Source of the DNA: Christiangramia gaetbulicola
GTDB taxonomy: Bacteria; Bacteroidota; Bacteroidia; Flavobacteriales; Flavobacteriaceae
Direction of reading: 5' to 3'
NCBI RefSeq assembly: GCF_003054225.1
Contig: NZ_QBKQ01000004.1
Coordinates: forward strand, 1-64,000
Length of the DNA stretch: 64,000 nucleotides
Part shown: one piece after another, positions 1 to 64,000 of the stretch
Position numbering within the stretch: position 1 is the first letter of the stretch
How the letters are laid out: the number at the start of each line of letters is the position of its first letter
Made by a program: the position numbers and the translations under genes
The notes under the pieces: model-generated
What the model was told of the DNA's origin: nothing
Databases searched by the model: none
Seen by the model: only the letters and a program-made list of their open reading frames with translations

Positions 1-1506
1 TTAACTGCGATAGCTACAGACAATGATGGAGAGAGTACTACTTCCGGAATCATTAATATCACGATAGAAGCTCCGAACCAATTACCAGCGGTAGCGATTA
101 CTTCACCACTGAATAACGAGGTCTTTACTTCCCCGGCAAATATAGTTATCACTGCGGAAGCGAGTGACCCTAATGGAAGTGTTAGCAGCGTTGAATTCTT
201 TGAAGGCACTAATTCTTTGGGTATTGATAATGATGGTACCGATGGCTGGAGCGTGACCTGGAACGGGTTGACTACCGGCAGTTATGCGCTGACAGCGGTA
301 GCTACGGATAATGACCTTGAAACAACCACTTCCGAAATCATTAATATCACGGTAGAAGCTCCCAACCAATTACCAGCGGTAGCCATTACTACGCCACTGA
401 ATAACGAGGTATTTACTTCCCCGGCAGATATAGTTATCACCGCGGATGTAACAGATACTGATGGTACGGTGACCAGTGTGGAATTTTTTGAAGGCACTAA
501 TTCTCTGGGCATAGATACCGATGGTACCGATGGCTGGAGTGTGACCTGGAACGGAGTGACTACGGGCAGTTATACGCTGACAGCGGTAGCTACGGATAAT
601 GACCTTGAAACAACCACTTCCGAAATCATTAATATCACGGTAGAAGCTCCGAACCAATTACCTACGGTAGCCATTACTACGCCACTGAATAACGAGGTAT
701 TTACCTCCCCGGCAGATATAGCTATCACCGCGGATGCTACAGATCCTGATGGAAATGTTAACAGCGTGGAATTCTTTGAAGGCACTAATTCTTTGGGTAT
801 TGATAGCGATGGCACCGATGGCTGGAGCGTGACCTGGAATGGGGTAACTACCGGCAGTTATGCTCTGACAGCGGTAGCTACGGACAATGACCTTGAAACA
901 ACCACTTCTGAAAGTATCAATATCACGGTAGAAGCTCCAAACCAATTACCAGCGGTAGCCATTACTTCGCCACTGAATAACGAGGTATTTACTTCCCCTA
1001 CAGATATAGTTATCACCGCGGATGCTACAGATCCTGATGGTACGGTGACCAGCGTAGAATTCTTTGAAGGCACTAATTCTCTGGGCATAGATACCGATGG
1101 CACTGATGGCTGGAATGTGACCTGGAATGGGGTAACTACCGGCAGTTATGCTCTGACAGCGGTAGCTACGGATAATGACCTGGAAACAATCACTTCCGAA
1201 ATCATTAATATCACGGTAGAAGCTCCCAACCAATTACCTACGGTAGCCATTACTTCGCCACTGAATAGCGAGGTCTTCACGTCCCCGGCAGATATTACGA
1301 TCACTGCGGATGCCACAGATCCTGATGGTACGGTGACCAGCGTGGAATTCTTTGAAGGCACTAATTCTTTGGGCATTGATACCGATGGTACCGATGGCTG
1401 GAGTGTGACCTGGAACGGAGTGACCACGGGCAGTTATGCCCTGACAGCGGTAGCTAGAGATAATGAAGCTGGAACTGGTACTTCAAATATTATTACTATA
1501 AATGTA
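1..1506 (+). repeat. Tandem 288-bp coding repeats (Ig-like units)
   Basis: The words GAAGCTCC or GAAGCTCCC recur at 67, 355, 643, 931 and 1219, an exact period of 288 bp or 96 codons. Units 67-354, 355-642, 643-930 and 931-1218 differ only by scattered substitutions and have no indels. The unit at 1219-1506 diverges in its last 50 bases, and bases 1-66 are the end of a further unit. Such low divergence points to recent duplication or gene conversion and makes copy number likely to vary or to be collapsed in assemblies. Confidence 0.95.
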
Positions 1507-2952
1507 CAGCAGCCACTTCCTTCTATCACTAATTTCATTCCGTCATCAGGTCCTGTGGGAAGTATTGTTCTTTTGAATGGTTTCAATCTTAGCGGAGTCT
1601 CTGAGGTTTCTTTTGGACCTTCCATTGCTGAAATAATATCAGTTTCGAATACTCAATTGGAGGTAAGAGTGCCTCCGCAAAATGGTAAACTTCCTAAATC
1701 GGTCAAAATTTCTGTAACCTCCCCGGCAGGTCAATTTACTTCGACAAACAAATTTACTGTTACAGCCGGAAGTGTTCCTGTAAATAATAGTCCGGTAGTA
1801 AGTTTTATTACTCCAGCAGAAAATACCGGATTCGACGCTCCTGCAACAATAGATATGTTGGTGAATGCTTCAGATTCAGATGGTTTTGTAACTAAAGTTG
1901 AATTTTTTAATGGTAATTCTAAATTGGGAGAAGATGTATCGAGTCCATATGAATTCAGTTGGACAAATGTTCCTTCCGGAAGTTATTCACTACGGGCAAT
2001 AGCTACAGATGATAAAGGTTCAACTGGAAATTCTGGACCTGTTAATATTCAGGTCTCAGAACCTGGAGGCAATCAATCTCCTGTGGTTTCAATTACATCG
2101 CCTTCTAATAATGCCAGTTTTACCGCTTTAGCAAATATTAATATTACCGCTAATGCCTCAGATCCTGATGGTAGTATTACCCAGGTAGAATTTTTTAACG
2201 GTTCAAGCAGTTTAGGGATAGATTCAACCAGCCCATATTCTGTCTCTTGGAATAATGTTACAGCTGGTACCTATTTATTAACGGCCATTGCGACAGATAA
2301 TCTTGGACTGGTTACAACCTCAAATGTTGTTACGGTGAATGTCTCGCCTACCCAAAACCTAAACGCTCCCTCTAGCTTATCAGCTCAATGGATGACTAAC
2401 AGTGAGGTTTACCTGATCTGGAAAGATAATGATCTTACAGAAGATGGATTTATCCTGGAAAGATCAACAAAACCAGACTTTTCTGGCCGAATTGATTTTA
2501 TAAGCCTTCCAGCCAATACAAATTCTTATACAGATAGAAATCTTAATAGTAAAAAAGGAGGAGGGATTCTATATTATCGTATCAAGGCAGTAAAAGGTAA
2601 TATATCCTCAGGTTATTCCAATACCGTCCAGGCAGCACCTTTATCTGGGGCAATTGTCGCTTCATCAAAAGAAATGCAGGGATCAGCAATTAATGAGGAG
2701 TTTATAGCATATCCCAATCCAACTTCCGGTGATGTTACCGTAAAGTTCACTCTTAATAATAATAGAGATTATACGCTCAATTTATTAAACTCAATGGGTG
2801 CTTACCTAATGCTTGTAGGAGAAGGTAAGGCTATTGGAGGTTTGGAATATACTTATGAATTGTCTGTAAATCAATATCCGGACGGTCTGTATTTTATAAT
2901 TCTAAAAACAAAAGATAGTTCTCAAAGTTTTAGTTTAATCATTAAAAGATAA
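1..2952 (+). CDS. T9SS-exported giant repetitive surface protein, 3' part (5' end outside window)
   Basis: The frame is open from base 1, so the gene starts upstream; 983 codons are visible. In order there are five near-identical units of 96 residues plus the tail of a sixth (Ig-like fold, each with a VEFFEG-type strand and an SVTWNGV-type strand), an IPT/TIG domain (bases about 1520-1760), two diverged Ig-like units (about 1790-2345), a fibronectin-III-like domain (about 2360-2640), and a C-terminal type A T9SS sorting domain beginning at YPNPTSGDV and ending in IIKR. The sorting domain implies export by the type IX system, whose gldKLMN core is encoded at 27-32 kb, followed by anchoring or release at the surface. 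Ig-like arrays of this kind are typical of adhesins and of long stalks on surface enzymes; the active domain, if any, is not visible. It may serve the exopolysaccharide genes that follow, but that is only proximity. Confidence 0.85.
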   Translation, partial: LTAIATDNDGESTTSGIINITIEAPNQLPAVAITSPLNNEVFTSPANIVITAEASDPNGSVSSVEFFEGTNSLGIDNDGTDGWSVTWNGLTTGSYALTAVATDNDLETTTSEIINITVEAPNQLPAVAITTPLNNEVFTSPADIVITADVTDTDGTVTSVEFFEGTNSLGIDTDGTDGWSVTWNGVTTGSYTLTAVATDNDLETTTSEIINITVEAPNQLPTVAITTPLNNEVFTSPADIAITADATDPDGNVNSVEFFEGTNSLGIDSDGTDGWSVTWNGVTTGSYALTAVATDNDLETTTSESINITVEAPNQLPAVAITSPLNNEVFTSPTDIVITADATDPDGTVTSVEFFEGTNSLGIDTDGTDGWNVTWNGVTTGSYALTAVATDNDLETITSEIINITVEAPNQLPTVAITSPLNSEVFTSPADITITADATDPDGTVTSVEFFEGTNSLGIDTDGTDGWSVTWNGVTTGSYALTAVARDNEAGTGTSNIITINVQQPLPSITNFIPSSGPVGSIVLLNGFNLSGVSEVSFGPSIAEIISVSNTQLEVRVPPQNGKLPKSVKISVTSPAGQFTSTNKFTVTAGSVPVNNSPVVSFITPAENTGFDAPATIDMLVNASDSDGFVTKVEFFNGNSKLGEDVSSPYEFSWTNVPSGSYSLRAIATDDKGSTGNSGPVNIQVSEPGGNQSPVVSITSPSNNASFTALANINITANASDPDGSITQVEFFNGSSSLGIDSTSPYSVSWNNVTAGTYLLTAIATDNLGLVTTSNVVTVNVSPTQNLNAPSSLSAQWMTNSEVYLIWKDNDLTEDGFILERSTKPDFSGRIDFISLPANTNSYTDRNLNSKKGGGILYYRIKAVKGNISSGYSNTVQAAPLSGAIVASSKEMQGSAINEEFIAYPNPTSGDVTVKFTLNNNRDYTLNLLNSMGAYLMLVGEGKAIGGLEYTYELSVNQYPDGLYFIILKTKDSSQSFSLIIKR

Positions 2953-3181
2953 GATTGAAAGGTATCTAAACCTTTATGGTTGAATTCCTTCACACCTCAA
3001 ATCAAATTTCTGATTTCCTTGAAAATGCAGCATTTTTTCATTGCTGTTAACTTCAAAATTAATTCCCTACCAGGCCCCTCACAAGAAAGACGGCAGATAC
3101 CTAGGGTATCTAAACATATTCAACCAATTAATCATGGCTTGGATACTTGGATTTATAAATTTTTAAAAAAGGGAAAAAATC

Positions 3182-4045
3182 ATGAAAGTTTCAATTATTA
3201 CAGTAGTATTTAATAACGCCGAAACGATTACGGAATGTATCAGATCTGTTTTAGATCAAATATATAAAAATATCGAATTAATTATCATTGATGGAGGAAG
3301 TACGGATGGTACTCAACTCAAAATTGAATCCTTTAAGGAAGAAATAGCATATTATATTTCTGAAAAAGATTCAGGGATATTTGATGCTTATAATAAAGGA
3401 ATAAAGAAAGCAACCGGTGATGTTATCGGTATTCTTAATTCCGATGACTTTCTATATGAGCAAGAAACGATAAGTAAGATCGTAAAGGCTTTTGAAGATT
3501 CAAAAGCAGACCTGGTGTATGGCAATGGAATGTTTGTTAGTCAGAATGATACCAGTAAAATAAAAAGGATCTATTCCTCGAAAACCTTTAAAAGGAATTA
3601 CCTCAATTTCGGATGGATACCCTTGCATCCTACAATATATGTTAAAAAAGAAGTATATGATAAATATGGTCTTTACAGCTTAAATTATTCAATTGCCAGT
3701 GATTATGATATCTCCCTGCGATGGTTCCAGAATGAAAAGATCAGCAAATATTTTTTAAAAGACTGGATCGTAAAAATGAGGCTTGGAGGCAAGAGTACTT
3801 GTATTAAACTTCAACGAAGAAAATCAACTGAAGATATGAAAGTCATCCGGGAGCATAAATTGATGGGCCCGTTGACCCTGGTTTTTAAAATCGGGCGAAA
3901 AATCCCCCAATATATTTATCCTCAGTTGATTCGTCCACATATTAATTCCAGTAAAAATTTAAAAAAGGTTAGAAAAACTGAACCCTACCGAAGCCTTTCA
4001 TTTCTTAGAAATCTGTTTACATCTAAAGAATCTGTAAGTAATTAG
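3182..4045 (+). CDS. Glycosyltransferase family 2
   Basis: A 287-residue GT-A glycosyltransferase that transfers a nucleotide-sugar to a growing exopolysaccharide or lipid-linked acceptor at the cytoplasmic face of the inner membrane. The N-terminus carries the family strand SIITVVFNNAETI, the IDGGSTDGT motif near residue 37 and a GDVIGILNSDDF segment (about residues 79-90) holding the metal-binding acidic pair; a basic C-terminal tail follows. No membrane span is obvious. It opens a block with a sugar transferase, a Wza-like and a Wzc-like gene, all on the same strand, so it probably builds the same polymer. Sugar specificity cannot be read. The preceding 229 bp (2953-3181) hold no gene I can support. 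Confidence 0.88.
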   Translation: MKVSIITVVFNNAETITECIRSVLDQIYKNIELIIIDGGSTDGTQLKIESFKEEIAYYISEKDSGIFDAYNKGIKKATGDVIGILNSDDFLYEQETISKIVKAFEDSKADLVYGNGMFVSQNDTSKIKRIYSSKTFKRNYLNFGWIPLHPTIYVKKEVYDKYGLYSLNYSIASDYDISLRWFQNEKISKYFLKDWIVKMRLGGKSTCIKLQRRKSTEDMKVIREHKLMGPLTLVFKIGRKIPQYIYPQLIRPHINSSKNLKKVRKTEPYRSLSFLRNLFTSKESVSN

Positions 4046-4095
4046 ATGTATAGTTAACCATAGTTCAAATTTCAAAAGTTTTTAAAAGCGGGAAA

Positions 4096-5457
4096 ATGTC
4101 AGTGTCAAAAGGTATTAAGGGGGCAGATCTTATCATTCCTATTTCATTCGGGATACATTTATTGATCCTGAATGTGACCTTGTATTTTCTAACTCCAGAA
4201 ACTTATTTAAATATATTTTCTATTTTCTTTTATAACGTGTCATGGTTAATAATAGCTACAATTTTAAGTTTTTATTCGCTGGAAAGGAAGGAGCGGTTTA
4301 TTACGCGCTTCCATAAATTCGTAATGCACTATTTTATATTCATCCTGGCATATTTTGCCGCATTCTCATTCACAAAGACAGATTTCAATATAACTCAGCA
4401 AATTTTAGTTCTAAGCGTGATTTTTTTCTTGCTTGCGGCTTACCGCTGGATATTTTTTTCCATTAGAAAATGGTATCGTATCAAAGGAGGGAACTATGTT
4501 AATGTAGTTATTGTTGGTTACGGTAATAATATTATTAAGATAAGGAAGATATTTAATCGTCCCGATTATGGATACCGTTATCTGGGGTATTTTAATGAAG
4601 AATGTGTAGCTGAAAAAGACTATCTCGGTAAGCTGGATGAATGTTATAATTATATACTGGACAACAGAGTTGATGAGATTTATTGCATGGTCTCTGAACT
4701 ATCAAGGGAAGAACTGAAACAGCTTATACTCTTCGCAGATAATAATTTTAAAAGATTAAAATTAGTACCGGATAATAAAGGAATTTTTACCCGGGCCATG
4801 AATGCGGAATTGTTTGAAACCATTCCGATCCTCAATTTAAGAAATTCCCCTTTGGAACTTAATTATGCTAAACACGGTAAAAGGGCATTCGATATTTTAT
4901 TTTCCTTATTTGTTATCGTTTTTATCCTATCATGGTTAACACCAATCCTTTATTTGATCATGAGAATCGAATCTAAAGGTCCGGTTTTCTTTAAGCAATT
5001 AAGGCATGGATATAATAAGCAGTCTTTCTGGTGTTATAAATACAGGTCCATGTATGTAAACAAGGAGGCCAATAGTAAAATGTGCGTTAAAAATGATTGT
5101 AGAGTAACCAGGATTGGCAAATTCTTGCGCAAAACAAGTCTGGACGAACTGCCACAGTTCATCAATGTGTTTAAAGGTGAAATGAGTGTTGTAGGTCCCA
5201 GACCTCATATGGAAGCCCATACTTTAGAATATTCCAGGTCTGTAAATCAATACCTGGTAAGGCATTATGCAAAACCAGGAATTACAGGTTTGGCTCAAAT
5301 CAAAGGTTATAGAGGAGAAGTCGTAAAAAAGTCGGATATTATAAATCGAACCAGACTGGATATTTTTTATCTGGAGAAGTGGTGCCCCATTTTAGACTTT
5401 AAAATAATTTATTACACCATATACAACTGTCTTAAAGGAGAAGAAAAGGCTTTTTAA
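4096..5457 (+). CDS. Undecaprenyl-phosphate sugar phosphotransferase (WcaJ/WbaP type)
   Basis: A 453-residue initiating transferase that moves a sugar-1-phosphate from a UDP-sugar to undecaprenyl phosphate, the first step in exopolysaccharide repeat-unit synthesis. The N-terminus has four or five hydrophobic spans (residues about 10-125), then a soluble nucleotide-binding-like region ([13 protein letters not shown] near residue 136), another span, and a C-terminal bacterial sugar transferase domain (about 262-453). That domain shows KRAFDILFS, the KYRSM motif, the [11 protein letters not shown] segment and VGPRPH. Length and domain order match full-length WcaJ-like enzymes rather than the short PglC form. 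The gap to the upstream glycosyltransferase is 50 bp and to the downstream exporter 33 bp, consistent with one transcript. Confidence 0.92.
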
Positions 5458-5490
5458 GGTAAATATTATAAATAATTAAAGAATAAAATT

Positions 5491-6261
5491 ATGGCAACCT
5501 CCCGATTTCTAAGTATTCTAGTATTAGCTTCTTTATGCACTGTCTTATTTTCTTCCTGCGTCTCAAGGGAAGAAATAGTTTATTTTCAGAATCAAGAGAA
5601 TTCTATAAACTATGAGATAGATAATAACCTAAGAATAAGACCTAATGATCAGCTAACAATCAGGGTCTCTACTCCAGAGGCAGAGGCTTCTCTTCCCTTT
5701 AATCTCACTAAGGCCGGTATCTCCCAGGAAAATAATTCTGGTAATGTAGAATTGGAGACCTATATGGTAGATGCAGATGGGACTATTGAATTTCCCGTTT
5801 TGGGAACTGTAGAGGTTGAGGGGCTTACTACATTTGAATTGGCTCGGAAAATTAAGAAGGAAATTTCTATTTATGTGAAGGATGCTATTGTAAATGTTCG
5901 AGTTCTTAATTTTAAGATCAGCGTTCTGGGAGAGGTTAAAAATCCAGGAACATTTACAATCCAGGATGATAATATTAGTTTGACCCAAGCCCTGGGCCTC
6001 GCCGGTGATCTAACGATTTTTGGGAAAAGAGAAAATGTGATGATCATAAGGGAAGTAGATGGGGTTAAAACCAAAACATACCTTGATATTACGGATTTTA
6101 ATTCTGTAAACTCTCCTTATTTTAATCTTAGGCAAAATGATGTTGTTTACGTAGAGCCTAAAGGAACCAAGAGGCAATCTGCAAGTGTCTTGAATAATGC
6201 CGGTAGTTATATCGCCATTATGTCTTTCCTTATCTCTACCATCATTTTGGTAACCCCTTGA
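5491..6261 (+). CDS. Polysaccharide export outer-membrane lipoprotein (Wza family)
   Basis: A 256-residue exporter subunit. A signal peptide ends in the lipobox LFSSC, so the mature protein is a lipoprotein beginning at Cys22. The polysaccharide export domain (about residues 45-125; NDQLTIRV, VDADGTIEFPVLG) is followed by an SLBB-like domain (about 128-225; VLGEVKNPGTF). A hydrophobic C-terminal segment (SYIAIMSFLISTIILVTP) is the amphipathic or membrane helix common in Bacteroidota members. It should form the channel that works with the downstream Wzc-like kinase; the gap between the two genes is 4 bp, which implies translational coupling. Confidence 0.92.
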   Translation: MATSRFLSILVLASLCTVLFSSCVSREEIVYFQNQENSINYEIDNNLRIRPNDQLTIRVSTPEAEASLPFNLTKAGISQENNSGNVELETYMVDADGTIEFPVLGTVEVEGLTTFELARKIKKEISIYVKDAIVNVRVLNFKISVLGEVKNPGTFTIQDDNISLTQALGLAGDLTIFGKRENVMIIREVDGVKTKTYLDITDFNSVNSPYFNLRQNDVVYVEPKGTKRQSASVLNNAGSYIAIMSFLISTIILVTP

Positions 6262-6265
6262 AAAA

Positions 6266-8653
6266 ATGACTCATTCTAATAATTCATATAAACCCCAGGG
6301 GAGTAAATTTCACATTAGAAAGGAGCTTCAGAAGTACCTGAAATACTGGTATTGGTTCGTGCTTGGGATTGGTGCAGCAATAATAGGGGGTGTTTTTTAT
6401 TTACGCTATACCACTCCTATTTATAGTGCAGCGGCAAGTATTATAATTAATCAGGAAACCAGTAATAATGGTGGCTCTGAAATGCCAGACCTTGGTTTTG
6501 CAACAGGATTAAAAACGAATAATCTGGAGAAAGAATTAGCAATTCTAAGATCCAGACGCATTATGCACGATGTTGTTAAAGCATTGAATCTAAACCTTAC
6601 ATTCTTTGTAGATGGTCAGGTGAGGGATGTAGAATTATATAAAAATGTTCCTTTCAGTTTAAAGGTTTTGAAGTTGAAGGAAGAAAATGATGAAGGAATT
6701 GGTGGAGAAAGCTTTAAAATTTCTCTGGACAAAAATAATAAGCTTAAGATTACTAATCTGAAAACTTTCGAAACCATCTCGGCCAAACCCGGCACATCCA
6801 TCGACCTGGGATTCGGTAATGTGGTAATTCAACCGAAAGAAGGAGTTGAAAGCTTTTCAAATATCACCATGAGAATATCTGAGGTAGATGAAGTCGCAGC
6901 GAAATATCGCGGGGGGCTTAAACTTATTCAGGAAAGAGAAAATTCTAATGTGATTCAGTTGGTGTTGGAAGATCCGGTAGTTGAAAAAGCCAAGGATGTT
7001 ATAGATCAGTTGATTTTCGAGTTTAATCGTGATGCCATTGAGGATAAGAATTTAATAGCGGGTAATACAGCAAATTTTATTAATGAACGTCTGGATATTA
7101 TAAATGATGAACTGGAATATGTGGAGTCTGGGAAAGAAGAGTTTAAGGAGAGTAATCGATTAACAGATATAAAAGCCGAATCTCAGTTGTTTGTTCAAAC
7201 TGCAAGTGATTATAATAAGCAAAGACAGGAAATTGGAACTCAAATCGAACTGGTTAATGCTATGTTGGATTACTTATCAGATAGCGAAAGAGCCGAACTC
7301 CTGCCAGCAAATCTAGGAATCGAAGAAGGAGCAATTAATCAAAAAATAGCGGAATATAACGACCTGGTTTTGGAGCGAAACAGGATCATGAAGAGTTCAA
7401 CAGAGTTGAATCCCATGGTAATTCGTATCAATAATAATATAGATCAGATTAAAGCTAATATTTTTCAAAGTTTGCAGAGGTTAAGCAAAAATCTCCAGAT
7501 TTCTCAAAATGAAGTTTCCAGGCAAATGAGAAGTATTGGTTCAAAAATTCTGGCAGTACCTTCCCAGGAAAGGGAGTATAGAGGTATTGAAAGGCAGCAA
7601 AGCATCAAGGAAGCACTTTATCTTTACTTGCTGCAAAAAAGAGAGGAGAACTCTCTTGCTTTGGCAGTTACTGCCCCAAAAGCTAAAATAGTAGATAGTG
7701 CATATAGTTCGGGTTATATAGTATCTCCCAAATCCAAAAGTGTATTGCTGGGTACAGTCGTTCTCGGGTTTTTTATCCCCTTTTCAATAATATATATTAG
7801 AAACCTAATGGACAACAAGATCCGGAAGCGTGGAGATCTTGAAGAGATAACCAGAGAGATTTCAATAGTAGGTGAATTACCCAGAGTTAAAGATAAAAGT
7901 GAACTGGTAATAACCGAGAATGATAGGTCTATGTTAGCTGAAGCATTCAGGTTTCTTATTACAAACCTGCAATTTCTTTTATTGAAATCACGGAATACTC
8001 AAAAAAGCGCTAAAATTTTGGTCACTTCTACTATTAAAGGTGAAGGAAAGACTTTTACCGCTCTGAACTTGGCTATTACTCTTGCAAATACAGAAAAGAA
8101 AGTATTACTGGTTGGAGCAGATCTTCGTAATCCGAAATTGCATCAATATCTTAGTAAGGCAACAAAAAATATCGGATTAAGCGATTACCTGGCTAATAAA
8201 GACCTTAACCTGGAAAGTCTAATAGGAAAATCAAAGTTTCATAAAAACTTGAGTATTCTTCCTTCAGGAAGTATTCCTCCTAATCCCTCAGAATTATTAA
8301 GGCAGCCCAAGCTTGATGGCATGTTCAAAAAACTGGAAGAAAATTATGATTATATAGTAATAGATTCTGCGCCTTCCATGCTTGTAACCGATACTTTCCT
8401 GATTAATAAATATGCCGATCTAACATTGTACATTATAAAAGCTGGATATACAGATAAAGACTTGATAGCATATCCTGTTGAAGCAAAAAGAGGTGGTTCC
8501 ATACCTAAAATTAATTTCATTCTGAACAATGTTCAACAGGTAGACTTAGGCTTTGGTAATAAGTATGGCTATGGCTATGGGATAGGAAAGAAATCTGTTT
8601 TTAACTGGAGAAATCATGCTGCCCTTCAAAGAATATTGAAAATTCTCTCCTGA
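6266..8653 (+). CDS. Polysaccharide co-polymerase / BY-type tyrosine kinase (Wzc-like)
   Basis: A 795-residue inner-membrane protein controlling polymer length and export. A Wzz-like chain-length domain lies between two membrane spans (about residues 33-52 and 492-512), with a long coiled-coil-rich periplasmic part. The cytoplasmic kinase has Walker A STIKGEGKT (Lys595), a Walker A' motif with Asp619 in LLVGADLRNP, and Walker B with Asp700 in YIVIDSAP. The C-terminus holds a Gly-Tyr cluster (KYGYGYGIGKK, about residues 768-778), which is probably the autophosphorylation tail; it has only three tyrosines. No cognate low-molecular-weight tyrosine phosphatase is seen next to it. It is the last gene of the block and is followed by a strong terminator. 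Confidence 0.92.
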   Translation: MTHSNNSYKPQGSKFHIRKELQKYLKYWYWFVLGIGAAIIGGVFYLRYTTPIYSAAASIIINQETSNNGGSEMPDLGFATGLKTNNLEKELAILRSRRIMHDVVKALNLNLTFFVDGQVRDVELYKNVPFSLKVLKLKEENDEGIGGESFKISLDKNNKLKITNLKTFETISAKPGTSIDLGFGNVVIQPKEGVESFSNITMRISEVDEVAAKYRGGLKLIQERENSNVIQLVLEDPVVEKAKDVIDQLIFEFNRDAIEDKNLIAGNTANFINERLDIINDELEYVESGKEEFKESNRLTDIKAESQLFVQTASDYNKQRQEIGTQIELVNAMLDYLSDSERAELLPANLGIEEGAINQKIAEYNDLVLERNRIMKSSTELNPMVIRINNNIDQIKANIFQSLQRLSKNLQISQNEVSRQMRSIGSKILAVPSQEREYRGIERQQSIKEALYLYLLQKREENSLALAVTAPKAKIVDSAYSSGYIVSPKSKSVLLGTVVLGFFIPFSIIYIRNLMDNKIRKRGDLEEITREISIVGELPRVKDKSELVITENDRSMLAEAFRFLITNLQFLLLKSRNTQKSAKILVTSTIKGEGKTFTALNLAITLANTEKKVLLVGADLRNPKLHQYLSKATKNIGLSDYLANKDLNLESLIGKSKFHKNLSILPSGSIPPNPSELLRQPKLDGMFKKLEENYDYIVIDSAPSMLVTDTFLINKYADLTLYIIKAGYTDKDLIAYPVEAKRGGSIPKINFILNNVQQVDLGFGNKYGYGYGIGKKSVFNWRNHAALQRILKILS

Positions 8654-8739
8654 TCGTATTATAACAAGATCCAAAGAATTATGTTATAGCCAGGTTTTTA
8701 GATATGGAAATTGAAATTTGAAAAAAGTTTTCAGTAGAA

Positions 8740-8778
8740 CCATAAAAAAAGCATCCTTACCGGATGCTTTTTTTATGG
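8740..8778. terminator. Bidirectional intrinsic terminator after the exopolysaccharide operon
   Basis: A perfect inverted repeat CATAAAAAAAGCATCC - TTACC - GGATGCTTTTTTTATG forms a GC-containing stem flanked by A and T runs on both sides, so it can stop transcription in either direction. It separates the polysaccharide operon from the SusC leader. Confidence 0.9.
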
Positions 8779-8860
8779 TCTAAATTCCCATTCCCGGGGA
8801 GTATCTTGATTTAGTGTTGGTTAAATTTTTAATTTTTTTTCGTTCTTTAAGAATTTTTTA

Positions 8861-8868
8861 TACTTTTA
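8861..8868 (+). promoter_or_regulatory. Candidate -7 element for the susC leader transcript
   Basis: TACTTTTA matches the Bacteroidota -7 consensus TAnnTTTG at all fixed positions except the last. It is the best match upstream of susC and would give a leader of roughly 370 nt containing both 50-nt elements. No clear -33 TTG lies at the usual distance. Confidence 0.45.
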
Positions 8869-8925
8869 ACTAAGTTTTTATTCAAAGCCTAATTTGAAAA
8901 ACAATCCAAAAATATCGCAATTTTA

Positions 8926-8975
8926 CTGTAAGCCACTAACCTTGATGGGGCTTCAGCCGATATTTGATTGCTAGA
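8926..8975 (+). other. Leader element copy 1 (candidate structured cis-acting RNA)
   Basis: A 50-nt element upstream of susC that recurs at 9099-9148. It forms a bulged hairpin: CTG (8926-8928) pairs with CAG (8954-8956), one base bulges, then AAGCC (8930-8934) pairs with GGCTT (8949-8953). A conserved single-stranded 3' part follows and ends in GATTGCTAGA. I do not recognise it as any named riboswitch class. Of the stretch 8654-9252, the rest holds only a terminator and a candidate promoter. Confidence 0.55.
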
Positions 8976-9098
8976 CTATCCCATTTTTCTTTTCCGAATC
9001 TTTTACCGTGAATGATCTTTTCACGGGTATTTCAATAATTATCTATTCTTTAATTGCATAACTATGTTTTCAATACGGTTATATAATTTAAATATTTC

Positions 9099-9148
9099 CT
9101 GCAAGTCCCTTACGCTACAAGGACTTCAGCCCATCTTCGATTGCTAGA
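9099..9148 (+). other. Leader element copy 2 (candidate structured cis-acting RNA)
   Basis: The second 50-nt copy, aligned without gaps to the first with about 70% identity; the last 10 nt (GATTGCTAGA) are identical. The stem is kept as CTG/CAG plus AAGTCC/GGACTT. One pair changes from C-G in copy 1 to T-A in copy 2, a compensatory change that favours a role as RNA structure over a DNA-only site. It ends 104 nt before the susC start. Confidence 0.55.
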
Positions 9149-9252
9149 GAGCATCTTTTAATGATTTTCTATCAGCAGTATGTCATGGAATTTAATTTCC
9201 CTGGATACCTGAGAGTATTGACTATTTCAAGTATTAATCAATAATTATTAAA

Positions 9253-12252
9253 ATGAATTTCTCTAAACAATTATTAGTATATCTAATCATGTTTATGTGC
9301 GGCGCATCCGGATTCGCACAAAGAACAATTACCGGTACAGTTACCGCTGAAGATACCGGGGATCCTTTACTAGGTGCCAATATTCTGGTTCCTGATTCAA
9401 GCATCGGGGTTGTTTCCGATTTTGACGGTAATTTCTCTATCGAGGTACCTGAGGGAACTCAGGCGCTGGAGGTTTCTTTTGTGGGTTACCAATCTAAAAT
9501 GGTGCCTTTAACCGATTCTAACTCCTATAATATAAGTCTGGCTGCAGACCAGACCCTGGATGAAATCGTGATCGTAGGTTACGGTACCCAGGAGCAAAAA
9601 GATATTAGTAGTAGTATCCAGACCATAAATACTGAAGAGATCGGGAAGAACCCGGCCGCGAGTTTTGAATCTGCTTTGCAAGGGCAGACGCCAGGGGTGA
9701 ATATTTCTACTTCTTCGGCTACACCGGGAGCAGCGATAAATGTAAATATCAGGGGTGTCTCTTCTATTTCGGCAAGTAGCCAGCCTCTATTTATTGTAGA
9801 TGGTGTGCCTCTGGTTTCCAGGAATAATTCAGCATTGAACAGTAATATTCAGCCAACGAATCCATTGGCTGATATTAACCCGAACGATATTAAATCTATC
9901 ACAATTCTAAAAGATGCTGCAGCGGCTTCAATCTATGGTTCGCGAGGTGCAAATGGGGTAGTGCTTATTACCACAAAAAGAGGAAAGACCGGTAAAACCC
10001 TGGTAAACGTGGGTTACTATACTGGCTTCTCTGAAATTACCAATACTCCGGATCTTGTAGGTCCTAATCGATTCAAAGAATTCTTCAATACCGCTGCCGA
10101 ATTTGACGGTTTGGGAGAGGATTATTTCGACTGGATCGATACCTCTAATGGAGTTAGCACTAATATTTATGATGAGATCTTCAGAACAGGGATCACTCAG
10201 AACCTTGATATAAGTGCCCGAGGGGGTTCAGAAAAAACAAGATTCTATTTAAGTGGGAATTACTTCAAGCAGGAGGGTATTCAAATAGGTCAGGAATTCG
10301 ACAGGTTGAGTACCCGTTTGAATCTTGATCATAGTATCAATGATAAAGTAAAGATAGGAACCACAATTTTTGTCAACCGCAGTAACCATGACCGTACGAT
10401 TAACGAAAATGACGAATACGGGGTGATCATCAACGCACAGGGCTGGGATCCAACGGCGCCTATTAGAGATGAAAACGGTGAATTTACCAATCCTTTTAGT
10501 TACAACACCTGGTGGCCATTAGAAAACCCGGTACTGATCGCTGAAGAATATATCAACGATTCTCAAAGTACCCGTTTCCAGGCTTCCGCTTTTGCTGAAT
10601 GGGATATCATTCCAGATTTGACTTTTAGATCTGCATTCTCTTCTGAATATTCAAATTTCGTAGAAGAGTCTTTTGTTCCGGCAGGAACTAATAAATCAGA
10701 CGATGGGGAGGCAATTTTCGCCACTTACGAAGAAACCACCTGGCAGCTGGAGAACACGCTGAATTATAACAAGACTTTTGGGGATAAACATGACCTTGAC
10801 CTCCTTGCAGGTTGGACCTTGCAGGAAACCAAGGCTCAATTTTCAGACCAGGCGGGAGTAGGGTTTGCTACCAATAATACTACCAGTATTTCTGCTGCTA
10901 GCACAATCATAAACAGTACTACTGGTAAAAATCAATTTGGTTTGCAGTCATTTTTTGGACGTGCCAACTATTCTTTTGATAATAGATATGTGTTTGCCTT
11001 CACTTTAAGAGCCGATGGTTCTTCTCGTTTTGGTGAAGACAATCAGTACGGGTATTTCCCTTCCGGGTCTGTTGCCTGGAGACTGAACGAAGAAGACTTT
11101 TTCGATGTTGAATCTGTTTCTAACCTTAAATTAAGAGGTAGCTATGGTCTAACCGGAAACCAGGAAATTTCTTCCAATTGGGTAGGAACTTATTCTCTGA
11201 ATGCCAATTATAACGGTAGACCTGGAATTGCCCCGAACCGGCTTGAAAACTCAGATCTTGGCTGGGAAAAGACCAAGCAGCTTAACATTGGTTTAGATCT
11301 GGGATTATTTGACCAGAGAATTAATGTGACGGCAGATTATTTCAAAAAGCAAACCGAAGATCTTTTGCTTAGCGCTGGTGTTTCCGGGCTAACAGGTTTC
11401 AGTTCTGTTTTTCAGAATATCGGGGAGATCGAGAACAGTGGTTTCGAATTCAGTCTGAATGCAGATGTCATCCAGGGCGATGGCTTTAACTGGACGACCG
11501 GAGTGAACTTTTCATTCCTGAATAATGAGATCATTAAGCTGCAAAACGATGGCGAGATCATAGGTAGAAATCACATCCTGAAAGAAGGCGAGGCGGTAAG
11601 CACGCTTTACTTGATAAAATATGAAGGGGTAGATCCTCAAACCGGTGATGCCATGTTCGAAGACGTAAATAATGATGGGGTAATAGATTTCGATGATCGC
11701 CAGATCGTAGGCAGTGCTCTCCCAGATTATTTTGGTGGATGGCAGAACAACTTCTCTTACAAAGGTTTCAGCTTAACTGCGAATATTCAGTTTTCCGGCG
11801 GGAATAAGATCTTTAACCAGAGTAGACACGCTTACGAAAACTTTGGATTTACCCGAAGCGGCATTCCTTACGGAAATATCAGTGAGAGAGTGTATGATAA
11901 TTACTGGAGAGAACCGGGACAGCAAACCGATGTGCCGAGACCTTCTACCGAAGCCGGGCAATTACAAAGATTCAGTACTCAATTCCTTGAGGATGGTGAT
12001 TTTATAAGGCTTAAAACGCTTAGACTGGATTATAACCTTCCTTCAGATATTGTAGATTCTATAGGTCTGTCAGGCTTGAATTTATATGTACAGGGGCAGA
12101 ACCTTGTTACTATAACAGATTATTTAGGATTCGATCCAGAGGTTTCCACGAATACTTCAAATCAAACCGACCTTAACATCCTTCAGGGGGAAGATTTCGG
12201 AACCCTTGGGCAGGCGCGTACGATCACCATTGGATTAAATGCTTCATTTTAA
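9253..12252 (+). CDS. SusC/RagA-family TonB-dependent outer-membrane transporter
   Basis: A 999-residue outer-membrane importer. It has a signal peptide (cleavage near GFAQ), a CarboxypepD-reg-like domain (about residues 24-100; TGTVTAEDTGDPLLGANI), the SusC signature DEIVIVGYGTQ at about 103, a plug domain (to about 230; IYGSRGANGVVLITTKRG) and a 22-strand barrel ending in aromatic Phe (GLNASF). SusC proteins bring oligomers into the periplasm together with a SusD lid. The partner lies 9 bp downstream, followed by an isoaspartyl peptidase, a cyanophycinase and a permease. From this context I infer that the cargo is cyanophycin fragments (beta-Asp-Arg peptides) rather than glycan. Length is normal for the family. 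Confidence 0.95.
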   Translation: MNFSKQLLVYLIMFMCGASGFAQRTITGTVTAEDTGDPLLGANILVPDSSIGVVSDFDGNFSIEVPEGTQALEVSFVGYQSKMVPLTDSNSYNISLAADQTLDEIVIVGYGTQEQKDISSSIQTINTEEIGKNPAASFESALQGQTPGVNISTSSATPGAAINVNIRGVSSISASSQPLFIVDGVPLVSRNNSALNSNIQPTNPLADINPNDIKSITILKDAAAASIYGSRGANGVVLITTKRGKTGKTLVNVGYYTGFSEITNTPDLVGPNRFKEFFNTAAEFDGLGEDYFDWIDTSNGVSTNIYDEIFRTGITQNLDISARGGSEKTRFYLSGNYFKQEGIQIGQEFDRLSTRLNLDHSINDKVKIGTTIFVNRSNHDRTINENDEYGVIINAQGWDPTAPIRDENGEFTNPFSYNTWWPLENPVLIAEEYINDSQSTRFQASAFAEWDIIPDLTFRSAFSSEYSNFVEESFVPAGTNKSDDGEAIFATYEETTWQLENTLNYNKTFGDKHDLDLLAGWTLQETKAQFSDQAGVGFATNNTTSISAASTIINSTTGKNQFGLQSFFGRANYSFDNRYVFAFTLRADGSSRFGEDNQYGYFPSGSVAWRLNEEDFFDVESVSNLKLRGSYGLTGNQEISSNWVGTYSLNANYNGRPGIAPNRLENSDLGWEKTKQLNIGLDLGLFDQRINVTADYFKKQTEDLLLSAGVSGLTGFSSVFQNIGEIENSGFEFSLNADVIQGDGFNWTTGVNFSFLNNEIIKLQNDGEIIGRNHILKEGEAVSTLYLIKYEGVDPQTGDAMFEDVNNDGVIDFDDRQIVGSALPDYFGGWQNNFSYKGFSLTANIQFSGGNKIFNQSRHAYENFGFTRSGIPYGNISERVYDNYWREPGQQTDVPRPSTEAGQLQRFSTQFLEDGDFIRLKTLRLDYNLPSDIVDSIGLSGLNLYVQGQNLVTITDYLGFDPEVSTNTSNQTDLNILQGEDFGTLGQARTITIGLNASF

Positions 12253-12261
12253 AAAACGATC

Positions 12262-13602
12262 ATGAAAAGAATAAATAAATTTTTAATCATAACATTACTT
12301 CTCGGTTCACTAACCGGTTGTAGCGATATTTTAGAGGTAGAACTGGATGATGAAATTCGTTCTACAGAAGCGATCACAGACGGAATCTCCCTGAGATCTG
12401 CCGTTACCGGACTTTATAGTCTTGCCCAAAGCGGGACATATTATGGAGGAGAATTTGTAATGGCTCAGGCCTTAACCGGTGGAATTGCAGATGCAACGGG
12501 TTTCCGTGAGAGATTTACGCAACTGGACAATGCCATTATTCCTGCTTCCAGTATTTATGTGGAAAGCAGCTGGGTAGATGCATACGCCCTGGTAAATTCC
12601 AGCAACCTAATCCTTGAAAAAGTAGACGAACTTCAGTTGGACGATCCCGAGTCTGAGGGAGCAGCTCATTTTTTCAGAGCACTTGGTCTATTTGATGCTC
12701 TAAGGCAATTCGGGCAGTTTACTGATATGAATTCAGAATTTGGAGTTCCTGTTTTTACTCAGTATGTAGATAAAGAGACTGCCAGAACAATTGGCAGATC
12801 TACTGTATCAGCTTCGTATGATCAGATCATTTCAGATCTGGAGGCTGCGGTTTCTTTAATGGAATATGACAGTGAAAAATTCCTTGTTTCAAAAGGAACT
12901 GCGGAAGCTCTTCTGGCAAGGGTTCATCTATACGCAGGGAATTATGAGGAAGCCGAGCAATATGCTAGCCTGGCTATAGAAAACCCTGATTATGAACTGA
13001 ATGATAACTACAATGATATCTACGAAAGTGAAGGTTCTGCTGAAGCTATCTTCGAACTTGAATTCACCGAAACTGATGGGAATTCTCTAACTGAATATTT
13101 CTCTGTTTCGCCACCTGAAGTTTCCGCTAATTATGAAGATTTCTATGCCGTTATGAGTGATGACGACGATCCAAGAGGTGACCTTTATTATGATGACGGG
13201 CGTGTGGTCTTTGTAGATAAATACGGGATTAATGACGCTACGGTAGATGGGAATGCGATCATTATGAAACTTTCTGAAGTTTATTTGATAAGAGCTGAAG
13301 CAAGGGCCAGAATGGGAGAATTTGAACTTGCCCTGGAAGACCTAAATACGGTTAGAACAAGATCGCTGCCTTCTATGGCAATTGCCTTGGAGGAAGCTTC
13401 AGATTTTGATTCTTTCACAGATATACTGTTAGAAGAAAGAGCAAGAGAGCTTGCTTTTGAAGGACATCGTTGGTTCGATATCGTTAGACTTGAAAGAGCG
13501 GAATCTATCCTGGGAATAGAATCTTTCAGAACCGTATATCCTATCCCGCAGCGTGAAATAGCAATTTCCGGAGGTGTTCTGGTTCAGAATCCAGGATATT
13601 AG
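12262..13602 (+). CDS. SusD/RagB-family substrate-binding lipoprotein
   Basis: A 446-residue surface lipoprotein: the signal peptide ends in the lipobox LTGC (Cys20), and the mature part begins in the usual SusD way (CSDILEVELDDEIRS). Helical TPR-like regions and the C-terminal SusD segment are present (ARELAFEGHRWFDIVRL and PIPQREI near the end). It acts as the lid and recognition subunit of the SusC transporter 9 bp upstream. It is on the short side for the family, as is common for pairs that handle small or simple ligands. The likely ligand, from gene neighbours, is cyanophycin or its peptides. Confidence 0.93.
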   Translation: MKRINKFLIITLLLGSLTGCSDILEVELDDEIRSTEAITDGISLRSAVTGLYSLAQSGTYYGGEFVMAQALTGGIADATGFRERFTQLDNAIIPASSIYVESSWVDAYALVNSSNLILEKVDELQLDDPESEGAAHFFRALGLFDALRQFGQFTDMNSEFGVPVFTQYVDKETARTIGRSTVSASYDQIISDLEAAVSLMEYDSEKFLVSKGTAEALLARVHLYAGNYEEAEQYASLAIENPDYELNDNYNDIYESEGSAEAIFELEFTETDGNSLTEYFSVSPPEVSANYEDFYAVMSDDDDPRGDLYYDDGRVVFVDKYGINDATVDGNAIIMKLSEVYLIRAEARARMGEFELALEDLNTVRTRSLPSMAIALEEASDFDSFTDILLEERARELAFEGHRWFDIVRLERAESILGIESFRTVYPIPQREIAISGGVLVQNPGY

Positions 13603-13744
13603 AAAATAAGTGTTTGGTTTTGTGGTCTTAGCTGGGAGTAAGTGTTTGAATTAATGCCATACTTCCAGCCTGGGACTGCATACTTAAAAACAGGCTAGAT
13701 TTGCAGCTCAAATTTGCTACAGATATATTCAATCGATAAAGTAA

Positions 13745-14692
13745 ATGACAAAAAAATATAAATATTCCCTCTGTATCCATGGAGGAGCAGGGGTTATAGA
13801 AAAGGAGAACCTGTCTTCAAGCGATAAGGATCTCATTCTAAAAGATCTTAATGCCAGCCTTGAAGCCGGAGAAAAGATCCTGGCAGCAGGCGGTTCAGCT
13901 ATAGACGCTGTTTGTGCAGCGGTTGTTGTCCTGGAGAACAGCAGGCATTTTAACGCCGGGAAGGGTGCGGTTTATTCAAGGAACGGGAAGCATCTGCTTG
14001 AAGCTTCAATTATGGATGGATCTAACCTAAAAGCCGGGGCACTGGCAAATTGCAGCAGGGTGAAAAATCCGGTTAATTTCGCTAGAACCTTGATGGAGAG
14101 AGACGATATAATCATGATCTCGGGAGATGATGCAGATAAGCTTGCCGCAGAACATGGGCACGACCTTGTGGACAACTCCTGGTTCGATACGCCTTTTAGA
14201 GAGGAACAGTGGAAACAGGCTAAAGCCATGAACACAGATGAGACTTTCTTGGATCATTCTAATTTCAAGAAAGGTACCGTTGGAGCTGTAGCAATGGATT
14301 CTCAGGGAAATCTGGCTGCGGCCACTTCTACCGGGGGAATGACCAATAAGATGGAAGGACGAATAGGGGATTCTGCCATTATTGGCAGCGGAACTTATGC
14401 TCAGAATAAAACCTGTGCCGTGTCCTGTACGGGAATTGGAGAATTTTTCATGAGGGCTACCGTAGCTTCTTATGTGTCCAATTTAATGGAGTTTGCCGGT
14501 ATGTCCCTTGAGGAAGCTGCTGAAAAGGCTATCCACGAACATCATGGTAATCTTGGTGGTGATGGAGGCCTGGTAGCCGTAGATTCTGAAGGAAACACTA
14601 TTATGTCTTATAATTCTGCCGGAATGTACCGAGGATATGTCAACTCAAGTGAAAAAAAATTATATGTATGGGATGAAGAGGAAAAAGTTTAA
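13745..14692 (+). CDS. Isoaspartyl peptidase / plant-type L-asparaginase (Ntn hydrolase)
   Basis: A 315-residue precursor of an N-terminal-nucleophile hydrolase that cleaves itself to expose a threonine and then splits beta-aspartyl bonds. The N-terminus shows the family strand IHGGAGVI. The processing site is KKGTVGAV, with predicted nucleophile Thr178 (compare about 179 in E. coli IaaA), followed by STGGMTNKMEGRIGDSAIIGSGTYA-like substrate-binding segments and a late HEHHGNLGGDGG motif. There is no signal peptide, so it acts in the cytoplasm. Isoaspartyl dipeptidases of this family finish cyanophycin breakdown by splitting beta-Asp-Arg into Asp and Arg, and a cyanophycinase is the next gene. 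General asparaginase activity is also possible. It lies 142 bp after susD. Confidence 0.9.
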   Translation: MTKKYKYSLCIHGGAGVIEKENLSSSDKDLILKDLNASLEAGEKILAAGGSAIDAVCAAVVVLENSRHFNAGKGAVYSRNGKHLLEASIMDGSNLKAGALANCSRVKNPVNFARTLMERDDIIMISGDDADKLAAEHGHDLVDNSWFDTPFREEQWKQAKAMNTDETFLDHSNFKKGTVGAVAMDSQGNLAAATSTGGMTNKMEGRIGDSAIIGSGTYAQNKTCAVSCTGIGEFFMRATVASYVSNLMEFAGMSLEEAAEKAIHEHHGNLGGDGGLVAVDSEGNTIMSYNSAGMYRGYVNSSEKKLYVWDEEEKV

Positions 14693-14724
14693 TTTTCCTC
14701 TTCTTTCTTTTGAAAACAAAGATT

Positions 14725-15618
14725 ATGAAATTAGGTAAAATCGCCGGGCTGTTTCTAATGAGCTTGTTCTGGATCTCCTGTAATTCTGGAGATAGTTCTG
14801 GAAATACATCGGGTGAAAATCAGAAAGTTTCCCAGGTAAGAAATCAGGCAAAAGGGAAGTTATTCATTATAGGAGGAGGTAAACGTCCCCCGGAACTGGT
14901 AAAGGAGCTTATCAAGGTAAGTGATCTCGAAAATGATACATATGCGGTGATCCTTCCTATGGCTAGTAGTGAGCCAGATTCAGCTATTTTTTACGCGGCA
15001 AAACAATTTACCGAATTGGGGATTAAGCCTGAAAAGATAAAAGGATTTAACTTTCAAAAGAACAGGCAGAACGTAGAGCATTTGGATTCGCTGGCTAATG
15101 CAGGTCTTATCTATATTTCTGGAGGTGACCAGAACAGGTTCATGGATATCGTACTTGATTCCCCGGTATCTGATGCTATAAAAAGAGCCTATCAAAATGG
15201 CGCCACTATAGCAGGAACAAGTGCGGGAGCTGCGGTGATGAGTAAAAAGATGATCACAGGGGATGAATTTAAACATCCAGAATATACCGGAGATTTCAGA
15301 ACTATCGAGGCAGAAAATATCGAATTAAAAGAAGGTCTGGGGCTTTTAGAAAATGCCATCATCGATCAGCATTTTATTCAGCGAATGAGAATGAACCGGT
15401 TAATTAGTACGGCTATAGAAAACCCGGAAGAAATTTCCATAGGGATCGATGAATCTACAGCCATTCTTGTTCAGCAGGATAGTGCAAGTGTACTTGGTGC
15501 ATCACAGGTTATTGTGATTAGAAACAATAAGAAAAGCAAAATTTCAAAAAAGGGTTTACTCGGAGCCAGAGATCTTCAGCTTAGTGTTGTTTTACCGGGA
15601 GAAAAATTTGCCCTTTAA
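14725..15618 (+). CDS. Cyanophycinase, lipoprotein form (peptidase family S51)
   Basis: A serine exopeptidase of 297 residues that cuts multi-L-arginyl-poly-L-aspartate into beta-Asp-Arg dipeptides. Hallmarks are the early LFIIGGGKRP segment, SGGDQNR, the nucleophile elbow GTSAGA (Ser166 counted from this start) and the late DQHFIQRMRMNRL segment, all typical of cyanophycinases. The N-terminus is a lipoprotein signal with lipobox FWISC (Cys19), which places the enzyme outside the cytoplasm; intracellular cyanophycinases lack this. I chose the ATG at 14725 because a good signal peptide starts there; a TTG at 14710 is also in frame. Genes on both sides fit a scavenging pathway for external cyanophycin. 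Confidence 0.92.
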   Translation: MKLGKIAGLFLMSLFWISCNSGDSSGNTSGENQKVSQVRNQAKGKLFIIGGGKRPPELVKELIKVSDLENDTYAVILPMASSEPDSAIFYAAKQFTELGIKPEKIKGFNFQKNRQNVEHLDSLANAGLIYISGGDQNRFMDIVLDSPVSDAIKRAYQNGATIAGTSAGAAVMSKKMITGDEFKHPEYTGDFRTIEAENIELKEGLGLLENAIIDQHFIQRMRMNRLISTAIENPEEISIGIDESTAILVQQDSASVLGASQVIVIRNNKKSKISKKGLLGARDLQLSVVLPGEKFAL

Positions 15619-15636
15619 TTAAAAGCGAAATCAATA

Positions 15637-17025
15637 ATGAGTTTGCCAAGAAAGTTTCCCGATACCATTGCCATTATTCTGGGTATTTCCATTGTGTTCA
15701 TTCTGCTCACCTGGATTATCCCAGCTGGTCAGTTCGATCGGGAAACTATCGATGGTACCGACATGATCGTTGCGGGATCTTATGAAAGGGTAGAGGCAAA
15801 TCCGCAGGGTGTAGGCGCTTTTTTAACCGCTCCCATTAAGGGCTTTATTTCGGCAGCATTTGTAATTGGGTTTGTGTTTCTTGTAGGAGGAGCTTTTTCG
15901 GTATTAAATGCGACCGGAGCAATAAATGCCGGACTATTCAGCATTATAAAATTCGCTGAGAGAAATCCAAAATATAAACGCCTTATAGTTCCTTTTCTAA
16001 CCGCCTTATTTTCCCTGGCGGGAGCCACATTTGGGATGAGCGAGGAAATACTGGTATTTGTTCTCATTACCATTCCGCTGGCGAATGCGCTGGGATATGA
16101 TGCCATAATTGGTGCAGCTATTCCTGTGATTGGTACAGGAGTAGGTTTTGCTGGAGCAATCACGAACCCGTTTACCATCGGGATCGCGCAAAGTATAGCG
16201 CAGGTGCCTGTTTTTGGAGGTATAGAATATAGGCTCGTGGTTTGGATAATTCTTACTCTTATAGCTGGAATTGCCTTATTTCGTTATGCTTTAAAAATCG
16301 AAAAAGATCCCGGGAAAAGTATTTTATCGGGTCTAAATATCAAAAGCGGGGAAGAACTAGCTGTTGGCGATATGCCTGAACTTAATTTAAGGAGAAAAAT
16401 GATCCTTCTGACCCTGCTTTTTGCCCTGGTGTTGCTTATCTACGGGGTGAATGAGTTTGGCTGGTACATCAATGAGATCGCGGCACTTTTCATAGGTCTG
16501 GGAATGCTTTCCGCCGTTATTTACCGAATGTCTGCAACTAAAGCCATTGAAGCCTTTGTAGAAGGAGCACAGGGAATGATGAAGGCTGCCCTGGTGATAG
16601 GTTTAGCCAAAGGTTTACTGATCATTGCCGAAGAAGGACTCATCATAGATACAATCTTGAATTCGGTTGCTCAATTGGCCGGGGATACTCCTAAATATAT
16701 TTCCGCAGAGTTGATGTTTCTTTTCCAATGCTGTCTTAATTTCTTTATTCCTTCAGGTTCGGGTCAGGCTGCTTTAACCATGCCTATAATGGCTCCGTTA
16801 AGTGATGTGCTGGGCATAGGTAGAGAAATTGCTGTGCTCGCCTTTCAAATGGGCGATGGGCTTACTAACATGATCGTCCCTACCAGTGGTGTAACTATGG
16901 GAGTACTTTCGATCGCAAACATTCCTTACGATAAGTGGTTGAAATGGGCCTTTCCCAAAGTACTTATCCTTATTCTAGTTTCCATGCTGTTATTGCTTCC
17001 GCCTCTTTATTTATTTGAATGGTAA
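15637..17025 (+). CDS. YfcC/DcuC-family inner-membrane permease
   Basis: A 462-residue permease with about 12 hydrophobic spans of the YfcC family (C4-dicarboxylate/basic amino acid carrier-like fold). It carries the glycine-rich repeats SLAGATFGMSEE and FFIPSGSGQAALTMPIMAP and the C-terminal GLTNMIVPTSGVTMGVL motif, which are characteristic. Relatives have been tied to arginine/ornithine or dicarboxylate movement. It starts 18 bp after the cyanophycinase and ends the operon. The likely cargo here is beta-Asp-Arg dipeptide, arginine or aspartate crossing the inner membrane; the sequence alone does not decide among these. Confidence 0.85.
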   Translation: MSLPRKFPDTIAIILGISIVFILLTWIIPAGQFDRETIDGTDMIVAGSYERVEANPQGVGAFLTAPIKGFISAAFVIGFVFLVGGAFSVLNATGAINAGLFSIIKFAERNPKYKRLIVPFLTALFSLAGATFGMSEEILVFVLITIPLANALGYDAIIGAAIPVIGTGVGFAGAITNPFTIGIAQSIAQVPVFGGIEYRLVVWIILTLIAGIALFRYALKIEKDPGKSILSGLNIKSGEELAVGDMPELNLRRKMILLTLLFALVLLIYGVNEFGWYINEIAALFIGLGMLSAVIYRMSATKAIEAFVEGAQGMMKAALVIGLAKGLLIIAEEGLIIDTILNSVAQLAGDTPKYISAELMFLFQCCLNFFIPSGSGQAALTMPIMAPLSDVLGIGREIAVLAFQMGDGLTNMIVPTSGVTMGVLSIANIPYDKWLKWAFPKVLILILVSMLLLLPPLYLFEW

Positions 17026-17158
17026 TTTTCAAACTAATTGAGGTTATATAATGCTTAAGGAGTATAACGCCATTAGTATTATTGCTCAATTCATCACGGC
17101 CAGAGATTTACAGACCTAATCATATATGTTACTCATCAATATTGGTGGTTTAAATTAA

Positions 17159-17166
17159 TATATTTG
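17159..17166 (+). promoter_or_regulatory. -7 promoter element upstream of the GAF histidine kinase
   Basis: TATATTTG is a perfect match to TAnnTTTG, 19 bp before the start codon. It implies a short leader and transcription separate from the permease gene that ends 160 bp upstream. Confidence 0.55.
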
Positions 17167-17185
17167 CGAACCCCAAAACCTACCT

Positions 17186-18382
17186 ATGTTAAATGAGATT
17201 ATTGAAAATGACGAGGCTGAATATCAGAGGATAAAAAGCCTGAGTAAATTTGACCTTGATTACAACGAATTGCAGGAAGAGTTCAAGTCTCTTGTGCAAT
17301 TGTCTGCTATGATCGCCGGTACCGAAATGTCTGTGATCAATCTAATAGATAATTATTATCAATGGACCGTCACCGCTTTCTCTTCCAAACTATTGCAAAT
17401 GCCGCGAGAGGAATCTATTTGTGACAGGACCATACGTACGCATGAGCCTCTTGAGATAAGTGATCTTGAAAAAGATGAACGTTTTAAGGACAGAGGTTTT
17501 TCAAAAGGCGATTCCGGTTTTAATTATTACCTGGGAATTCCTCTAACGCTGGAATCTGGAGATAATATTGGTGCCTTGTGTGTACTAGATAAGAATTCTA
17601 AAGAGATCAGTGACCGGGATAAGTCTATGTTAAGGCTTGTTGCTTCTGAGATCGTGAATAAACTGGAGCATAAAAGGAAGATGGATGAAACCATATTTTC
17701 TTTAAATAAGGCCATAAAGACCAGGAACCAGGTGGCGCATGACGTTAGAGGGCCTATTACTGGCATTACAGGTCTTGCTGAGGTTGCGGCATCTGAAGAT
17801 TCCAGCAAAGAGGAAATGGTTCAGTATTTTAGGCTGATAAAAGATTCCGGAAATAGCGTTCTCGAACTAACCAACGATATTCTTAAAAGCGGACTGTCTA
17901 ATGATCCATTTCAGGAGAAAAATATCAATCTGAAGCAATTAAAAGAGAAATTACTGAAATTATATAGGCTACCGTCAAAATCCAAGAACATTGATTTCCA
18001 GATCAAAATAAATCCGGAAAAGTCTAATATCATCTTTTCTAGAAGGAAACTTCTTTCTGTTTTTGGAAATCTTATCTCCAATGCTATAAAGTTCACTCCT
18101 GCTAACGGTAAGATCACGGTAGATCTTGATGTACTCCATCTGGATAAGGGGAAATACCTGAAGTTTAAGATCACAGATAATGGCGTTGGAATTTCTAAAG
18201 AGGCTTTGGCTGAATTCAAACAAGATAAATTGAATTCCACCAGGGGCACTTCTGGGGAGGAAGGTTTTGGCTTAGGGTTAAAGTTAGTCCGGGATATGGT
18301 AACTGAATTTCGTGGTGAAATGGATATATCTTCCAAAGAAAATGCAGGTACAGAAATTGAGGTAAAACTTCTTTTGAATTAA
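17186..18382 (+). CDS. GAF-domain sensor histidine kinase (cytoplasmic, orphan)
   Basis: A 398-residue kinase with no membrane span. A GAF domain covers about residues 20-160 (CDRTIRTHEPLEISDL, GFNYYLGIPL), followed by a HisKA-like helix pair with predicted phospho-acceptor His185 in VAHDVRGPITG and a HATPase domain (about 280-398) with NLISNAIKF (N box), DNGVGI (G1) and GFGLGLKLV (G2). The GAF subtype resembles those of phytochrome-like bacterial kinases, but its ligand cannot be read. No response regulator lies beside it. It follows the cyanophycin locus but has its own promoter-like element, so a functional link is only possible. Confidence 0.88.
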   Translation: MLNEIIENDEAEYQRIKSLSKFDLDYNELQEEFKSLVQLSAMIAGTEMSVINLIDNYYQWTVTAFSSKLLQMPREESICDRTIRTHEPLEISDLEKDERFKDRGFSKGDSGFNYYLGIPLTLESGDNIGALCVLDKNSKEISDRDKSMLRLVASEIVNKLEHKRKMDETIFSLNKAIKTRNQVAHDVRGPITGITGLAEVAASEDSSKEEMVQYFRLIKDSGNSVLELTNDILKSGLSNDPFQEKNINLKQLKEKLLKLYRLPSKSKNIDFQIKINPEKSNIIFSRRKLLSVFGNLISNAIKFTPANGKITVDLDVLHLDKGKYLKFKITDNGVGISKEALAEFKQDKLNSTRGTSGEEGFGLGLKLVRDMVTEFRGEMDISSKENAGTEIEVKLLLN

Positions 18383-18429
18383 AGGAAGCGGGAGAATTTT
18401 CACCAGGAAGCATTTCTCTTTAATTTCCT

Positions 18430-18437
18430 TAAATTTG
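18430..18437 (+). promoter_or_regulatory. -7 promoter element upstream of dsbD
   Basis: TAAATTTG matches TAnnTTTG exactly, 41 bp before the dsbD start codon, in the 96-bp gap after the kinase gene. Confidence 0.5.
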
Positions 18438-18478
18438 AACGATTTTCAGAATAGAATTATCATCAGGATTTCAATAAT

Positions 18479-20509
18479 ATGTTAGACAATTTCCTTAAAA
18501 AATGCCTTTTAATTCTGGTAATGTTAACCGGATTTTTTGCCCAGGCTCAAATTCATAATCCGGTTGAGTGGGATACTGAAGTGAAAAAGATCGCTGAAGA
18601 TGAATACCAGCTGGTGATCAATGCCAGTATTGAAGATAAATGGCACTTATACTCTCAGGAATTGCCCGAAGGAGGTGCCTTGCCCACGGTATTTATTTAT
18701 GAAAATGCCGGTGAAAAGTACGAGCTTGTTGGAAATACCGAAGAGAGCGATGCGATTACTGAATTTGATAAGGTCTTCGAAATGGATCTTAGCTATTTCG
18801 CTTATAATGCCACCTTCACCCAGAATATTAAGCTGCTGGATACTTCACTGGCAAGGATAAATGCTAAAGTTGAATATCAGGCCTGCGATGATAAAGCCTG
18901 TATTTTTGATTCTAAAGATCTTGATTTCATCCTTAAGGAAAATGCGATTGCTTCTGATGTTCCAGATACCGCTATAGAAGAGGCTGGTGAGCAAGAGGAA
19001 ACCATTGTTCTTAATAATCCTAAGGAAAAAAGGTCTTTCTGGGGAATCTTCATTGTTGCTTTTCTTTCAGGTTTTGCGGCATTGTTAACCCCCTGTGTTT
19101 TTCCAATGATCCCAATGACGGTTAGCTTTTTTACCAAGCAAAGTAAATCTAGAGCTGCCGGGATAAGGAACGCGATATTTTATGGGATCTCGATTATTGT
19201 GATCTATGTTCTTCTAGGATCACTGGTAACTCTTATTTTCGGGGCAGATTCTTTAAACGCCTTATCAACGAACGTCTGGTTTAACCTGGCTTTCTTTATT
19301 CTGCTGGTAGTATTTGCCTTCTCCTTTATGGGAGCTTTTGAGATCGTTTTACCAAGCAGTTGGGGAACTAAGATCGATTCAAAGGCCGATAAAGGCGGGT
19401 TAATTGGTATCTTTTTTATGGCGCTTGCCCTGGCCATTGTCTCTTTTTCCTGTACCGGTCCTATTGTAGGTACTTTATTAGTCGAAGCGGCCTCTAAAGG
19501 AGGTATCGCTCCTATTGTTGGTATGTTAGGATTTTCCCTGGCCATCGCCCTTCCTTTTGGATTGTTTGCGGCGTTCCCGGGTTGGTTAAATACCTTGCCA
19601 AAATCTGGTGGCTGGCTTAATACGGTTAAGGTGACCTTAGGTTTCCTTGAGCTTGCCCTGGCTTTCAAATTCCTTTCTAATGCAGACCTGGTATTGCAAT
19701 TACACATCCTGGAACGTGAAATTTTCCTTGCGATCTGGATCGCTATCTTCGGAATGCTGGCGCTTTATTTATTCGGAAAGATCAGGTTGCCGCATGATTC
19801 TAAAGAAGAACATATTTCGGTAGGCCGTTTAATTACCGGTCTGGTTGCTTTGATATTTACTATTTACTTGATCCCTGGCCTTTGGGGAGCACCTTTGAAA
19901 CTGATCAGTGGATTTCCGCCGCCATTACAATACAGCGAATCACCTGATGGGATCGGCACCTCTAATGCGGGCCTAACATCGAATAAACAAGGATTGCCGG
20001 AAGGTGCCGAATATGGACCGCATGATATCGTGTCTTTTCACGATTATGAGGACGGTCTTGCATATGCCAGAGAAAATGACCTCCCGGTGCTGATCGACTT
20101 TACTGGGCATGCCTGCGTGAATTGCCGAAAGATGGAGGAAAGGGTATGGAGTGAGCCTCAGGTATTGGATATCCTGAAAAATGATGTCGTTCTGGTTTCA
20201 CTATATGTGGATGATAAAAGAAAATTACCTGAATCTGAACAGTATGTTTCAGAAACTACCGGTAAGGAAATTAAAAGTATTGGGAATAAATGGAGCGATT
20301 TCCAGATTAGCCGATATAAAGCAAACGCCCAGCCTTATTATGTATTAATAGATCATCAGGAAGAACCGCTTATTTCGCCTTCAGCATATGAACCCGATGC
20401 CGATGAATACTATAACTGGCTTAAAAAAGGAGTTTCAAATTTCAATAAAAATGATTCTTCCGCGGTTGAAAGCTTAAGTGCAGATTCAGATAGTATTTTC
20501 AGTAATTAG
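18479..20509 (+). CDS. dsbD: Thiol:disulfide interchange protein DsbD
   Basis: A 676-residue inner-membrane reductant conduit that moves electrons from cytoplasmic thioredoxin to periplasmic thiols. After a signal peptide (FAQAQ) comes the DsbD-alpha domain with its Cys pair in YQACDDKACIF (about residues 137-144), then eight membrane spans with the conserved transmembrane cysteines in LLTPCVFPMIPM and VSFSCTGPIVG, then a C-terminal thioredoxin-like domain with CVNC (Cys546, Cys549). The domain order is complete. It likely supports c-type cytochrome maturation and disulfide isomerisation. It converges with the next gene and their ends overlap by 4 bp. Confidence 0.93.
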   Translation: MLDNFLKKCLLILVMLTGFFAQAQIHNPVEWDTEVKKIAEDEYQLVINASIEDKWHLYSQELPEGGALPTVFIYENAGEKYELVGNTEESDAITEFDKVFEMDLSYFAYNATFTQNIKLLDTSLARINAKVEYQACDDKACIFDSKDLDFILKENAIASDVPDTAIEEAGEQEETIVLNNPKEKRSFWGIFIVAFLSGFAALLTPCVFPMIPMTVSFFTKQSKSRAAGIRNAIFYGISIIVIYVLLGSLVTLIFGADSLNALSTNVWFNLAFFILLVVFAFSFMGAFEIVLPSSWGTKIDSKADKGGLIGIFFMALALAIVSFSCTGPIVGTLLVEAASKGGIAPIVGMLGFSLAIALPFGLFAAFPGWLNTLPKSGGWLNTVKVTLGFLELALAFKFLSNADLVLQLHILEREIFLAIWIAIFGMLALYLFGKIRLPHDSKEEHISVGRLITGLVALIFTIYLIPGLWGAPLKLISGFPPPLQYSESPDGIGTSNAGLTSNKQGLPEGAEYGPHDIVSFHDYEDGLAYARENDLPVLIDFTGHACVNCRKMEERVWSEPQVLDILKNDVVLVSLYVDDKRKLPESEQYVSETTGKEIKSIGNKWSDFQISRYKANAQPYYVLIDHQEEPLISPSAYEPDADEYYNWLKKGVSNFNKNDSSAVESLSADSDSIFSN

Positions 20510-21015
20510 TTATCCTGCTTTTTTCTGTAAACTCCCTTAAAAGCATCGCTTAAAAAATTCTCCTGCGCATCCAGGATCTGCCAGTGCTGGGTTATACTGC
20601 CATCTTGATTTTTGGTCCAGGTGATCTGATTGTAATATTCTCCTTTTTTGCCTTTCTGGACTTCACTTTTCAGGATCATTTTGTTGTTTTCAGCTTTGCC
20701 TTTCAATTTTAAAATATTCCCGAAGTTGCTTATCCATAGCTGATTCCAGGTTTTATCTGATGGATCGTAATAATTATAACTTTTACCGCTGCTGCCGTTT
20801 TCTGCTTTCCAGTTTTCGTTCAGGATGCAATTATCTTCCAGCTTTATTACAAGGTTCTCTCCAACCTTATCACCATTTTCGTTGAAAACCTCCCAGTCAC
20901 CAATCCAGAAGTCGAATTGAGAGTGTTGTTCTGTACAGCAAGCACATTCAGTTTCCTGGGCGAAGGTTGTTATGGGTAAAAAAAATAACAGGCCGTAAAG
21001 TATAATATGCTTCAT
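20506..21015 (-). CDS. Secreted lipocalin-like protein of unknown role
   Basis: A 169-residue protein with a clear signal peptide (cleavage near TFAQE). The mature part starts with a Cys-rich ECACC segment, then FDFWIGDWEVFNENG, a strand pattern seen in DUF1579-like and related lipocalin-type proteins, and alternating beta strands to the end. It has no enzyme motif I can name. Its stop codon overlaps the end of the convergent dsbD by 4 bp. A periplasmic location beside DsbD and the CACC cysteines make a redox-linked role conceivable, but this is not supported further. Confidence 0.75.
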   Translation of the reverse strand: MKHIILYGLLFFLPITTFAQETECACCTEQHSQFDFWIGDWEVFNENGDKVGENLVIKLEDNCILNENWKAENGSSGKSYNYYDPSDKTWNQLWISNFGNILKLKGKAENNKMILKSEVQKGKKGEYYNQITWTKNQDGSITQHWQILDAQENFLSDAFKGVYRKKQDN

Positions 21016-21121
21016 CTTGAAAGTTTTCCTGTCAAGATAAAGAATTAAACTCTTTGGCCTGCTAAATAGATCTGAATGGCCAAATCTAAGGATTAGCCCG
21101 TTACTATTTTAGCTTGAATTG

Positions 21122-21355
21122 CTATACAACAATTCTATGTTTGTTCGCTTTTTTAGCTTTGCTGATTCGTTTTATGGATTTCATCTTCTCCTCACGTTTT
21201 TGCAAGAGGGTATAAGCCATATAGCCGCCGGCGAGCAGAGAAGCTGCTCCAATCCCGACTTTTCCGCCTTTCAAAGCTGCTTTTTTCCCGGCTTTAAATA
21301 GAAATCCCCGGGCTACAAATTTTCCTGCTAATTTTAATACGTGTCCTAAATTCAT
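21122..21355 (-). CDS. Small glycine/alanine-rich membrane protein, unknown
   Basis: A 77-residue basic protein with one hydrophobic segment (about residues 33-52; GIGAASLLAGGYMAYTLL) followed by a Lys-rich tail. It lies 33 bp downstream of, and on the same strand as, the short-chain dehydrogenase gene, so the two are probably co-transcribed. The protein has the look of a glycine-zipper membrane peptide. I cannot name a family. Confidence 0.55.
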   Translation of the reverse strand: MNLGHVLKLAGKFVARGFLFKAGKKAALKGGKVGIGAASLLAGGYMAYTLLQKREEKMKSIKRISKAKKANKHRIVV

Positions 21356-21388
21356 AATTCTCTTTTCTAATTTTTTCTATCTGCCAAT

Positions 21389-22120
21389 TCAGGATTTTCC
21401 TGTTGGCTTCACTAATAATTCATTTACGTTCACAGAGGCTGGTTGGGAGAGGGCATAGAAGACGGCATCTGCAATATTCTCCGGTTTCAGTTTTGGTTCG
21501 TCTCCACCATAATCCTTATCGTTTAATAATTCTTCATCTGTAATATCATTTCGAAGCTTGGTTTCAACTGTACCAGGTTCAATGGCAGTAACCCTGATAT
21601 TGTACTCTGGTGAAAGTTCCATGCGCATGGCCTTGGATAATTCTATGATCGCAGCTTTTGATGCTCCATATACCGCTCCACCGGCAAAGATCTCTTTCCC
21701 GTCTACCGATGCGATATTTACAATATTTCCGCCATTCTGGTTTTCCATATAGGGAAGCGCGGAATAAATACAGCGCAACACTCCCTTTACGTTCACTTCA
21801 ATGGTATTTAGCCATTCGTCGAGATGTCTATTCTTAAGATAGGTAAGGGGCATAATTCCTGCTGAATTCACCAGCACATCAATAACCTCATATTCGTCAA
21901 CTACCTCATTAAAAGCCTTGCTTACGCTTTCGGTACTGGAAACATCCAGTTCCACTACCATGCTTTCTCCTGGAAGGTCTTTCTGGATCTTCTGCAGTTT
22001 GTTGACGCTTCTGCTGGCGAGAACTACTGTATAATTCTCCTCGGATAGTTTTTTGGCGATCGCTTCACCAATTCCGCTACTTGCTCCTGTGATAACAGCT
22101 ACTTTGTTATTATTGCTCAT
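21389..22120 (-). CDS. Short-chain dehydrogenase/reductase (SDR)
   Basis: A 243-residue classical SDR that oxidises or reduces a hydroxyl/keto group with NAD(P). The N-terminal cofactor motif is TGASSGIGEAIA (about residues 10-21), followed by LVNSAGIMPL (NAG-type motif), the catalytic Ser in NIASVDG and the YGASK active site (Tyr about 149, Lys about 153). There is an Arg/Ser pair in LASRSVNKL after the second strand, which suggests NADP preference. The substrate is unknown. It is divergently placed from the lipoprotein gene at 22255. Confidence 0.9.
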   Translation of the reverse strand: MSNNNKVAVITGASSGIGEAIAKKLSEENYTVVLASRSVNKLQKIQKDLPGESMVVELDVSSTESVSKAFNEVVDEYEVIDVLVNSAGIMPLTYLKNRHLDEWLNTIEVNVKGVLRCIYSALPYMENQNGGNIVNIASVDGKEIFAGGAVYGASKAAIIELSKAMRMELSPEYNIRVTAIEPGTVETKLRNDITDEELLNDKDYGGDEPKLKPENIADAVFYALSQPASVNVNELLVKPTGKS

Positions 22121-22254
22121 ATTGATCGCTTTTGAGTTAATATGAACAATACGCGAGGATTTTTGCGTTAAGATAATTTCAAATAACAGATATTTAACGC
22201 TCCTAGACCATATTGAAAATATCTGCGTTATATATTCGCTAAAAATTTAAGGTT

Positions 22255-23274
22255 TTGAAAAGATCAGAATTAATTCTCCCTGTCCTTATCATGATGTTAA
22301 TGATCACTTCGTGCAGTAACGATGATGATGGTAACGCAAGGGTTAAAACTTCAGAAATTGCACATTTATATGCGACATCCCATAATGGAGATGTGAACCG
22401 TTATGATATAAATACTGGGGTTGTCACTAAATATGCCAATTCTTCTTCAGATTCTGAAGGTATCTTTTATTCTTCCAGTGAAGATGCGTTTACCATAGTT
22501 TCAAGGTCATCCAACCGCCTCGAAGCTTATGAGGGTATAAGTGCTCTGGGTGATGGCGGTACAAAAAATCCTGAAACCTATATTTTTGGTGGAGAGGATC
22601 TGGAAAACCCGGTAGACCTTGCGGTAAGTGGCGATTTCTATGTGGTTTCAGATAATACAGATTTGGATGGAGATGAAACTACTCCAGAGGGCCGATTATA
22701 CATATATATTAAGACGGCGAATAATTTTATCCTGAGAAACGTTGTTCAGACCAAATTCAAGGTTTGGGGCATCGAGTTTGTTGGAAACGATCTTTTTTTA
22801 GCGGTAGACGAAACTAATAAACTGGCTGTATATCGTAATTTTTTAAATTCCAATATGATGAATCGTATCGTGACCGCAGATAAAATTGTGGCAATACAGG
22901 GGCTTGTGCGTTCTCATGGTCTGGACTATGATAATGGTACGATGGTGCTATCAGATATTGGAGAGCCAGAATCAAGTTCAGATGGAGGTTTACATATTAT
23001 TCAGGATTTTGATGAAAAATTTTCCGGTACCACAAATGGTGGTTTTATCGTAAGCGATGACCAGTTGAGGATCGCCGGTGGCAACACCTTATTAGGGAAT
23101 CCTGTGAACGTTGTTTATGATTCAAATTATAACGTGATCTTCGTGGCAGAAGCCCTTAATAATAATGGTAGAATACTTGCCTTCAACGATGCAACCTCTG
23201 TTTCGGGTAATATTGCACCAGACTTAAAATATGCTTTACAGGGTGCATCTTCTATATTTTTTTATACCGAATAA
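22255..23274 (+). CDS. Surface-type lipoprotein with beta-propeller-like repeats, unknown
   Basis: A 339-residue lipoprotein. The best start is the TTG at 22255, since MKRSELILPVLIMMLMITSC forms a complete lipoprotein signal from there; no ATG gives one with the positive N-terminus. The residues after the Cys (SNDDDGN) resemble the acidic export signal that sends Bacteroidota lipoproteins to the cell surface. The mature part has repeating blades (HLYATSHNGDVNRYD, EGIFYSSSEDAF, GIEFVGNDLFLAVD, NVVYDSNYNVIFVAEA) suggesting a beta-propeller. No catalytic motif is recognised. Confidence 0.75.
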   Translation: MKRSELILPVLIMMLMITSCSNDDDGNARVKTSEIAHLYATSHNGDVNRYDINTGVVTKYANSSSDSEGIFYSSSEDAFTIVSRSSNRLEAYEGISALGDGGTKNPETYIFGGEDLENPVDLAVSGDFYVVSDNTDLDGDETTPEGRLYIYIKTANNFILRNVVQTKFKVWGIEFVGNDLFLAVDETNKLAVYRNFLNSNMMNRIVTADKIVAIQGLVRSHGLDYDNGTMVLSDIGEPESSSDGGLHIIQDFDEKFSGTTNGGFIVSDDQLRIAGGNTLLGNPVNVVYDSNYNVIFVAEALNNNGRILAFNDATSVSGNIAPDLKYALQGASSIFFYTE

Positions 23275-23407
23275 GCTATAATAGACAATAAAGATCTCAC
23301 TTTCCTGAATTTATTTTTGACTCCCTGAAGAGCATCAATTTCAGGGTTTTCAAGGCTTTGTTCTTTGGTTTTAAAGCAAGTTTAACGGGCAGAAGAAAAA
23401 TTTGATA

Positions 23408-23415
23408 TACTTTTG
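23408..23415 (+). promoter_or_regulatory. -7 promoter element upstream of topA
   Basis: TACTTTTG matches TAnnTTTG exactly and lies 21 bp before the topA ATG, giving a short leader. No clear -33 TTG is at the usual 20-bp distance. Confidence 0.55.
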
Positions 23416-23436
23416 CAGTTACAAACCGACAAATTT

Positions 23437-25962
23437 ATGGCTAAGAATTTAGTGATTGTTGAGTCTCCTGCGAAGGCTAAAACTATAGAAAAGTTTCTGG
23501 GAAAGGACTATAAGGTCGCTTCCAGTTTTGGGCATATCGCAGATTTGCCTACCAAGGAAATTGGCGTAGACACCGAAGGAGATTTCACGCCTAAATATAT
23601 TGTATCTAAAGATAAGAAGGATGTTGTTCGAAAGCTGAAGGGTCTTGCTAAGGATGCAGAGATGGTATGGCTGGCGAGTGATGAAGACCGGGAGGGAGAA
23701 GCTATCGCCTGGCATTTGGCCGAGGAGCTGAAGCTTGAGAAAGATAAGACCAAACGTATCGTTTTTCATGAGATTACGAAATCTGCCATTCTTCGTGCGA
23801 TAGACAATCCAAGATCTATAGATTATAACCTGGTAAATGCTCAGCAGGCCAGGAGAGTTTTAGACAGGTTGGTTGGTTATGAGCTTTCACCGGTTCTTTG
23901 GAGAAAGGTAAAAGGAGGGCTTTCTGCAGGACGTGTTCAGTCTGTTGCAGTTAGACTTATCGTGGAGAGGGAGCGTGAGATCCAGGATTTTAATCCACAG
24001 GCTTCTTATAGAATAGATGCTGAATTTTCTACAGAAGATGGAAAATCTTTCAAAGCCAAGATCCCGAAGAATTTCGATACAAAAGAGGAGGCTGAAAAGT
24101 TCCTTAAAGAAAATATAGGTGCGAATTTTAAAGTAGCCGATCTTACGACAAAACCGGCAAAAAAGAATCCGGCACCACCGTTTACAACTTCAACCTTGCA
24201 GCAGGAAGCTGCCAGGAAACTCTATTTTTCTGTAAGTAAGACCATGACCATGGCACAACGTTTATACGAAGCCGGTCATATTACTTATATGAGAACAGAT
24301 AGTGTAAACCTTTCTGAAGATGCCAGAAAAGGAGCTAAAGAGGAAATTCTAAAAGCCTACGGCGATAAATATTCCAAAACACGTCAGTTTAAGGGAAAGA
24401 CCAAAGGAGCACAGGAAGCTCACGAGGCGATTCGTCCCACCAATTTTGCCAAGCATAGTATTTCTGCAGATAGAGATCAGCAAAGATTATATGAGCTTAT
24501 CTGGAAAAGAGCTATCGCATCTCAAATGAGCGATGCCCAATTGGAAAGAACCAATGTGAAGATCGAGGCAGATAAACATGATAATCATTTTACTGCAAAT
24601 GGAGAGGTGCTGAAATTTGATGGTTTCCTAAAGGTTTATTTAGAAGGAAGCGATGATGAAGATGAAGAGCAAAGCGGAATGCTGCCTGCTTTAAAAGTGA
24701 GTCAGCCGCTTAATAACGAATATATTACGGCTACCGAAAGATTTACCAGGCCACCATATAGATATACAGAAGCATCTTTGGTTAAGAAACTTGAAGAGCT
24801 GGGGATTGGCAGACCTTCTACTTATGCTCCAACCATTTCAACAATTCAAAGTAGAAATTATATAGAAAAGGGCTCTGTTGATGGAACTGAGAGGGATTAT
24901 GTTCAGTTTGAACTTAAAAATGACAAGCTTTCTGAGAAAACATTAACCGAAACCGTTGGTAGTGACAAAGGTAAGATGGTGCCTACTGCTACCGGGATGG
25001 TAGTAAACGACTTTCTTGTAAATCACTTTTCTAATATCCTTGATTACAATTTCACTGCGAAAGTTGAGGAGAGCTTTGATAATATCGCTGAAGGTAATGA
25101 AGAGTGGACGGTCATGATGAAGGATTTCTATAAGGATTTCCATCCGCATGTGCAGGATGTTGCTAAGAATGCCGACAGGGAAGTAGGTGAAAGAATACTA
25201 GGTGAAGACCCTGAGACAGGGAAACCAGTGAGTGTAAGATTAGGGAAATTTGGGCCTATGGTGCAAATTGGTAGTGTAGAAGATGACGAGAAACCAAAGT
25301 TCGCCAGTCTTAGTCCAGACCAGAGTATGGAAACTCTTACCTACGAAGAGGCTATGGATCTGTTCCAGTTACCTAAGAAATTAGGGGAATATAAAGGCGA
25401 AAATGTTGAGGTGAATAACGGTAGATACGGCCCATATGTAAGATTCGGTAAAACATTCGTTTCCCTTGAAAAAGGTGAAGACCCTCTAAATGTGGACTTC
25501 GATCGTGCCATGGAACTTATCAAGGAAAAAGAAAAGGCAGATGCGCCTATCTATGAGTACAAGGATATGCCTGTGCAAAAGGGTGTTGGAAGATTTGGAC
25601 CATATTTAAAGTGGAACAATATGTTCATTAACGTGAACAAGAAATATGATTTCGATAACCTTTCAGATAACGATATTGAAGAGCTTATAGAGGATAAGTT
25701 GCGCAAAGAGCGTGAAAAGCTCATTCATCACTGGGAGGAAGAAGGTATAAGAGTGGAGAAGGCCAGGTGGGGCAGGTTCAATGTGATCAAGGGTAAAACC
25801 AAGGTAGAATTACCAAAAACAACGAAAGCTGAAGAGCTAACGCTGGATGAGGTAAAGGAGATCATCGAGAAGAACACCAAGAAGAAGAAAAAACCTGCTG
25901 CTAAAAAGAAAACTGCTGCGAAGAAAACAACCACGAAGAAAAAAACTACCAAAAAGAAATAA
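23437..25962 (+). CDS. topA: DNA topoisomerase I
   Basis: An 841-residue type IA topoisomerase that relaxes negative supercoils by passing one strand through a transient single-strand break. It has the Toprim domain at the N-terminus (KNLVIVESPAKAKTIEKFLG; acidic DEDREGEA), the catalytic tyrosine in YMRTDS (Tyr284) and the ESFDNIAEG segment. The C-terminal part has repeated R(Y/F)GPY-type modules in place of Cys zinc fingers, then a Lys/Thr/Ala-rich tail of about 30 residues. I chose the ATG at 23437 because the family starts with this segment and it lies just after a promoter; an in-frame TTG at 23413 overlaps that promoter. The next gene begins 3 bp after the stop. Confidence 0.96.
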   Translation: MAKNLVIVESPAKAKTIEKFLGKDYKVASSFGHIADLPTKEIGVDTEGDFTPKYIVSKDKKDVVRKLKGLAKDAEMVWLASDEDREGEAIAWHLAEELKLEKDKTKRIVFHEITKSAILRAIDNPRSIDYNLVNAQQARRVLDRLVGYELSPVLWRKVKGGLSAGRVQSVAVRLIVEREREIQDFNPQASYRIDAEFSTEDGKSFKAKIPKNFDTKEEAEKFLKENIGANFKVADLTTKPAKKNPAPPFTTSTLQQEAARKLYFSVSKTMTMAQRLYEAGHITYMRTDSVNLSEDARKGAKEEILKAYGDKYSKTRQFKGKTKGAQEAHEAIRPTNFAKHSISADRDQQRLYELIWKRAIASQMSDAQLERTNVKIEADKHDNHFTANGEVLKFDGFLKVYLEGSDDEDEEQSGMLPALKVSQPLNNEYITATERFTRPPYRYTEASLVKKLEELGIGRPSTYAPTISTIQSRNYIEKGSVDGTERDYVQFELKNDKLSEKTLTETVGSDKGKMVPTATGMVVNDFLVNHFSNILDYNFTAKVEESFDNIAEGNEEWTVMMKDFYKDFHPHVQDVAKNADREVGERILGEDPETGKPVSVRLGKFGPMVQIGSVEDDEKPKFASLSPDQSMETLTYEEAMDLFQLPKKLGEYKGENVEVNNGRYGPYVRFGKTFVSLEKGEDPLNVDFDRAMELIKEKEKADAPIYEYKDMPVQKGVGRFGPYLKWNNMFINVNKKYDFDNLSDNDIEELIEDKLRKEREKLIHHWEEEGIRVEKARWGRFNVIKGKTKVELPKTTKAEELTLDEVKEIIEKNTKKKKKPAAKKKTAAKKTTTKKKTTKKK

Positions 25963-25965
25963 AGT

Positions 25966-27126
25966 ATGGAGTTCGATTTTCTTAGTCCGGTAAATGACGA
26001 GCTGCTGGACGAGATCAAGAGTTTAAATCCTCAAACCATTGGTGCCAATATTCGACTTCATACAGATAGATCAGGAATACCTGAGCTGGAAGGCGTAAAT
26101 GTTGCCATTTTTGGAGTTCGCGAGAACAGAAGAGCGGAAAGGCCTGAAAACAAGCCAGATTTCTCTAACTTAAGAAAACAGTTCTACGGATTGTTCCCTG
26201 GTAACTGGAAATTGAAATTAGCAGACCTAGGCGATATAGAACCCGGGGCAACAGTAGAAGATACTTATTTTGCTGTGCAGAACCTGGTTGAAAGCCTTAT
26301 AAAACAGGATATAATACCAATCATCCTTGGTGGTGGCCAGGATCTTATCTATGCTCAATACAGAGCTTATGATAATTTAGATCAAATGGTTAACCTGGTA
26401 AATATTGATAAAAGATTTGACTTGGGTGACGCTGAAAAGATGATTTCGAATCAATCTTATGTAGGAAAAATCGTAGTTGATCAACCTTATAATTTATTTA
26501 ATTATTCGGCGGTTGGATATCAGACCTATTTCAATTCTCAGGATGAAATTGAATTGATGGAAAGATTGTTCTTTGAAGCGTACCGATTAGGAGAAGTAAC
26601 TTCAGATATCGCCCTGATGGAGCCTATTTTTAGGAGTGCGAATATCGTAGGTATGGACCTTGGTGCGATAGATTCTGCAGCCATGAATTCAGCATATTTT
26701 AATTCTCCTAATGGCTTTAATGGCAGGGAGATATGTGCGCTTTCAAGGTATGCTGGGATAAGTGATAAGGTATCTTCTTTTGGGGTTTATGAATACCAGG
26801 GTAATTTAGGAGACCTGGCGAATATGCTGGTTGCCCAGATTATATGGTATTTTATCGAAGGTGTGAATTATCGCACGAATGAAAATACTATTTCCGCGAA
26901 AAAGGAGTTTACTAAATACCAGGTTCCCATCGATGATGAGATCCTTGTTTTTTTCAAAAGCCCTGTTAGCGGACGGTGGTGGATAGAAATTCCATTTTTA
27001 TCGAATGTGAATACTAAATTAAAAAGGCATACGTTATTACCTTGCAGCGAAGAAGATTATCTTGAGGCTTGCAATCAGGTGATTCCGGAACGCTGGTATA
27101 AAGCAAAAAGAAAAAACGAAGTCTAA
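25966..27126 (+). CDS. Arginase/formimidoylglutamase-fold protein with degenerate metal site
   Basis: A 386-residue protein with the ureohydrolase fold. The motif positions can be located, but the manganese ligands are only partly kept. The GGxH motif reads GGGQD (Gln125), the DAHxD motif reads DKRFD (Asp148, Arg150, Asp152), and the SxDxDxxDP motif reads MDLGAID (Asp231, Gly233). Three of the six usual ligands are thus replaced, so arginase, agmatinase or formimidoylglutamase activity is unlikely. It sits between topA (3 bp gap) and gldK. That position suggests a structural or regulatory role linked to one of these, perhaps T9SS/gliding. An annotation as formimidoylglutamase would be misleading. 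Confidence 0.8.
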   Translation: MEFDFLSPVNDELLDEIKSLNPQTIGANIRLHTDRSGIPELEGVNVAIFGVRENRRAERPENKPDFSNLRKQFYGLFPGNWKLKLADLGDIEPGATVEDTYFAVQNLVESLIKQDIIPIILGGGQDLIYAQYRAYDNLDQMVNLVNIDKRFDLGDAEKMISNQSYVGKIVVDQPYNLFNYSAVGYQTYFNSQDEIELMERLFFEAYRLGEVTSDIALMEPIFRSANIVGMDLGAIDSAAMNSAYFNSPNGFNGREICALSRYAGISDKVSSFGVYEYQGNLGDLANMLVAQIIWYFIEGVNYRTNENTISAKKEFTKYQVPIDDEILVFFKSPVSGRWWIEIPFLSNVNTKLKRHTLLPCSEEDYLEACNQVIPERWYKAKRKNEV

Positions 27127-27176
27127 AAAAATATATCCAGACATTATTCTGATTTACTGTATTTTTATCTGAAATA

Positions 27177-27207
27177 TTGTTTTTTAAAAAATAATTAGAT
27201 AGGTTTA
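27177..27207 (+). promoter_or_regulatory. Candidate promoter for the gldKLMN operon
   Basis: TTG (27177-27179), a 20-bp spacer and TAGGTTTA (27200-27207) resemble the Bacteroidota -33/-7 pair with one mismatch in the -7 element. It lies 36 bp before gldK in the 117-bp gap after the arginase-like gene. Confidence 0.45.
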
Positions 27208-27243
27208 CTGCCGTAAATCAAAATGTCTTAACCTAAGATAATT

Positions 27244-28608
27244 ATGAAGAAGTATATTTCGCTCATTGCTGTTCTGGCCTTGCTTTCTAGCTGTGGTGGA
27301 GGTGATCGTGGACAGCTTGTAGGTGCGGAGGGGAAGAAGTGGAATCCGGAGAAGCCTTATGGTATGACATTGATTCCTGGAGGCGCATTCATTATGGGTA
27401 AATCTGATGATGATATTGCCGGTCAAAAGAATGCACCCCCTAAAACAGTTACTGTTCGTTCGTTCTATATGGACGAAACAGAAATCACAAATTCAGAGTA
27501 CAGGCAGTTTGTTGAAGATGTAAGAGACTCGATAGTTCGGGTTAATCTGGCTATTATGGCTGAGCTTCAGGGTGCTGTACCCGGAGATGATGGGATTGGA
27601 GAATTTGCTTTCGCAGATGCCGACCCTGAAAATCTTACTCCATATCAGGAATACATGCTGAACACTTACGGTCAGGGTGGTCCAACTGATGATTACGAAA
27701 ATAGAAAGCTAAATACCGACGTTGATATTATTTGGGATACTGAAGATTATCCTGATGTTTATTATGCAGAGGTGATGGACTCTATGTACATCCCTATGGA
27801 TGAGGTTTACAATGGTCAGCGTACGATCGATGTTAAAAAGCTGAAGTTTAAATATACCTACATGGATATTCAGGCGGCGGCAAGACAAAAAGGAGATCGT
27901 AGTAATTTCATTAAAAAAGAAGAAGTAGCGATCTATCCGGACACTACCGTTTGGATCAAAGATTTCAACTATTCATACAACGAGCCTATGCATAATGATT
28001 ATTTCTGGCATAGTGCATTCGATGATTATCCTGTAGTGGGAGTTTCCTGGAAACAGGCAAGAGCTTTTACTCAGTGGAGAACAAAATATCATAACGATTT
28101 CCGTCGTCAAAAAGGAGATGAGAACGTTCCAACCTACAGACTACCTACCGAAGGTGAGTGGGAATATGCTGCCAGAGGTGGCCTGGAAGGAGCTTCATAT
28201 CCTTGGGGTGGACCTTATACCCTTAACGACCGTGGATGTTTCATGGCTAACTTTAAGCCATTACGTGGTGACTATGCGGCAGATCAGGCGCTTTACACCG
28301 TAGAAGCGAAATCTTACGATCCTAATGATTACGGATTATACAATATGGCAGGTAACGTAGCAGAATGGGTAGATTCTTCATATGATCCGGGATCTTATGA
28401 GTATATGTCTACAATGAACCCTACCGTTAATAACCCAGAAGATCGTAGAAAAGTGGTTCGTGGAGGATCATGGAAAGACGTTGCTTACTTCCTGCAGGTA
28501 AGTTCAAGGGATTATGAGTATATGGACTCAGCTAGAAGTTATATTGGATTCAGAACCGTTCAGGATTATCTTGGAACCGATGTTACTTTAAATCAAAAAA
28601 ATCCATAA
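27244..28608 (+). CDS. gldK: T9SS/gliding lipoprotein GldK
   Basis: A 454-residue lipoprotein (lipobox LSSC, Cys17) with the formylglycine-generating-enzyme/sulfatase-modifying fold: MTLIPGGAFIMGKSDDD near residue 40, RLPTEGEWEYAARGG, YDPNDYGLYNMAGNVAEWV and KVVRGGSWKD. In GldK this fold is structural. With GldN it forms the periplasmic ring attached to the outer membrane in the type IX secretion machine. It is followed by gldL, gldM and gldN in the conserved order, so it is the first gene of the core T9SS operon. Confidence 0.96.
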   Translation: MKKYISLIAVLALLSSCGGGDRGQLVGAEGKKWNPEKPYGMTLIPGGAFIMGKSDDDIAGQKNAPPKTVTVRSFYMDETEITNSEYRQFVEDVRDSIVRVNLAIMAELQGAVPGDDGIGEFAFADADPENLTPYQEYMLNTYGQGGPTDDYENRKLNTDVDIIWDTEDYPDVYYAEVMDSMYIPMDEVYNGQRTIDVKKLKFKYTYMDIQAAARQKGDRSNFIKKEEVAIYPDTTVWIKDFNYSYNEPMHNDYFWHSAFDDYPVVGVSWKQARAFTQWRTKYHNDFRRQKGDENVPTYRLPTEGEWEYAARGGLEGASYPWGGPYTLNDRGCFMANFKPLRGDYAADQALYTVEAKSYDPNDYGLYNMAGNVAEWVDSSYDPGSYEYMSTMNPTVNNPEDRRKVVRGGSWKDVAYFLQVSSRDYEYMDSARSYIGFRTVQDYLGTDVTLNQKNP

Positions 28609-28668
28609 TAAACACTGGAACTTAAACCTATCAATAAAATCAACTAAGAAAATCTAAACATTAGAGTT

Positions 28669-29316
28669 ATGGCAAATTCAAGATCAACAAAAAAAGTGAC
28701 CAATATGGTGTATGGTCTGGGAGCATCTGTAGTTATTCTAGGTGCCCTGTTTAAAATCATGCACTGGCCAGGTGGTAACCCAATGCTTATCGCGGGACTT
28801 ATCGTAGAAGCTTTGGTATTCGCATATTCAGCATTCGAACCGGTAGATGACGAATTAGACTGGTCATTGGTTTATCCTGAATTAGCAGGAGGAACTGGAA
28901 GAAATAGAACTGCAGTAATTGCTGAAGAAAAAGAAGCTGAAGGAATGCTTTCTAAGAAACTTGACGCTATGCTTAAAGAAGCTAAGCTAGATGCAAATCT
29001 TATGGCATCTTTAGGAGAGAGCATTAAGAATTTTGAAGGAGCTGCTAAAGGTATTGCCCCTACCGTAGACTCTATGGCTTCTCAAAAGAAATACAGTGAA
29101 GAGCTAAGCGTTGCCGCTGCACAAATGGAAACTTTAAATAATATTTATAAAGCTCAGGTGGAATCTGCTGCTAAGCAAGCTGAGGTTAATCAGGAAGTTG
29201 CTGAGAACGCAGGAAGGCTGAAAGCCCAAATGGATTCCCTTGCAGATAATATGGAGTCATTAAATAATGTTTATGGTGGAATGTTAACCGCGATGAACGG
29301 AAAAGTTAGAGTCTAA
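28669..29316 (+). CDS. gldL: T9SS/gliding motor protein GldL
   Basis: A 215-residue inner-membrane protein with two N-terminal spans (about residues 13-32 and 40-58; VYGLGASVVILGALFKIMHWPGG) and a long cytoplasmic coiled-coil tail. Family work shows that GldL and GldM form a proton-driven rotary motor; the Lys and Glu residues in the spans that carry protons in GldL are present as LFKIMHW and LIVEALVF. It lies 60 bp after gldK. Confidence 0.95.
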   Translation: MANSRSTKKVTNMVYGLGASVVILGALFKIMHWPGGNPMLIAGLIVEALVFAYSAFEPVDDELDWSLVYPELAGGTGRNRTAVIAEEKEAEGMLSKKLDAMLKEAKLDANLMASLGESIKNFEGAAKGIAPTVDSMASQKKYSEELSVAAAQMETLNNIYKAQVESAAKQAEVNQEVAENAGRLKAQMDSLADNMESLNNVYGGMLTAMNGKVRV

Positions 29317-29369
29317 TTGATAATTTTTCAATTAAGCTGTTATATTAATTTAAAAACAACTAATTAGAC

Positions 29370-30911
29370 ATGGCATCCGGAAAACAATCGCCAAGGCAGA
29401 AGATGATTAACCTAATGTACCTGGTTTTCATCGCCATGATGGCACTAAATATGTCCAAAGAGGTTCTTACCGCTTTCGGACTAATGAATGAAAAACTAGA
29501 TAAGACCGCTGAGAACTATACCGAAAGGAATTCAGCTCTAATGGCCGGTCTTGCTACTAAGGTTGAGGAACAACCTGCAAAATATACCAGTATTAAAAAA
29601 GATGCTGATAGAATTCATGAATTGTCCTCAAACTTCACACAATATATCGAAGGCATTAAAGAAGAATTAAAAGCTTCTGTAAATGACCCTAAGGATTATG
29701 AGACAATGGATCAGTCTACTGTAATGGATGAAATGTTCTTCCAGAGTGGTAGGATCTCTCCAAAAGGAGAAGAGTTCCTTGCTCAGATCGAAACTTACAG
29801 AAGTGGAGTTTCTGAGATCCTGAATAATGGATACAATACGATTGCTCAAAAAGTAAATGTTCAAAAAGAATTTGCTACAGATCCTGAAAATGTTGAAGGA
29901 GCAAAAGTACCATGGTTAAAATACCGTTTTGAAGGATTTCCACTGGTTGCTTCTATAACTCAGCTTACTCAAATGCAGGCTGATGTAAAGAGTACCGAAA
30001 GTGAGATTCTTTCTTCTATGCTTTCTGGTCAATTACAAAGTGATGTTTCTCTTAAGAACTACGAAGCTATCGTTATCCCAAGTAAACCTGCTTTCTTTAG
30101 TGGTGAGAATTTCACTGGTAAAGTAGTTCTTGGTCGTTTCGACAATACTTTACAGTTTGAGAACGTTGTTATAAATGGTAAGAAAGTAGATAATACTGAA
30201 GCCGGACAGGTAGTTCTTGATTTCCCAGCTGGAAATGTAGGAGAGCAAAAAATTACTGGTGAACTTCAGTATATGGAAAATGACTCTTTGAAAAGTATTA
30301 AGATATCAGATTCTTACAACGTAATACCGCTTCCTAATTCCGCAGTTATTTCTGCAGATAAGATGAACGTGGTGTACCGTGGAGTTCAAAACCCAATGAC
30401 TATTTCTATTCCAGGTGTAAGTAGCGTTAGCGCTAATGCTCCGGGTCTAAGACAGTCTGGTGGTGCAGGAAGTTACCTTATGGATGTGACTACTTTACAG
30501 GCCAGAGAAGTAACCATTAGTGTTAGTGGTACGCTTCCAGGTGGTAAAACGGTTTCAGATAAGAAAACTTTTAGAGTTAAGGATATTCCAAGACCGGTAG
30601 GTACTATTCGTGGTGAAGATGGTTCTGTTTCTATGCAAAGAAACAGCCTGGAGATCGCTACAATTGGTGCTAGTTTACCAGATTTCGATTTCGATCTTAA
30701 CCTGAATGTAACCGGATTTAAATTTAAAGTACCTGGACAGCCAACCATTATTGTAAATGGTAGCAGGTTAGACGATAGAGCTAAAGCAGCATTAAGACGT
30801 GCTGGTAGAGGTGAGTCGGTTCAGATCTATGATATTTCAGCCTCACTTGCAGGTAACTCTAGCTATAAGCTAAAGAAAGTTGCTCCTGTAGTGATTGAGC
30901 TTACGAACTAA
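29370..30911 (+). CDS. gldM: T9SS/gliding motor shaft protein GldM
   Basis: A 513-residue protein with one N-terminal membrane span (NLMYLVFIAMMALNMS, about residues 12-28) and a long periplasmic part of helical and Ig-like domains. It dimerises in the GldL ring and projects through the periplasm to contact the GldK/GldN ring, coupling proton flow to protein export and gliding. The start ASGKQSPRQKMINLMYLVF and the VFRGVQNP-like central segment (VVYRGVQNPMTISIPG) are typical. It lies 53 bp after gldL and 13 bp before gldN. Confidence 0.96.
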   Translation: MASGKQSPRQKMINLMYLVFIAMMALNMSKEVLTAFGLMNEKLDKTAENYTERNSALMAGLATKVEEQPAKYTSIKKDADRIHELSSNFTQYIEGIKEELKASVNDPKDYETMDQSTVMDEMFFQSGRISPKGEEFLAQIETYRSGVSEILNNGYNTIAQKVNVQKEFATDPENVEGAKVPWLKYRFEGFPLVASITQLTQMQADVKSTESEILSSMLSGQLQSDVSLKNYEAIVIPSKPAFFSGENFTGKVVLGRFDNTLQFENVVINGKKVDNTEAGQVVLDFPAGNVGEQKITGELQYMENDSLKSIKISDSYNVIPLPNSAVISADKMNVVYRGVQNPMTISIPGVSSVSANAPGLRQSGGAGSYLMDVTTLQAREVTISVSGTLPGGKTVSDKKTFRVKDIPRPVGTIRGEDGSVSMQRNSLEIATIGASLPDFDFDLNLNVTGFKFKVPGQPTIIVNGSRLDDRAKAALRRAGRGESVQIYDISASLAGNSSYKLKKVAPVVIELTN

Positions 30912-30924
30912 AATTTATTAAAAA

Positions 30925-31818
30925 ATGAGCTTGAAAGAATTTTTTGTATATGGATTTGTGATGATGATGGGTGCGTCTTCTTTCGGTCAGGCAAATATCC
31001 TGAACGCCAACAAACCTGAGGATATCGGGAAGAAGTCGGAAGCTCAGGCAATGGTAGATGAAGAGGATAAACCATTGGAATATGGTTACGTTGGGGATCG
31101 TGATATCCTTTGGTCTAAAGGGACCTGGGAGATCATCGACCTTGATGAAAGAGTGAATTTTCCGCTTTATTATCCTATAGATACCAACAATATTGGGTCT
31201 AACAGAAGATCTCTTTATGATGTTCTGGTAAAGGCTATCAAGGAAGGAAAGATCCAAAATATCTATGCAGATTCTTATTTCCAGGAAAAAAGAACCTTAA
31301 AGGATATTAGAGCTACCCTTTCTAAAATTGATACTACAGATCTTGGTATCGAGCAGTACAATGCCGGGGAGCAGGTAGACGAGCAATTTATAGATCGTCG
31401 TGACCTTGGTTCTGCAGATATCGCTGAATATCATATTCGCGGGATGTGGTATTTTGATAAGCGCTTAGCTGAATTGAAATATCGTTTACTTGGGATCGCT
31501 CCGGTAGCACCAGACGTTAACTTTATCGATTCTGGACAAACTGACCTTGTGGAATTATTCTGGGTATGGTATCCAGATGCAAGACAGGTTCTTCATGAAG
31601 CGAAGGTTTTTACCGGTAATAATACTTCCCAGGTGGTGTCTTTTGATCATCTATTGAATTCAAGAAGATTTGATGGAGTGATCTATAAAGAAGATAACGT
31701 CCAGGGAGATCGTGAGATCGACGAGTATATTGCTGATAATGCATTTATGCAGCTACTCGAATCTCAGCGTATCAAAGAACAAATAAGAAACTTTGAACAG
31801 GACATGTGGAGTTACTAA
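30925..31818 (+). CDS. gldN: T9SS/gliding ring protein GldN
   Basis: A 297-residue periplasmic protein with a signal peptide (cleavage near SFGQA). The family features are DILWSKGTWEIIDLDERVNFPLYYP near residue 65 (split here by my reading into KGTWEIIDL and ERVNFPLYYP), LGIAPV and a late Trp-rich FWVWYPDARQ. It builds the periplasmic ring with GldK at the outer-membrane end of the T9SS. It is the last gene of the operon and is followed 20 bp later by a strong terminator. Confidence 0.95.
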   Translation: MSLKEFFVYGFVMMMGASSFGQANILNANKPEDIGKKSEAQAMVDEEDKPLEYGYVGDRDILWSKGTWEIIDLDERVNFPLYYPIDTNNIGSNRRSLYDVLVKAIKEGKIQNIYADSYFQEKRTLKDIRATLSKIDTTDLGIEQYNAGEQVDEQFIDRRDLGSADIAEYHIRGMWYFDKRLAELKYRLLGIAPVAPDVNFIDSGQTDLVELFWVWYPDARQVLHEAKVFTGNNTSQVVSFDHLLNSRRFDGVIYKEDNVQGDREIDEYIADNAFMQLLESQRIKEQIRNFEQDMWSY

Positions 31819-31838
31819 CTCCGTTTTAATACAAAACT

Positions 31839-31865
31839 AAAGCGCCTTTTATAGGCGCTTTTTTT
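31839..31865 (+). terminator. Intrinsic terminator of the gldKLMN operon
   Basis: The stem AAAGCGCC / GGCGCTTT with a seven-base loop is followed by a run of T; it lies 20 bp after the gldN stop. Confidence 0.92.
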
Positions 31866-31875
31866 ATGCTCAATT

Positions 31876-31906
31876 TTGATATTGGCCAATTACCTTAATA
31901 TCTTTA
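31876..31906 (+). promoter_or_regulatory. Candidate promoter for the FAD oxidoreductase gene
   Basis: TTG (31876-31878), a 20-bp spacer and TATCTTTA (31899-31906) form a near-consensus Bacteroidota promoter, ending 4 bp before the start codon. That implies a very short or absent leader. Confidence 0.5.
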
Positions 31907-31910
31907 GCCC

Positions 31911-32969
31911 ATGTTCGATTATATAATTGTTGGTCTTGGTTTAAGTGGTCTCGCGGTTGCTGAAGAATTGGAAAAAAGAGGTAAGAAATTTATCGTTTTT
32001 GAAGATAATTCTCAAAGCTCCTCCTATGTTGCCGGAGGTATTTTTAATCCTGTAATTCTTAAACGTTTTACCCCGGCATGGAACGCGGCAGAACAAATGA
32101 AAACTGCCCTTCCTTTTTATGAGGAATTAGAACAGAAACTTCATATTAAGTTCATCCATAACTGGAATATTTATCGTCGCTTCCATTCTGCCGAAGAACA
32201 GAATGACTGGTTTCTGGCTTTAGATAAACCCAGGCTTGCTCCTTTCCTGGACCCCGAATTAAAGCGAAACGATAATCCAAATATCATCGCAGATTATTCT
32301 TTCGGGAAGGTTTTGCAAACGGGAAATATCGATACCGGCAATCTTCTGGATAGTTACAGACAATATCTAAAAGATTCCGATAGGCTTAAAGTCGAACGTT
32401 TTGATTACTCAAAATTGGACAAGCAGGATGACTATTTTAATTATGATGGAGTAAAGACTAAAAAGATCATTTTCTGTGAAGGTTTTGGATTGAAGAAAAA
32501 TCCATATTTCAACTATTTGCCTTTAAGAGGAAATAAAGGGGAGTATATCACCATTTATTCTGAAGATTTGAAGCTGGACTTCGCTGTAAAATCATCTGTT
32601 TTTCTGATGCCTATGGGTAATAACTTGTATAAAGCTGGAGCTACTTATGATCATGAAGATAAAACTCCTGAAACAACTTCAAAAGCGAGGGAGAAATTAG
32701 TGAAAGACCTGAAGGCTTTGATCAGGTGTGATTTTGATGTGGTAGATCAGGAAGCAGGTATTCGTCCTGCTGTGGCAGACAGGAAGCCGTTGGTTGGTCC
32801 GCATCCTGAAATTGATAATATTTATTGTTGTAATGGTTTTGGGAGCAGGGGCGTTCTTATAGCTCCAAATATGTCTAAAGCGCTACTGGATTATATTGAG
32901 GGATCTGCAGAACTGGATCCGGAAATAGATCTGAATCGATTCACCAAGAAACATTACGTCTCCAATTAA
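31911..32969 (+). CDS. FAD-dependent oxidoreductase (D-amino acid oxidase/glycine oxidase fold)
   Basis: A 352-residue flavoprotein. The N-terminal dinucleotide motif is VGLGLSGLAVAEELEKRG with the acidic end in FED (about residues 6-33), and the C-terminal FAD segment has AGIRPAVADRKPLVG and CNGFGSRGVLIAP, as in DAO-type oxidases and MnmC C-terminal domains. The substrate is not evident; amine or amino acid oxidation is likely. It stands alone after the gliding operon and converges with the DUF983 gene (4-bp overlap). Confidence 0.85.
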   Translation: MFDYIIVGLGLSGLAVAEELEKRGKKFIVFEDNSQSSSYVAGGIFNPVILKRFTPAWNAAEQMKTALPFYEELEQKLHIKFIHNWNIYRRFHSAEEQNDWFLALDKPRLAPFLDPELKRNDNPNIIADYSFGKVLQTGNIDTGNLLDSYRQYLKDSDRLKVERFDYSKLDKQDDYFNYDGVKTKKIIFCEGFGLKKNPYFNYLPLRGNKGEYITIYSEDLKLDFAVKSSVFLMPMGNNLYKAGATYDHEDKTPETTSKAREKLVKDLKALIRCDFDVVDQEAGIRPAVADRKPLVGPHPEIDNIYCCNGFGSRGVLIAPNMSKALLDYIEGSAELDPEIDLNRFTKKHYVSN

Positions 32970-33352
32970 TTGCTGCCCGCTGTTTTCTTATAGCTTAAGA
33001 AAAGATTGATCCAGATATTCCTGGATAGACGCATTATAATTGGCATAAAAATGACCAGGGTACCCACGATAGCGAAAAATGAAGCGAGTAAAGTGGCGTT
33101 CAGGAAAACATAGGCAATGATAAAAGCGGCCACAGAAAATGCGATACCTACCGCGTAACTTACATACATGGCTCCGTAAAAGAACGACGGTTCAATCTTA
33201 TATTTGGTATTACAATTAGAACATCTCTCATGCATTTTAAAAACCTTATTAAGCTTATAAGGGTTTTTTTCAATGTACATGCTCTCTTCCTGGCATACCG
33301 GACATGTACCTGTAAGTATGCTATAAATCTTTGTTCCCTTTAGTAAGCTCAT
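32966..33352 (-). CDS. DUF983 family zinc-ribbon membrane protein
   Basis: A 128-residue protein with two Cys pairs near the N-terminus (CPVC and CSNC), which probably bind zinc, followed by two membrane spans (about residues 62-84 and 88-112) and a short tail. This layout is that of DUF983 proteins, whose role is unknown. It diverges from the ABC-F gene and converges with the FAD oxidoreductase gene. Confidence 0.85.
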   Translation of the reverse strand: MSLLKGTKIYSILTGTCPVCQEESMYIEKNPYKLNKVFKMHERCSNCNTKYKIEPSFFYGAMYVSYAVGIAFSVAAFIIAYVFLNATLLASFFAIVGTLVIFMPIIMRLSRNIWINLFLSYKKTAGSN

Positions 33353-33404
33353 CTTATTTTTTTTGCATCACAAATTTAAGCATCTTTGCAAAAAATACGC
33401 TTTA

Positions 33405-35321
33405 ATGCTTAATATTCATAATCTTTCAGTTTCTTTTCAGGGGGAATATCTTTTTAAAGAGGTTAGTTTCCGGCTTGGTGCCGGGGACAGGGTCGGTCTT
33501 ATCGGAAAAAATGGTGCAGGGAAATCTACTTTATTAAAGATCATTTCTGGAGACCAGGAGTATGATACCGGGCAGATCGCAAAAGACAAGGAGTTAAGAA
33601 TCGGCTTTTTAAAGCAGGATCTTGATTTCGAACAGGGTAGAACCGTTATTGATGAAGCTCATCAGGCATTTGAGGAGATCAAAATGCTCGAGGGTAAAAT
33701 GGAGAAGATCAATGAGCAACTGGCTACCCGTACAGATTATGAAAGTGATTCCTATTCTCAATTGATCGAGGATCTTAGTGAGATCACGCATCAATATGAG
33801 ATCATCGGGGGTTATAACTATGAAGGTGAGACCGAAAAGGTTCTTCAGGGTCTTGGTTTCGAAAGGGAAGATTTTGACAGGCTTACTGAAACATTTTCCG
33901 GAGGTTGGAGAATGAGGATAGAACTTGCGAAACTTCTTCTTCAGAATAATGATATTCTTCTACTGGATGAGCCTACCAACCACCTTGATATAGAAAGTAT
34001 CATCTGGTTGGAAAGCTTTTTAAATAATTACCAGGGATGTGTGATGCTGGTTTCTCACGATAAAATGTTCCTTAATAACGTTACCAATAGAAGTATTGAG
34101 ATCTCTCTGGGAAGTATCTACGATTATAGAAAACCATATTCTGAATTTATTGAATTCAGAAAGGAACTAAGAGAGCAGCAACTTGCCGCACAGAAGAACC
34201 AGCAAAAGGAAATAGAGAATACAGAAAAACTTATTGATAAGTTCCGGGCCAAGGCAAGTAAGGCTTCCATGGCGCAATCCCTTATCAAGAAACTTGACAA
34301 AATAGATCGCATCGAAGTAGATGAAGACGATAATGCGGTGATGTCGGTTAATTTCCCTGTTTCGGTAAACCCAGGAAAAGTTGTCATTGAAGCCGAGCAT
34401 CTGGAAAAATCCTATGGAGATAAGAAGGTATTGAAAGACGTAAATCTTTTGATAGAGCGCCAGAGTAAGATCGCTTTTGTGGGACAGAACGGTCAGGGGA
34501 AAACGACCCTGGCAAAGATCATAATTGGAGAAATTAAACACGAGGGGAAACTTAAGCTTGGTCATAATGTGCAGATAGGTTATTTCGCGCAGAATCAGGC
34601 CGAATATCTTGACGGAGAGAAAACCGTACTGCAAACCATGGAAGATGCTTCTAATGAGAAGAACAGGACCAAGGTTAGAGATATGCTAGGTGCTTTTTTA
34701 TTCCGTGGAGATGAAGTGGAAAAGAAAGTGAAGGTGCTTTCTGGTGGGGAGCGTAACAGGCTTGCCCTATGTAAAATGCTACTGGAGCCTTTCAATGTGA
34801 TGGTAATGGATGAGCCTACCAACCACCTAGATATTAAATCCAAGAATGTTCTGAAAGAAGCTCTGAAGAATTTTGAAGGAACCTTGATCATCGTTTCGCA
34901 CGATAGAGATTTTCTTCAGAATCTTACCAGTAGAGTTTATGAATTCAGAAATCATAAGATAAGGGAATATCTTGGAGATATAGATTATTACCTGGACCAG
35001 AGAAAGCTTCTGGATATGCGCGCTGTAGAAAAAAGTGAGAAAGTAAAGACTTCCAAGAAGAAAGAAGACAGCGGCGAGAAAAGGTCATTTACAGATCAAA
35101 AGGAGCTTAAAAGGATAAAGAACAGGCTTAGCAAAACAGAAGCTAAGATCACCAAGCTCGAAAAGGAACTCAAATCCAAGGATAAGCAGCTGGCAGATAA
35201 TTATGAAGAAACGGTGACCAAACCCGACTTTTTGAATAATTACAACCATTCAAAAAAGAAACTTGAGAAGTTAATGGCTGAATGGGAGGAACTTCAACTC
35301 GATCTTGAACAGATCAGCTAA
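33405..35321 (+). CDS. ABC-F family ATPase (ribosome-associated type)
   Basis: A 638-residue protein with two ABC domains and no membrane span. Domain 1 has Walker A GKNGAGKST, signature FSGGWRMRIELAKLLL and LLLDEPTNHLDIES; domain 2 has GQNGQGKTT, LSGGERNRLALCKMLL and VMDEPTNHLD. An arm and linker rich in charged residues separate them, and a coiled-coil C-terminal extension of about 80 residues closes the protein, as in Uup/ABCF3-like members. These act on ribosomes, in translation or antibiotic protection, rather than in transport. The ATG at 33405 matches the family N-terminus (MLNIHNLSVSF); a TTG at 33363 is in frame but overlaps likely promoter DNA. Confidence 0.92.
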   Translation: MLNIHNLSVSFQGEYLFKEVSFRLGAGDRVGLIGKNGAGKSTLLKIISGDQEYDTGQIAKDKELRIGFLKQDLDFEQGRTVIDEAHQAFEEIKMLEGKMEKINEQLATRTDYESDSYSQLIEDLSEITHQYEIIGGYNYEGETEKVLQGLGFEREDFDRLTETFSGGWRMRIELAKLLLQNNDILLLDEPTNHLDIESIIWLESFLNNYQGCVMLVSHDKMFLNNVTNRSIEISLGSIYDYRKPYSEFIEFRKELREQQLAAQKNQQKEIENTEKLIDKFRAKASKASMAQSLIKKLDKIDRIEVDEDDNAVMSVNFPVSVNPGKVVIEAEHLEKSYGDKKVLKDVNLLIERQSKIAFVGQNGQGKTTLAKIIIGEIKHEGKLKLGHNVQIGYFAQNQAEYLDGEKTVLQTMEDASNEKNRTKVRDMLGAFLFRGDEVEKKVKVLSGGERNRLALCKMLLEPFNVMVMDEPTNHLDIKSKNVLKEALKNFEGTLIIVSHDRDFLQNLTSRVYEFRNHKIREYLGDIDYYLDQRKLLDMRAVEKSEKVKTSKKKEDSGEKRSFTDQKELKRIKNRLSKTEAKITKLEKELKSKDKQLADNYEETVTKPDFLNNYNHSKKKLEKLMAEWEELQLDLEQIS

Positions 35322-35376
35322 TAAAAAAATACATTTTAATTAAACCATAGGGACTCATCTAAGTCCTAGTACTGTT

Positions 35377-36519
35377 ATGGATAAACGCAAGATCATTCTT
35401 TCGGCACTAGGTGTAGTGCTCGTTGTTGCTGCAATTTTTGGAGCAAAATTAATTATAGACAGTAATGTCAAGGAAAAACCACCGGTTAATAAGACGATAA
35501 AAAGTGTCTTTATAGATACAGTAAAAAATACCACGGTCCCAATCGTGGTTCCGGCAAATGGTAATATTACTGCGCTGCACAGGCTGGAACTGTTCTCTGA
35601 GGTACAGGGAATTTTCAGGTATAGTAGTAAAGATTTCAGACCTGGGCAGACATTCAAAAAAGGGCAGGTGCTGTTAACTATAGATTCCGAAGAATATGCA
35701 GCCAGTGTTCAGTCGGCCAAAAGTGAGCTGTATAATAACGTTACTTCTATAATGCCAGATCTTCGTTTGGATTATCCTGAAGCATTCAGAAAGTGGGAAA
35801 AATACCTGGAAAGTTTTGATATTAACAAGCCGGTTCCCCCTTTACCTGAAACTAAAACCCAGCAGGAGCAATATTTCATAACCGGTCGAGGCATCGTTTC
35901 AGCTTATTACAACGTAAAAAATCTTGAAGAAAGACTTTCGAAATATACCATTATCGCTCCTTATGATGGGATTCTAACCGAAGCGCTGGTAAACAGGGGG
36001 ACACTAATTCGTCCCGGGCAGAAACTGGGCGAATACATAGATCCAAGTGTTTATGAACTCGAAGTTTCCATAGCTAAGAAATTCAGCGATGTTCTGGAGA
36101 TCGGTAAATCTGTAAAGCTTAAAAATCTTGAAGGAACCAAAACCTATGAGGGCACGGTGAGTCGTATTAACGGTAAGGTAAACCAGGAAACTCAAAGTAT
36201 TCGTGTATTCATAAAGATCGAAAATCCAGATCTAAGTGAAGGAATGTACCTCGAAGCCCAGGTCGACGCCAAGGAAGAAAATAATGCGATAGAGATACCA
36301 AGAGAACTTCTTGTTGAAAGAACCAAGGTCTTTGTGGTTAAAGACAGTACTCTGAACCTGGTTAAGATCAACCCGGTTTATTTTACGAATAACACGGTGG
36401 TGATCAAAGGACTTGATGACGGGACAAAGATCTTATCTGCGAACGTTCCGGGAGCTTACTCAGGAATGTTAGTGAAGATCGAAGGACAGAAGGACCTGCT
36501 TAAAAAAGAACAGTCTTGA
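35377..36519 (+). CDS. RND efflux periplasmic adaptor (membrane fusion protein)
   Basis: A 380-residue adaptor with an N-terminal membrane anchor (about residues 5-24), a lipoyl/barrel-sandwich domain (VPIVVPANGNITALHRLELFSEVQG), a helical hairpin and beta-barrel domains (IIAPYDGILTEALVNRGTLI). It links the RND pump in the inner membrane to the outer-membrane channel. Its stop codon overlaps the TTG start of the pump gene (4 bp), so the two are translationally coupled. No local repressor gene is present, which is unusual for drug-efflux RND operons. Confidence 0.92.
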   Translation: MDKRKIILSALGVVLVVAAIFGAKLIIDSNVKEKPPVNKTIKSVFIDTVKNTTVPIVVPANGNITALHRLELFSEVQGIFRYSSKDFRPGQTFKKGQVLLTIDSEEYAASVQSAKSELYNNVTSIMPDLRLDYPEAFRKWEKYLESFDINKPVPPLPETKTQQEQYFITGRGIVSAYYNVKNLEERLSKYTIIAPYDGILTEALVNRGTLIRPGQKLGEYIDPSVYELEVSIAKKFSDVLEIGKSVKLKNLEGTKTYEGTVSRINGKVNQETQSIRVFIKIENPDLSEGMYLEAQVDAKEENNAIEIPRELLVERTKVFVVKDSTLNLVKINPVYFTNNTVVIKGLDDGTKILSANVPGAYSGMLVKIEGQKDLLKKEQS

Positions 36520-39500
36520 GAAAGTTAATCAATTATTTTATAAAATTCGGGGTTGCGGTAAATGTGGTGATCATGGCCTTTGTGATCTTTGGGATCATAG
36601 GGATCATGAACATGAAATCCTCATTTTTCCCGCTTCAGGATTCCAGGATCATCAATATAAGCATTGCCTATCCAGGTTCTGCTCCAGAGGAGATCGAAGA
36701 AGGTATCATCCTTAAGATAGAAGATAACCTGAAAGGACTTGAAGGTATAGACCGGGTAACCTCGGTGGCACGTGAAAGTGGAGGTTCTATCACCGTAGAG
36801 ATCGAAAGAGGTGAGAATATAGATGCCATGCTTACCGAAGTGAAGAATGCGGTAGATCGCGTTCCGACTTTCCCCGGAGGTATGGAGCCACTAGTGGTTT
36901 CTAAGCAGGAATTCATCAGGGAGACCATCAATTTTGCGGTAAGTGGAGACGATGTTCCCTTAGCAACGCTAAAGCAAATAAGTCAGCAAATAGAAAATGA
37001 TCTGCGACTGCTGGATGGAGTCTCGCAAATAAGCATTTCGGGATTTCCGCAGGAGGAGATAGAGATCGCGGTAAGCGAAAATGACCTATTGGCCTATAAT
37101 CTCACTTTTGAAGAAGTGGCCCAGGCAGTTAGAAATTCCAATATACTTTCTACCGGAGGTACTATTAAAACAGATGCTGAAGATTACCTGATTCGTGCCA
37201 ATAACAGGGCTTATTATGCCGATGCGTTAAACGATATTGTTCTGAAATCAACTTCTACCGGTGAGATCGTCCGGTTGGGTGAGATCGCCACGGTAAGAGA
37301 TCAGTTCTCTGAAACTCCTAACGCTTTATATTTTAACGGAAATGTAGCCGTAAATGTGGGAGTTAGTAATACCAGTAGCGAAGATCTTCTGGCTACTGCA
37401 GAGAAGATCAATGAATACGTAGAAACTTTTAACCAGAAAAACAGCAATGTACAGCTGAATGTGGTAAATGACCAGTCTATCACTTTGAATCAACGTACAC
37501 AATTGCTGGTAGAGAATGGTATCATGGGAATGCTGCTGGTACTTTTCTTTTTGTCACTTTTTCTGAATATAAGACTTGCTTTCTGGGTAGCATTCGGGCT
37601 TCCAATCGCTTTTCTTGGAATGTTCATTTTTGCCGGGTCTTTAGGGGTGACTATAAACGTTCTTTCCCTTTTCGGGATGATTATCGTGATTGGGATCCTG
37701 GTAGATGATGGAATTGTGATCTCAGAAAATATTTATCAGCATTCAGAAATGGGTAAAAGTCCTATCCGCGCTGCTATGGACGGAACCATGGAAGTGGTGC
37801 CGCCAATTCTTTCCGCGATCATTACTACGGTGCTGGCATTTTCAACCTTCCTGTTTTTGGATAGTCGTATTGGAGAGTTCTTTGGAGAGGTTTCCACTGT
37901 TGTGATCCTCACCCTGGTGATCTCTTTGATTGAAGCCTTAATTATTCTTCCGGCGCATATTGCCCACTCAAAAGCCTTGAAAAAACCGGAGCTAAACGGT
38001 CGTCCTAAAAAGGGGATAACGAAGTTCTTTGAGAAAATGAAGGTCATCAATAAATACGGGGATCGTATGATGGCTTATATGAGGGATAAGATCTATAGTC
38101 CCGCATTAAAATTTGTACTGACCCAGCAGGTACTGGCACTTTGTATCCTTATTGTGGTACTCGTTTTAACGGTAGGAGCGATAGGAGGGAACTGGATAAG
38201 GGTTACTTTATTTCCGAGTATTGCCAGTGACCGGGTTAGTATAGATCTTTTGATGCCTGAAGGGGTTAATCCTGCCAGGACAGACTCGATTATTTCCATG
38301 GTCGAAGCTGCAGCCTGGAGAGTGAACGAAGAATACACTGAAAAGCAGACCGGCAATAAGCAGGTAGTTGAAAATATCATAAAACGGGTTGGTCCTGGTA
38401 ATAATAAGGCCTCTTTACAGGTAAATCTTCTGCCTGGTGAGGAGCGTGACTTTGGATCTCCAGAGATCACAAATGCCATAAGAGACGAGGTTGGTCCCGT
38501 GTTCGGGGTAGAGAATTTAACCTTCGGTTCTGGAGGGAACTTTGGAGGTTCTCCTGTTTCAGTTTCATTACTGGGTAATAACCTAAGTGAGCTGGAAGCT
38601 GCTAAAGAAGAATTAAAACAGAACCTTGAAAATAATTCTCTTCTAAAGGATGTGACCGATAATGATCCGCAGGGTATCAAGGAGATCAATGTTCAGCTAA
38701 AAGATAATGCCTATGCACTTGGTTTGGACCTGGGAGAAGTAATGCGCCAGATCAGGAATGGATTCTTTGGTGCACAGGCGCAGAGATTCCAGAGGGGACA
38801 GGATGAAATAAGGGTCTGGGTTAGGTATGACCTTGAGAACAGGTCATCTATTAACGATCTTGATGAAATGAGACTGGTGACTCCTTCTGGTGAAAGAGTG
38901 CCGTTCGATGAGATCGCGAACTACGATATCGTGAGAGGTACAGAGTCTATCAGTCACCTCGACGGAATGCGTGAGATCAGGGTATCAGCAGATATGGAAG
39001 ATCCAAACGGTAGTTCTACAGAGATCCTGGAAGATATCAGGGCCAATGTGCTTCCGCCAATCCTGGAGAAATATCCAAGTATCACCGTTTCTTATGAAGG
39101 TCAGAACCGGGAGGCATCTAAGCTATCCAGTTCTGCAGCAGCAGTGATACCGGTAATTTTATTCCTCATCTATGCGACCATCGCCTTTACTTTTAGAAGT
39201 TACAGTCAGCCGTTGCTGTTAATGATCATGATCCCGTTCAGTATAATAGGTGTTGCCTGGGGTCACTGGTTGCATGATTTTCCTATCAACGTGCTTTCAG
39301 CATTGGGTATCATCGCCCTGGTGGGGATCATGGTAAATGACGGACTGGTATTAATAGGTAAATACAATGGTTTCCTCCGGGAAGGCATGGACTTTAAAAA
39401 AGCTTTATTTGAAGCCGGAAGATCAAGGTTTAGAGCGATATTTTTAACCTCCTTAACCACTATAGCCGGTCTTGCACCACTTCTGCTGGAAAAAAGCAGG

Positions 39501-39719
39501 CAGGCCCAGTTTCTTAAGCCTATGGCCATTTCGATATCCTACGGTATTGCGGTAGCAACAATTTTAACCTTGTTATTACTTCCTTTATTGATCTCCATAA
39601 GCAACAGCATTAAAGTAGGAGGAAGATGGCTTAGAACAGGTGAAAAGCCATCTAAAGAGGATATGGAAAGAGCAATTAAAGAGAAAAAAGAAGAAGCAGC
39701 GCATGAAAGTACTACATAG
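36516..39719 (+). CDS. RND-family inner-membrane efflux pump (AcrB/MMPL-like)
   Basis: A 1067-residue proton-driven pump with 12 spans in two halves, each with a large periplasmic domain. Features are the N-terminal NYFIKFGVAVNVVIMAFVIFG, the GILVDDGIVISENIY segment in TM4 with the paired Asp residues of the proton relay, and MVNDGLVLIGKYN in the second half. The start is a TTG overlapping the previous stop (TTGA); no ATG close by gives the first span. It is the core of a three-gene operon with adaptor and TolC-like channel. The substrate could be a drug, bile-type detergent or metal; the Asp pair indicates a normal proton route but does not decide. Confidence 0.93.
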   Translation: MRKLINYFIKFGVAVNVVIMAFVIFGIIGIMNMKSSFFPLQDSRIINISIAYPGSAPEEIEEGIILKIEDNLKGLEGIDRVTSVARESGGSITVEIERGENIDAMLTEVKNAVDRVPTFPGGMEPLVVSKQEFIRETINFAVSGDDVPLATLKQISQQIENDLRLLDGVSQISISGFPQEEIEIAVSENDLLAYNLTFEEVAQAVRNSNILSTGGTIKTDAEDYLIRANNRAYYADALNDIVLKSTSTGEIVRLGEIATVRDQFSETPNALYFNGNVAVNVGVSNTSSEDLLATAEKINEYVETFNQKNSNVQLNVVNDQSITLNQRTQLLVENGIMGMLLVLFFLSLFLNIRLAFWVAFGLPIAFLGMFIFAGSLGVTINVLSLFGMIIVIGILVDDGIVISENIYQHSEMGKSPIRAAMDGTMEVVPPILSAIITTVLAFSTFLFLDSRIGEFFGEVSTVVILTLVISLIEALIILPAHIAHSKALKKPELNGRPKKGITKFFEKMKVINKYGDRMMAYMRDKIYSPALKFVLTQQVLALCILIVVLVLTVGAIGGNWIRVTLFPSIASDRVSIDLLMPEGVNPARTDSIISMVEAAAWRVNEEYTEKQTGNKQVVENIIKRVGPGNNKASLQVNLLPGEERDFGSPEITNAIRDEVGPVFGVENLTFGSGGNFGGSPVSVSLLGNNLSELEAAKEELKQNLENNSLLKDVTDNDPQGIKEINVQLKDNAYALGLDLGEVMRQIRNGFFGAQAQRFQRGQDEIRVWVRYDLENRSSINDLDEMRLVTPSGERVPFDEIANYDIVRGTESISHLDGMREIRVSADMEDPNGSSTEILEDIRANVLPPILEKYPSITVSYEGQNREASKLSSSAAAVIPVILFLIYATIAFTFRSYSQPLLLMIMIPFSIIGVAWGHWLHDFPINVLSALGIIALVGIMVNDGLVLIGKYNGFLREGMDFKKALFEAGRSRFRAIFLTSLTTIAGLAPLLLEKSRQAQFLKPMAISISYGIAVATILTLLLLPLLISISNSIKVGGRWLRTGEKPSKEDMERAIKEKKEEAAHESTT

Positions 39720-41034
39720 ATCACTCCTTACTCTTTTATTTTTTTCGACCTGTTCTATCTGGTCACAGGAGCAGATCCTTACCAAGGAAGAGGTTATAAG
39801 CAGGGCCCTGGAAGAGAATTTTGGAATTAAACTGGCGAAGAACCAGGTAGAGATCGCAGATAATAACCAGAGTATCTTTAATTCTGGATACCTTCCTTCA
39901 CTTACCGGGCTTGCCGGTGCTAATTATGATCTTAATGACCGGATCACCGAACCTGAAAATGGGGAAATCGTAGACCAGCGCGGTATTGAAAGTAACAGGT
40001 ATAACGCCTCTATAAATCTTGGTTACACCCTTTTTGATGGGTTGGGTCGTTTTTACAATTATAAAAGCCTGAAGGAACAATATGACCTGTCGCAATTAGA
40101 TGCCAGGGAAACCGTAGAGAATAGTATCCTCCAGATAATGAGCGTTTACTATGAAATAGCGCGATTATCTGAAAATATCGATGTACTTGAGGAAACCCTC
40201 GAAATATCCAAGAACAGGGTCACCAGGGCGCAATACCAGTTCGAATATGGCCAGGCTAATAACCTGGTTGTATTAAATGCGAGGGTAGATGTTAATAATG
40301 ACAGTATTGCCTTGATAGAAACCGAGCAGCAGTTAAGAAATACCAAGAGAGACCTGAATGTGCTTATAAACCGTGAAATTAGCGATAACCGCTTTCAGGT
40401 AGATACCACGGTAAATTTTGTTTCAGAGCTTGAGTTGGAAAGTTTTGTGGATGAAGCTGAAATGAACAACGTATCCCTGCTTCAAATAGAACAGAGCCTG
40501 GAAATTAGCGATTACGATATCAAGATCAGTAAAAGCGGGTACCTGCCAAGTGTGGATCTTACAGGTTCTTATGGCTGGAACAGGAACAGGAGTGCGGCTA
40601 CAGCATTCTTTCCGGGTTCTACGACTACGACCGATGGTTTTGCAGCAGGAGTGAGTCTCAGGTGGGATATTTTTGATACCGGTAGGACAAAGGTGCTGGT
40701 TGATAATTCCAAGATCAGGTATCAGAGTCAGGAAATAAGAAAGCAACAACTACAAAGCGAGATTAGGAGGGATATTGCCAATGCTTTGGGTAATTATCGC
40801 AATAAGCTTTATATTTTGAGGGTGCAACAACAAAATGTAGATACCAACCTCGATAACTTTAACCGGTCTCAGGAGCAATATAAACTGGGTAGGATCACCT
40901 CGATCGAATTCAGGCAGGCACAAATCAATCTGCTGGATGCAAGAACCAGTCTTAACCTGGCCAAGTATGACGCTAAACTTGCCGAATTGCAGGTGCTTCA
41001 ATTAACCGGGCAGTTATTGAATGTAGAATTATAA
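39703..41034 (+). CDS. TolC-family outer-membrane efflux channel
   Basis: A 443-residue outer-membrane factor. I chose the ATG at 39703 because a clear signal peptide starts there (MKVLHRSLLTLLFFSTCSIWSQE); an earlier in-frame GTG lies inside the pump gene. The gene overlaps the pump gene by 17 bp in another frame. Two OEP repeats with long amphipathic helices are visible (about residues 25-220 and 235-430), including the typical YDLSQLDARETVENSIL and FRQAQINLLDARTSLN segments. It forms the exit duct of the preceding RND system. Confidence 0.92.
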   Translation: MKVLHRSLLTLLFFSTCSIWSQEQILTKEEVISRALEENFGIKLAKNQVEIADNNQSIFNSGYLPSLTGLAGANYDLNDRITEPENGEIVDQRGIESNRYNASINLGYTLFDGLGRFYNYKSLKEQYDLSQLDARETVENSILQIMSVYYEIARLSENIDVLEETLEISKNRVTRAQYQFEYGQANNLVVLNARVDVNNDSIALIETEQQLRNTKRDLNVLINREISDNRFQVDTTVNFVSELELESFVDEAEMNNVSLLQIEQSLEISDYDIKISKSGYLPSVDLTGSYGWNRNRSAATAFFPGSTTTTDGFAAGVSLRWDIFDTGRTKVLVDNSKIRYQSQEIRKQQLQSEIRRDIANALGNYRNKLYILRVQQQNVDTNLDNFNRSQEQYKLGRITSIEFRQAQINLLDARTSLNLAKYDAKLAELQVLQLTGQLLNVEL

Positions 41035-41037
41035 GCC

Positions 41038-41220
41038 ATGTTCGAACATTTTTTTCAATGTCCTTATTGTTGGGAAGAGATCTCGGTTCTTTTAGATCCT
41101 TCAGTTTCCCAGCAAACCTATATCGAAGATTGCGAGGTCTGCTGTCGTCCCATCGAATTCAGGGTGGCCTTTGAAGAAGGGGAACTCGTTGAATTTCAAG
41201 CTTCCGATATAGAACAGTAA
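41038..41220 (+). CDS. CPxCG-type cysteine-rich small protein
   Basis: A 60-residue protein with CPYC near residue 8 and CEVC near residue 33, a two-knuckle zinc ribbon matching the CPxCG-motif family found in many proteobacteria and Bacteroidota. Function is unknown. It begins 3 bp after the TolC-like gene, so it may be carried on the same transcript without sharing its role. Confidence 0.82.
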   Translation: MFEHFFQCPYCWEEISVLLDPSVSQQTYIEDCEVCCRPIEFRVAFEEGELVEFQASDIEQ

Positions 41221-41281
41221 AACTTTTCCTAGGGTAAATTTCAGAAATAAGTACTACTTTTAGTAGAAAGCTGATCCTAGT

Positions 41282-41635
41282 ATGATAACGAGTTTTGAAC
41301 TGGCAGGAAATATTGTGGGTGTTATGGTAGACAAGGATGTCACCAAAGAGTACCTGGAAGAACTTCATTCGCGTATAGAAGAAAAGCTAAAGGAGCATGA
41401 CCAGATCAATCTCTTTTGTGAGATCATGCCCGGCAACGAGGTGCCTTTAAAAATGCTTTTAAAGAATCTCCAATTCAAATTTGAACATTCTAAGCAAATA
41501 AATAAGATGGCGATGGTAACAGATCTAGCCTGGATAAGGGGGATTATGGACCTGGATAAAAATTTTGTGAGTACTGAAATTGAATGTTTTCATCTGAAAG
41601 ACAGGCTGGAAGCAATTCATTGGATTTCACTTTGA
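41282..41635 (+). CDS. SpoIIAA-like (STAS-fold) protein
   Basis: A 117-residue protein with the SpoIIAA-like fold: a first strand FELAGNIVGVMVDKDVTKEYLEEL, a central INLFCEIMPG and a terminal segment with FHLKDRLEAIHW. Family members bind lipids or act in protein-protein switches; the phospho-acceptor Ser of true anti-anti-sigma factors is not evident. It lies 61 bp after the CPxCG gene and 61 bp before the initiator tRNA. Confidence 0.75.
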   Translation: MITSFELAGNIVGVMVDKDVTKEYLEELHSRIEEKLKEHDQINLFCEIMPGNEVPLKMLLKNLQFKFEHSKQINKMAMVTDLAWIRGIMDLDKNFVSTEIECFHLKDRLEAIHWISL

Positions 41636-41696
41636 AATTTTTATCAAAAAAGTTTGGTGAAATCCTAAAAATGATACTATATTTGCCGTCCAATAT

Positions 41697-41769
<73 letters not shown>

Positions 41770-41777
41770 CTAAAGCG

Positions 41778-41807
41778 AAAACCACCTTCTAAAGAGGTGG
41801 TTTTTTT
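41778..41807 (+). terminator. Terminator of tRNA-fMet (copy 1)
   Basis: The stem AACCACCT / AGGTGGTT is followed by seven T, 9 nt after the tRNA end. Confidence 0.9.
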
Positions 41808-41864
41808 ATGGAAAAAAATCACTGGTTCCCCCTATGCTTCGGGGCAGTTCCCGCTACTAAAACG

Positions 41865-41895
41865 AAAACCACCTTCTAAAGAGGTGGTTTTTTTT
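41865..41895 (+). terminator. Terminator copy 2
   Basis: The same AACCACCT / AGGTGGTT hairpin with eight T, part of the second repeat unit. Confidence 0.85.
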
Positions 41896-41952
41896 ATGGA
41901 GGAAAATCACTGGTTCCCCCGATGCTTCGGGGCAGTTCCCGCTACTAAAACG

Positions 41953-41981
41953 AAAACCAACTTTTAAAGAGATGGTTTTTT
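41953..41981 (+). terminator. Degenerate terminator copy 3
   Basis: AACCAACT / AGATGGTT keeps the stem with one mismatch and is followed by six T interrupted by A; it is weaker than copies 1 and 2. Confidence 0.6.
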
Positions 41982-42072
41982 ATTTATATGTCTACTGAAG
42001 GCAACTATTTCTATAGGGTTCGGCCATATCAGATTCTGAAATTTTCCTAAGAAATACGATCTTAATAAGAAT

Positions 42073-42099
42073 AAAAAAACCGTGGCATAGGCCACGGTT
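42073..42099 (-). terminator. Terminator for the small lipoprotein gene
   Basis: The stem AACCGTGG / CCACGGTT with a six-base loop has its A run on the upper strand (42073-42079), so the T run is at the 3' end on the minus strand, 36 bp after the lipoprotein stop. Confidence 0.88.
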
Positions 42100-42134
42100 G
42101 GTTATTTAGTATCGGGAATTATTATTCCTGAAGA

Positions 42135-42371
42135 TTATTCTTTACCAGATTCTGGCATATCGGCTGGTGTCATTTCTGTAGTATCAACTTCACTAGTGGT
42201 ATCAATTACTTCCTCCATTTCTACTTCTTCAGCAGGAATTATTTCTTCGGTAGCATTGATAGCTGAAGCTTCTTCTAAAGTTTCCTCTGTTGTTTTCTCA
42301 GTAGTTTCTTTACAAGAGCTAAAAGTTAAAACCATCGCAAACGCGGCAACAGACATTAAAGATTTTTTCAT
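42135..42371 (-). CDS. Small acidic lipoprotein, unknown
   Basis: A 78-residue protein: a lipoprotein signal with lipobox FSSC (Cys20), then a low-complexity tail very rich in Glu and Thr with no aromatic residue. Mature length is under 60 residues. It has a perfect -7 promoter element upstream and its own terminator, so it is expressed as a single gene. No function can be read; acidic envelope lipoproteins of this type are common in the family. Confidence 0.75.
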   Translation of the reverse strand: MKKSLMSVAAFAMVLTFSSCKETTEKTTEETLEEASAINATEEIIPAEEVEMEEVIDTTSEVDTTEMTPADMPESGKE

Positions 42372-42402
42372 TTTATAATGAAATATTAATTGTTAAACGG
42401 GT

Positions 42403-42410
42403 CAAATGTA
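42403..42410 (-). promoter_or_regulatory. -7 promoter element of the small lipoprotein gene
   Basis: On the minus strand the sequence reads TACATTTG, an exact TAnnTTTG, 31 bp before the start codon. Confidence 0.6.
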
Positions 42411-42633
42411 AATCAAAATTAAATCACTTTTACATTTGCTTAAAAATATTTTTAAGCACTGAAATTTAGGTCATTAAGTATGGTTTTAGCCATTGTAATT
42501 ATTTTCTGAAGCCATTATTATTACCGTTTTTTTAACGAAATTCTTATATACATTCGCTCTGTATTTCATTCAGGGATATGAAGTCTCACTCGACCAGATT
42601 CCATTGAAGTACTTGCTTAATAATTTATAAAAG

Positions 42634-43587
42634 ATGCTTATTCAAGTTTTACTCCTAATTGGAGGGTTTGTATTATTGATCAAAGGTGCAGATTGGCTTA
42701 TAAATGGAGCTTCCAGTCTGGCCAGGGCCAAAAATGTCCCTGATCTTATTATTGGTTTAACCATTGTGGCTTTTGGTACTTCGGCCCCAGAGCTTATTGT
42801 GAATACCGTTGCTTCTTTCGAAGAAAGAGAAGAACTGGTCTTCGGTAATGTTATTGGGAGCAATAACTTCAACCTATTCCTTATTCTTGGCGTCACGGGT
42901 TTAATTTCTCCATTGGTAGTACAGAGAAATACCGTTAGAAAAGAGATCCCGATTTCTCTGGTGGCTACGCTTATCTTATTTTTCCTTGCCAATAATTTTA
43001 TTTCCAGTGAATCTGTTCTAACCAGGTTTGACGGGGTAATTCTCTTCACGCTTTTCCTGGCGTTTCTTGTCTATATTAAGAAACAGCTTAGCAATAAACC
43101 GGAGGAAAGTACAGCTGAACCTCAGGAAATTTCAAATTTGAAGATAGCTGGCCTGGTAAGCCTTGGACTTATCGGTTTAATCCTGGGAGGTAAACTGGTA
43201 GTAGATAGCGCTTCGAATATCGCGGGTTATTTTGGGGTAAGTGAAAAAATCATTGGCCTGACTATCGTTGCGGCGGGGACTTCTCTACCAGAATTGGCTA
43301 CTTCGGTGATGGCGGGAATCAAAAAGAATGCTGACATCGCGGTAGGAAATATCATAGGCTCTAATATTTTCAATATTTTACTTATCCTGGGTTCAAGTGC
43401 ATTGGTAAGACCTTTGATGTACGACCCTGTTTTTAATACCGATATATACCTGTTATTAGGTGGAACTATATTCATTATGATATTCATGTATACAGGACAA
43501 AAGATGAAATTGGATAGGTGGGAAGCTTTTGTTCTTTTGACGTGCTACCTAATTTATACCGCCTGGCTTATCTCAAAAGAGATGTAG
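42634..43587 (+). CDS. Calcium/sodium antiporter (CaCA family, YrbG-like)
   Basis: A 317-residue exchanger with about 10 spans in two inverted halves. The two alpha repeats are FGTSAPELIVN (about residue 48) and AGTSLPELATS (about residue 218), each followed by a GNVIGSN/GNIIGSN motif, which together define the ion site. It expels Ca2+ in exchange for Na+, fitting a marine organism. The gene stands alone with 262 bp of upstream DNA in which I see no clear regulatory site. Confidence 0.93.
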   Translation: MLIQVLLLIGGFVLLIKGADWLINGASSLARAKNVPDLIIGLTIVAFGTSAPELIVNTVASFEEREELVFGNVIGSNNFNLFLILGVTGLISPLVVQRNTVRKEIPISLVATLILFFLANNFISSESVLTRFDGVILFTLFLAFLVYIKKQLSNKPEESTAEPQEISNLKIAGLVSLGLIGLILGGKLVVDSASNIAGYFGVSEKIIGLTIVAAGTSLPELATSVMAGIKKNADIAVGNIIGSNIFNILLILGSSALVRPLMYDPVFNTDIYLLLGGTIFIMIFMYTGQKMKLDRWEAFVLLTCYLIYTAWLISKEM

Positions 43588-43765
43588 CAGAAAACCAAAA
43601 TTTGGCCAGATAAATTCTCTGAAATTTGGCCTGAAGTATGCTGAAAATTGTCCTGAAAATTCGATTTTAAAATACTGAAATATAGTAAGATAAAGGTCGT
43701 TTTTGTTTTAATGGATAATGCTAATAATTTATCTATTAGAGTTAATCCAATAGGGGTTATAGGGA

Positions 43766-43833
43766 TATATTTGTTTCAGAATTTAGTTAAAGAATTAAGG
43801 GGTTCGATATTGTAGGGAGTCGACCCCTTTTTT
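43766..43833 (+). ncRNA. Candidate small RNA: promoter element plus terminator with no reading frame
   Basis: TATATTTG (43766-43773) is a perfect -7 element. About 24 bp later a terminator-like stem AAGGGGT-T-CGA / TCG-ACCCCTT (43797-43829) ends in six T. A transcript of roughly 55 nt would result. The hairpin could equally be the distal terminator of the exchanger gene. Bases 43588-43690 upstream hold a weak run of AAATTTGGCC- and GAAAATT-like words and no gene. Confidence 0.35.
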
Positions 43834-43843
43834 CATTTTGTAC

Positions 43844-44035
43844 TTATTCATCTTCAAATATTTCCTCAATAGTTTTTCCGAAGAGTTTCGAGATCTTGAA
43901 AGCCAAAGGTAAACTGGGATCAAATTTTCCTTTTTCAATAGCGTTTACAGTCTGCCTGGAAACGGCAAGTTTATCTGCTAATTGAGCCTGGGTTAATTCG
44001 TGCTGGGCACGTAATACTTTAATCTTATTTTTCAT
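43844..44035 (-). CDS. XRE-family helix-turn-helix regulator
   Basis: A 63-residue protein consisting of one Cro/CI-type HTH (IKVLRAQHELTQAQLADKL, then VSRQTVNAIEKG as recognition helix) with no effector domain. Its start overlaps the stop of the membrane-protein gene by 4 bp, the standard pair of a small HTH with a small membrane protein seen in many bacteria. It probably represses its own operon, and an inverted repeat lies upstream at 44514-44542. Confidence 0.88.
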   Translation of the reverse strand: MKNKIKVLRAQHELTQAQLADKLAVSRQTVNAIEKGKFDPSLPLAFKISKLFGKTIEEIFEDE

Positions 44036-44445
44036 CTGTATCTCAAATTTCCAATGATGGTCCCGGCTAAATAGGTAAGGCCTATAAGGATGACTAAATG
44101 CGATATCTCGGCATCATATGTAATTAAATTGGTAGTATCCAGAAGAGAATAGCTTAATCCAAAAATTACCGCAACCCCAAGGATCAGGCTCATGGCTTCC
44201 AAATGAATTTTACGTTGCAATTCATCCAGTGTGTTCAAATGTCTTTTATTCGCTAAGATCACTCCGATCCCGAAGGCCAGGTTGATAAGGATACCTATCA
44301 AGGTAATTGTTGAATTTTCCTGCCAGATGAATTTCGGTCCAAAGCTTGCGATCGCCATGGTAACTACCCATGCCCCGGTCCATAAAGCCAGTTTCATGGT
44401 GTTTTTCTGGCAATTTCTTTCCCAGTTCTCCTCTTGTGTTTTCAT
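44032..44445 (-). CDS. Four-span membrane protein paired with XRE regulator
   Basis: A 137-residue protein with four hydrophobic helices (about residues 17-37, 46-66, 85-103, 115-133) and a charged loop with LDELQRKIHLEA. It starts the two-gene unit with the XRE regulator (ATGA overlap). The family is unnamed to me. Such pairs often sense membrane or envelope state, but no ligand is visible. Confidence 0.75.
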   Translation of the reverse strand: MKTQEENWERNCQKNTMKLALWTGAWVVTMAIASFGPKFIWQENSTITLIGILINLAFGIGVILANKRHLNTLDELQRKIHLEAMSLILGVAVIFGLSYSLLDTTNLITYDAEISHLVILIGLTYLAGTIIGNLRYR

Positions 44446-44513
44446 AATTTAAGATTTAATGTAAAGTTTGTTTTATAAATCTATATAAATTATTTGATAA
44501 AAGAAATGTTTGC

Positions 44514-44542
44514 TTTACAAAAAGTAAATAAAACTTTACTTT
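44514..44542 (-). promoter_or_regulatory. Candidate operator of the XRE/membrane-protein operon
   Basis: Two overlapping palindromes: TTTAC-N5-GTAAA (44514-44528) and the perfect AAAGTAAA-N6-TTTACTTT (44521-44542). They lie 69-97 bp before the operon start. A further GTAAAG half-site is at 44461. A small dimeric HTH regulator next door is the natural candidate to bind here. Confidence 0.5.
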
Positions 44543-44650
44543 TTAAGATCCGTAAAAATTTTATTCCGTGTTTAATTATTTTGAGATTAATGCACTTAAT
44601 TCTTTTAATTGGTGTTATAATCGTAAAAAAACTAGAAATTTTAAATTGAA

Positions 44651-44676
44651 AAATACCCTTTTATGGGTATTTTTTT
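44651..44676 (+). terminator. Orphan terminator 1 in a 469-bp gap
   Basis: The stem AAATACCC / GGGTATTT has a six-base loop and then a T run. No annotated plus-strand gene ends in the 1 kb before it, so it may end a small RNA or an antisense transcript from the operator region. Confidence 0.7.
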
Positions 44677-44798
44677 GTGTTCTATCTATTCTTAAATTAG
44701 TCCTGTGTTAATTTCTAAAGACGGAGCTAAATAAGTTATTTCAATGTAGGGTAGAAATAATTTATTCTCAACCTATAATTTCGTTTTGGATTAACCTT

Positions 44799-44834
44799 CA
44801 AAACCTTTCAGTTCGCTGAAAGGTTTTTGTTTTT
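44799..44834 (+). terminator. Orphan terminator 2 with TTCG tetraloop
   Basis: An 11-bp perfect stem AAACCTTTCAG / CTGAAAGGTTT closes a TTCG tetraloop and is followed by a T-rich tail. It is 120 bp after orphan terminator 1 and 80 bp before the MgtC gene, with no gene between. The remainder of 44446-44914 has no gene I can support. Confidence 0.75.
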
Positions 44835-44914
44835 AATAAGTTCCTTCTCTTTGGTTATCAGAAAATTACATTGAAATGGATTGTTTTTACTAGCTTTAAT
44901 AAAATGATTCAATA

Positions 44915-45358
44915 ATGGAAATTGATATTTCTGAATTCCTTTTAAAAAATAGCGCGGCAGCTTTCGCCGGCTTGCTTATGGGGCTGGAAAGACAGTTCAA
45001 AGGGAAACCCGCAGGCCTTAAAACCAATATGCTGGTGGCACTTGGCGCCAGCGGATTCATAATAATATCCTTGCTTTTTAGTGAAGCTGCAGGAACCGAT
45101 ATGACCAGGATCGTAGGGCAGGTAGTCGTAGGAGTTGGTTTTCTTGGTGCAGGAGTAATTTTGCATGGAGAAGAGGGTAAAAAAGTAGAAGGTCTTGCTA
45201 CAGCTGCAACTATCTGGTGCAGTGCCGCTGCAGGTTGCTTTGCGGGATTTGGATTATTTCTTCCGTTACTAATTTTTACTGTTTTTGTAGTGGTAATTAA
45301 TTTAGTGTTTGGATATTTGAACATAAAGCTGAAAAATCATACCGAAAAGGATGATTAG
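44915..45358 (+). CDS. MgtC/SapB-family membrane protein
   Basis: A 147-residue protein with four spans and the family segments AGLLMGLERQFKGKPAGLKTNMLVALGA and GVGFLGAGVILH, then GLATAATIW. The soluble C-terminal domain of long MgtC proteins is absent, so this is the short SapB-like form. Family members modulate ATP synthase or ion balance under low magnesium. It is followed 25 bp later by the DUF4403-like gene. Confidence 0.9.
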   Translation: MEIDISEFLLKNSAAAFAGLLMGLERQFKGKPAGLKTNMLVALGASGFIIISLLFSEAAGTDMTRIVGQVVVGVGFLGAGVILHGEEGKKVEGLATAATIWCSAAAGCFAGFGLFLPLLIFTVFVVVINLVFGYLNIKLKNHTEKDD

Positions 45359-45383
45359 CCACAAAAATCTAAAATGCTGATTT

Positions 45384-46010
45384 ATGTATATGAAGGATGA
45401 GTTAAATAGTCAGAATATTAATATCACCGTGCCGGTTATCATAGGATATGCGGTGCTGGATAAATATCTAAGGCAAAAGTTAGTTGGAGAGATCATTAGC
45501 AAGGAAAGTAATGATGGTAAAAAGTCTAACTATGCCCAGGTTCTGGATGTTAGCATAGGCAAAAGTGATTCTGAAGCTTTTGATCTGTGTATCGAGATCA
45601 ACCTCCAGACCCTTACCAGCTTTTTTAAGAACAAACAGGTAAAGATCTATTTTCATGCTGCTCTGGAACTCGACCGGGAAAATCAACATATCTCCCTGAA
45701 GCATTACGAAATAGATGGTAAGACCAATAATTGGTTAGTAGACCAGGTACTGGAAGCGGTTGTAAACAAGTGGATGTATGATAAATTGAAGAAGAAAATG
45801 AATTTCAACTTATTACCGCATATAGAAGAGAAGATAGGATCTCTAAATGAGAAATTGGAAAACAAGCTGGAAGCAAAAGAAGGAGTTCACCTAATAGGGT
45901 CTTTGGATAAATTCGAGATATCTAATCTTAAAGCAGGAGAAAATGAACTTTGGATTTCTGTAACGGTTACCGGAACAGGAATGGTAGAGCTGGAAAAACT
46001 GGAGCTCTAA
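45384..46010 (+). CDS. DUF4403-like (lipid-binding TULIP-fold) protein, short form
   Basis: A 208-residue soluble protein. It resembles the C-terminal half of DUF4403 proteins, which share the BPI/TULIP lipid-binding fold: alternating strands (VPVIIGYAVLDKYLRQKL; KIYFHAALELD; LWISVTVTGTGMVEL) around an amphipathic helix. No signal peptide is seen, so it may be cytoplasmic. ATG codons at 45384 and 45390 are both possible starts. It is probably co-transcribed with the MgtC-like gene. Confidence 0.6.
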   Translation: MYMKDELNSQNINITVPVIIGYAVLDKYLRQKLVGEIISKESNDGKKSNYAQVLDVSIGKSDSEAFDLCIEINLQTLTSFFKNKQVKIYFHAALELDRENQHISLKHYEIDGKTNNWLVDQVLEAVVNKWMYDKLKKKMNFNLLPHIEEKIGSLNEKLENKLEAKEGVHLIGSLDKFEISNLKAGENELWISVTVTGTGMVELEKLEL

Positions 46011-46031
46011 TCCTGGAATCTAATCTTAAGC

Positions 46032-46074
46032 TGATAATTATCATTATTCTTTAAAAAGGCCAGGGCTATTTTTG
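46032..46074 (+). promoter_or_regulatory. FNR-type box and promoter of hemN
   Basis: The perfect palindrome TGATAATTATCA (46032-46043) is followed after exactly 23 bp by TATTTTTG (46067-46074), an exact TAnnTTTG. The box would centre at about -41.5, as for a class II CRP/FNR activator. The start codon is 17 bp downstream. Confidence 0.85.
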
Positions 46075-46091
46075 ATCTCAAAATCAAGAAT

Positions 46092-47459
46092 ATGTTACCT
46101 TCAAAATTGATCGGGAAATATAACATTCCCGGACCTCGTTACACCAGTTATCCAACCGTACCTTATTGGGACGATAAGCAGTTTTCCTTAAAGGGATGGA
46201 AATCTTCTATTGTGAGAAGTTTTAATGAGAGCAATACTTCTGAAGGTATTAGTTTGTATATACATCTTCCCTTTTGTGAAAGCCTGTGTACCTTTTGTGG
46301 TTGTAATAAAAGGATCACCAAAAATCATGGAGTAGAAATTCCCTATATACGCTCTGTTATCAGGGAATGGGAAATGTATTGTGATCTTTTGGAAAAAAGA
46401 CCTCTTATAAAGGAATTACACCTGGGTGGAGGTACTCCCACCTTTTTTTCCGCGGAAAACCTTAGTTTGCTTATCAATGGAATATTTAGCCTGGCTCGTA
46501 AATCTGAGGATGCCGAATTGAGCTTTGAAGGACATCCCAATAATACAACTTTAGAGCATCTGGAAACCCTGGCAAGTCTTGGCTTTAGCAGGGTAAGTTA
46601 TGGTGTGCAGGATTATAATACAAAAGTACAGCAGGCCATCCATAGAATTCAACCTTTTGATAATGTAAAATCGGCTACTGAAAATGCACGGAAGGCAGGT
46701 TTTTCTTCGGTAGGCCATGATATCATTTTCGGACTTCCTTTTCAAACAAAAGAAGATATTATTCATACTATAAATAGGACCAAGGAATTAATGCCAGATC
46801 GTATTGCCTTTTATAGTTATGCCCATGTTCCGTGGATCAAAGGAAATGGTCAGAGAGGTTTTAAGGATGAGGATCTTCCTGGGGCAGAGGAAAAAAGAGA
46901 GCAATACGAAACCGGAAAGCAGATGTTGCTGGAGGCAGGATATGTAGAAATAGGGATGGACCATTTCGCCTTAAGATCTGATAGTCTCTTCAGGTCTGTA
47001 GAGAATAAAACCATACACCGCAATTTTATGGGGTATACCAGCTCTAAAACCCAGGCGATGATTGGCCTTGGAGTTTCAGCTATTAGTGACAGCTGGTATG
47101 GATTTGCTCAAAACGTGAAGGGAGTAGAAGAATATGAAAAACTAGTTAATGACGGAATCTTCCCTGTATTCCGCGGACATCTTTTAACAGAGGAAGATCT
47201 TATCATTAGAAAACATATTCTTAACCTCATGTGTAAATTTAAAACCTCATGGTATACCCGTCATGAATTTTTTACCGGGTTGCCAGATGTTTTGATCAGT
47301 TTAAGGGAAATGCAAAATGATGGCCTCATCGAAATAGACAGTAATTACCTGGTGGTAACCGAAAAGGGGAGGCCGTTCGTGAGGAATATCTGTATGGCTT
47401 TTGATCTTAGGCTGCAGAGGAATAAACCTGAAACCAAATTATTTTCAATGACGGTTTAA
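46092..47459 (+). CDS. hemN: Oxygen-independent coproporphyrinogen III oxidase
   Basis: A 455-residue radical-SAM enzyme that makes protoporphyrinogen IX from coproporphyrinogen III without oxygen. The 4Fe-4S/SAM motif is CESLCTFCGC (Cys62, Cys66, Cys69, plus Cys71), preceded by YIHLPFC; GGGTPTF follows at about residue 117, and the C-terminal HemN domain (RGHLLTEEDLIIR) is present. These mark true HemN rather than HemW. An FNR-type box upstream fits induction at low oxygen, which would supply haem for the cbb3 oxidase encoded at 63 kb. It converges with the LuxR-type gene. Confidence 0.95.
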   Translation: MLPSKLIGKYNIPGPRYTSYPTVPYWDDKQFSLKGWKSSIVRSFNESNTSEGISLYIHLPFCESLCTFCGCNKRITKNHGVEIPYIRSVIREWEMYCDLLEKRPLIKELHLGGGTPTFFSAENLSLLINGIFSLARKSEDAELSFEGHPNNTTLEHLETLASLGFSRVSYGVQDYNTKVQQAIHRIQPFDNVKSATENARKAGFSSVGHDIIFGLPFQTKEDIIHTINRTKELMPDRIAFYSYAHVPWIKGNGQRGFKDEDLPGAEEKREQYETGKQMLLEAGYVEIGMDHFALRSDSLFRSVENKTIHRNFMGYTSSKTQAMIGLGVSAISDSWYGFAQNVKGVEEYEKLVNDGIFPVFRGHLLTEEDLIIRKHILNLMCKFKTSWYTRHEFFTGLPDVLISLREMQNDGLIEIDSNYLVVTEKGRPFVRNICMAFDLRLQRNKPETKLFSMTV

Positions 47460-47500
47460 TATTCAACTTGTTTTGGTTATTAAATCAGGAAACTTTTGAG

Positions 47501-48259
47501 TCACTTCATATCAAAAGCATTCACATATTTACTTACGTCTGCAATAGACTTAATATTGAGTTTCTTTTTGATATTTTTCCAGTGTGTCCTCAGGGTTTCT
47601 ATGGAAATGAACAACTTATCGGCGACTTCCTGCTGCCTGAAACCCCTTGAAAAGATTACCATGATCTCCTTTTCTCTTTTGGTAAGTTTAGAATATTTAG
47701 AAATATTAGACTTTATAAAATCGTTTTCTTCGATGACATGACCAATAGATAAAAGCGTACTTGTAATATCCTGCGAGGGCCTTTTTATCTTAATTATGGA
47801 ATTGCCTTCTTCATCTACTCCTTCAAAAAGTATTTTGATTCTGGTGTTGTTCTTGGAATAGTCCCTATTGCCGTTTAACCACTGCCTGGCCTCATTTTCA
47901 GTTGCGAAATGCAGGGGATGAATAACAGAATTATCTTCTTCAAAATAATTCATAACGCTTAAGTGTACGAGAACGTCTTTTCCTACGACAAAAGCCACTT
48001 TTTCATTTCCAAAATTTACACAGGGGATATTCACATTTTCTTCGATCCACAAATGTGTCTCTAAATTTATTGGTAACTGAAAATTCTGCTGTAGCCAAAG
48101 TGTTTTGGAAGGACGATATTTCTCATATAGTCCAATGAATTCTACAAACTCCTCCTTCAATTTGGAGTAGCATTTTGGAGACTTTTTCCAAAATTGGACA
48201 AAGCAATCATTTTCTTTTTCAAAATTTATTTGAAGAAATTTACTTTCGTAAAGAATCAT
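47501..48259 (-). CDS. LuxR-type transcription regulator with unidentified N-terminal domain
   Basis: A 252-residue regulator. The C-terminal LuxR HTH covers about residues 185-250 (LTKREKEIMVIFSRGFRQQEVADKL, recognition helix ISIETLRTHWKNIKKKL). The N-terminal 170 residues look like a PAS-like mixed alpha/beta domain with no receiver Asp pocket. It converges with hemN (gap 41 bp) and diverges from deoC across 284 bp. That gap holds the deoC FNR box but no such box facing this gene. Confidence 0.85.
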   Translation of the reverse strand: MILYESKFLQINFEKENDCFVQFWKKSPKCYSKLKEEFVEFIGLYEKYRPSKTLWLQQNFQLPINLETHLWIEENVNIPCVNFGNEKVAFVVGKDVLVHLSVMNYFEEDNSVIHPLHFATENEARQWLNGNRDYSKNNTRIKILFEGVDEEGNSIIKIKRPSQDITSTLLSIGHVIEENDFIKSNISKYSKLTKREKEIMVIFSRGFRQQEVADKLFISIETLRTHWKNIKKKLNIKSIADVSKYVNAFDMK

Positions 48260-48439
48260 TGCGTTTCCATATTTAACCGTATTTCCGGAAGGTAAAGCTT
48301 AAATAATAAATAGTATTGAAAAATACAAATGTTTTAGCAAATGGGAATAATACTGAACAAAATTTTCGAGTTACAATGTTTTAATAATGTTCAGGAAAGT
48401 TCAGTGATGGGATTTTGAAGAGCCAAATTTCAGGTTGAG

Positions 48440-48482
48440 TGATAATAGTCATATTTAAGAGCATATAGAGGCTATAATTTTG
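48440..48482 (+). promoter_or_regulatory. FNR-type box and promoter of deoC-deoD
   Basis: TGATAATAGTCA (48440-48451) is followed after exactly 23 bp by TAATTTTG (48475-48482), an exact TAnnTTTG. The spacing is identical to that at hemN and the cbb3 genes. The leader to deoC is about 55 nt. Confidence 0.82.
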
Positions 48483-48543
48483 AACAGGTTCCCGGTCATC
48501 CTTTTTAAAGCCTTAATTTTAAAGACCGGAAAAACAATTTTTT

Positions 48544-49191
48544 ATGAAAGATTTGAAGAATTATATAGATCATACCTTACTGGCTGCAACTGCTACAGAG
48601 TCTCAGATCAGGAATTTATGCGAGGAGGCAAAAGAGCATGGATTTTATGCCGTTTGCGTCAACAGCAGTTATGTTGCCCTGGCCAAAAACTTTCTGAAAG
48701 ATTCGGAAGTAAAACTTGCAGCGACCATAGGTTTTCCGCTAGGCGCAGCTTCAGCCTCTTCAAAAATTCAGGAAGCGAAAAAGGCCGTTCTAGATGGAGC
48801 AGGAGAGATCGATATGGTTATAAATATTGGCTTTTTTAAAGATAGAAAGTATGATGAGGTTAAGTCTGAAATCCAGGAAATAAAAAAAACCATAGGGAAT
48901 AACCTTCTTAAGGTCATCATCGAAACCTGTTATTTGACCGATGATGAAATAGAAAAAGTCAGCGAATTGGTGATGCAGGCAGGAGCAGATTACGTGAAAA
49001 CCTCTACAGGTTTTGGAACTCGCGGGGCCAGCCTTAAAGACGTTCAGATCATGAAGAAGGTTGTGGGAGATAAGATAAAGATCAAAGCATCTGGAGGCAT
49101 AAGAGACGCTGAAACCGCCCGGCAATATATAGAACTTGGCGTTTCCAGGATTGGAACTTCATCGGGTATTAAAATCATTTCTAATAAATAA
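48544..49191 (+). CDS. deoC: Deoxyribose-phosphate aldolase
   Basis: A 215-residue class I aldolase that splits 2-deoxyribose-5-phosphate into acetaldehyde and glyceraldehyde-3-phosphate. It starts with the family segment YIDHTLL. The Schiff-base lysine is Lys152 in YVKTSTGFGTRGA, and a second conserved Lys is in KIKASGGIRD. It is 9 bp before the purine nucleoside phosphorylase gene, so the pair salvages deoxynucleosides. The FNR-type promoter suggests use of deoxyribose as a fermentable carbon source when oxygen is low. Confidence 0.96.
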   Translation: MKDLKNYIDHTLLAATATESQIRNLCEEAKEHGFYAVCVNSSYVALAKNFLKDSEVKLAATIGFPLGAASASSKIQEAKKAVLDGAGEIDMVINIGFFKDRKYDEVKSEIQEIKKTIGNNLLKVIIETCYLTDDEIEKVSELVMQAGADYVKTSTGFGTRGASLKDVQIMKKVVGDKIKIKASGGIRDAETARQYIELGVSRIGTSSGIKIISNK

Positions 49192-49200
49192 ATCCAGGTT

Positions 49201-49899
49201 ATGAGTATTCATATTGAAGCAAAAAAAGGAGAAATAGCAGAAACAGTTTTACTCCCCGGAGATCCTTTGCGAGCAAAATGGATCGCAGAAACCTTTCTTG
49301 AAGATAGTGTTTGCTATAATGATATCAGGGGAATGCTCGGTTATACGGGGACTTATAAAGGCAGGAGGGTTTCTGTCCAGGGCACCGGAATGGGAATTCC
49401 CTCGGCCATGATCTATTGTCATGAACTCATAAAGGAATATGGGGTGAAGACCCTGATTAGGGTTGGAAGTGCCGGAGCATTTCAACCAGACCTTAAATTA
49501 ATGGATATCGTTATCGCGATGTCTGCTTCCACAAATTCATCGGCGAACCGGGATATTTTTAATGGAGCCGACTATGCACCTACGGCAAATTTTGATCTTT
49601 TGATGAAAGCTGTAGAGTATGCCCAGGAAAATCAAATTGATTTTACGGCAGGGAATGTTCTTTCATCTGATATTTTCTACGACGATGATCCCGATTATTA
49701 TAAGAAATGGGCAAAATATGGTGTTCTTTGTGCTGAAATGGAAACTGCCGGGATTTATACCCTTGCGGCCAAATTCGGGGTGAAGGCTTTATCTATACTC
49801 ACAATTTCAGATTCACTGGTGAACGGTGAAGAAGTTTCTTCAGAAATAAGAGAGAAAAAGTTAAGCGAAATGGTAAAGATCGCACTCAACACCTTTTAA
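49201..49899 (+). CDS. deoD: Purine-nucleoside phosphorylase, DeoD type
   Basis: A 232-residue hexameric-type phosphorylase that converts purine (deoxy)nucleosides and phosphate to free base and (deoxy)ribose-1-phosphate. Motifs are [18 protein letters not shown] near the start, [20 protein letters not shown] and [17 protein letters not shown], with the conserved Asp in ISDSLVNGE. It works with DeoC; no phosphopentomutase gene lies beside them. It converges with the DUF6544-like gene, leaving a gap of 2 bp. Confidence 0.95.
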
Positions 49900-49901
49900 G
49901 A

Positions 49902-50984
49902 TTAACCGTGTAGATTGTATTTTACTTTCTGTAGCTCAAATTTTCCATACACGAAATCATCCTCGGGATAATGCCATATGGCTTCCCCGTAACTAGCTAA
50001 ATTGTATCCATCAAAGTTTGCGTAACCGCCGACCGGTGTAGAGAACATGAACTGCTTGTTCACATCTACCGAATACCGGTCGTTAGAGAAAAAGTTGATG
50101 AGCTGTCCCTTTTCGTTGAACTCCAGCAGGGCAGAAACCATCTTTCCGTTATTTGAGAATTTCACTCTTACGGTATTGTCGCCGATTTCTTCCCAGCTGA
50201 ATTTTTTGTCTATAAGTGCGCCAGGTGCAAAAATGCAAATATCATTTAGCCAGGTAACCATTTCAGAGATCAGCAATTCCATGGATTGAATGTCTACTAC
50301 TTTAAAAATAGAAAACGGTTTTATAACCATACTGGCGATGGTGCCGGTATACTTATGGTAGCCTTTTGTTGGTATTCCCCTGAATATGGCTTTCATGAAA
50401 AAATACCTTGCCGGTGATTTAATGGTATTCAACTGTTCAGACCTAAACCTGAACCATTTCTTATTCTTTTCCCTCATTTCCCCGGAAAATTTCAATTGGA
50501 AATTTTCAATTTTTGACTTTCCGAGAAAACCTGACGAACGAATGTATTTTTGCACGAGAACGGGAAGAGCCTGCAGGTCTTTTTCTTCAATGGTCTGGCT
50601 CACTCCGGTATTGGCTAAAATAGCTTTTACCTTGTCTTCCTTGTACTTGTTTTCAAATTTCCATCCGGCCATAGAGAGTATCGCCACAACCAGAATTATC
50701 AAATTGAAAATAGATCCAAACTTAGCCTCCTCCCAGTTGAGAATAATAAGCACTTGAGAAGTTATGATCACAGGGATGGAAATAAGTATCCAGGCTGGTT
50801 TTCTTAACAGGAATAGAACAATAGTGACGAGCAGTAGAATAGATACCAGTAACCACAAAATACCCTGGGTTGTTGAGATCATTCTTGATCCCGGAGTGAC
50901 TTCTATCCATTGGTTTGCCTTTGCGAATCCAATTAAGTGAATTAGCAAATGCAGAAAAAGTATCACTATAAACAGGATTCTCAT
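49902..50984 (-). CDS. DUF6544-like membrane protein
   Basis: A 360-residue protein with three or four N-terminal spans (about residues 3-22, 40-60, 67-85, 90-108) and a soluble C-terminal domain with LPVLVQKYIRSSGFLG, the FRSEQ segment and a late GYNLASYGEAIWHYPEDDF. This resembles the DUF6544 family, whose role is unknown. It follows the universal stress gene on the same strand after 50 bp and may share its FNR-type promoter. Confidence 0.7.
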   Translation of the reverse strand: MRILFIVILFLHLLIHLIGFAKANQWIEVTPGSRMISTTQGILWLLVSILLLVTIVLFLLRKPAWILISIPVIITSQVLIILNWEEAKFGSIFNLIILVVAILSMAGWKFENKYKEDKVKAILANTGVSQTIEEKDLQALPVLVQKYIRSSGFLGKSKIENFQLKFSGEMREKNKKWFRFRSEQLNTIKSPARYFFMKAIFRGIPTKGYHKYTGTIASMVIKPFSIFKVVDIQSMELLISEMVTWLNDICIFAPGALIDKKFSWEEIGDNTVRVKFSNNGKMVSALLEFNEKGQLINFFSNDRYSVDVNKQFMFSTPVGGYANFDGYNLASYGEAIWHYPEDDFVYGKFELQKVKYNLHG

Positions 50985-51034
50985 AGCAATTGGAATTAAA
51001 AGTCAACAGATGCTTTTTCTGTAAAGACCTGAAG

Positions 51035-51868
51035 TTAGATCTTAAAGGTCACCACCGGTATATCAGCATGGTTGGCAACATCCTCTCCAATACTGCCGTA
51101 GAAGAAATGACCCAGGCCTTTTCTACCATGCGTTGGAATGCCTATAGCATCTATATCATGTTCATTACAGTAATTATAGATTCCTTTCTCTGCGGTATAA
51201 TCATCATAAAAAATGACATCATCCTGGAATTTCTTATTGTCCATTCCAACATCTACAAGAAAATTATAGGCCTTTAATTCCATTTCTTTAGTGCTCATAA
51301 ATTTCTCGGGAATATTGATGAAAAGTATCTTGGGTGTTACATTGAATACCTTGAAAAAGTTTCTGGCTCTCATGAAAGAAGTTAACGTGTCCAGAGCAAA
51401 ATCTGTAACAAATACCGCTTTCTCTATTTTAAAATCGGTAATCTTTTGTTTGATCACAAGTACCGGAATATTAGATGTTCTAACCACCTTTTCGGTATTA
51501 GAACCAACAAAGACTTCCTTGACTCCGGCACTTCCATGAGATCCCATTACAATTAGATCTGCCTCGTATTCCTGAGCAACTTCATTGATCTCGTTAAATA
51601 CTTTATGAGATTTCACCGCCTGGCTAACATCGATACCTTTTAGATAATCTTTATCCAGAAATTTATCAAACCGCTGTTTGGTAAGCTTCATAAAATAGAT
51701 GGCGTTAAAAACTTCCTGTTGCTCATCTTTAGTAAGATAAGATTCATTTAGCCCCATCATATGGACTACAATAATTTCAGCATCCTGTTTTTTAGCGATG
51801 CTGGCAGCTACTTCGAGGGCATATTCAGAATGTTCTGAAAAATCTACGGGTACAAGGATAGTTTTCAT
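51035..51868 (-). CDS. Universal stress protein, tandem UspA domains
   Basis: A 277-residue protein with two Usp domains. The first starts MKTILVPVDFSEHSEYALEVA and ends in VMGSHGSAGVKEVFVGSNTEKVVR, a complete ATP-binding G-2x-G-9x-G(S/T) pattern; the second ends GIPTHGRKGLGHFFYGS. I chose the ATG at 51868, since a TTG at 51895 lies inside the promoter. Such proteins support survival under low oxygen or energy limitation. The FNR-type box at 51924-51935 supports that role here. Confidence 0.92.
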   Translation of the reverse strand: MKTILVPVDFSEHSEYALEVAASIAKKQDAEIIVVHMMGLNESYLTKDEQQEVFNAIYFMKLTKQRFDKFLDKDYLKGIDVSQAVKSHKVFNEINEVAQEYEADLIVMGSHGSAGVKEVFVGSNTEKVVRTSNIPVLVIKQKITDFKIEKAVFVTDFALDTLTSFMRARNFFKVFNVTPKILFINIPEKFMSTKEMELKAYNFLVDVGMDNKKFQDDVIFYDDYTAEKGIYNYCNEHDIDAIGIPTHGRKGLGHFFYGSIGEDVANHADIPVVTFKI

Positions 51869-51892
51869 GATCAAGGTTTTATCTTCTAAATT

Positions 51893-51935
51893 CAAATCTA
51901 TGATTCGTAATGCTTAAAAAACATGACATAAATCA
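51893..51935 (-). promoter_or_regulatory. FNR-type box and promoter of the usp gene at 51035-51868
   Basis: The box 51924-51935 reads TGATTTATGTCA on the minus strand, then exactly 23 bp later TAGATTTG (51900-51893), an exact TAnnTTTG. It is the same geometry as at hemN. Confidence 0.82.
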
Positions 51936-52017
51936 TTAATTTAAAGATAAGTAGCGTGGTTTTTAGCGAATCCTTAAGAGGGTTTTGAATTTCTTATAGC
52001 TAAATTGTAAAGAAAAA

Positions 52018-52242
52018 ATGAAGCTTACAGGAATTGGATATCTTATCATTACAACCGCTGTTCTGGTTTTATTATCTGTGCTTGCTTCCCTTAATTTTCC
52101 ATTCGGGCTGGTGTTCTATGTTATGTGTTTTGGGCAGCTTCTACTTTTATTTACGGTATATAAAGTACTTACAGACGATTACCATACAGATAAGACTTTT
52201 GAAGACGGGTATGAAGATCATTCTCCGGGGACGGGAGAGTAA
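52018..52242 (+). CDS. Small two-span membrane protein, unknown
   Basis: A 74-residue protein with two hydrophobic helices (about residues 5-24 and 28-50) and an acidic C-terminal tail with DDYHTDKTFEDGYEDH. It lies 67 bp upstream of the PAS kinase gene on the same strand, so the three genes up to 54632 may form an operon. I looked for an FNR-type box in front of it and found none. Confidence 0.65.
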   Translation: MKLTGIGYLIITTAVLVLLSVLASLNFPFGLVFYVMCFGQLLLLFTVYKVLTDDYHTDKTFEDGYEDHSPGTGE

Positions 52243-52309
52243 ATCTGTCTTAAATCATGTTTTTTCTAAAAAAGATTTTACCTTTAGTTGCTATTAAACA
52301 AAACTTAAT

Positions 52310-53560
52310 TTGCGAGATTCTTTTTTAGATAATACAGATGCTTTCAACCTTTTATTTCAATCGGCATCAGAAGGTATCATTGTGGTGAATTCAGATCAGA
52401 TCGTGGTTGCTGCAAATACAGCCGCAGAACAGATGTTTGGGTACAGCACGGGCGAACTCAACAATCAGCATCTCGATCTTCTTATTCCAAAGAAATATCA
52501 CCATAACCATCATAAGCATTTTAATAAGTTCCTGGACCATAGTGAAAAGCGGCAAATGGGACATGGTCGTGACCTGCACGGGGTTAAAAAGGACGGTTCC
52601 TTATTTCCTGTAGAAGCCGGGCTAAACCCTTTCAAGATGAATGGGAAAGAATACGTGATGTCTTTGATAATAGATATCACCGTTAGAAAAGCTACTCAGA
52701 AGCAGATCGAAGAACTTAATAACCGCCTGGAAGACAAGATCAAAATAAGGACGCAGGAGTTGAGGGAAAGCATAGATAATTTGCAGAAATTGAACCTTGA
52801 CCTTGAAGATGAGATCCAGAAAAGAAAGAAGGCTGAAAAAAAGATCAAGGATGCACTGCAGAAGGAGAAGGAATTAAGTGAATTGAAGACTAAATTTCTA
52901 TCCCTGGTATCCCATGAGTTTAAAACTCCCTTGAGTGGGATCCTTACCTCGGCAACTTTAGCTGAAAAATATACCAAAGCAGAGCAGCAGGAGAAAAGAG
53001 AAAAACATTTACTTACCATTCGCAACAAAGTTCATTACCTCAATAATATTCTTAATGACTTTTTATCTATCGAACGCCTGGATAGCGGTAGGGGACAATA
53101 TAAATTTGCTCCTTTCAGACTAAGGAGACTTATTAACGAAGTGATCTATAATGCGAATATTACCCTTAAGGACGGGCAGGAGATCGCCTATCCAAAAGAT
53201 ATAGAAGATATCGAGCTTTATATGGATGAAAAGATCCTTGAGCTTATTTTGTCGAATCTGCTGGGGAATGCGATAAAATATTCTCCGGAAAACACCCTGA
53301 TTAATTTTTGGGTCGAATTTGAAGGAGAATTCATTGTTTTTGAAGTTGAAGATCAGGGAAGGGGAATCCCTGAAAAAGATCAGAAGCATATTTTTGAAAG
53401 ATATTTCAGGGCAGAAAATGCCTTACTGGACCAGGGAACCGGGATTGGTTTGAATATTGCCAAAACTCATTTAGAGAATCTCGGAGGGACCATTAAATTT
53501 GAAAGTAAAGAGAACGAAGGGACCACTTTTACTATTAAGGTTCCTGTGAATAAATCATAA
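52310..53560 (+). CDS. PAS-domain sensor histidine kinase, FixL-like (soluble)
   Basis: A 416-residue kinase without membrane spans. A PAS domain (about residues 8-125), a charged coiled coil (130-195), a HisKA domain with phospho-acceptor His202 in VSHEFKTPLSG and a HATPase domain (NLLGNAIKYSP, EDQGRGIP, GTGIGLNIA) are all present. The PAS segment aligns with the FixL haem pocket: Y-x3-His67 matches the proximal His200 of Bradyrhizobium FixL, and Arg87 in MGHGR, 20 residues later, matches Arg220. Haem and oxygen binding are therefore plausible but not proven, since non-haem PAS domains can share these residues. The TTG start at 52310 is needed for an intact PAS domain. The response regulator follows 28 bp later. 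Confidence 0.85.
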   Translation: MRDSFLDNTDAFNLLFQSASEGIIVVNSDQIVVAANTAAEQMFGYSTGELNNQHLDLLIPKKYHHNHHKHFNKFLDHSEKRQMGHGRDLHGVKKDGSLFPVEAGLNPFKMNGKEYVMSLIIDITVRKATQKQIEELNNRLEDKIKIRTQELRESIDNLQKLNLDLEDEIQKRKKAEKKIKDALQKEKELSELKTKFLSLVSHEFKTPLSGILTSATLAEKYTKAEQQEKREKHLLTIRNKVHYLNNILNDFLSIERLDSGRGQYKFAPFRLRRLINEVIYNANITLKDGQEIAYPKDIEDIELYMDEKILELILSNLLGNAIKYSPENTLINFWVEFEGEFIVFEVEDQGRGIPEKDQKHIFERYFRAENALLDQGTGIGLNIAKTHLENLGGTIKFESKENEGTTFTIKVPVNKS

Positions 53561-53588
53561 AATCGGGAGACTAATTTTAGATAGCCTT

Positions 53589-54632
53589 ATGAAGAAATTA
53601 TTGCTAATCGAGGATGACGTAACGGTAAGAGAGAATACCGCAGAATTGCTGGAACTTTCAGATTACGACGTGATCACGGCCTCTAACGGAAGACAAGGAA
53701 TTGAAAAAGCAAAACAGGAAGTGCCAGACATCATTGTTTGCGACATCATGATGCCAGAGTTGGATGGCTACAGCGTTTTGGAAGCATTAGGAAAAAACCC
53801 GGAAACCCTGAATATTCCGTTTATTTTTCTTTCGGCAAAGACCGAGCATAAGGATATTCGTAAAGGGATGGACCTGGGAGCAGACGATTATCTCACCAAA
53901 CCTTTTGAAGAAGAAGAGTTATTAAGTGCCATAGAAAGCAGGCTGGCCAAAGTTGCCATTCTTAATTCCCATAGAAAAGAGCAAAGTACCCCTAAGCAGG
54001 AAGAAAAACTCAAGGACCTGGAAGATCTTCGTGAGATCTTTAGCCAGCAGGAGCTGCAGTATTTTAAAAAGGGGGAGGCCATCTATGAAAAGGATAAACA
54101 TGCCAATTATTTCTACCTGATAAAAAGAGGAGTGGTGAAGGCACATAGAATGGATAACCAGGGAAAGGAACTAATTACCGAGCTGTATAAAGAAGATGAT
54201 TTCTTCGGAAATCACGCAAATGATCCGCAGTCATCTTATGAAGATTATGCCACCGCTATGGAAGATACCCAGCTGTATGCGATGTCCCGGGAAGAATTTC
54301 AAAAAATACTTTCAGAAAATTCCAGGATCGCCATGCAACTGGTAGAGGTTCTCAATAAGAACCTTTCTGAACTTAAGGAGCATTTAATGGAAATGGCCTA
54401 CGGTTCAGTAAAAAAGAAAACCGCTAATACCATTTTGCTTTTTGCTGAAAGGATCAAAAAGCATCCTTTAAAAAGCATCAGGATTTCCAGGGCAGACCTT
54501 GCCGGGGTTGCGGGTATGGCGCCAGAGAGTCTTATAAGAACTCTTTCAGAATTCAAAAAAGAAGGGCTCATCGAGATAGAGGGGCGCAATATTAAGTTGC
54601 TGGATTCAGAGGCGCTGAAGAAGATCAATTAG
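53589..54632 (+). CDS. Response regulator fused to CRP/FNR-type DNA-binding module
   Basis: A 347-residue regulator. A receiver domain (residues 1-125) has acidic residues Glu8, Asp9 and Asp10, phospho-acceptor Asp52 and Lys104. A cNMP-binding-fold domain follows (about 145-270; YFKKGEAIYEKDKHANYFYLIKRG) and then a CRP-type winged HTH (about 275-347). The recognition helix PESLIRTLSEF keeps Glu313 and Arg317 at the positions that contact the GA of the half-site in CRP and FNR. FNR-type Fe-S cysteines are absent, so oxygen would be sensed by the adjacent kinase. It combines FixJ-like input with FixK-like output in one chain and is the leading candidate to bind the eight nearby TGAY-N4-RTCA boxes. 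Confidence 0.9.
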   Translation: MKKLLLIEDDVTVRENTAELLELSDYDVITASNGRQGIEKAKQEVPDIIVCDIMMPELDGYSVLEALGKNPETLNIPFIFLSAKTEHKDIRKGMDLGADDYLTKPFEEEELLSAIESRLAKVAILNSHRKEQSTPKQEEKLKDLEDLREIFSQQELQYFKKGEAIYEKDKHANYFYLIKRGVVKAHRMDNQGKELITELYKEDDFFGNHANDPQSSYEDYATAMEDTQLYAMSREEFQKILSENSRIAMQLVEVLNKNLSELKEHLMEMAYGSVKKKTANTILLFAERIKKHPLKSIRISRADLAGVAGMAPESLIRTLSEFKKEGLIEIEGRNIKLLDSEALKKIN

Positions 54633-54660
54633 CGCGCGTTTTTCCTTAATTTGTAAGAAC

Positions 54661-54703
54661 TGATTTTCATCATTTTTTCGGTTGGATACTTGGCCTAATT
54701 TCG
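54661..54703 (+). promoter_or_regulatory. FNR-type box and promoter of the usp gene at 54723
   Basis: TGATTTTCATCA (54661-54672) is followed after exactly 23 bp by TAATTTCG (54696-54703), one mismatch from TAnnTTTG. The box starts 28 bp after the response regulator stop. Confidence 0.78.
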
Positions 54704-54722
54704 TGGTATTAAGAGATTATCC

Positions 54723-55490
54723 ATGAACGTTTTAATTCTAACCGATTTTTCAGAAACTTCCGGGAACGCAGGTAGGTATGCTGTAGATTTTCTTCAGAAA
54801 ACTGCGGCAAACTTTTATCTATTGAATATTCATAATTTCAATTTCAATAGAGCAGCCAGCGATCATCTGGAGACCGAGCTGGTTGGTACTCTTAGTCAGT
54901 TACAGAGCGGTATAAAAACACTGAAAAAATACACCGGGAACAAAGAGCATAAATTCCATACGATACTTTCATCAGAGAATTTGATCGGGGCGGTCAGAAA
55001 AGCGCTCATCGATAAGAAAATAGACCTGATCTTTATTGGGGCGGTGAGCCAGGATGAGCACGTTCACCCAATTTTGGGAGATCATGCCTACGATATTGTA
55101 AGAAAGATAAAATGTAATATCATCGCGGTTCCTACCGGATGCACTTACCAGAACTTAAAAAAAGCTGTTTTTCCTGTAGATCATGCGATCCTATCTGGCG
55201 AAGAAAAGGACCGGATACTCGATAATCTCGATTATTTGAAAACTTCAGAATTTACTTTGCTCGAGATCAAGGATGGTGATATTGAATATCCTGAGCCAGT
55301 AAACGATAAGGTCCCTTTTAAAACTCCTGTTCCATTTACCAGGGAGTTGTTCAGGGATATTCAGAAGCAGTTTGATATTATCTTCATAATTGGCAAGAAC
55401 CTCACTATTTGCGACAGGTTACTTCATACCGAATATGGCTTTTCAGCTCATATGAACGTGGAGATACCCATCTTTGTCTACCACGGATAG
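54723..55490 (+). CDS. Universal stress protein family (UspA-like)
   Basis: A 255-residue protein with one recognisable Usp domain at the N-terminus (MNVLILTDFSETSGNAGRYAVDFL; VGAVS at the end of strand 4 near residue 105) and a diverged second half. The glycine-rich ATP motif is weak (GAVSQDEHVHPILGDHAYDIVRK), so nucleotide binding is uncertain. Its FNR-type promoter and position after the regulator suggest a low-oxygen stress role. It is distinct from the tandem Usp at 51 kb. Confidence 0.8.
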   Translation: MNVLILTDFSETSGNAGRYAVDFLQKTAANFYLLNIHNFNFNRAASDHLETELVGTLSQLQSGIKTLKKYTGNKEHKFHTILSSENLIGAVRKALIDKKIDLIFIGAVSQDEHVHPILGDHAYDIVRKIKCNIIAVPTGCTYQNLKKAVFPVDHAILSGEEKDRILDNLDYLKTSEFTLLEIKDGDIEYPEPVNDKVPFKTPVPFTRELFRDIQKQFDIIFIIGKNLTICDRLLHTEYGFSAHMNVEIPIFVYHG

Positions 55491-55543
55491 TTTCCATTTA
55501 TTGAACTTGTTTTAGTAATTTAATTTACCGAAAAGCAATCTTC

Positions 55544-55573
55544 ATCCTGAACTTGGTTCAGGATCTTTTTTTT
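55544..55573 (+). terminator. Intrinsic terminator after the usp gene
   Basis: The 9-bp perfect stem ATCCTGAAC / GTTCAGGAT with loop TTG is followed by eight T (after one C), 54 bp after the stop. The stretch to 55684 holds no gene. Confidence 0.9.
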
Positions 55574-55684
55574 GAATAATACGAGTAAAAATAGGAATGA
55601 TGCTGAGTTAGCTTCGTGAGGAGTAAAATCCTGAAAGAATGGAGGTCTGAATAAATAAACCTGGTTTTGCGAAAAAACCGGAAT

Positions 55685-56074
55685 TTAGAATTTCACCTGC
55701 CGGCTCTGGTAGATCCTTAAAAATAGGTGGGTGGACATTTTTCGGGCATTGTTCTTTAGTCGCTGGGCCATTTCGCCTTCAAAAAGTTCATCGATGGTTT
55801 GGAACCAGAGGTTCATCCAGATACCAAAATGATATTCGGAAATAGTGTGATCATGTTCCTGATCCACTTTCACATGAGCCATGGCGGGATTACCTTTGAA
55901 ACTGCCGGTAAAAAAAAGGTTACTTTCCCAAAAATCGGTGAGCTTTTCTAAATGCGTATCCCAATCCTGGATACTATTATTGAAAAAGTAACCTATCTCT
56001 TCATTTTTTCTAACCTTGCTGTAAAAGCTTACCACCAGGTGATTTATGTCGTTGCGGTTTTCAAGATCTCTCAT
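55685..56074 (-). CDS. Group III truncated haemoglobin
   Basis: A 129-residue globin of the short 2/2 fold, group III type: FYSKVRKNEEIGYFFN near the start, then FWESNLFFTGSFKGNPAMAH, with His67 the likely haem ligand, and HFGIWMNLWFQTIDELF. Group III members bind oxygen or NO and often serve under nitrosative stress or microaerobiosis. It is the second gene of a two-gene unit behind an FNR-type promoter, 6 bp after the small membrane-protein gene. Confidence 0.9.
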   Translation of the reverse strand: MRDLENRNDINHLVVSFYSKVRKNEEIGYFFNNSIQDWDTHLEKLTDFWESNLFFTGSFKGNPAMAHVKVDQEHDHTISEYHFGIWMNLWFQTIDELFEGEMAQRLKNNARKMSTHLFLRIYQSRQVKF

Positions 56075-56080
56075 TTTTAA

Positions 56081-56362
56081 TTAGAGGATATTGATAAGAA
56101 TAAAAGTTATGCTTACAAGCAAACTTATGATAAGGGAATTGAATACGAATTTTGATTTTAGTTGAGCCAGAACAGAGGCATTGAACCACATACACACTAC
56201 CACGACCAAACCAAGCTGGATCATTTCAGCAATTTCATGTCCGTTCATAAGGATCAACATTGCAGCGATGGCTCCAAGACAGCTGGAAACTAAAATTCCT
56301 GTAGATGCTCCGGCGTAATAATCACGACTAAATTCTGATAGTTGTTTTTGATAAATGTTCAT
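56081..56362 (-). CDS. Small membrane protein upstream of truncated haemoglobin
   Basis: A 93-residue protein with three hydrophobic segments (about residues 18-38, 46-66, 73-92). It is the first gene behind the FNR-type promoter at 56388-56430 and is followed 6 bp later by the globin gene. No family is recognised; co-expression suggests a respiration or NO-linked role. Confidence 0.7.
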   Translation of the reverse strand: MNIYQKQLSEFSRDYYAGASTGILVSSCLGAIAAMLILMNGHEIAEMIQLGLVVVVCMWFNASVLAQLKSKFVFNSLIISLLVSITFILINIL

Positions 56363-56387
56363 TTTTTCTGATTTTTTAATTTCAGAT

Positions 56388-56430
56388 CAAATGTACAATC
56401 AGGTCTCTTTTTGAAATATGACCGTAGTCA
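56388..56430 (-). promoter_or_regulatory. FNR-type box and promoter of the truncated haemoglobin unit
   Basis: The box 56419-56430 reads TGACTACGGTCA on the minus strand, a perfect TGAC/GTCA palindrome. Exactly 23 bp later TACATTTG (56395-56388) is an exact TAnnTTTG. The start codon is 25 bp downstream. Confidence 0.88.
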
Positions 56431-56477
56431 ATAAACGACAAATAGCTGAAATTCAGGAGAAGTCTTTTTGACCGAAA

Positions 56478-56533
56478 CAAAAAAAGCGTGGCAGTCTCAT
56501 GATTTTAGTTACCATCGAGAGATCGCCACGCTT
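56478..56533 (-). terminator. Terminator after the acetyl-CoA hydrolase gene
   Basis: The perfect 9-bp stem AAGCGTGGC / GCCACGCTT encloses a 32-nt loop that contains its own TCTC/GAGA pairing; the minus strand ends in seven T. It lies 32 bp after the stop codon. Confidence 0.8.
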
Positions 56534-56565
56534 CTTCTTAGTGCGCTTGTAAAAAGGTTGGATCT

Positions 56566-57843
56566 TTAAGCGTTCAGTCTTTCAAAAGCCTGCCTGGAGA
56601 GTTCCTCTCTGTGATCTGGATGAGAGATCGAAATAAGAGCCTCTGCGCGCTGTTTAAGATTCTTTCCGAATAGATTTACCACTCCATACTCAGTAGCGAT
56701 ATAATGCACATGGGCACGTGTAGTGGTCACACCAGCACCTTCTTTTAAATAAGGAACGATCTTGGAAACTCCGTTCTTGGTTACAGAAGGCATGGCGATG
56801 ATCGCTTTTCCACCTTCAGAAAGTGAAGCACCTCGTATGAAATCCATCTGTCCACCTACACCCGAATACTGGATCTTACCAATCGTATCTGCACAAACCT
56901 GCCCCGTGAGATCTATCTCAATGGCAGAATTTATCGCGGTAACTTTCGGGTTTTTCCTGATTATGGAAGTGTCGTTGGTATAAGCTGCTTCTTTAAAGTG
57001 AACCAAAGGATTATCGTCTACAAAATCATATAGTTTTGGAGAGCCTACCGCAAAGCAGGTTACCAGTTTTCCGGTCTTTATTTCTTTCTCCTCACCGGTA
57101 ATGATTCCTTTTTCTATAAGAGGTAAAATTCCGTCAGAGAACATTTCGGTATGAATACCAAGTCTTTTGTGATTGGTTAGATTATTAAGAACCACGTTCG
57201 GTATTCCACCGATTCCCATTTGCAAAGTAGCGCCATCTTCTACTAATTCAGCGACATGTTTTCCTATTTGTTTTTCGATCTCGGTAGGTTCACTTAATAG
57301 ATGCGCATGTATAGGCTGGTCTACTTCTATTGCGGCATCTATCTTGTCTATATGAATTACACCGTCGCCATGAGTTCTCGGAACATTCGGGTTGATCTGG
57401 GCGATCACTTTTTTCGCATTTTGGATAGCAGGAAGAGTGATGTCTACAGATACCCCCAGCGAGCAATAACCATGCTTATCTGGTGGGGAAACCTGAATGA
57501 AGGCAAAATCAAGTGGCAGGATATTTCTTCTAAAAAGCACATGGATCTCGCTTAAGAAAATAGGAATGTAAGCCCCAAAATTTGAATTCACCGCAGACCT
57601 TACGTTAGTCCCAACAAAACAACTATTGGTCATAAACGAATCCTGGTAAGGTGGTTGGGTATATAGTGCTTTCCCTTCGGTGTGTATCTGTATAAGTTCA
57701 ACTTTTTTTAATTCCTTATAGCGGTTACAAAGTGCATCTATAAGAACATTCGGGGTCATGGCGGCTCCTTGTAGAAAAACTCGCTGGTTAGATTTAACCT
57801 GGCTAACAGCTTCCTGTGGAGACACGATTTTTAAACTTTTCAT
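56566..57843 (-). CDS. Acetyl-CoA hydrolase/CoA-transferase family protein
   Basis: A 425-residue enzyme of the family that includes acetyl-CoA hydrolase, succinyl-CoA:acetate CoA-transferase and 4-hydroxybutyrate CoA-transferase. Family features are LGVSVDITLPAI, GIGGIPNVVLNNL, the catalytic Glu in HTEMFSDG, and GGQMDFIRGASLS. I chose the ATG at 57843; a TTG at 57867 is in frame but lacks support. It would let cells form acetate from acetyl-CoA and save the CoA bond energy. It is last in a block with two YceI genes and a porin under an FNR-type promoter, and it has a strong terminator. Confidence 0.88.
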   Translation of the reverse strand: MKSLKIVSPQEAVSQVKSNQRVFLQGAAMTPNVLIDALCNRYKELKKVELIQIHTEGKALYTQPPYQDSFMTNSCFVGTNVRSAVNSNFGAYIPIFLSEIHVLFRRNILPLDFAFIQVSPPDKHGYCSLGVSVDITLPAIQNAKKVIAQINPNVPRTHGDGVIHIDKIDAAIEVDQPIHAHLLSEPTEIEKQIGKHVAELVEDGATLQMGIGGIPNVVLNNLTNHKRLGIHTEMFSDGILPLIEKGIITGEEKEIKTGKLVTCFAVGSPKLYDFVDDNPLVHFKEAAYTNDTSIIRKNPKVTAINSAIEIDLTGQVCADTIGKIQYSGVGGQMDFIRGASLSEGGKAIIAMPSVTKNGVSKIVPYLKEGAGVTTTRAHVHYIATEYGVVNLFGKNLKQRAEALISISHPDHREELSRQAFERLNA

Positions 57844-57909
57844 AGAATTTTTTTTCTTGTTTGTCAATTTTTCAAAGCCATAGAATTTAATGAAATTCCG
57901 AGACTTTAT

Positions 57910-58476
57910 CTAATTGGAGATCTTAAGATCGAATTGAACCTCTATCTCTTCATCGACTTCAATAAGTCCCAGGGCTTTCTTTGGAGGTTCCAGGCCAAAA
58001 TCACGGATATTCATTTCGAACTTACCAATAAAGCGATCGTTAGCTGTTTGTACGGGTAGACTATAGGTCTTGGTTTTTCCCGCGAGATGAACCGTAATAA
58101 AGGCTTTTACAAATTCTGTAGATACGAACTCGATTTTATCCAGTTCTATGATTATCTCCGGGAACTTATCACACATTAGAAGGTCCTGGAAGTCTGCATT
58201 CATTCTTTTATGGCCGCAATCGAATCCTTTGGTAAGTAAATTAAGCTTCAGATTATTGAAATTGATAAAGCCTTCATCCTGTATATATCTAATATTTCTC
58301 TTTTGAGTGATGAGGTCGATATCGAACCGGCAATCAAATTTGTTAACATTGGTTTTTCCAGATATGATCAATTCGCTATCTGGCAATATCATAATATTCT
58401 CTTTTTCGAAATTCTTTTGAGCATTAAGGATTAAAGAGAAAAACAATAATCCCGATAAAATTAGAAGTCGTTTCAT
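57910..58476 (-). CDS. YceI-like periplasmic protein (copy 2, diverged)
   Basis: A 188-residue protein with a signal peptide (cleavage near LNAQK) and the YceI lipocalin-type strand pattern: ELIISGKTNVNKFDCRFD, FDCGHKRMNADFQDLL, FPEIIIELDKIEF and the terminal FGLEPPKKALGLIEVDEEIEVQFDL, quoted here as separate short segments. YceI proteins bind polyisoprenoid lipids or quinone-like molecules. It differs clearly from the copy at 59876-60454. The start is 92 bp after the porin-like gene, across a strong hairpin. Confidence 0.78.
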   Translation of the reverse strand: MKRLLILSGLLFFSLILNAQKNFEKENIMILPDSELIISGKTNVNKFDCRFDIDLITQKRNIRYIQDEGFINFNNLKLNLLTKGFDCGHKRMNADFQDLLMCDKFPEIIIELDKIEFVSTEFVKAFITVHLAGKTKTYSLPVQTANDRFIGKFEMNIRDFGLEPPKKALGLIEVDEEIEVQFDLKISN

Positions 58477-58506
58477 GATCTTGAAAATTGAGAAGATTAG
58501 AAATAA

Positions 58507-58552
58507 TTCGGGCAGAGTTTCTTAAGTTTTTCAACTAGAGACTCCGCCCGAA
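58507..58552 (-). terminator. Strong intergenic hairpin between porin and YceI copy 2
   Basis: The 12-bp stem TTCGGGCAGAGT / ACTCCGCCCGAA with one mismatch lies 17 bp after the porin stop. A T run after it is weak, so it may be an attenuator or an RNA-processing/stability site rather than a full terminator. Confidence 0.55.
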
Positions 58553-58568
58553 GATCATTATTCAAACA

Positions 58569-59852
58569 CTAGAAACTAATAGCCGCTTCCAGAGTGAATC
58601 CTTTGAAGTTACCTTCGTAGTGGATGTCACTTGATGGGTAGTCTTTATAGTCCTGGTTCACATATTCAGCTTTCATAAGGATGTTTTTGGTCATGAACCA
58701 TCCCGCACCAAGCTGGAATCTGTTCACATTGATGTCCTCACCAGATTTTAGTTCACCGCTCACAGTGTTGTAACGGGTTCCTATGAAAAGGTCGTCGTTT
58801 CCTCCAAATCTGTAGATAAGCTCACCAGATAACTGAGTATAGTTTCTGTCATCAGATTCATTTCTGTCTCTACCGCTAGAGGTTTCAAAGATCCCGAAGA
58901 ATTCAAGTCCGCCATACTTAAGGAAAGGGTTGAACATCAAAGAGGTCATTTCATTTCTGAAAGAAGTAGCAATACGACCTGCTCTAAAACCATCACCTAC
59001 ATCATCTCCGTCAAGGTTGGTTCCCTGCATAACGTTGTAGTAACGTGTACCTGCACGGTCTCCATTGTAAAGGTAGTTTCCTCTACCATAGTTGCTTGGG
59101 CTGTGGAATAAAGATCCGGTTAGTCTGAATCGCAGACCGTCTTCAGCCTGGTTATCATATCCAAATTTAGCAAGCCATGAAGGGCTGGTAGATCCATCAC
59201 CGGCAGTAGACTGGTTCAGTTTACCATTTGTAAAGCCAACCATACCTAACCATGGGCCACTAAAGTAATACGCTTCAACACCAACCTCTGTTGTGAAACT
59301 GTCCATAAGGTAGTTTCCAACAAATGGATTATATACTGCCATGGCGTTGTCTGTTCTTCTAAAATGTGCATCACCGTAGTTGTTCTCCATGTGGCCAATT
59401 TTTATTCTCATGTGATCCATTAGACCTTCAGCGAAACCTTCGCTAACGAAATCGAGTTTATCGATCTGGATGTAACCACCTTTTACGTAAGCTTCAGTGT
59501 GGTGTTGAGAAGACAGGTAAGTTCTTAAGTGCATTCTCACCCCGTCATAAAGTGCTACGTCAAGGTCAAGGTTCGCTGTTGCCAGGTTAAAGTTACCTTC
59601 AAGATCCTGAAGCGTTATAGCGCTATTGGAATTTTCATGAGAAAGATCCTGGAACTGGATGGTTGAAGCACCACCGACTCTTACATGTAATCCGTCGAAA
59701 GTAGAGACGGTGTCTTTAGGAGCTTCGAATTGATTGATGCCTCTTTGGTCGCGATAACGGAAGTTATCCAGGTCTCTCTGAGTTTGTGCCATCGTTGGCA
59801 GCGCCATTAATAAAAAGAGGGCTAGACTGAGTATTTGCGTAATAGTTTTCAT
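58569..59852 (-). CDS. Outer-membrane beta-barrel porin-like protein
   Basis: A 427-residue protein with a signal peptide (cleavage near TMAQT), many alternating amphipathic strands (DGVRMHLRTYLSSQHH, DDLFIGTRYNTVSGEL) and a terminal Phe (LEAAISF), the hallmark of barrel insertion. It resembles the Bacteroidota porin-like proteins with sparse similarity to phosphate-selective porins. It lies 23 bp after YceI copy 1, in an operon driven by an FNR-type promoter. The solute is unknown. Confidence 0.78.
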   Translation of the reverse strand: MKTITQILSLALFLLMALPTMAQTQRDLDNFRYRDQRGINQFEAPKDTVSTFDGLHVRVGGASTIQFQDLSHENSNSAITLQDLEGNFNLATANLDLDVALYDGVRMHLRTYLSSQHHTEAYVKGGYIQIDKLDFVSEGFAEGLMDHMRIKIGHMENNYGDAHFRRTDNAMAVYNPFVGNYLMDSFTTEVGVEAYYFSGPWLGMVGFTNGKLNQSTAGDGSTSPSWLAKFGYDNQAEDGLRFRLTGSLFHSPSNYGRGNYLYNGDRAGTRYYNVMQGTNLDGDDVGDGFRAGRIATSFRNEMTSLMFNPFLKYGGLEFFGIFETSSGRDRNESDDRNYTQLSGELIYRFGGNDDLFIGTRYNTVSGELKSGEDINVNRFQLGAGWFMTKNILMKAEYVNQDYKDYPSSDIHYEGNFKGFTLEAAISF

Positions 59853-59875
59853 CGTTTTTAATTTTAAGGTTGAGG

Positions 59876-60454
59876 TTATTTTTTAAAGTGAGATTCAAAT
59901 TTTACCACCACATCTTCACCGGTTTTAATGGTTCCGAACATTGCGGTTGGAGCTTCCACTCCGTAATTGGTCATGTTAATTTTGTGTTCACCGGTAAGAA
60001 CCAGTTCATTATTACTGTTTTTAAGTTTGAAATTGAGATTGATATCTTTAGTAGTTCCAGCAATCATAAGACTTCCGGTAGTTTTTACTTCGAAGTTATC
60101 TCCAGAGATCTGATTGATCCCATTCACCTTTTTTAATTTATAGGTGATGTTCTTGTACTCATCTGTATTAAGGGCAGCGTAGGTGTTTTTATCCATTCCG
60201 CTTTTGCCACTCATAAGACTTTCAGCTTTAACAGTAAATTCCAGTTTCTCGATGTCAACAAGTTGACCATTATCAAATTCAGTGATAAGGATTCCTTCCT
60301 TGTTCTCTGCTTCGATGGTCCAGTCGTGAATATTAGAAGTACCATCTATAATTAGATTAGAAGCTTCATTATTCAGTTTGTAGGATTGAGCATTCATTCC
60401 AAAGCTTAGAAGAAGTGCTACTGTTAACATCCGTAAAATTCTGTAAGGTTTCAT
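59876..60454 (-). CDS. YceI-family periplasmic protein (copy 1)
   Basis: A 192-residue protein with a signal peptide (cleavage near MNAQS). Clear YceI features are LIIDGTSNIHDWTIEA near residue 34, LMSGKSGMDKNTYAALNTDEYKNITY quoted in part as DKNTYAALNTDEY, and GVEAPTAMFGTIKTGEDVVV near the end. It is the first gene behind the FNR-type promoter at 60479-60522. A lipid- or quinone-carrier role in low-oxygen respiration fits the family and context but is inferred. Confidence 0.88.
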   Translation of the reverse strand: MKPYRILRMLTVALLLSFGMNAQSYKLNNEASNLIIDGTSNIHDWTIEAENKEGILITEFDNGQLVDIEKLEFTVKAESLMSGKSGMDKNTYAALNTDEYKNITYKLKKVNGINQISGDNFEVKTTGSLMIAGTTKDINLNFKLKNSNNELVLTGEHKINMTNYGVEAPTAMFGTIKTGEDVVVKFESHFKK

Positions 60455-60478
60455 ATCGGTTACATTTTTTAATCAGTA

Positions 60479-60522
60479 CAAAGTTGCACTACGAATGCAA
60501 GGGAAATAATGATGAATATCAG
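60479..60522 (-). promoter_or_regulatory. FNR-type box and promoter of the YceI/porin/CoA-transferase operon
   Basis: The box 60511-60522 reads TGATATTCATCA on the minus strand. The best -7 match, AACTTTTG (60486-60479), lies 24 bp later, one more than at the other seven sites, and differs from TAnnTTTG at the first base. Box-to-box distance to the divergent ccoI site is 78 bp. Confidence 0.68.
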
Positions 60523-60588
60523 GTTTTTTAAACTTTTGAAGTGGCCGAAACCCGCGATAACGTTTTAGTTTGGAAAAAAAGCATTCCC

Positions 60589-60631
60589 TAACCGTGGTCA
60601 TATTTTCAAAAAATTGAAATGCTCAGTTTTG
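60589..60631 (+). promoter_or_regulatory. FNR-type box and promoter of ccoI
   Basis: TAACCGTGGTCA (60589-60600) has one mismatch from TGAC-N4-GTCA. Exactly 23 bp later comes CAGTTTTG (60624-60631), one mismatch from TAnnTTTG. The start codon is 23 bp downstream. Confidence 0.75.
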
Positions 60632-60654
60632 TGTCCTTATAGTTATTTATAGAT

Positions 60655-63060
60655 ATGGAACTATGTTTTCATTGCGGCGAAGAATGCCTGGACGAGACAA
60701 TATTATATTCAGAAAAGACCTTTTGCTGCTCAGGCTGCAAGACTGTTTTTGAAATATTGAACAGTAATGACCTTACCTACTATTATGATCTTGAAAAAAA
60801 CCCGGGGATATCCCCTAAGATCAGGGAAGGTAAATATGATTACCTGGAAAATTCAGAGATCATGGGAAAACTGCTCGAGTTTGACCATGGCACTACTCAG
60901 ATAGTATCTTTTGATATACCTTCTATTCATTGCAGTTCCTGTATCTGGATCCTGGAGAACCTTCATAAATTGCATAAAGGAATAAAAAGTTCGCAGGTAG
61001 ATTTTCCAAAAAAGAAGATCAGGTTGAGTTTTTCTTCGGAAGAGATCAGCCTCAAGAACCTGGTGCTTTTACTTTGCCGTATTGGCTACGAACCAAATAT
61101 TTCCCTGGATAATTATGAAGAAAGGGAGTCTAATGTAGACCGAAGCCTGATCTATAAATTAGGTGTGGCCGGTTTTGCCTTTGGGAATATCATGTTCCTT
61201 TCCTTTCCTGAATATTTTGAAATAAATGAGTTCTGGCTGGACCAGTTCAAGCATTTGTTCCGCTGGCTGATGTTCAGCTTTTCACTGCCGGTGGTATTTT
61301 ATTCGGGGAGAGACTATTTTACTTCGGCTTATAAAGGTTTAAGGTCTGGTATCCTTAATATAGATGTGCCTATAGCGCTGGGAATCCTGGTCCTTTTTTT
61401 AAGAAGTACTGCAGAAATTGTCCTGGATCTGGGCACCGGATTTTTTGACAGCCTTAGCGGACTCGTTTTCTTCCTTTTACTCGGAAAATTTTTTCAGCAG
61501 AAAACCTATTCCTTCCTGTCATTTGAGAGGGATTATAAATCCTATTTTCCTATTGCCGTGACCCGTGTATCTACTGAAGCCGGAAAAATTACGGAAGAAC
61601 AAATACAGGTTTATAAGATCCAGAAAGGCGACCGGATCATTATAAGGAATGAAGAACTCATTCCCATGGACGCCATTTTAATAAAGGGAGATGCCAGTAT
61701 AGATTACAGTTTTGTTACCGGTGAAGCAGAACCTGTTGCTAAAGTGAGTGGAGAGAAATTATTTGCGGGAGGCAGGCAGCAGGGTGGTATTATTGAGATT
61801 GAAGCATTAAAACCCGTGAAGCAAAGCTATCTTACCCAGTTATGGAGCGATGAGGTTTTTAGCAAGGATAAGAATTCTGCTTTTCAGAACCTTACTAATA
61901 AAATCAGTAAACGGTTTACTTATGCCGTATTAAGCATAGCGGTTCTTTCAGCCATCTTTTGGATGTTCTATGATGCTTCTAAAGCCTGGAATGTTTTCAC
62001 GGCAGTACTCATTATTGCATGTCCCTGCGCTATTGCTCTGGCTGCGCCTTTTACTTTGGGGAACATGCTACGCATATTTGGTAAAAATCAACTTTATCTT
62101 AAGGATACGAATATTATAGAGCAGACCGCTAATATAGATACAGTGGTTTTCGATAAGACGGGAACCATTACCGCGAATGACAAAAGCAGGATCGAATATG
62201 AAGGCCTGGAATTGACCGAAGAAGAAAAAAGCCTTCTGGGAGGTAGTCTCCGTGCTTCTAATCATCCATTGAGTAGGTCACTTTACAATATTCTCGATAA
62301 GAACAATATTTCTACCCCTGAAGATTTTACCGAGCATACCGGCCTGGGATTGGAAACCAGTTACAGGGATCTTAATTTGAAGATAGGTTCTTCTACTTTT
62401 ATGAATAGCTCTGAGATCCTGGTGCCGGAACGGCCTGCAGAGAAAAAGAACGAAAAAACTTCAGTGCATATAAGTTCCAATAATCAGTATAAAGGATGTT
62501 TCAGCTTTCATAATTCTTACAGGGAAGGGCTTTCTGAATTATTCAAAGAACTTTCAACAGACAGGCAGTTGATCATACTTTCCGGAGATAATGATGGGGA
62601 GCGAGAAAGATTAAGTCGCCTGGTGCCAGAAGGTACCAGGATGTATTTCGATCAAAAACCTGGAGATAAACTTCAGTTCATCAAAGAACTTCAAAAACAA
62701 GGGAATAAGGTAATGATGGTTGGTGATGGCCTTAACGATGCTGGGGCCCTGGCGCAAAGCGATGTGGGTATCGTTATTTCTGAAGACATCAATGTGTTTT
62801 CTCCTGCCTGTGATGGTATCCTGGATGCAAAACGATTCAGAGACCTGGGAAGCTTTTTCAAACTTTCAGAAAGATCTATCAAGGTGATAAAACTGAGCTT
62901 CTTGCTGTCTCTTTGTTATAATCTAATTGGTCTGACATTTGCCGTTTCGGGAAATCTAATGCCGGTAGTAGCGGCGATCCTTATGCCCTTAAGTTCCATT
63001 AGCATCGTGATATTCACCACCCTGGCCACACAATTTCTTTCAAAAAAGCTGAAAAATTAA
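60655..63060 (+). CDS. ccoI: Copper P-type ATPase for cbb3 oxidase assembly (CcoI/FixI)
   Basis: An 801-residue P1B ATPase that supplies copper for cytochrome cbb3 maturation. The N-terminal Cys-rich domain (Cys4, Cys7 and the CCSGC cluster at residues 24-28) precedes a heavy-metal domain with CSSC, as in FixI/CcoI. The transmembrane metal motif is CPC (Cys456, Cys458), the phosphorylation site is DKTGT (Asp500), and SNHPLSR and GDGLNDAGAL are present. It is followed by ccoS and ccoN, which fixes the assignment. It has its own FNR-type promoter, separate from the one before ccoS. Confidence 0.95.
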   Translation: MELCFHCGEECLDETILYSEKTFCCSGCKTVFEILNSNDLTYYYDLEKNPGISPKIREGKYDYLENSEIMGKLLEFDHGTTQIVSFDIPSIHCSSCIWILENLHKLHKGIKSSQVDFPKKKIRLSFSSEEISLKNLVLLLCRIGYEPNISLDNYEERESNVDRSLIYKLGVAGFAFGNIMFLSFPEYFEINEFWLDQFKHLFRWLMFSFSLPVVFYSGRDYFTSAYKGLRSGILNIDVPIALGILVLFLRSTAEIVLDLGTGFFDSLSGLVFFLLLGKFFQQKTYSFLSFERDYKSYFPIAVTRVSTEAGKITEEQIQVYKIQKGDRIIIRNEELIPMDAILIKGDASIDYSFVTGEAEPVAKVSGEKLFAGGRQQGGIIEIEALKPVKQSYLTQLWSDEVFSKDKNSAFQNLTNKISKRFTYAVLSIAVLSAIFWMFYDASKAWNVFTAVLIIACPCAIALAAPFTLGNMLRIFGKNQLYLKDTNIIEQTANIDTVVFDKTGTITANDKSRIEYEGLELTEEEKSLLGGSLRASNHPLSRSLYNILDKNNISTPEDFTEHTGLGLETSYRDLNLKIGSSTFMNSSEILVPERPAEKKNEKTSVHISSNNQYKGCFSFHNSYREGLSELFKELSTDRQLIILSGDNDGERERLSRLVPEGTRMYFDQKPGDKLQFIKELQKQGNKVMMVGDGLNDAGALAQSDVGIVISEDINVFSPACDGILDAKRFRDLGSFFKLSERSIKVIKLSFLLSLCYNLIGLTFAVSGNLMPVVAAILMPLSSISIVIFTTLATQFLSKKLKN

Positions 63061-63076
63061 AACAAGGTCCTAAATC

Positions 63077-63119
63077 TGACAATGGTCATTTTTTACATGC
63101 GACCCTCAAAATACTTTTA
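63077..63119 (+). promoter_or_regulatory. FNR-type box and promoter of ccoS-ccoN
   Basis: TGACAATGGTCA (63077-63088) is a perfect TGAC/GTCA palindrome, followed after exactly 23 bp by TACTTTTA (63112-63119), one mismatch from TAnnTTTG. The start codon of ccoS is 18 bp downstream. Confidence 0.88.
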
Positions 63120-63137
63120 CACCCATAATCGAGCAAA

Positions 63138-63332
63138 ATGAATATTATTTACCTGTTACTGGCCATAAGTGTGATAGTCGCTATCATCTTCTTTATCGCC
63201 TTTATAGTTTCCGTGAAAAAGGGACAGTATGATGATGTTTATACGCCTTCGGTAAGGATGCTCTTCGATGATGAATTGGTGAAAACAGACCCAGAAAACA
63301 AACAACCTCTCAATAAAGTGAAATCTAACTAA
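63138..63332 (+). CDS. ccoS: cbb3-type oxidase assembly protein CcoS
   Basis: A 64-residue protein with one N-terminal membrane span (about residues 3-26) and a short tail with the family segment [19 protein letters not shown]. CcoS is needed for cofactor insertion into cytochrome cbb3. It lies between ccoI and ccoN, two bases before the ccoN start codon. Confidence 0.93.
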
Positions 63333-63334
63333 TT

Positions 63335-64000
63335 ATGGAAGTACAGCAATTTTATTACGATAATAAGATCGTAAAGAAATTTATCATTGCCACTATGTTC
63401 TGGGGCATTATAGGTATGAGCGTGGGACTACTGCTCGCTTTTATGTTCATTTTCCCGGGGATTACCGAAGGTATCTCGTGGCTTAGCTTTGGTCGTCTTC
63501 GTCCTTTGCACACCAACGCCGTTATCTTCGCATTTGTAGGGAATGCTCTTTTTGCTGGTATCTATTATTCCACGCAGCGATTATTAAAGGCTCGTATGTG
63601 GAGCGATGCCCTGAGTAATATTAACTTCTGGGGCTGGCAGCTAATCATTGTAGGGGCTGCGATTACTTTACCGCTGGGCTTCACCTCTTCTAAAGAGTAT
63701 GCAGAATTAGAATGGCCTTTCGATATTGCCATTGCTATCATCTGGGTAGCTTTTGGAGCTAACCTTATCGGGACGATGATCAAGAGAAGACAGCGGCATC
63801 TGTATGTGGCGATCTGGTTCTACCTGGCCACATTCGTAACTGTTGCCGTACTTCATATTGTAAATAACGTCGAAATTCCTGTATCTGCATTTAAGAGTTA
63901 TTCATTTTACTCTGGAGTTCAGGATGCCCTGGTACAATGGTGGTATGGGCATAACGCGGTAGCATTCTTCTTAACCACACCATTCTTAGGGCTTATGTAC
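63335..64000 (+). CDS. ccoN: Cytochrome cbb3 oxidase subunit I (5' part, continues beyond window)
   Basis: The first 222 residues of the catalytic haem-copper subunit that reduces oxygen to water with high affinity. The ATG at 63335 follows ccoS by 2 bp. The segment [15 protein letters not shown] holds His59, the low-spin haem ligand, and the last visible segment [14 protein letters not shown] holds His206, the first CuB ligand of cbb3 enzymes. About six spans are visible. In Bacteroidota this subunit is often fused to CcoO; the window ends too early to tell. Low-oxygen expression is implied by the box at 63077. Confidence 0.95.

Follow-up and report, generated by a model that had tools for sequence, protein, structure and literature searches.

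A phase-locked promoter box in a low-oxygen gene island of Christiangramia gaetbulicola and its probable receiver-CRP regulator

Introduction

Among marine and gut bacteria the Bacteroidota are a major phylum and, to our knowledge, their oxygen regulation has been little mapped. The stretch of Christiangramia gaetbulicola DNA analysed here (64,000 nucleotides, hereafter the window) likely holds an island in which many low-oxygen respiration genes stand together, with a common switch at a common promoter distance and the probable regulator gene among them. The locus raises the question of which protein reads that switch and in response to what signal. A simple rule at the sequence level for predicting low-oxygen promoters in the genomes of Flavobacteriaceae and a specific two-gene regulator together open the question of oxygen regulation to direct testing.

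Boxes and promoters of the island

Eight palindromic boxes with the core TGAY-N4-RTCA precede genes of the island. The first, TGATAATTATCA (46032-46043, plus strand), lies 23 bp from the -7 element TATTTTTG (46067-46074) in the promoter of hemN (46092-47459), whose product scores above the TIGR00538 cut-off, and the second, TGATAATAGTCA (48440-48451, plus strand), lies 23 bp from TAATTTTG (48475-48482) ahead of deoC-deoD (48544-49899), both identified via NCBIfam. On the minus strand, a box at 51924-51935 (minus-strand letters TGATTTATGTCA), with its element TAGATTTG at 51893-51900 and a gap of 23 bp, belongs to the promoter of a usp gene (51035-51895; Pfam Usp). A second usp gene (54723-55490) follows the plus-strand box TGATTTTCATCA (54661-54672), which sits directly 3' of the stop codon of a receiver-CRP regulator gene and 23 bp from TAATTTCG (54696-54703), an element with one mismatch. 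The fifth box (minus-strand letters TGACTACGGTCA, 56419-56430), 23 bp from TACATTTG (56388-56395), heads a 93-aa ORF (56081-56362) together with the gene for a group III truncated haemoglobin (55685-56074), the latter matched to 2ig3 (E 2.8e-12) and without a match in a Pfam search. The sixth (minus-strand letters TGATATTCATCA, 60510-60521), 23 bp from the one-mismatch element CAACTTTG (60479-60486), stands in the promoter of a series running from 60454 down to 56566, namely YceI, a 427-aa ORF, a further YceI and an acetyl-CoA hydrolase-transferase; the 427-aa ORF, originally described as a porin, gave no match in a Pfam search. The weakest of the eight sites, TAACCGTGGTCA (60589-60600, plus strand), has one mismatch in the box and another in its element CAGTTTTG (60624-60631), again at 23 bp, and precedes ccoI (60655-63060), which encodes a heavy-metal (copper-type) P-type ATPase. 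Finally, TGACAATGGTCA (63077-63088, plus strand), 23 bp from the one-mismatch element TACTTTTA (63112-63119), lies in the promoter of ccoS (from 63138; called from a reading of the translation alone) and ccoNO (from 63335), downstream of which are ccoP, ccoG and fixH.

The TAnnTTTG element is exact at four of the eight sites (46032, 48440, 51924 and 56419) and, with at most one mismatch allowed, is found at exactly 23 bp in all eight. Seven of the eight box coordinates in the original prediction were correct, as was its count of one box with a single mismatch (the 60589 site); the sixth box had been placed at 60511-60522, one base off, and this misplacement produced the apparent 24-bp gap, which becomes 23 bp on correction. 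Perfect boxes in the window also number eight, seven of them phase-locked at gap 23, and an unreported perfect box at 60264 falls within a coding region without a -7 element at that distance.

In class II activation by members of the CRP/FNR family, the activator box is centred near -41.5. A gap of 23 bp, combined with the position of -12 to -5 given for the TAnnTTTG element in passages of a study on Flavobacterium psychrophilum (PMC9723704), places the centre of the box at -41.5, so the class II position proposed at the outset stands with respect to predicted starts. The fixed spacing in many promoters that marks this class was found in the window, the genome, the genus and a set of 80 loci. 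Across 421 sites, 94 % have T and 2 % have A as the base 3' of the box, and the sequence upstream of the box is A-rich; these positions, which played no part in choosing sites, are informative. The targets favour a low-oxygen regulon, as had been suggested, and include hemN, ccoI, ccoS-ccoNO, usp genes and truncated haemoglobin, with nosZ and ytfE elsewhere. The evidence supports a single group of class II promoters that have the box at -41.5 and serve low-oxygen genes.

Fixed spacing and chance

Words resembling TAnnTTTG are frequent in the AT-rich DNA of this genome, and AT-rich promoters might carry palindromes by accident. However, among 16 oriented boxes, seven had the element at gap 23 with at most one mismatch (four exact), as against a mean of 0.21 and a maximum of 4 when the flanks were shuffled 20,000 times with dinucleotides preserved, and 200 shuffles of the whole window gave a mean of 0.09 and a maximum of 2 at that gap. 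In this genome, 15 exact matches occurred over gaps 8-38, seven of them at gap 23, whereas the reversed-pattern control yielded 2 and 3 matches summed across all gaps. Within 360 kb of the same genome, made up of those 18 of 20 sampled stretches that had not been picked for known matches, gap 23 had no exact match and one with a single mismatch. The scan of the genome and its relatives and the shuffled counts that the original prediction had proposed thus make gap 23 stand out, and its view that chance is an unlikely cause is upheld. Shuffles, spacing profiles and reversed controls together rule out a chance origin, the probability of which we regard as negligible, and the phase-locking is real and stronger than was first claimed.

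Occurrence of the spacing in other genomes

Elsewhere in the genome, three more exact sites at gap 23 precede a third usp gene, a cytochrome c/nosZ-type cluster and a ytfE-type gene. Across 24 genomes of the genus there is a sharp peak at gap 23 (93 matches vs 1 in the control), and the hemN promoter has an exact site in all six congeners in which hemN was found, eight having been asked. In 80 loci, mostly from Flavobacteriaceae, 136 exact matches fall at gap 23 and no more than six at any other spacing. Across the order, the exact box-23-promoter pattern followed by T occurs in 113 of 246 genomes; gaps 24-31 (eight gaps pooled) are matched in 147 of the 246, and gap 24 visibly contributes, so that beyond the genus the spacing is not confined to gap 23. 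Within the genus, gap 31 forms another peak, which accounts for 11 of 104 parsed rows and looks like one conserved promoter; the corresponding site in this genome is flanked by hemA and a gene for an AraC-type regulator (names assigned by eye). Twenty loci that belong to other families of the class are enriched at gap 23 (6 exact, 14 one-mismatch) and also show a gap-45 peak (9 exact, 7 one-mismatch) reflecting paired boxes, an appearance found at only 4 of 28 gap-45 places in the 80 loci.

Candidate activators

The regulator gene within the island (53589-54632, plus strand) encodes a receiver domain, a cNMP-binding-like domain and a Crp-type HTH (Pfam Response_reg, cNMP_binding and HTH_Crp_2) in one protein, which we propose as the activator of the boxes. 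In an alignment of 78 rows, Asp52, Lys104, Glu313 and Arg317 are present throughout, as is Asp9 of the acidic pocket, and Asp10 is present in 76; the fusion thus has the acidic pocket, phospho-acceptor Asp and Lys of a two-component response regulator. A gap-23 site lies within 300 nt 3' of the regulator's stop codon in 72 of 79 loci and, within the genus, after the stop codon in 18 of 19, the window included. In the cAMP receptor protein, an Arg contacts the phosphate of cAMP; in the fusion, where the corresponding region of CRP was located by eye, none of columns 205-223 has an Arg in more than 2 of the 78 rows.

The original prediction had assumed an FNR-type activator, and a classical [4Fe-4S] FNR would fit both the box core, which is common to the FNR consensus, and the typical targets; moreover, in relatives without the fusion the neighbour of ccoI encodes a stand-alone CRP/FNR-type protein that carries an N-terminal CxxC. 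Nevertheless, the consensus, the flanking base and the cysteines all point away from FNR. The full motif TTGAY-N4-RTCAA is not enriched in the whole genome (14 sites, where the reversed pattern, serving as a rough control, gives 24), which rules against a canonical FNR, and the one place at which it occurs in the window (60263-60276) falls within a YceI gene. When [4Fe-4S] cysteines were sought in the fusion, only Cys51 proved universal across the 78 rows, and none of the CRP-like proteins found in the genome has FNR's N-terminal cysteines. HTH_Crp_2 has four matches in the genome; besides the fusion these are two CRP-like proteins that stand alone and, below the cut-off, a protein of the Lrp/AsnC type, and among the CRP-like proteins so found only the fusion has Glu...Arg in its recognition helix, the helices of the others having been read by eye; a diverged protein might escape such a search. 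The FNR label is therefore probably wrong, and binding of the boxes by a classical FNR is improbable.

Still less credible is use of the boxes by one of the two stand-alone proteins, encoded at C2:368.9 kb and C2:644.8 kb. Both belong to the CRP family, and the latter has a C-x5-CC cluster and adjoins the gene for cytochrome bd oxidase subunit I, but both recognition helices lack the Glu (by eye), the 5-kb stretches around both genes hold no perfect box, and a relative of the C2:368.9 kb protein persists in two congeners without the island (G001 and G022). One point against the fusion is that the C2:644.8 kb protein, with its clustered cysteines and nearby cytochrome bd gene, could also be a redox regulator.

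The adjacent kinase and the signal

Immediately relevant to the receiver-CRP fusion is a neighbouring PAS histidine kinase (52310-53560, plus strand), with no membrane part seen by eye, whose PAS domain is closest to the haem-PAS domains of FixL and DosP. Its 16 PDB matches include seven named FixL (the best at 1e-15), four DosP and one haem PAS sensor. His67, which we take to be aligned with the haem-ligand His of FixL, is present in 71 of 78 aligned rows, and Arg87, presumably the counterpart of the distal, signalling Arg of FixL (BjFixL Arg220), in only 54. The kinase adjoins the regulator in 77 of 80 loci and in 18 of the 20 loci from other families; 12 of those 20 have cco genes or hemN within the same 16-20 kb. 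The pair and the box are found together across Bacteroidota. There is no sign of autoregulation, as no box at gap 23 is directed towards the gene for the kinase.

These data make it probable that one CRP-family activator works in class II fashion from -41.5, most likely the receiver-CRP fusion, switched on by the neighbouring FixL-like haem-PAS kinase. The basis for this proposal is in the sequence: the sites, their spacing, the gene neighbourhood, and intact phospho-acceptor and recognition residues. Under low oxygen the kinase would become active and phosphorylate the fusion, which would then bind [CA]TGAY-N4-RTCAT, contact RNA polymerase from -41.5 and drive transcription of the cbb3 oxidase genes, hemN, the usp genes, haemoglobin and others. 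Binding of the box by the fusion, its phosphorylation by the kinase and oxygen as the signal are each what we infer from these features. A variant in which the fusion binds the boxes and the signal is not oxygen itself but nitric oxide, the redox or energy state, or a different PAS ligand seems unlikely, though it deserves more weight than any other activator considered above. Haem PAS domains are able to bind several gases, Arg87 varies, and ytfE-type and nosZ-type genes are among the sites; however, the core targets are the cbb3 oxidase, hemN and haemoglobin, and the closest solved PAS domains are those of oxygen sensors.

Relation to known systems

In the rhizobial FixL-FixJ-FixK cascade, a haem-PAS kinase, a receiver and a CRP-family activator control cbb3 oxidase and fixGHIS-type genes. 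The island has a haem-PAS-like kinase, a receiver, a CRP-family part and the same kinds of target, but here the receiver and CRP-type parts are fused, and the outer TT..AA that marks the FixK/FNR consensus is missing from the box. With both parts in one protein, the FixJ-to-fixK transcription step is absent, and the proposed pathway would be a shortened form of the cascade. FNR/Anr class II promoters have a TGAY-N4-RTCA core centred at -41.5 and low-oxygen targets, all of which recur here; unlike those systems, the fusion has no Fe-S cysteines and has Ile at the position of FNR's recognition-helix Ser, T and not A follows the box, and the -7 element is the Bacteroidota TAnnTTTG.

Passages on F. 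psychrophilum under oxygen limitation report induction of cbb3 oxidase and haem biosynthesis genes (PMC9723704), a response resembling that predicted here in its genes and in the TAnnTTTG element at -12 to -5; those passages differ in giving no activator, box or spacing, and by term counts 'crp' and 'response regulator' are absent from the main text. CRP/FNR homologues in MAGs of Flavobacteriales and others, described in passages of PMC8510549 as predicted MalR-like and carbon-responsive, share the family and the order, but there carbon, not oxygen, is proposed and a receiver domain is unmentioned (term count 0). Among the matches listed for open-access full texts, no account of a receiver-CRP fusion or of the box in Bacteroidota was recognised.

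Losses and possible exchange of the regulator

In favour of the proposed regulator, two of 22 near-complete congeners lack its gene, and both also lack ccoNO (Fisher p 0.013, uncorrected for relatedness). One of them, G001, has a shortened deoD beside a ccoI remnant at the expected place of the island and still has the hemN and deoC boxes. Against it, the genome G020 has kept the fusion, yet lacks ccoNO, gives no match for hemN and shows no box downstream of the regulator gene.

Exclusivity of the box to the fusion was considered and dropped: the pattern occurs in 113 of 246 genomes of the order, vs at least 33 with the fusion (E <= 1e-30, 29 over full length, the best eight candidates per genome having been scored). 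Genomes for which the search gave no fusion also have the same boxes at the same spacing, and so the box is not specific to it. A stand-alone CRP/FNR-type protein adjoins ccoI in four of five fusion-less loci examined, the four being those that cover that side. In the genus g17 (L222, L223, L224 and L226), such a system has the box, the 23-bp gap and the core genes in common with the island, but its protein has no receiver domain, carries an N-terminal CxxC and is 27-33 % identical to the CRP part of the fusion. Because the fusion-less relatives examined combine a stand-alone protein with the same boxes, the DNA code seems to be kept while the regulator changes. Whether this extends to Bacteroidota generally we judge evenly balanced: a single conserved cis code, made up of the box, the 23-bp gap and TAnnTTTG, may be read through an exchanged sensor, either a stand-alone CRP/FNR-type protein or a haem-PAS kinase with a receiver-CRP fusion (FixL-FixJ-FixK condensed into two proteins), and in other families of the class many fusion promoters may have two boxes, at -63.5 and -41.5, offset by 22 bp. 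If true, a change of sensor with the promoter code kept constant would offer a clean example of how regulation is rewired.

Position of the boxes in the window and genome

The window contains eight perfect TGAY-N4-RTCA boxes, every one between 46.0 and 63.1 kb, and seven of these are separated by exactly 23 bp from a TAnnTTTG -7 element with at most one mismatch (four are exact) on the gene-facing strand. The exception, box 60264, lies within a YceI gene. All eight sites of the original prediction are present, seven at the coordinates first assigned; the sixth sits one base lower, at 60510-60521, so its gap is 23 bp instead of 24 bp. Box and -7 element each carry one mismatch at the reported site 60589. 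As had been argued, chance is an unlikely cause, since 7 hits were obtained from 16 oriented boxes versus a mean of 0.21 and a maximum of 4 when the box flanks were dinucleotide-shuffled 20 000 times. The canonical form TTGAY-N4-RTCAA has a sole site in the window (60263-60276), within a YceI coding region. In a mapped flavobacterium, the TAnnTTTG element is at -12 to -5 (PMC9723704); on that footing, a gap of 23 bp puts the box centre at -41.5, the class II position originally proposed.

A whole-genome scan for a box followed 8-38 bp on by an exact TAnnTTTG yielded 15 places, seven with a gap of 23 (four in the window). Of the three elsewhere, one is upstream of a third usp gene, another of a cluster encoding a cytochrome c together with fasciclin-domain and nosZ-type proteins, and the last of a ytfE/ric-type gene; these targets are of the same physiological kind as those in the window. 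Within the genus (24 genomes), exact matches at gap 23 number 93, versus 1 for a reversed control. Among 147 parsed rows of matches, gap 23 accounted for 43 of 104 from the same genus and 12 of 43 from other families. At L010:1501-1551 (G000:C1:1197156-1197206), between genes read by eye as hemA and an AraC-type regulator, a gap of 31 separates the palindrome TGATAATTATCAT from TACTTTTG; similar gap-31 matches occur in several congeners.

A receiver-CRP protein and the neighbouring kinase

The two usp genes of the window flank the genes for a PAS histidine kinase (52310-53560) and for REC-CRP (53589-54632), a protein that combines a receiver, a cNMP-binding-like domain and a Crp-type helix-turn-helix. 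Among the best 80 of 576 loci, the nearest named relatives of REC-CRP are in Christiangramia lutea and Gramella sp. KN1008. These 80 loci are mostly from Flavobacteriaceae and include several MAGs, one of them from Chitinophagaceae. In an alignment of 78 rows (77 of these loci plus the window), receiver residues Asp52 and Lys104 and recognition-helix residues Glu313 and Arg317 of REC-CRP are invariant, Cys51 is the only universal cysteine, and Ile316, found in 76 rows, occupies the position at which FNR has Ser. The best PDB match of the kinase PAS domain is FixL (1d06, E 1e-15), and its 16 matches comprise seven FixL, four DosP, one haem PAS sensor, one yddU, one multi-sensor kinase and two blue-light photoreceptors. 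Of the 78 rows, 71 have kinase His67, which aligns with the FixL haem ligand, and 54 have Arg87.

The best reading is that phosphorylated REC-CRP would carry out class II activation from the boxes, with the FixL-like kinase controlling its phosphorylation state; built on observed sites, spacing, neighbourhood and residues, it makes binding, phosphotransfer, haem and oxygen response putative properties of the pair. The low-oxygen regulon originally predicted stands; its FNR label most likely does not.

Linkage of regulator, boxes and oxidase

Among the best 80 of 576 loci, the kinase adjoins the regulator in 77, and a gap-23 box lies within 300 nt past the regulator stop in 72 of the 79 with enough sequence; within the genus, window included, such a box follows in 18 of 19 loci. 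Over 1.51 Mb, the same 80 loci contain 533 perfect boxes. Counting -7 elements by their distance from a box gives 136 exact and 285 one-mismatch cases at gap 23, versus 0-6 and 4-28 at each of 55 other gaps tested. In these 421 unique sites, T directly follows the box in 94 % and C or A directly precedes it in 84 %, with A-rich bases further upstream, none of which had any part in site selection; positions 20-35, lying between the box and the -7 element, carry 0.02-0.15 bits of information.

In the genus, 22 near-complete genomes were compared: 19 contain both regulator and ccoNO, two contain neither, and one contains the regulator alone (p 0.013, kinship ignored; regulator scored by frame length alone in two genomes). 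In G001, where neither was found, a shortened deoD adjoins a short ccoI remnant (L211:9100-9560, C1), an apparent scar of island deletion, and the hemN and deoC boxes are kept. G020 keeps the regulator without its downstream gap-23 box, and hemN had no match at E <= 1e-80 in G020 or G022.

Of 395 genomes sampled from the phylum, 56 encode full-length relatives of the fusion. Among 20 loci hand-picked from other families in the class, 18 have the kinase next to the regulator, 11 have cco genes, six have hemN, and 12 have one or the other of these two. Gap 23 is again enriched (six exact, 14 one-mismatch; at most one and four at any other gap except 45). The peak at gap 45 (nine exact, seven one-mismatch) comes from boxes paired at a distance of 22 bp, as at L237:6393-6426 and L239:11216-11249: a second box (<=2 mismatches) lies at +22 in 15 of 16 such places, compared with 5/272 at other offsets. 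The promoter-proximal box is at gap 23, and the pair would sit at -63.5 and -41.5.

Other CRP-like proteins and minor features

In five examined loci of genus g17, the fusion was not found in the respective genomes. Gap-23 boxes (<=1 mismatch) precede ccoNO in all five, ccoI in three, and hemN in the three covering its promoter. A stand-alone CRP/FNR-type protein (~226 aa), with an N-terminal CxxC and a Glu...Ile-Arg helix, adjoins ccoI in the four that extend far enough; the fifth stretch starts 159 nt before ccoI.

In the C. gaetbulicola genome, HTH_Crp_2 matches REC-CRP, two stand-alone CRP-like proteins and, below cut-off, an Lrp/AsnC protein. Read by eye, the recognition helices of both stand-alone proteins lack the Glu, and the 5-kb stretches around them hold no perfect box. 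One has clustered cysteines (C-x5-CC) and a gene for cytochrome bd oxidase subunit I nearby (L214:26-3441; G000:C2, about 642-645.5 kb), and so may be a separate redox regulator.

A LuxR-type regulator gene between hemN and deoC (47501-48259), kept in G001 and G013, lacks its own gap-23 box. At the window start, a tandem array (40-1466) of five 288-bp units with 89 % matches overlaps the start of ORF 217-2952, giving 96-residue protein repeats.
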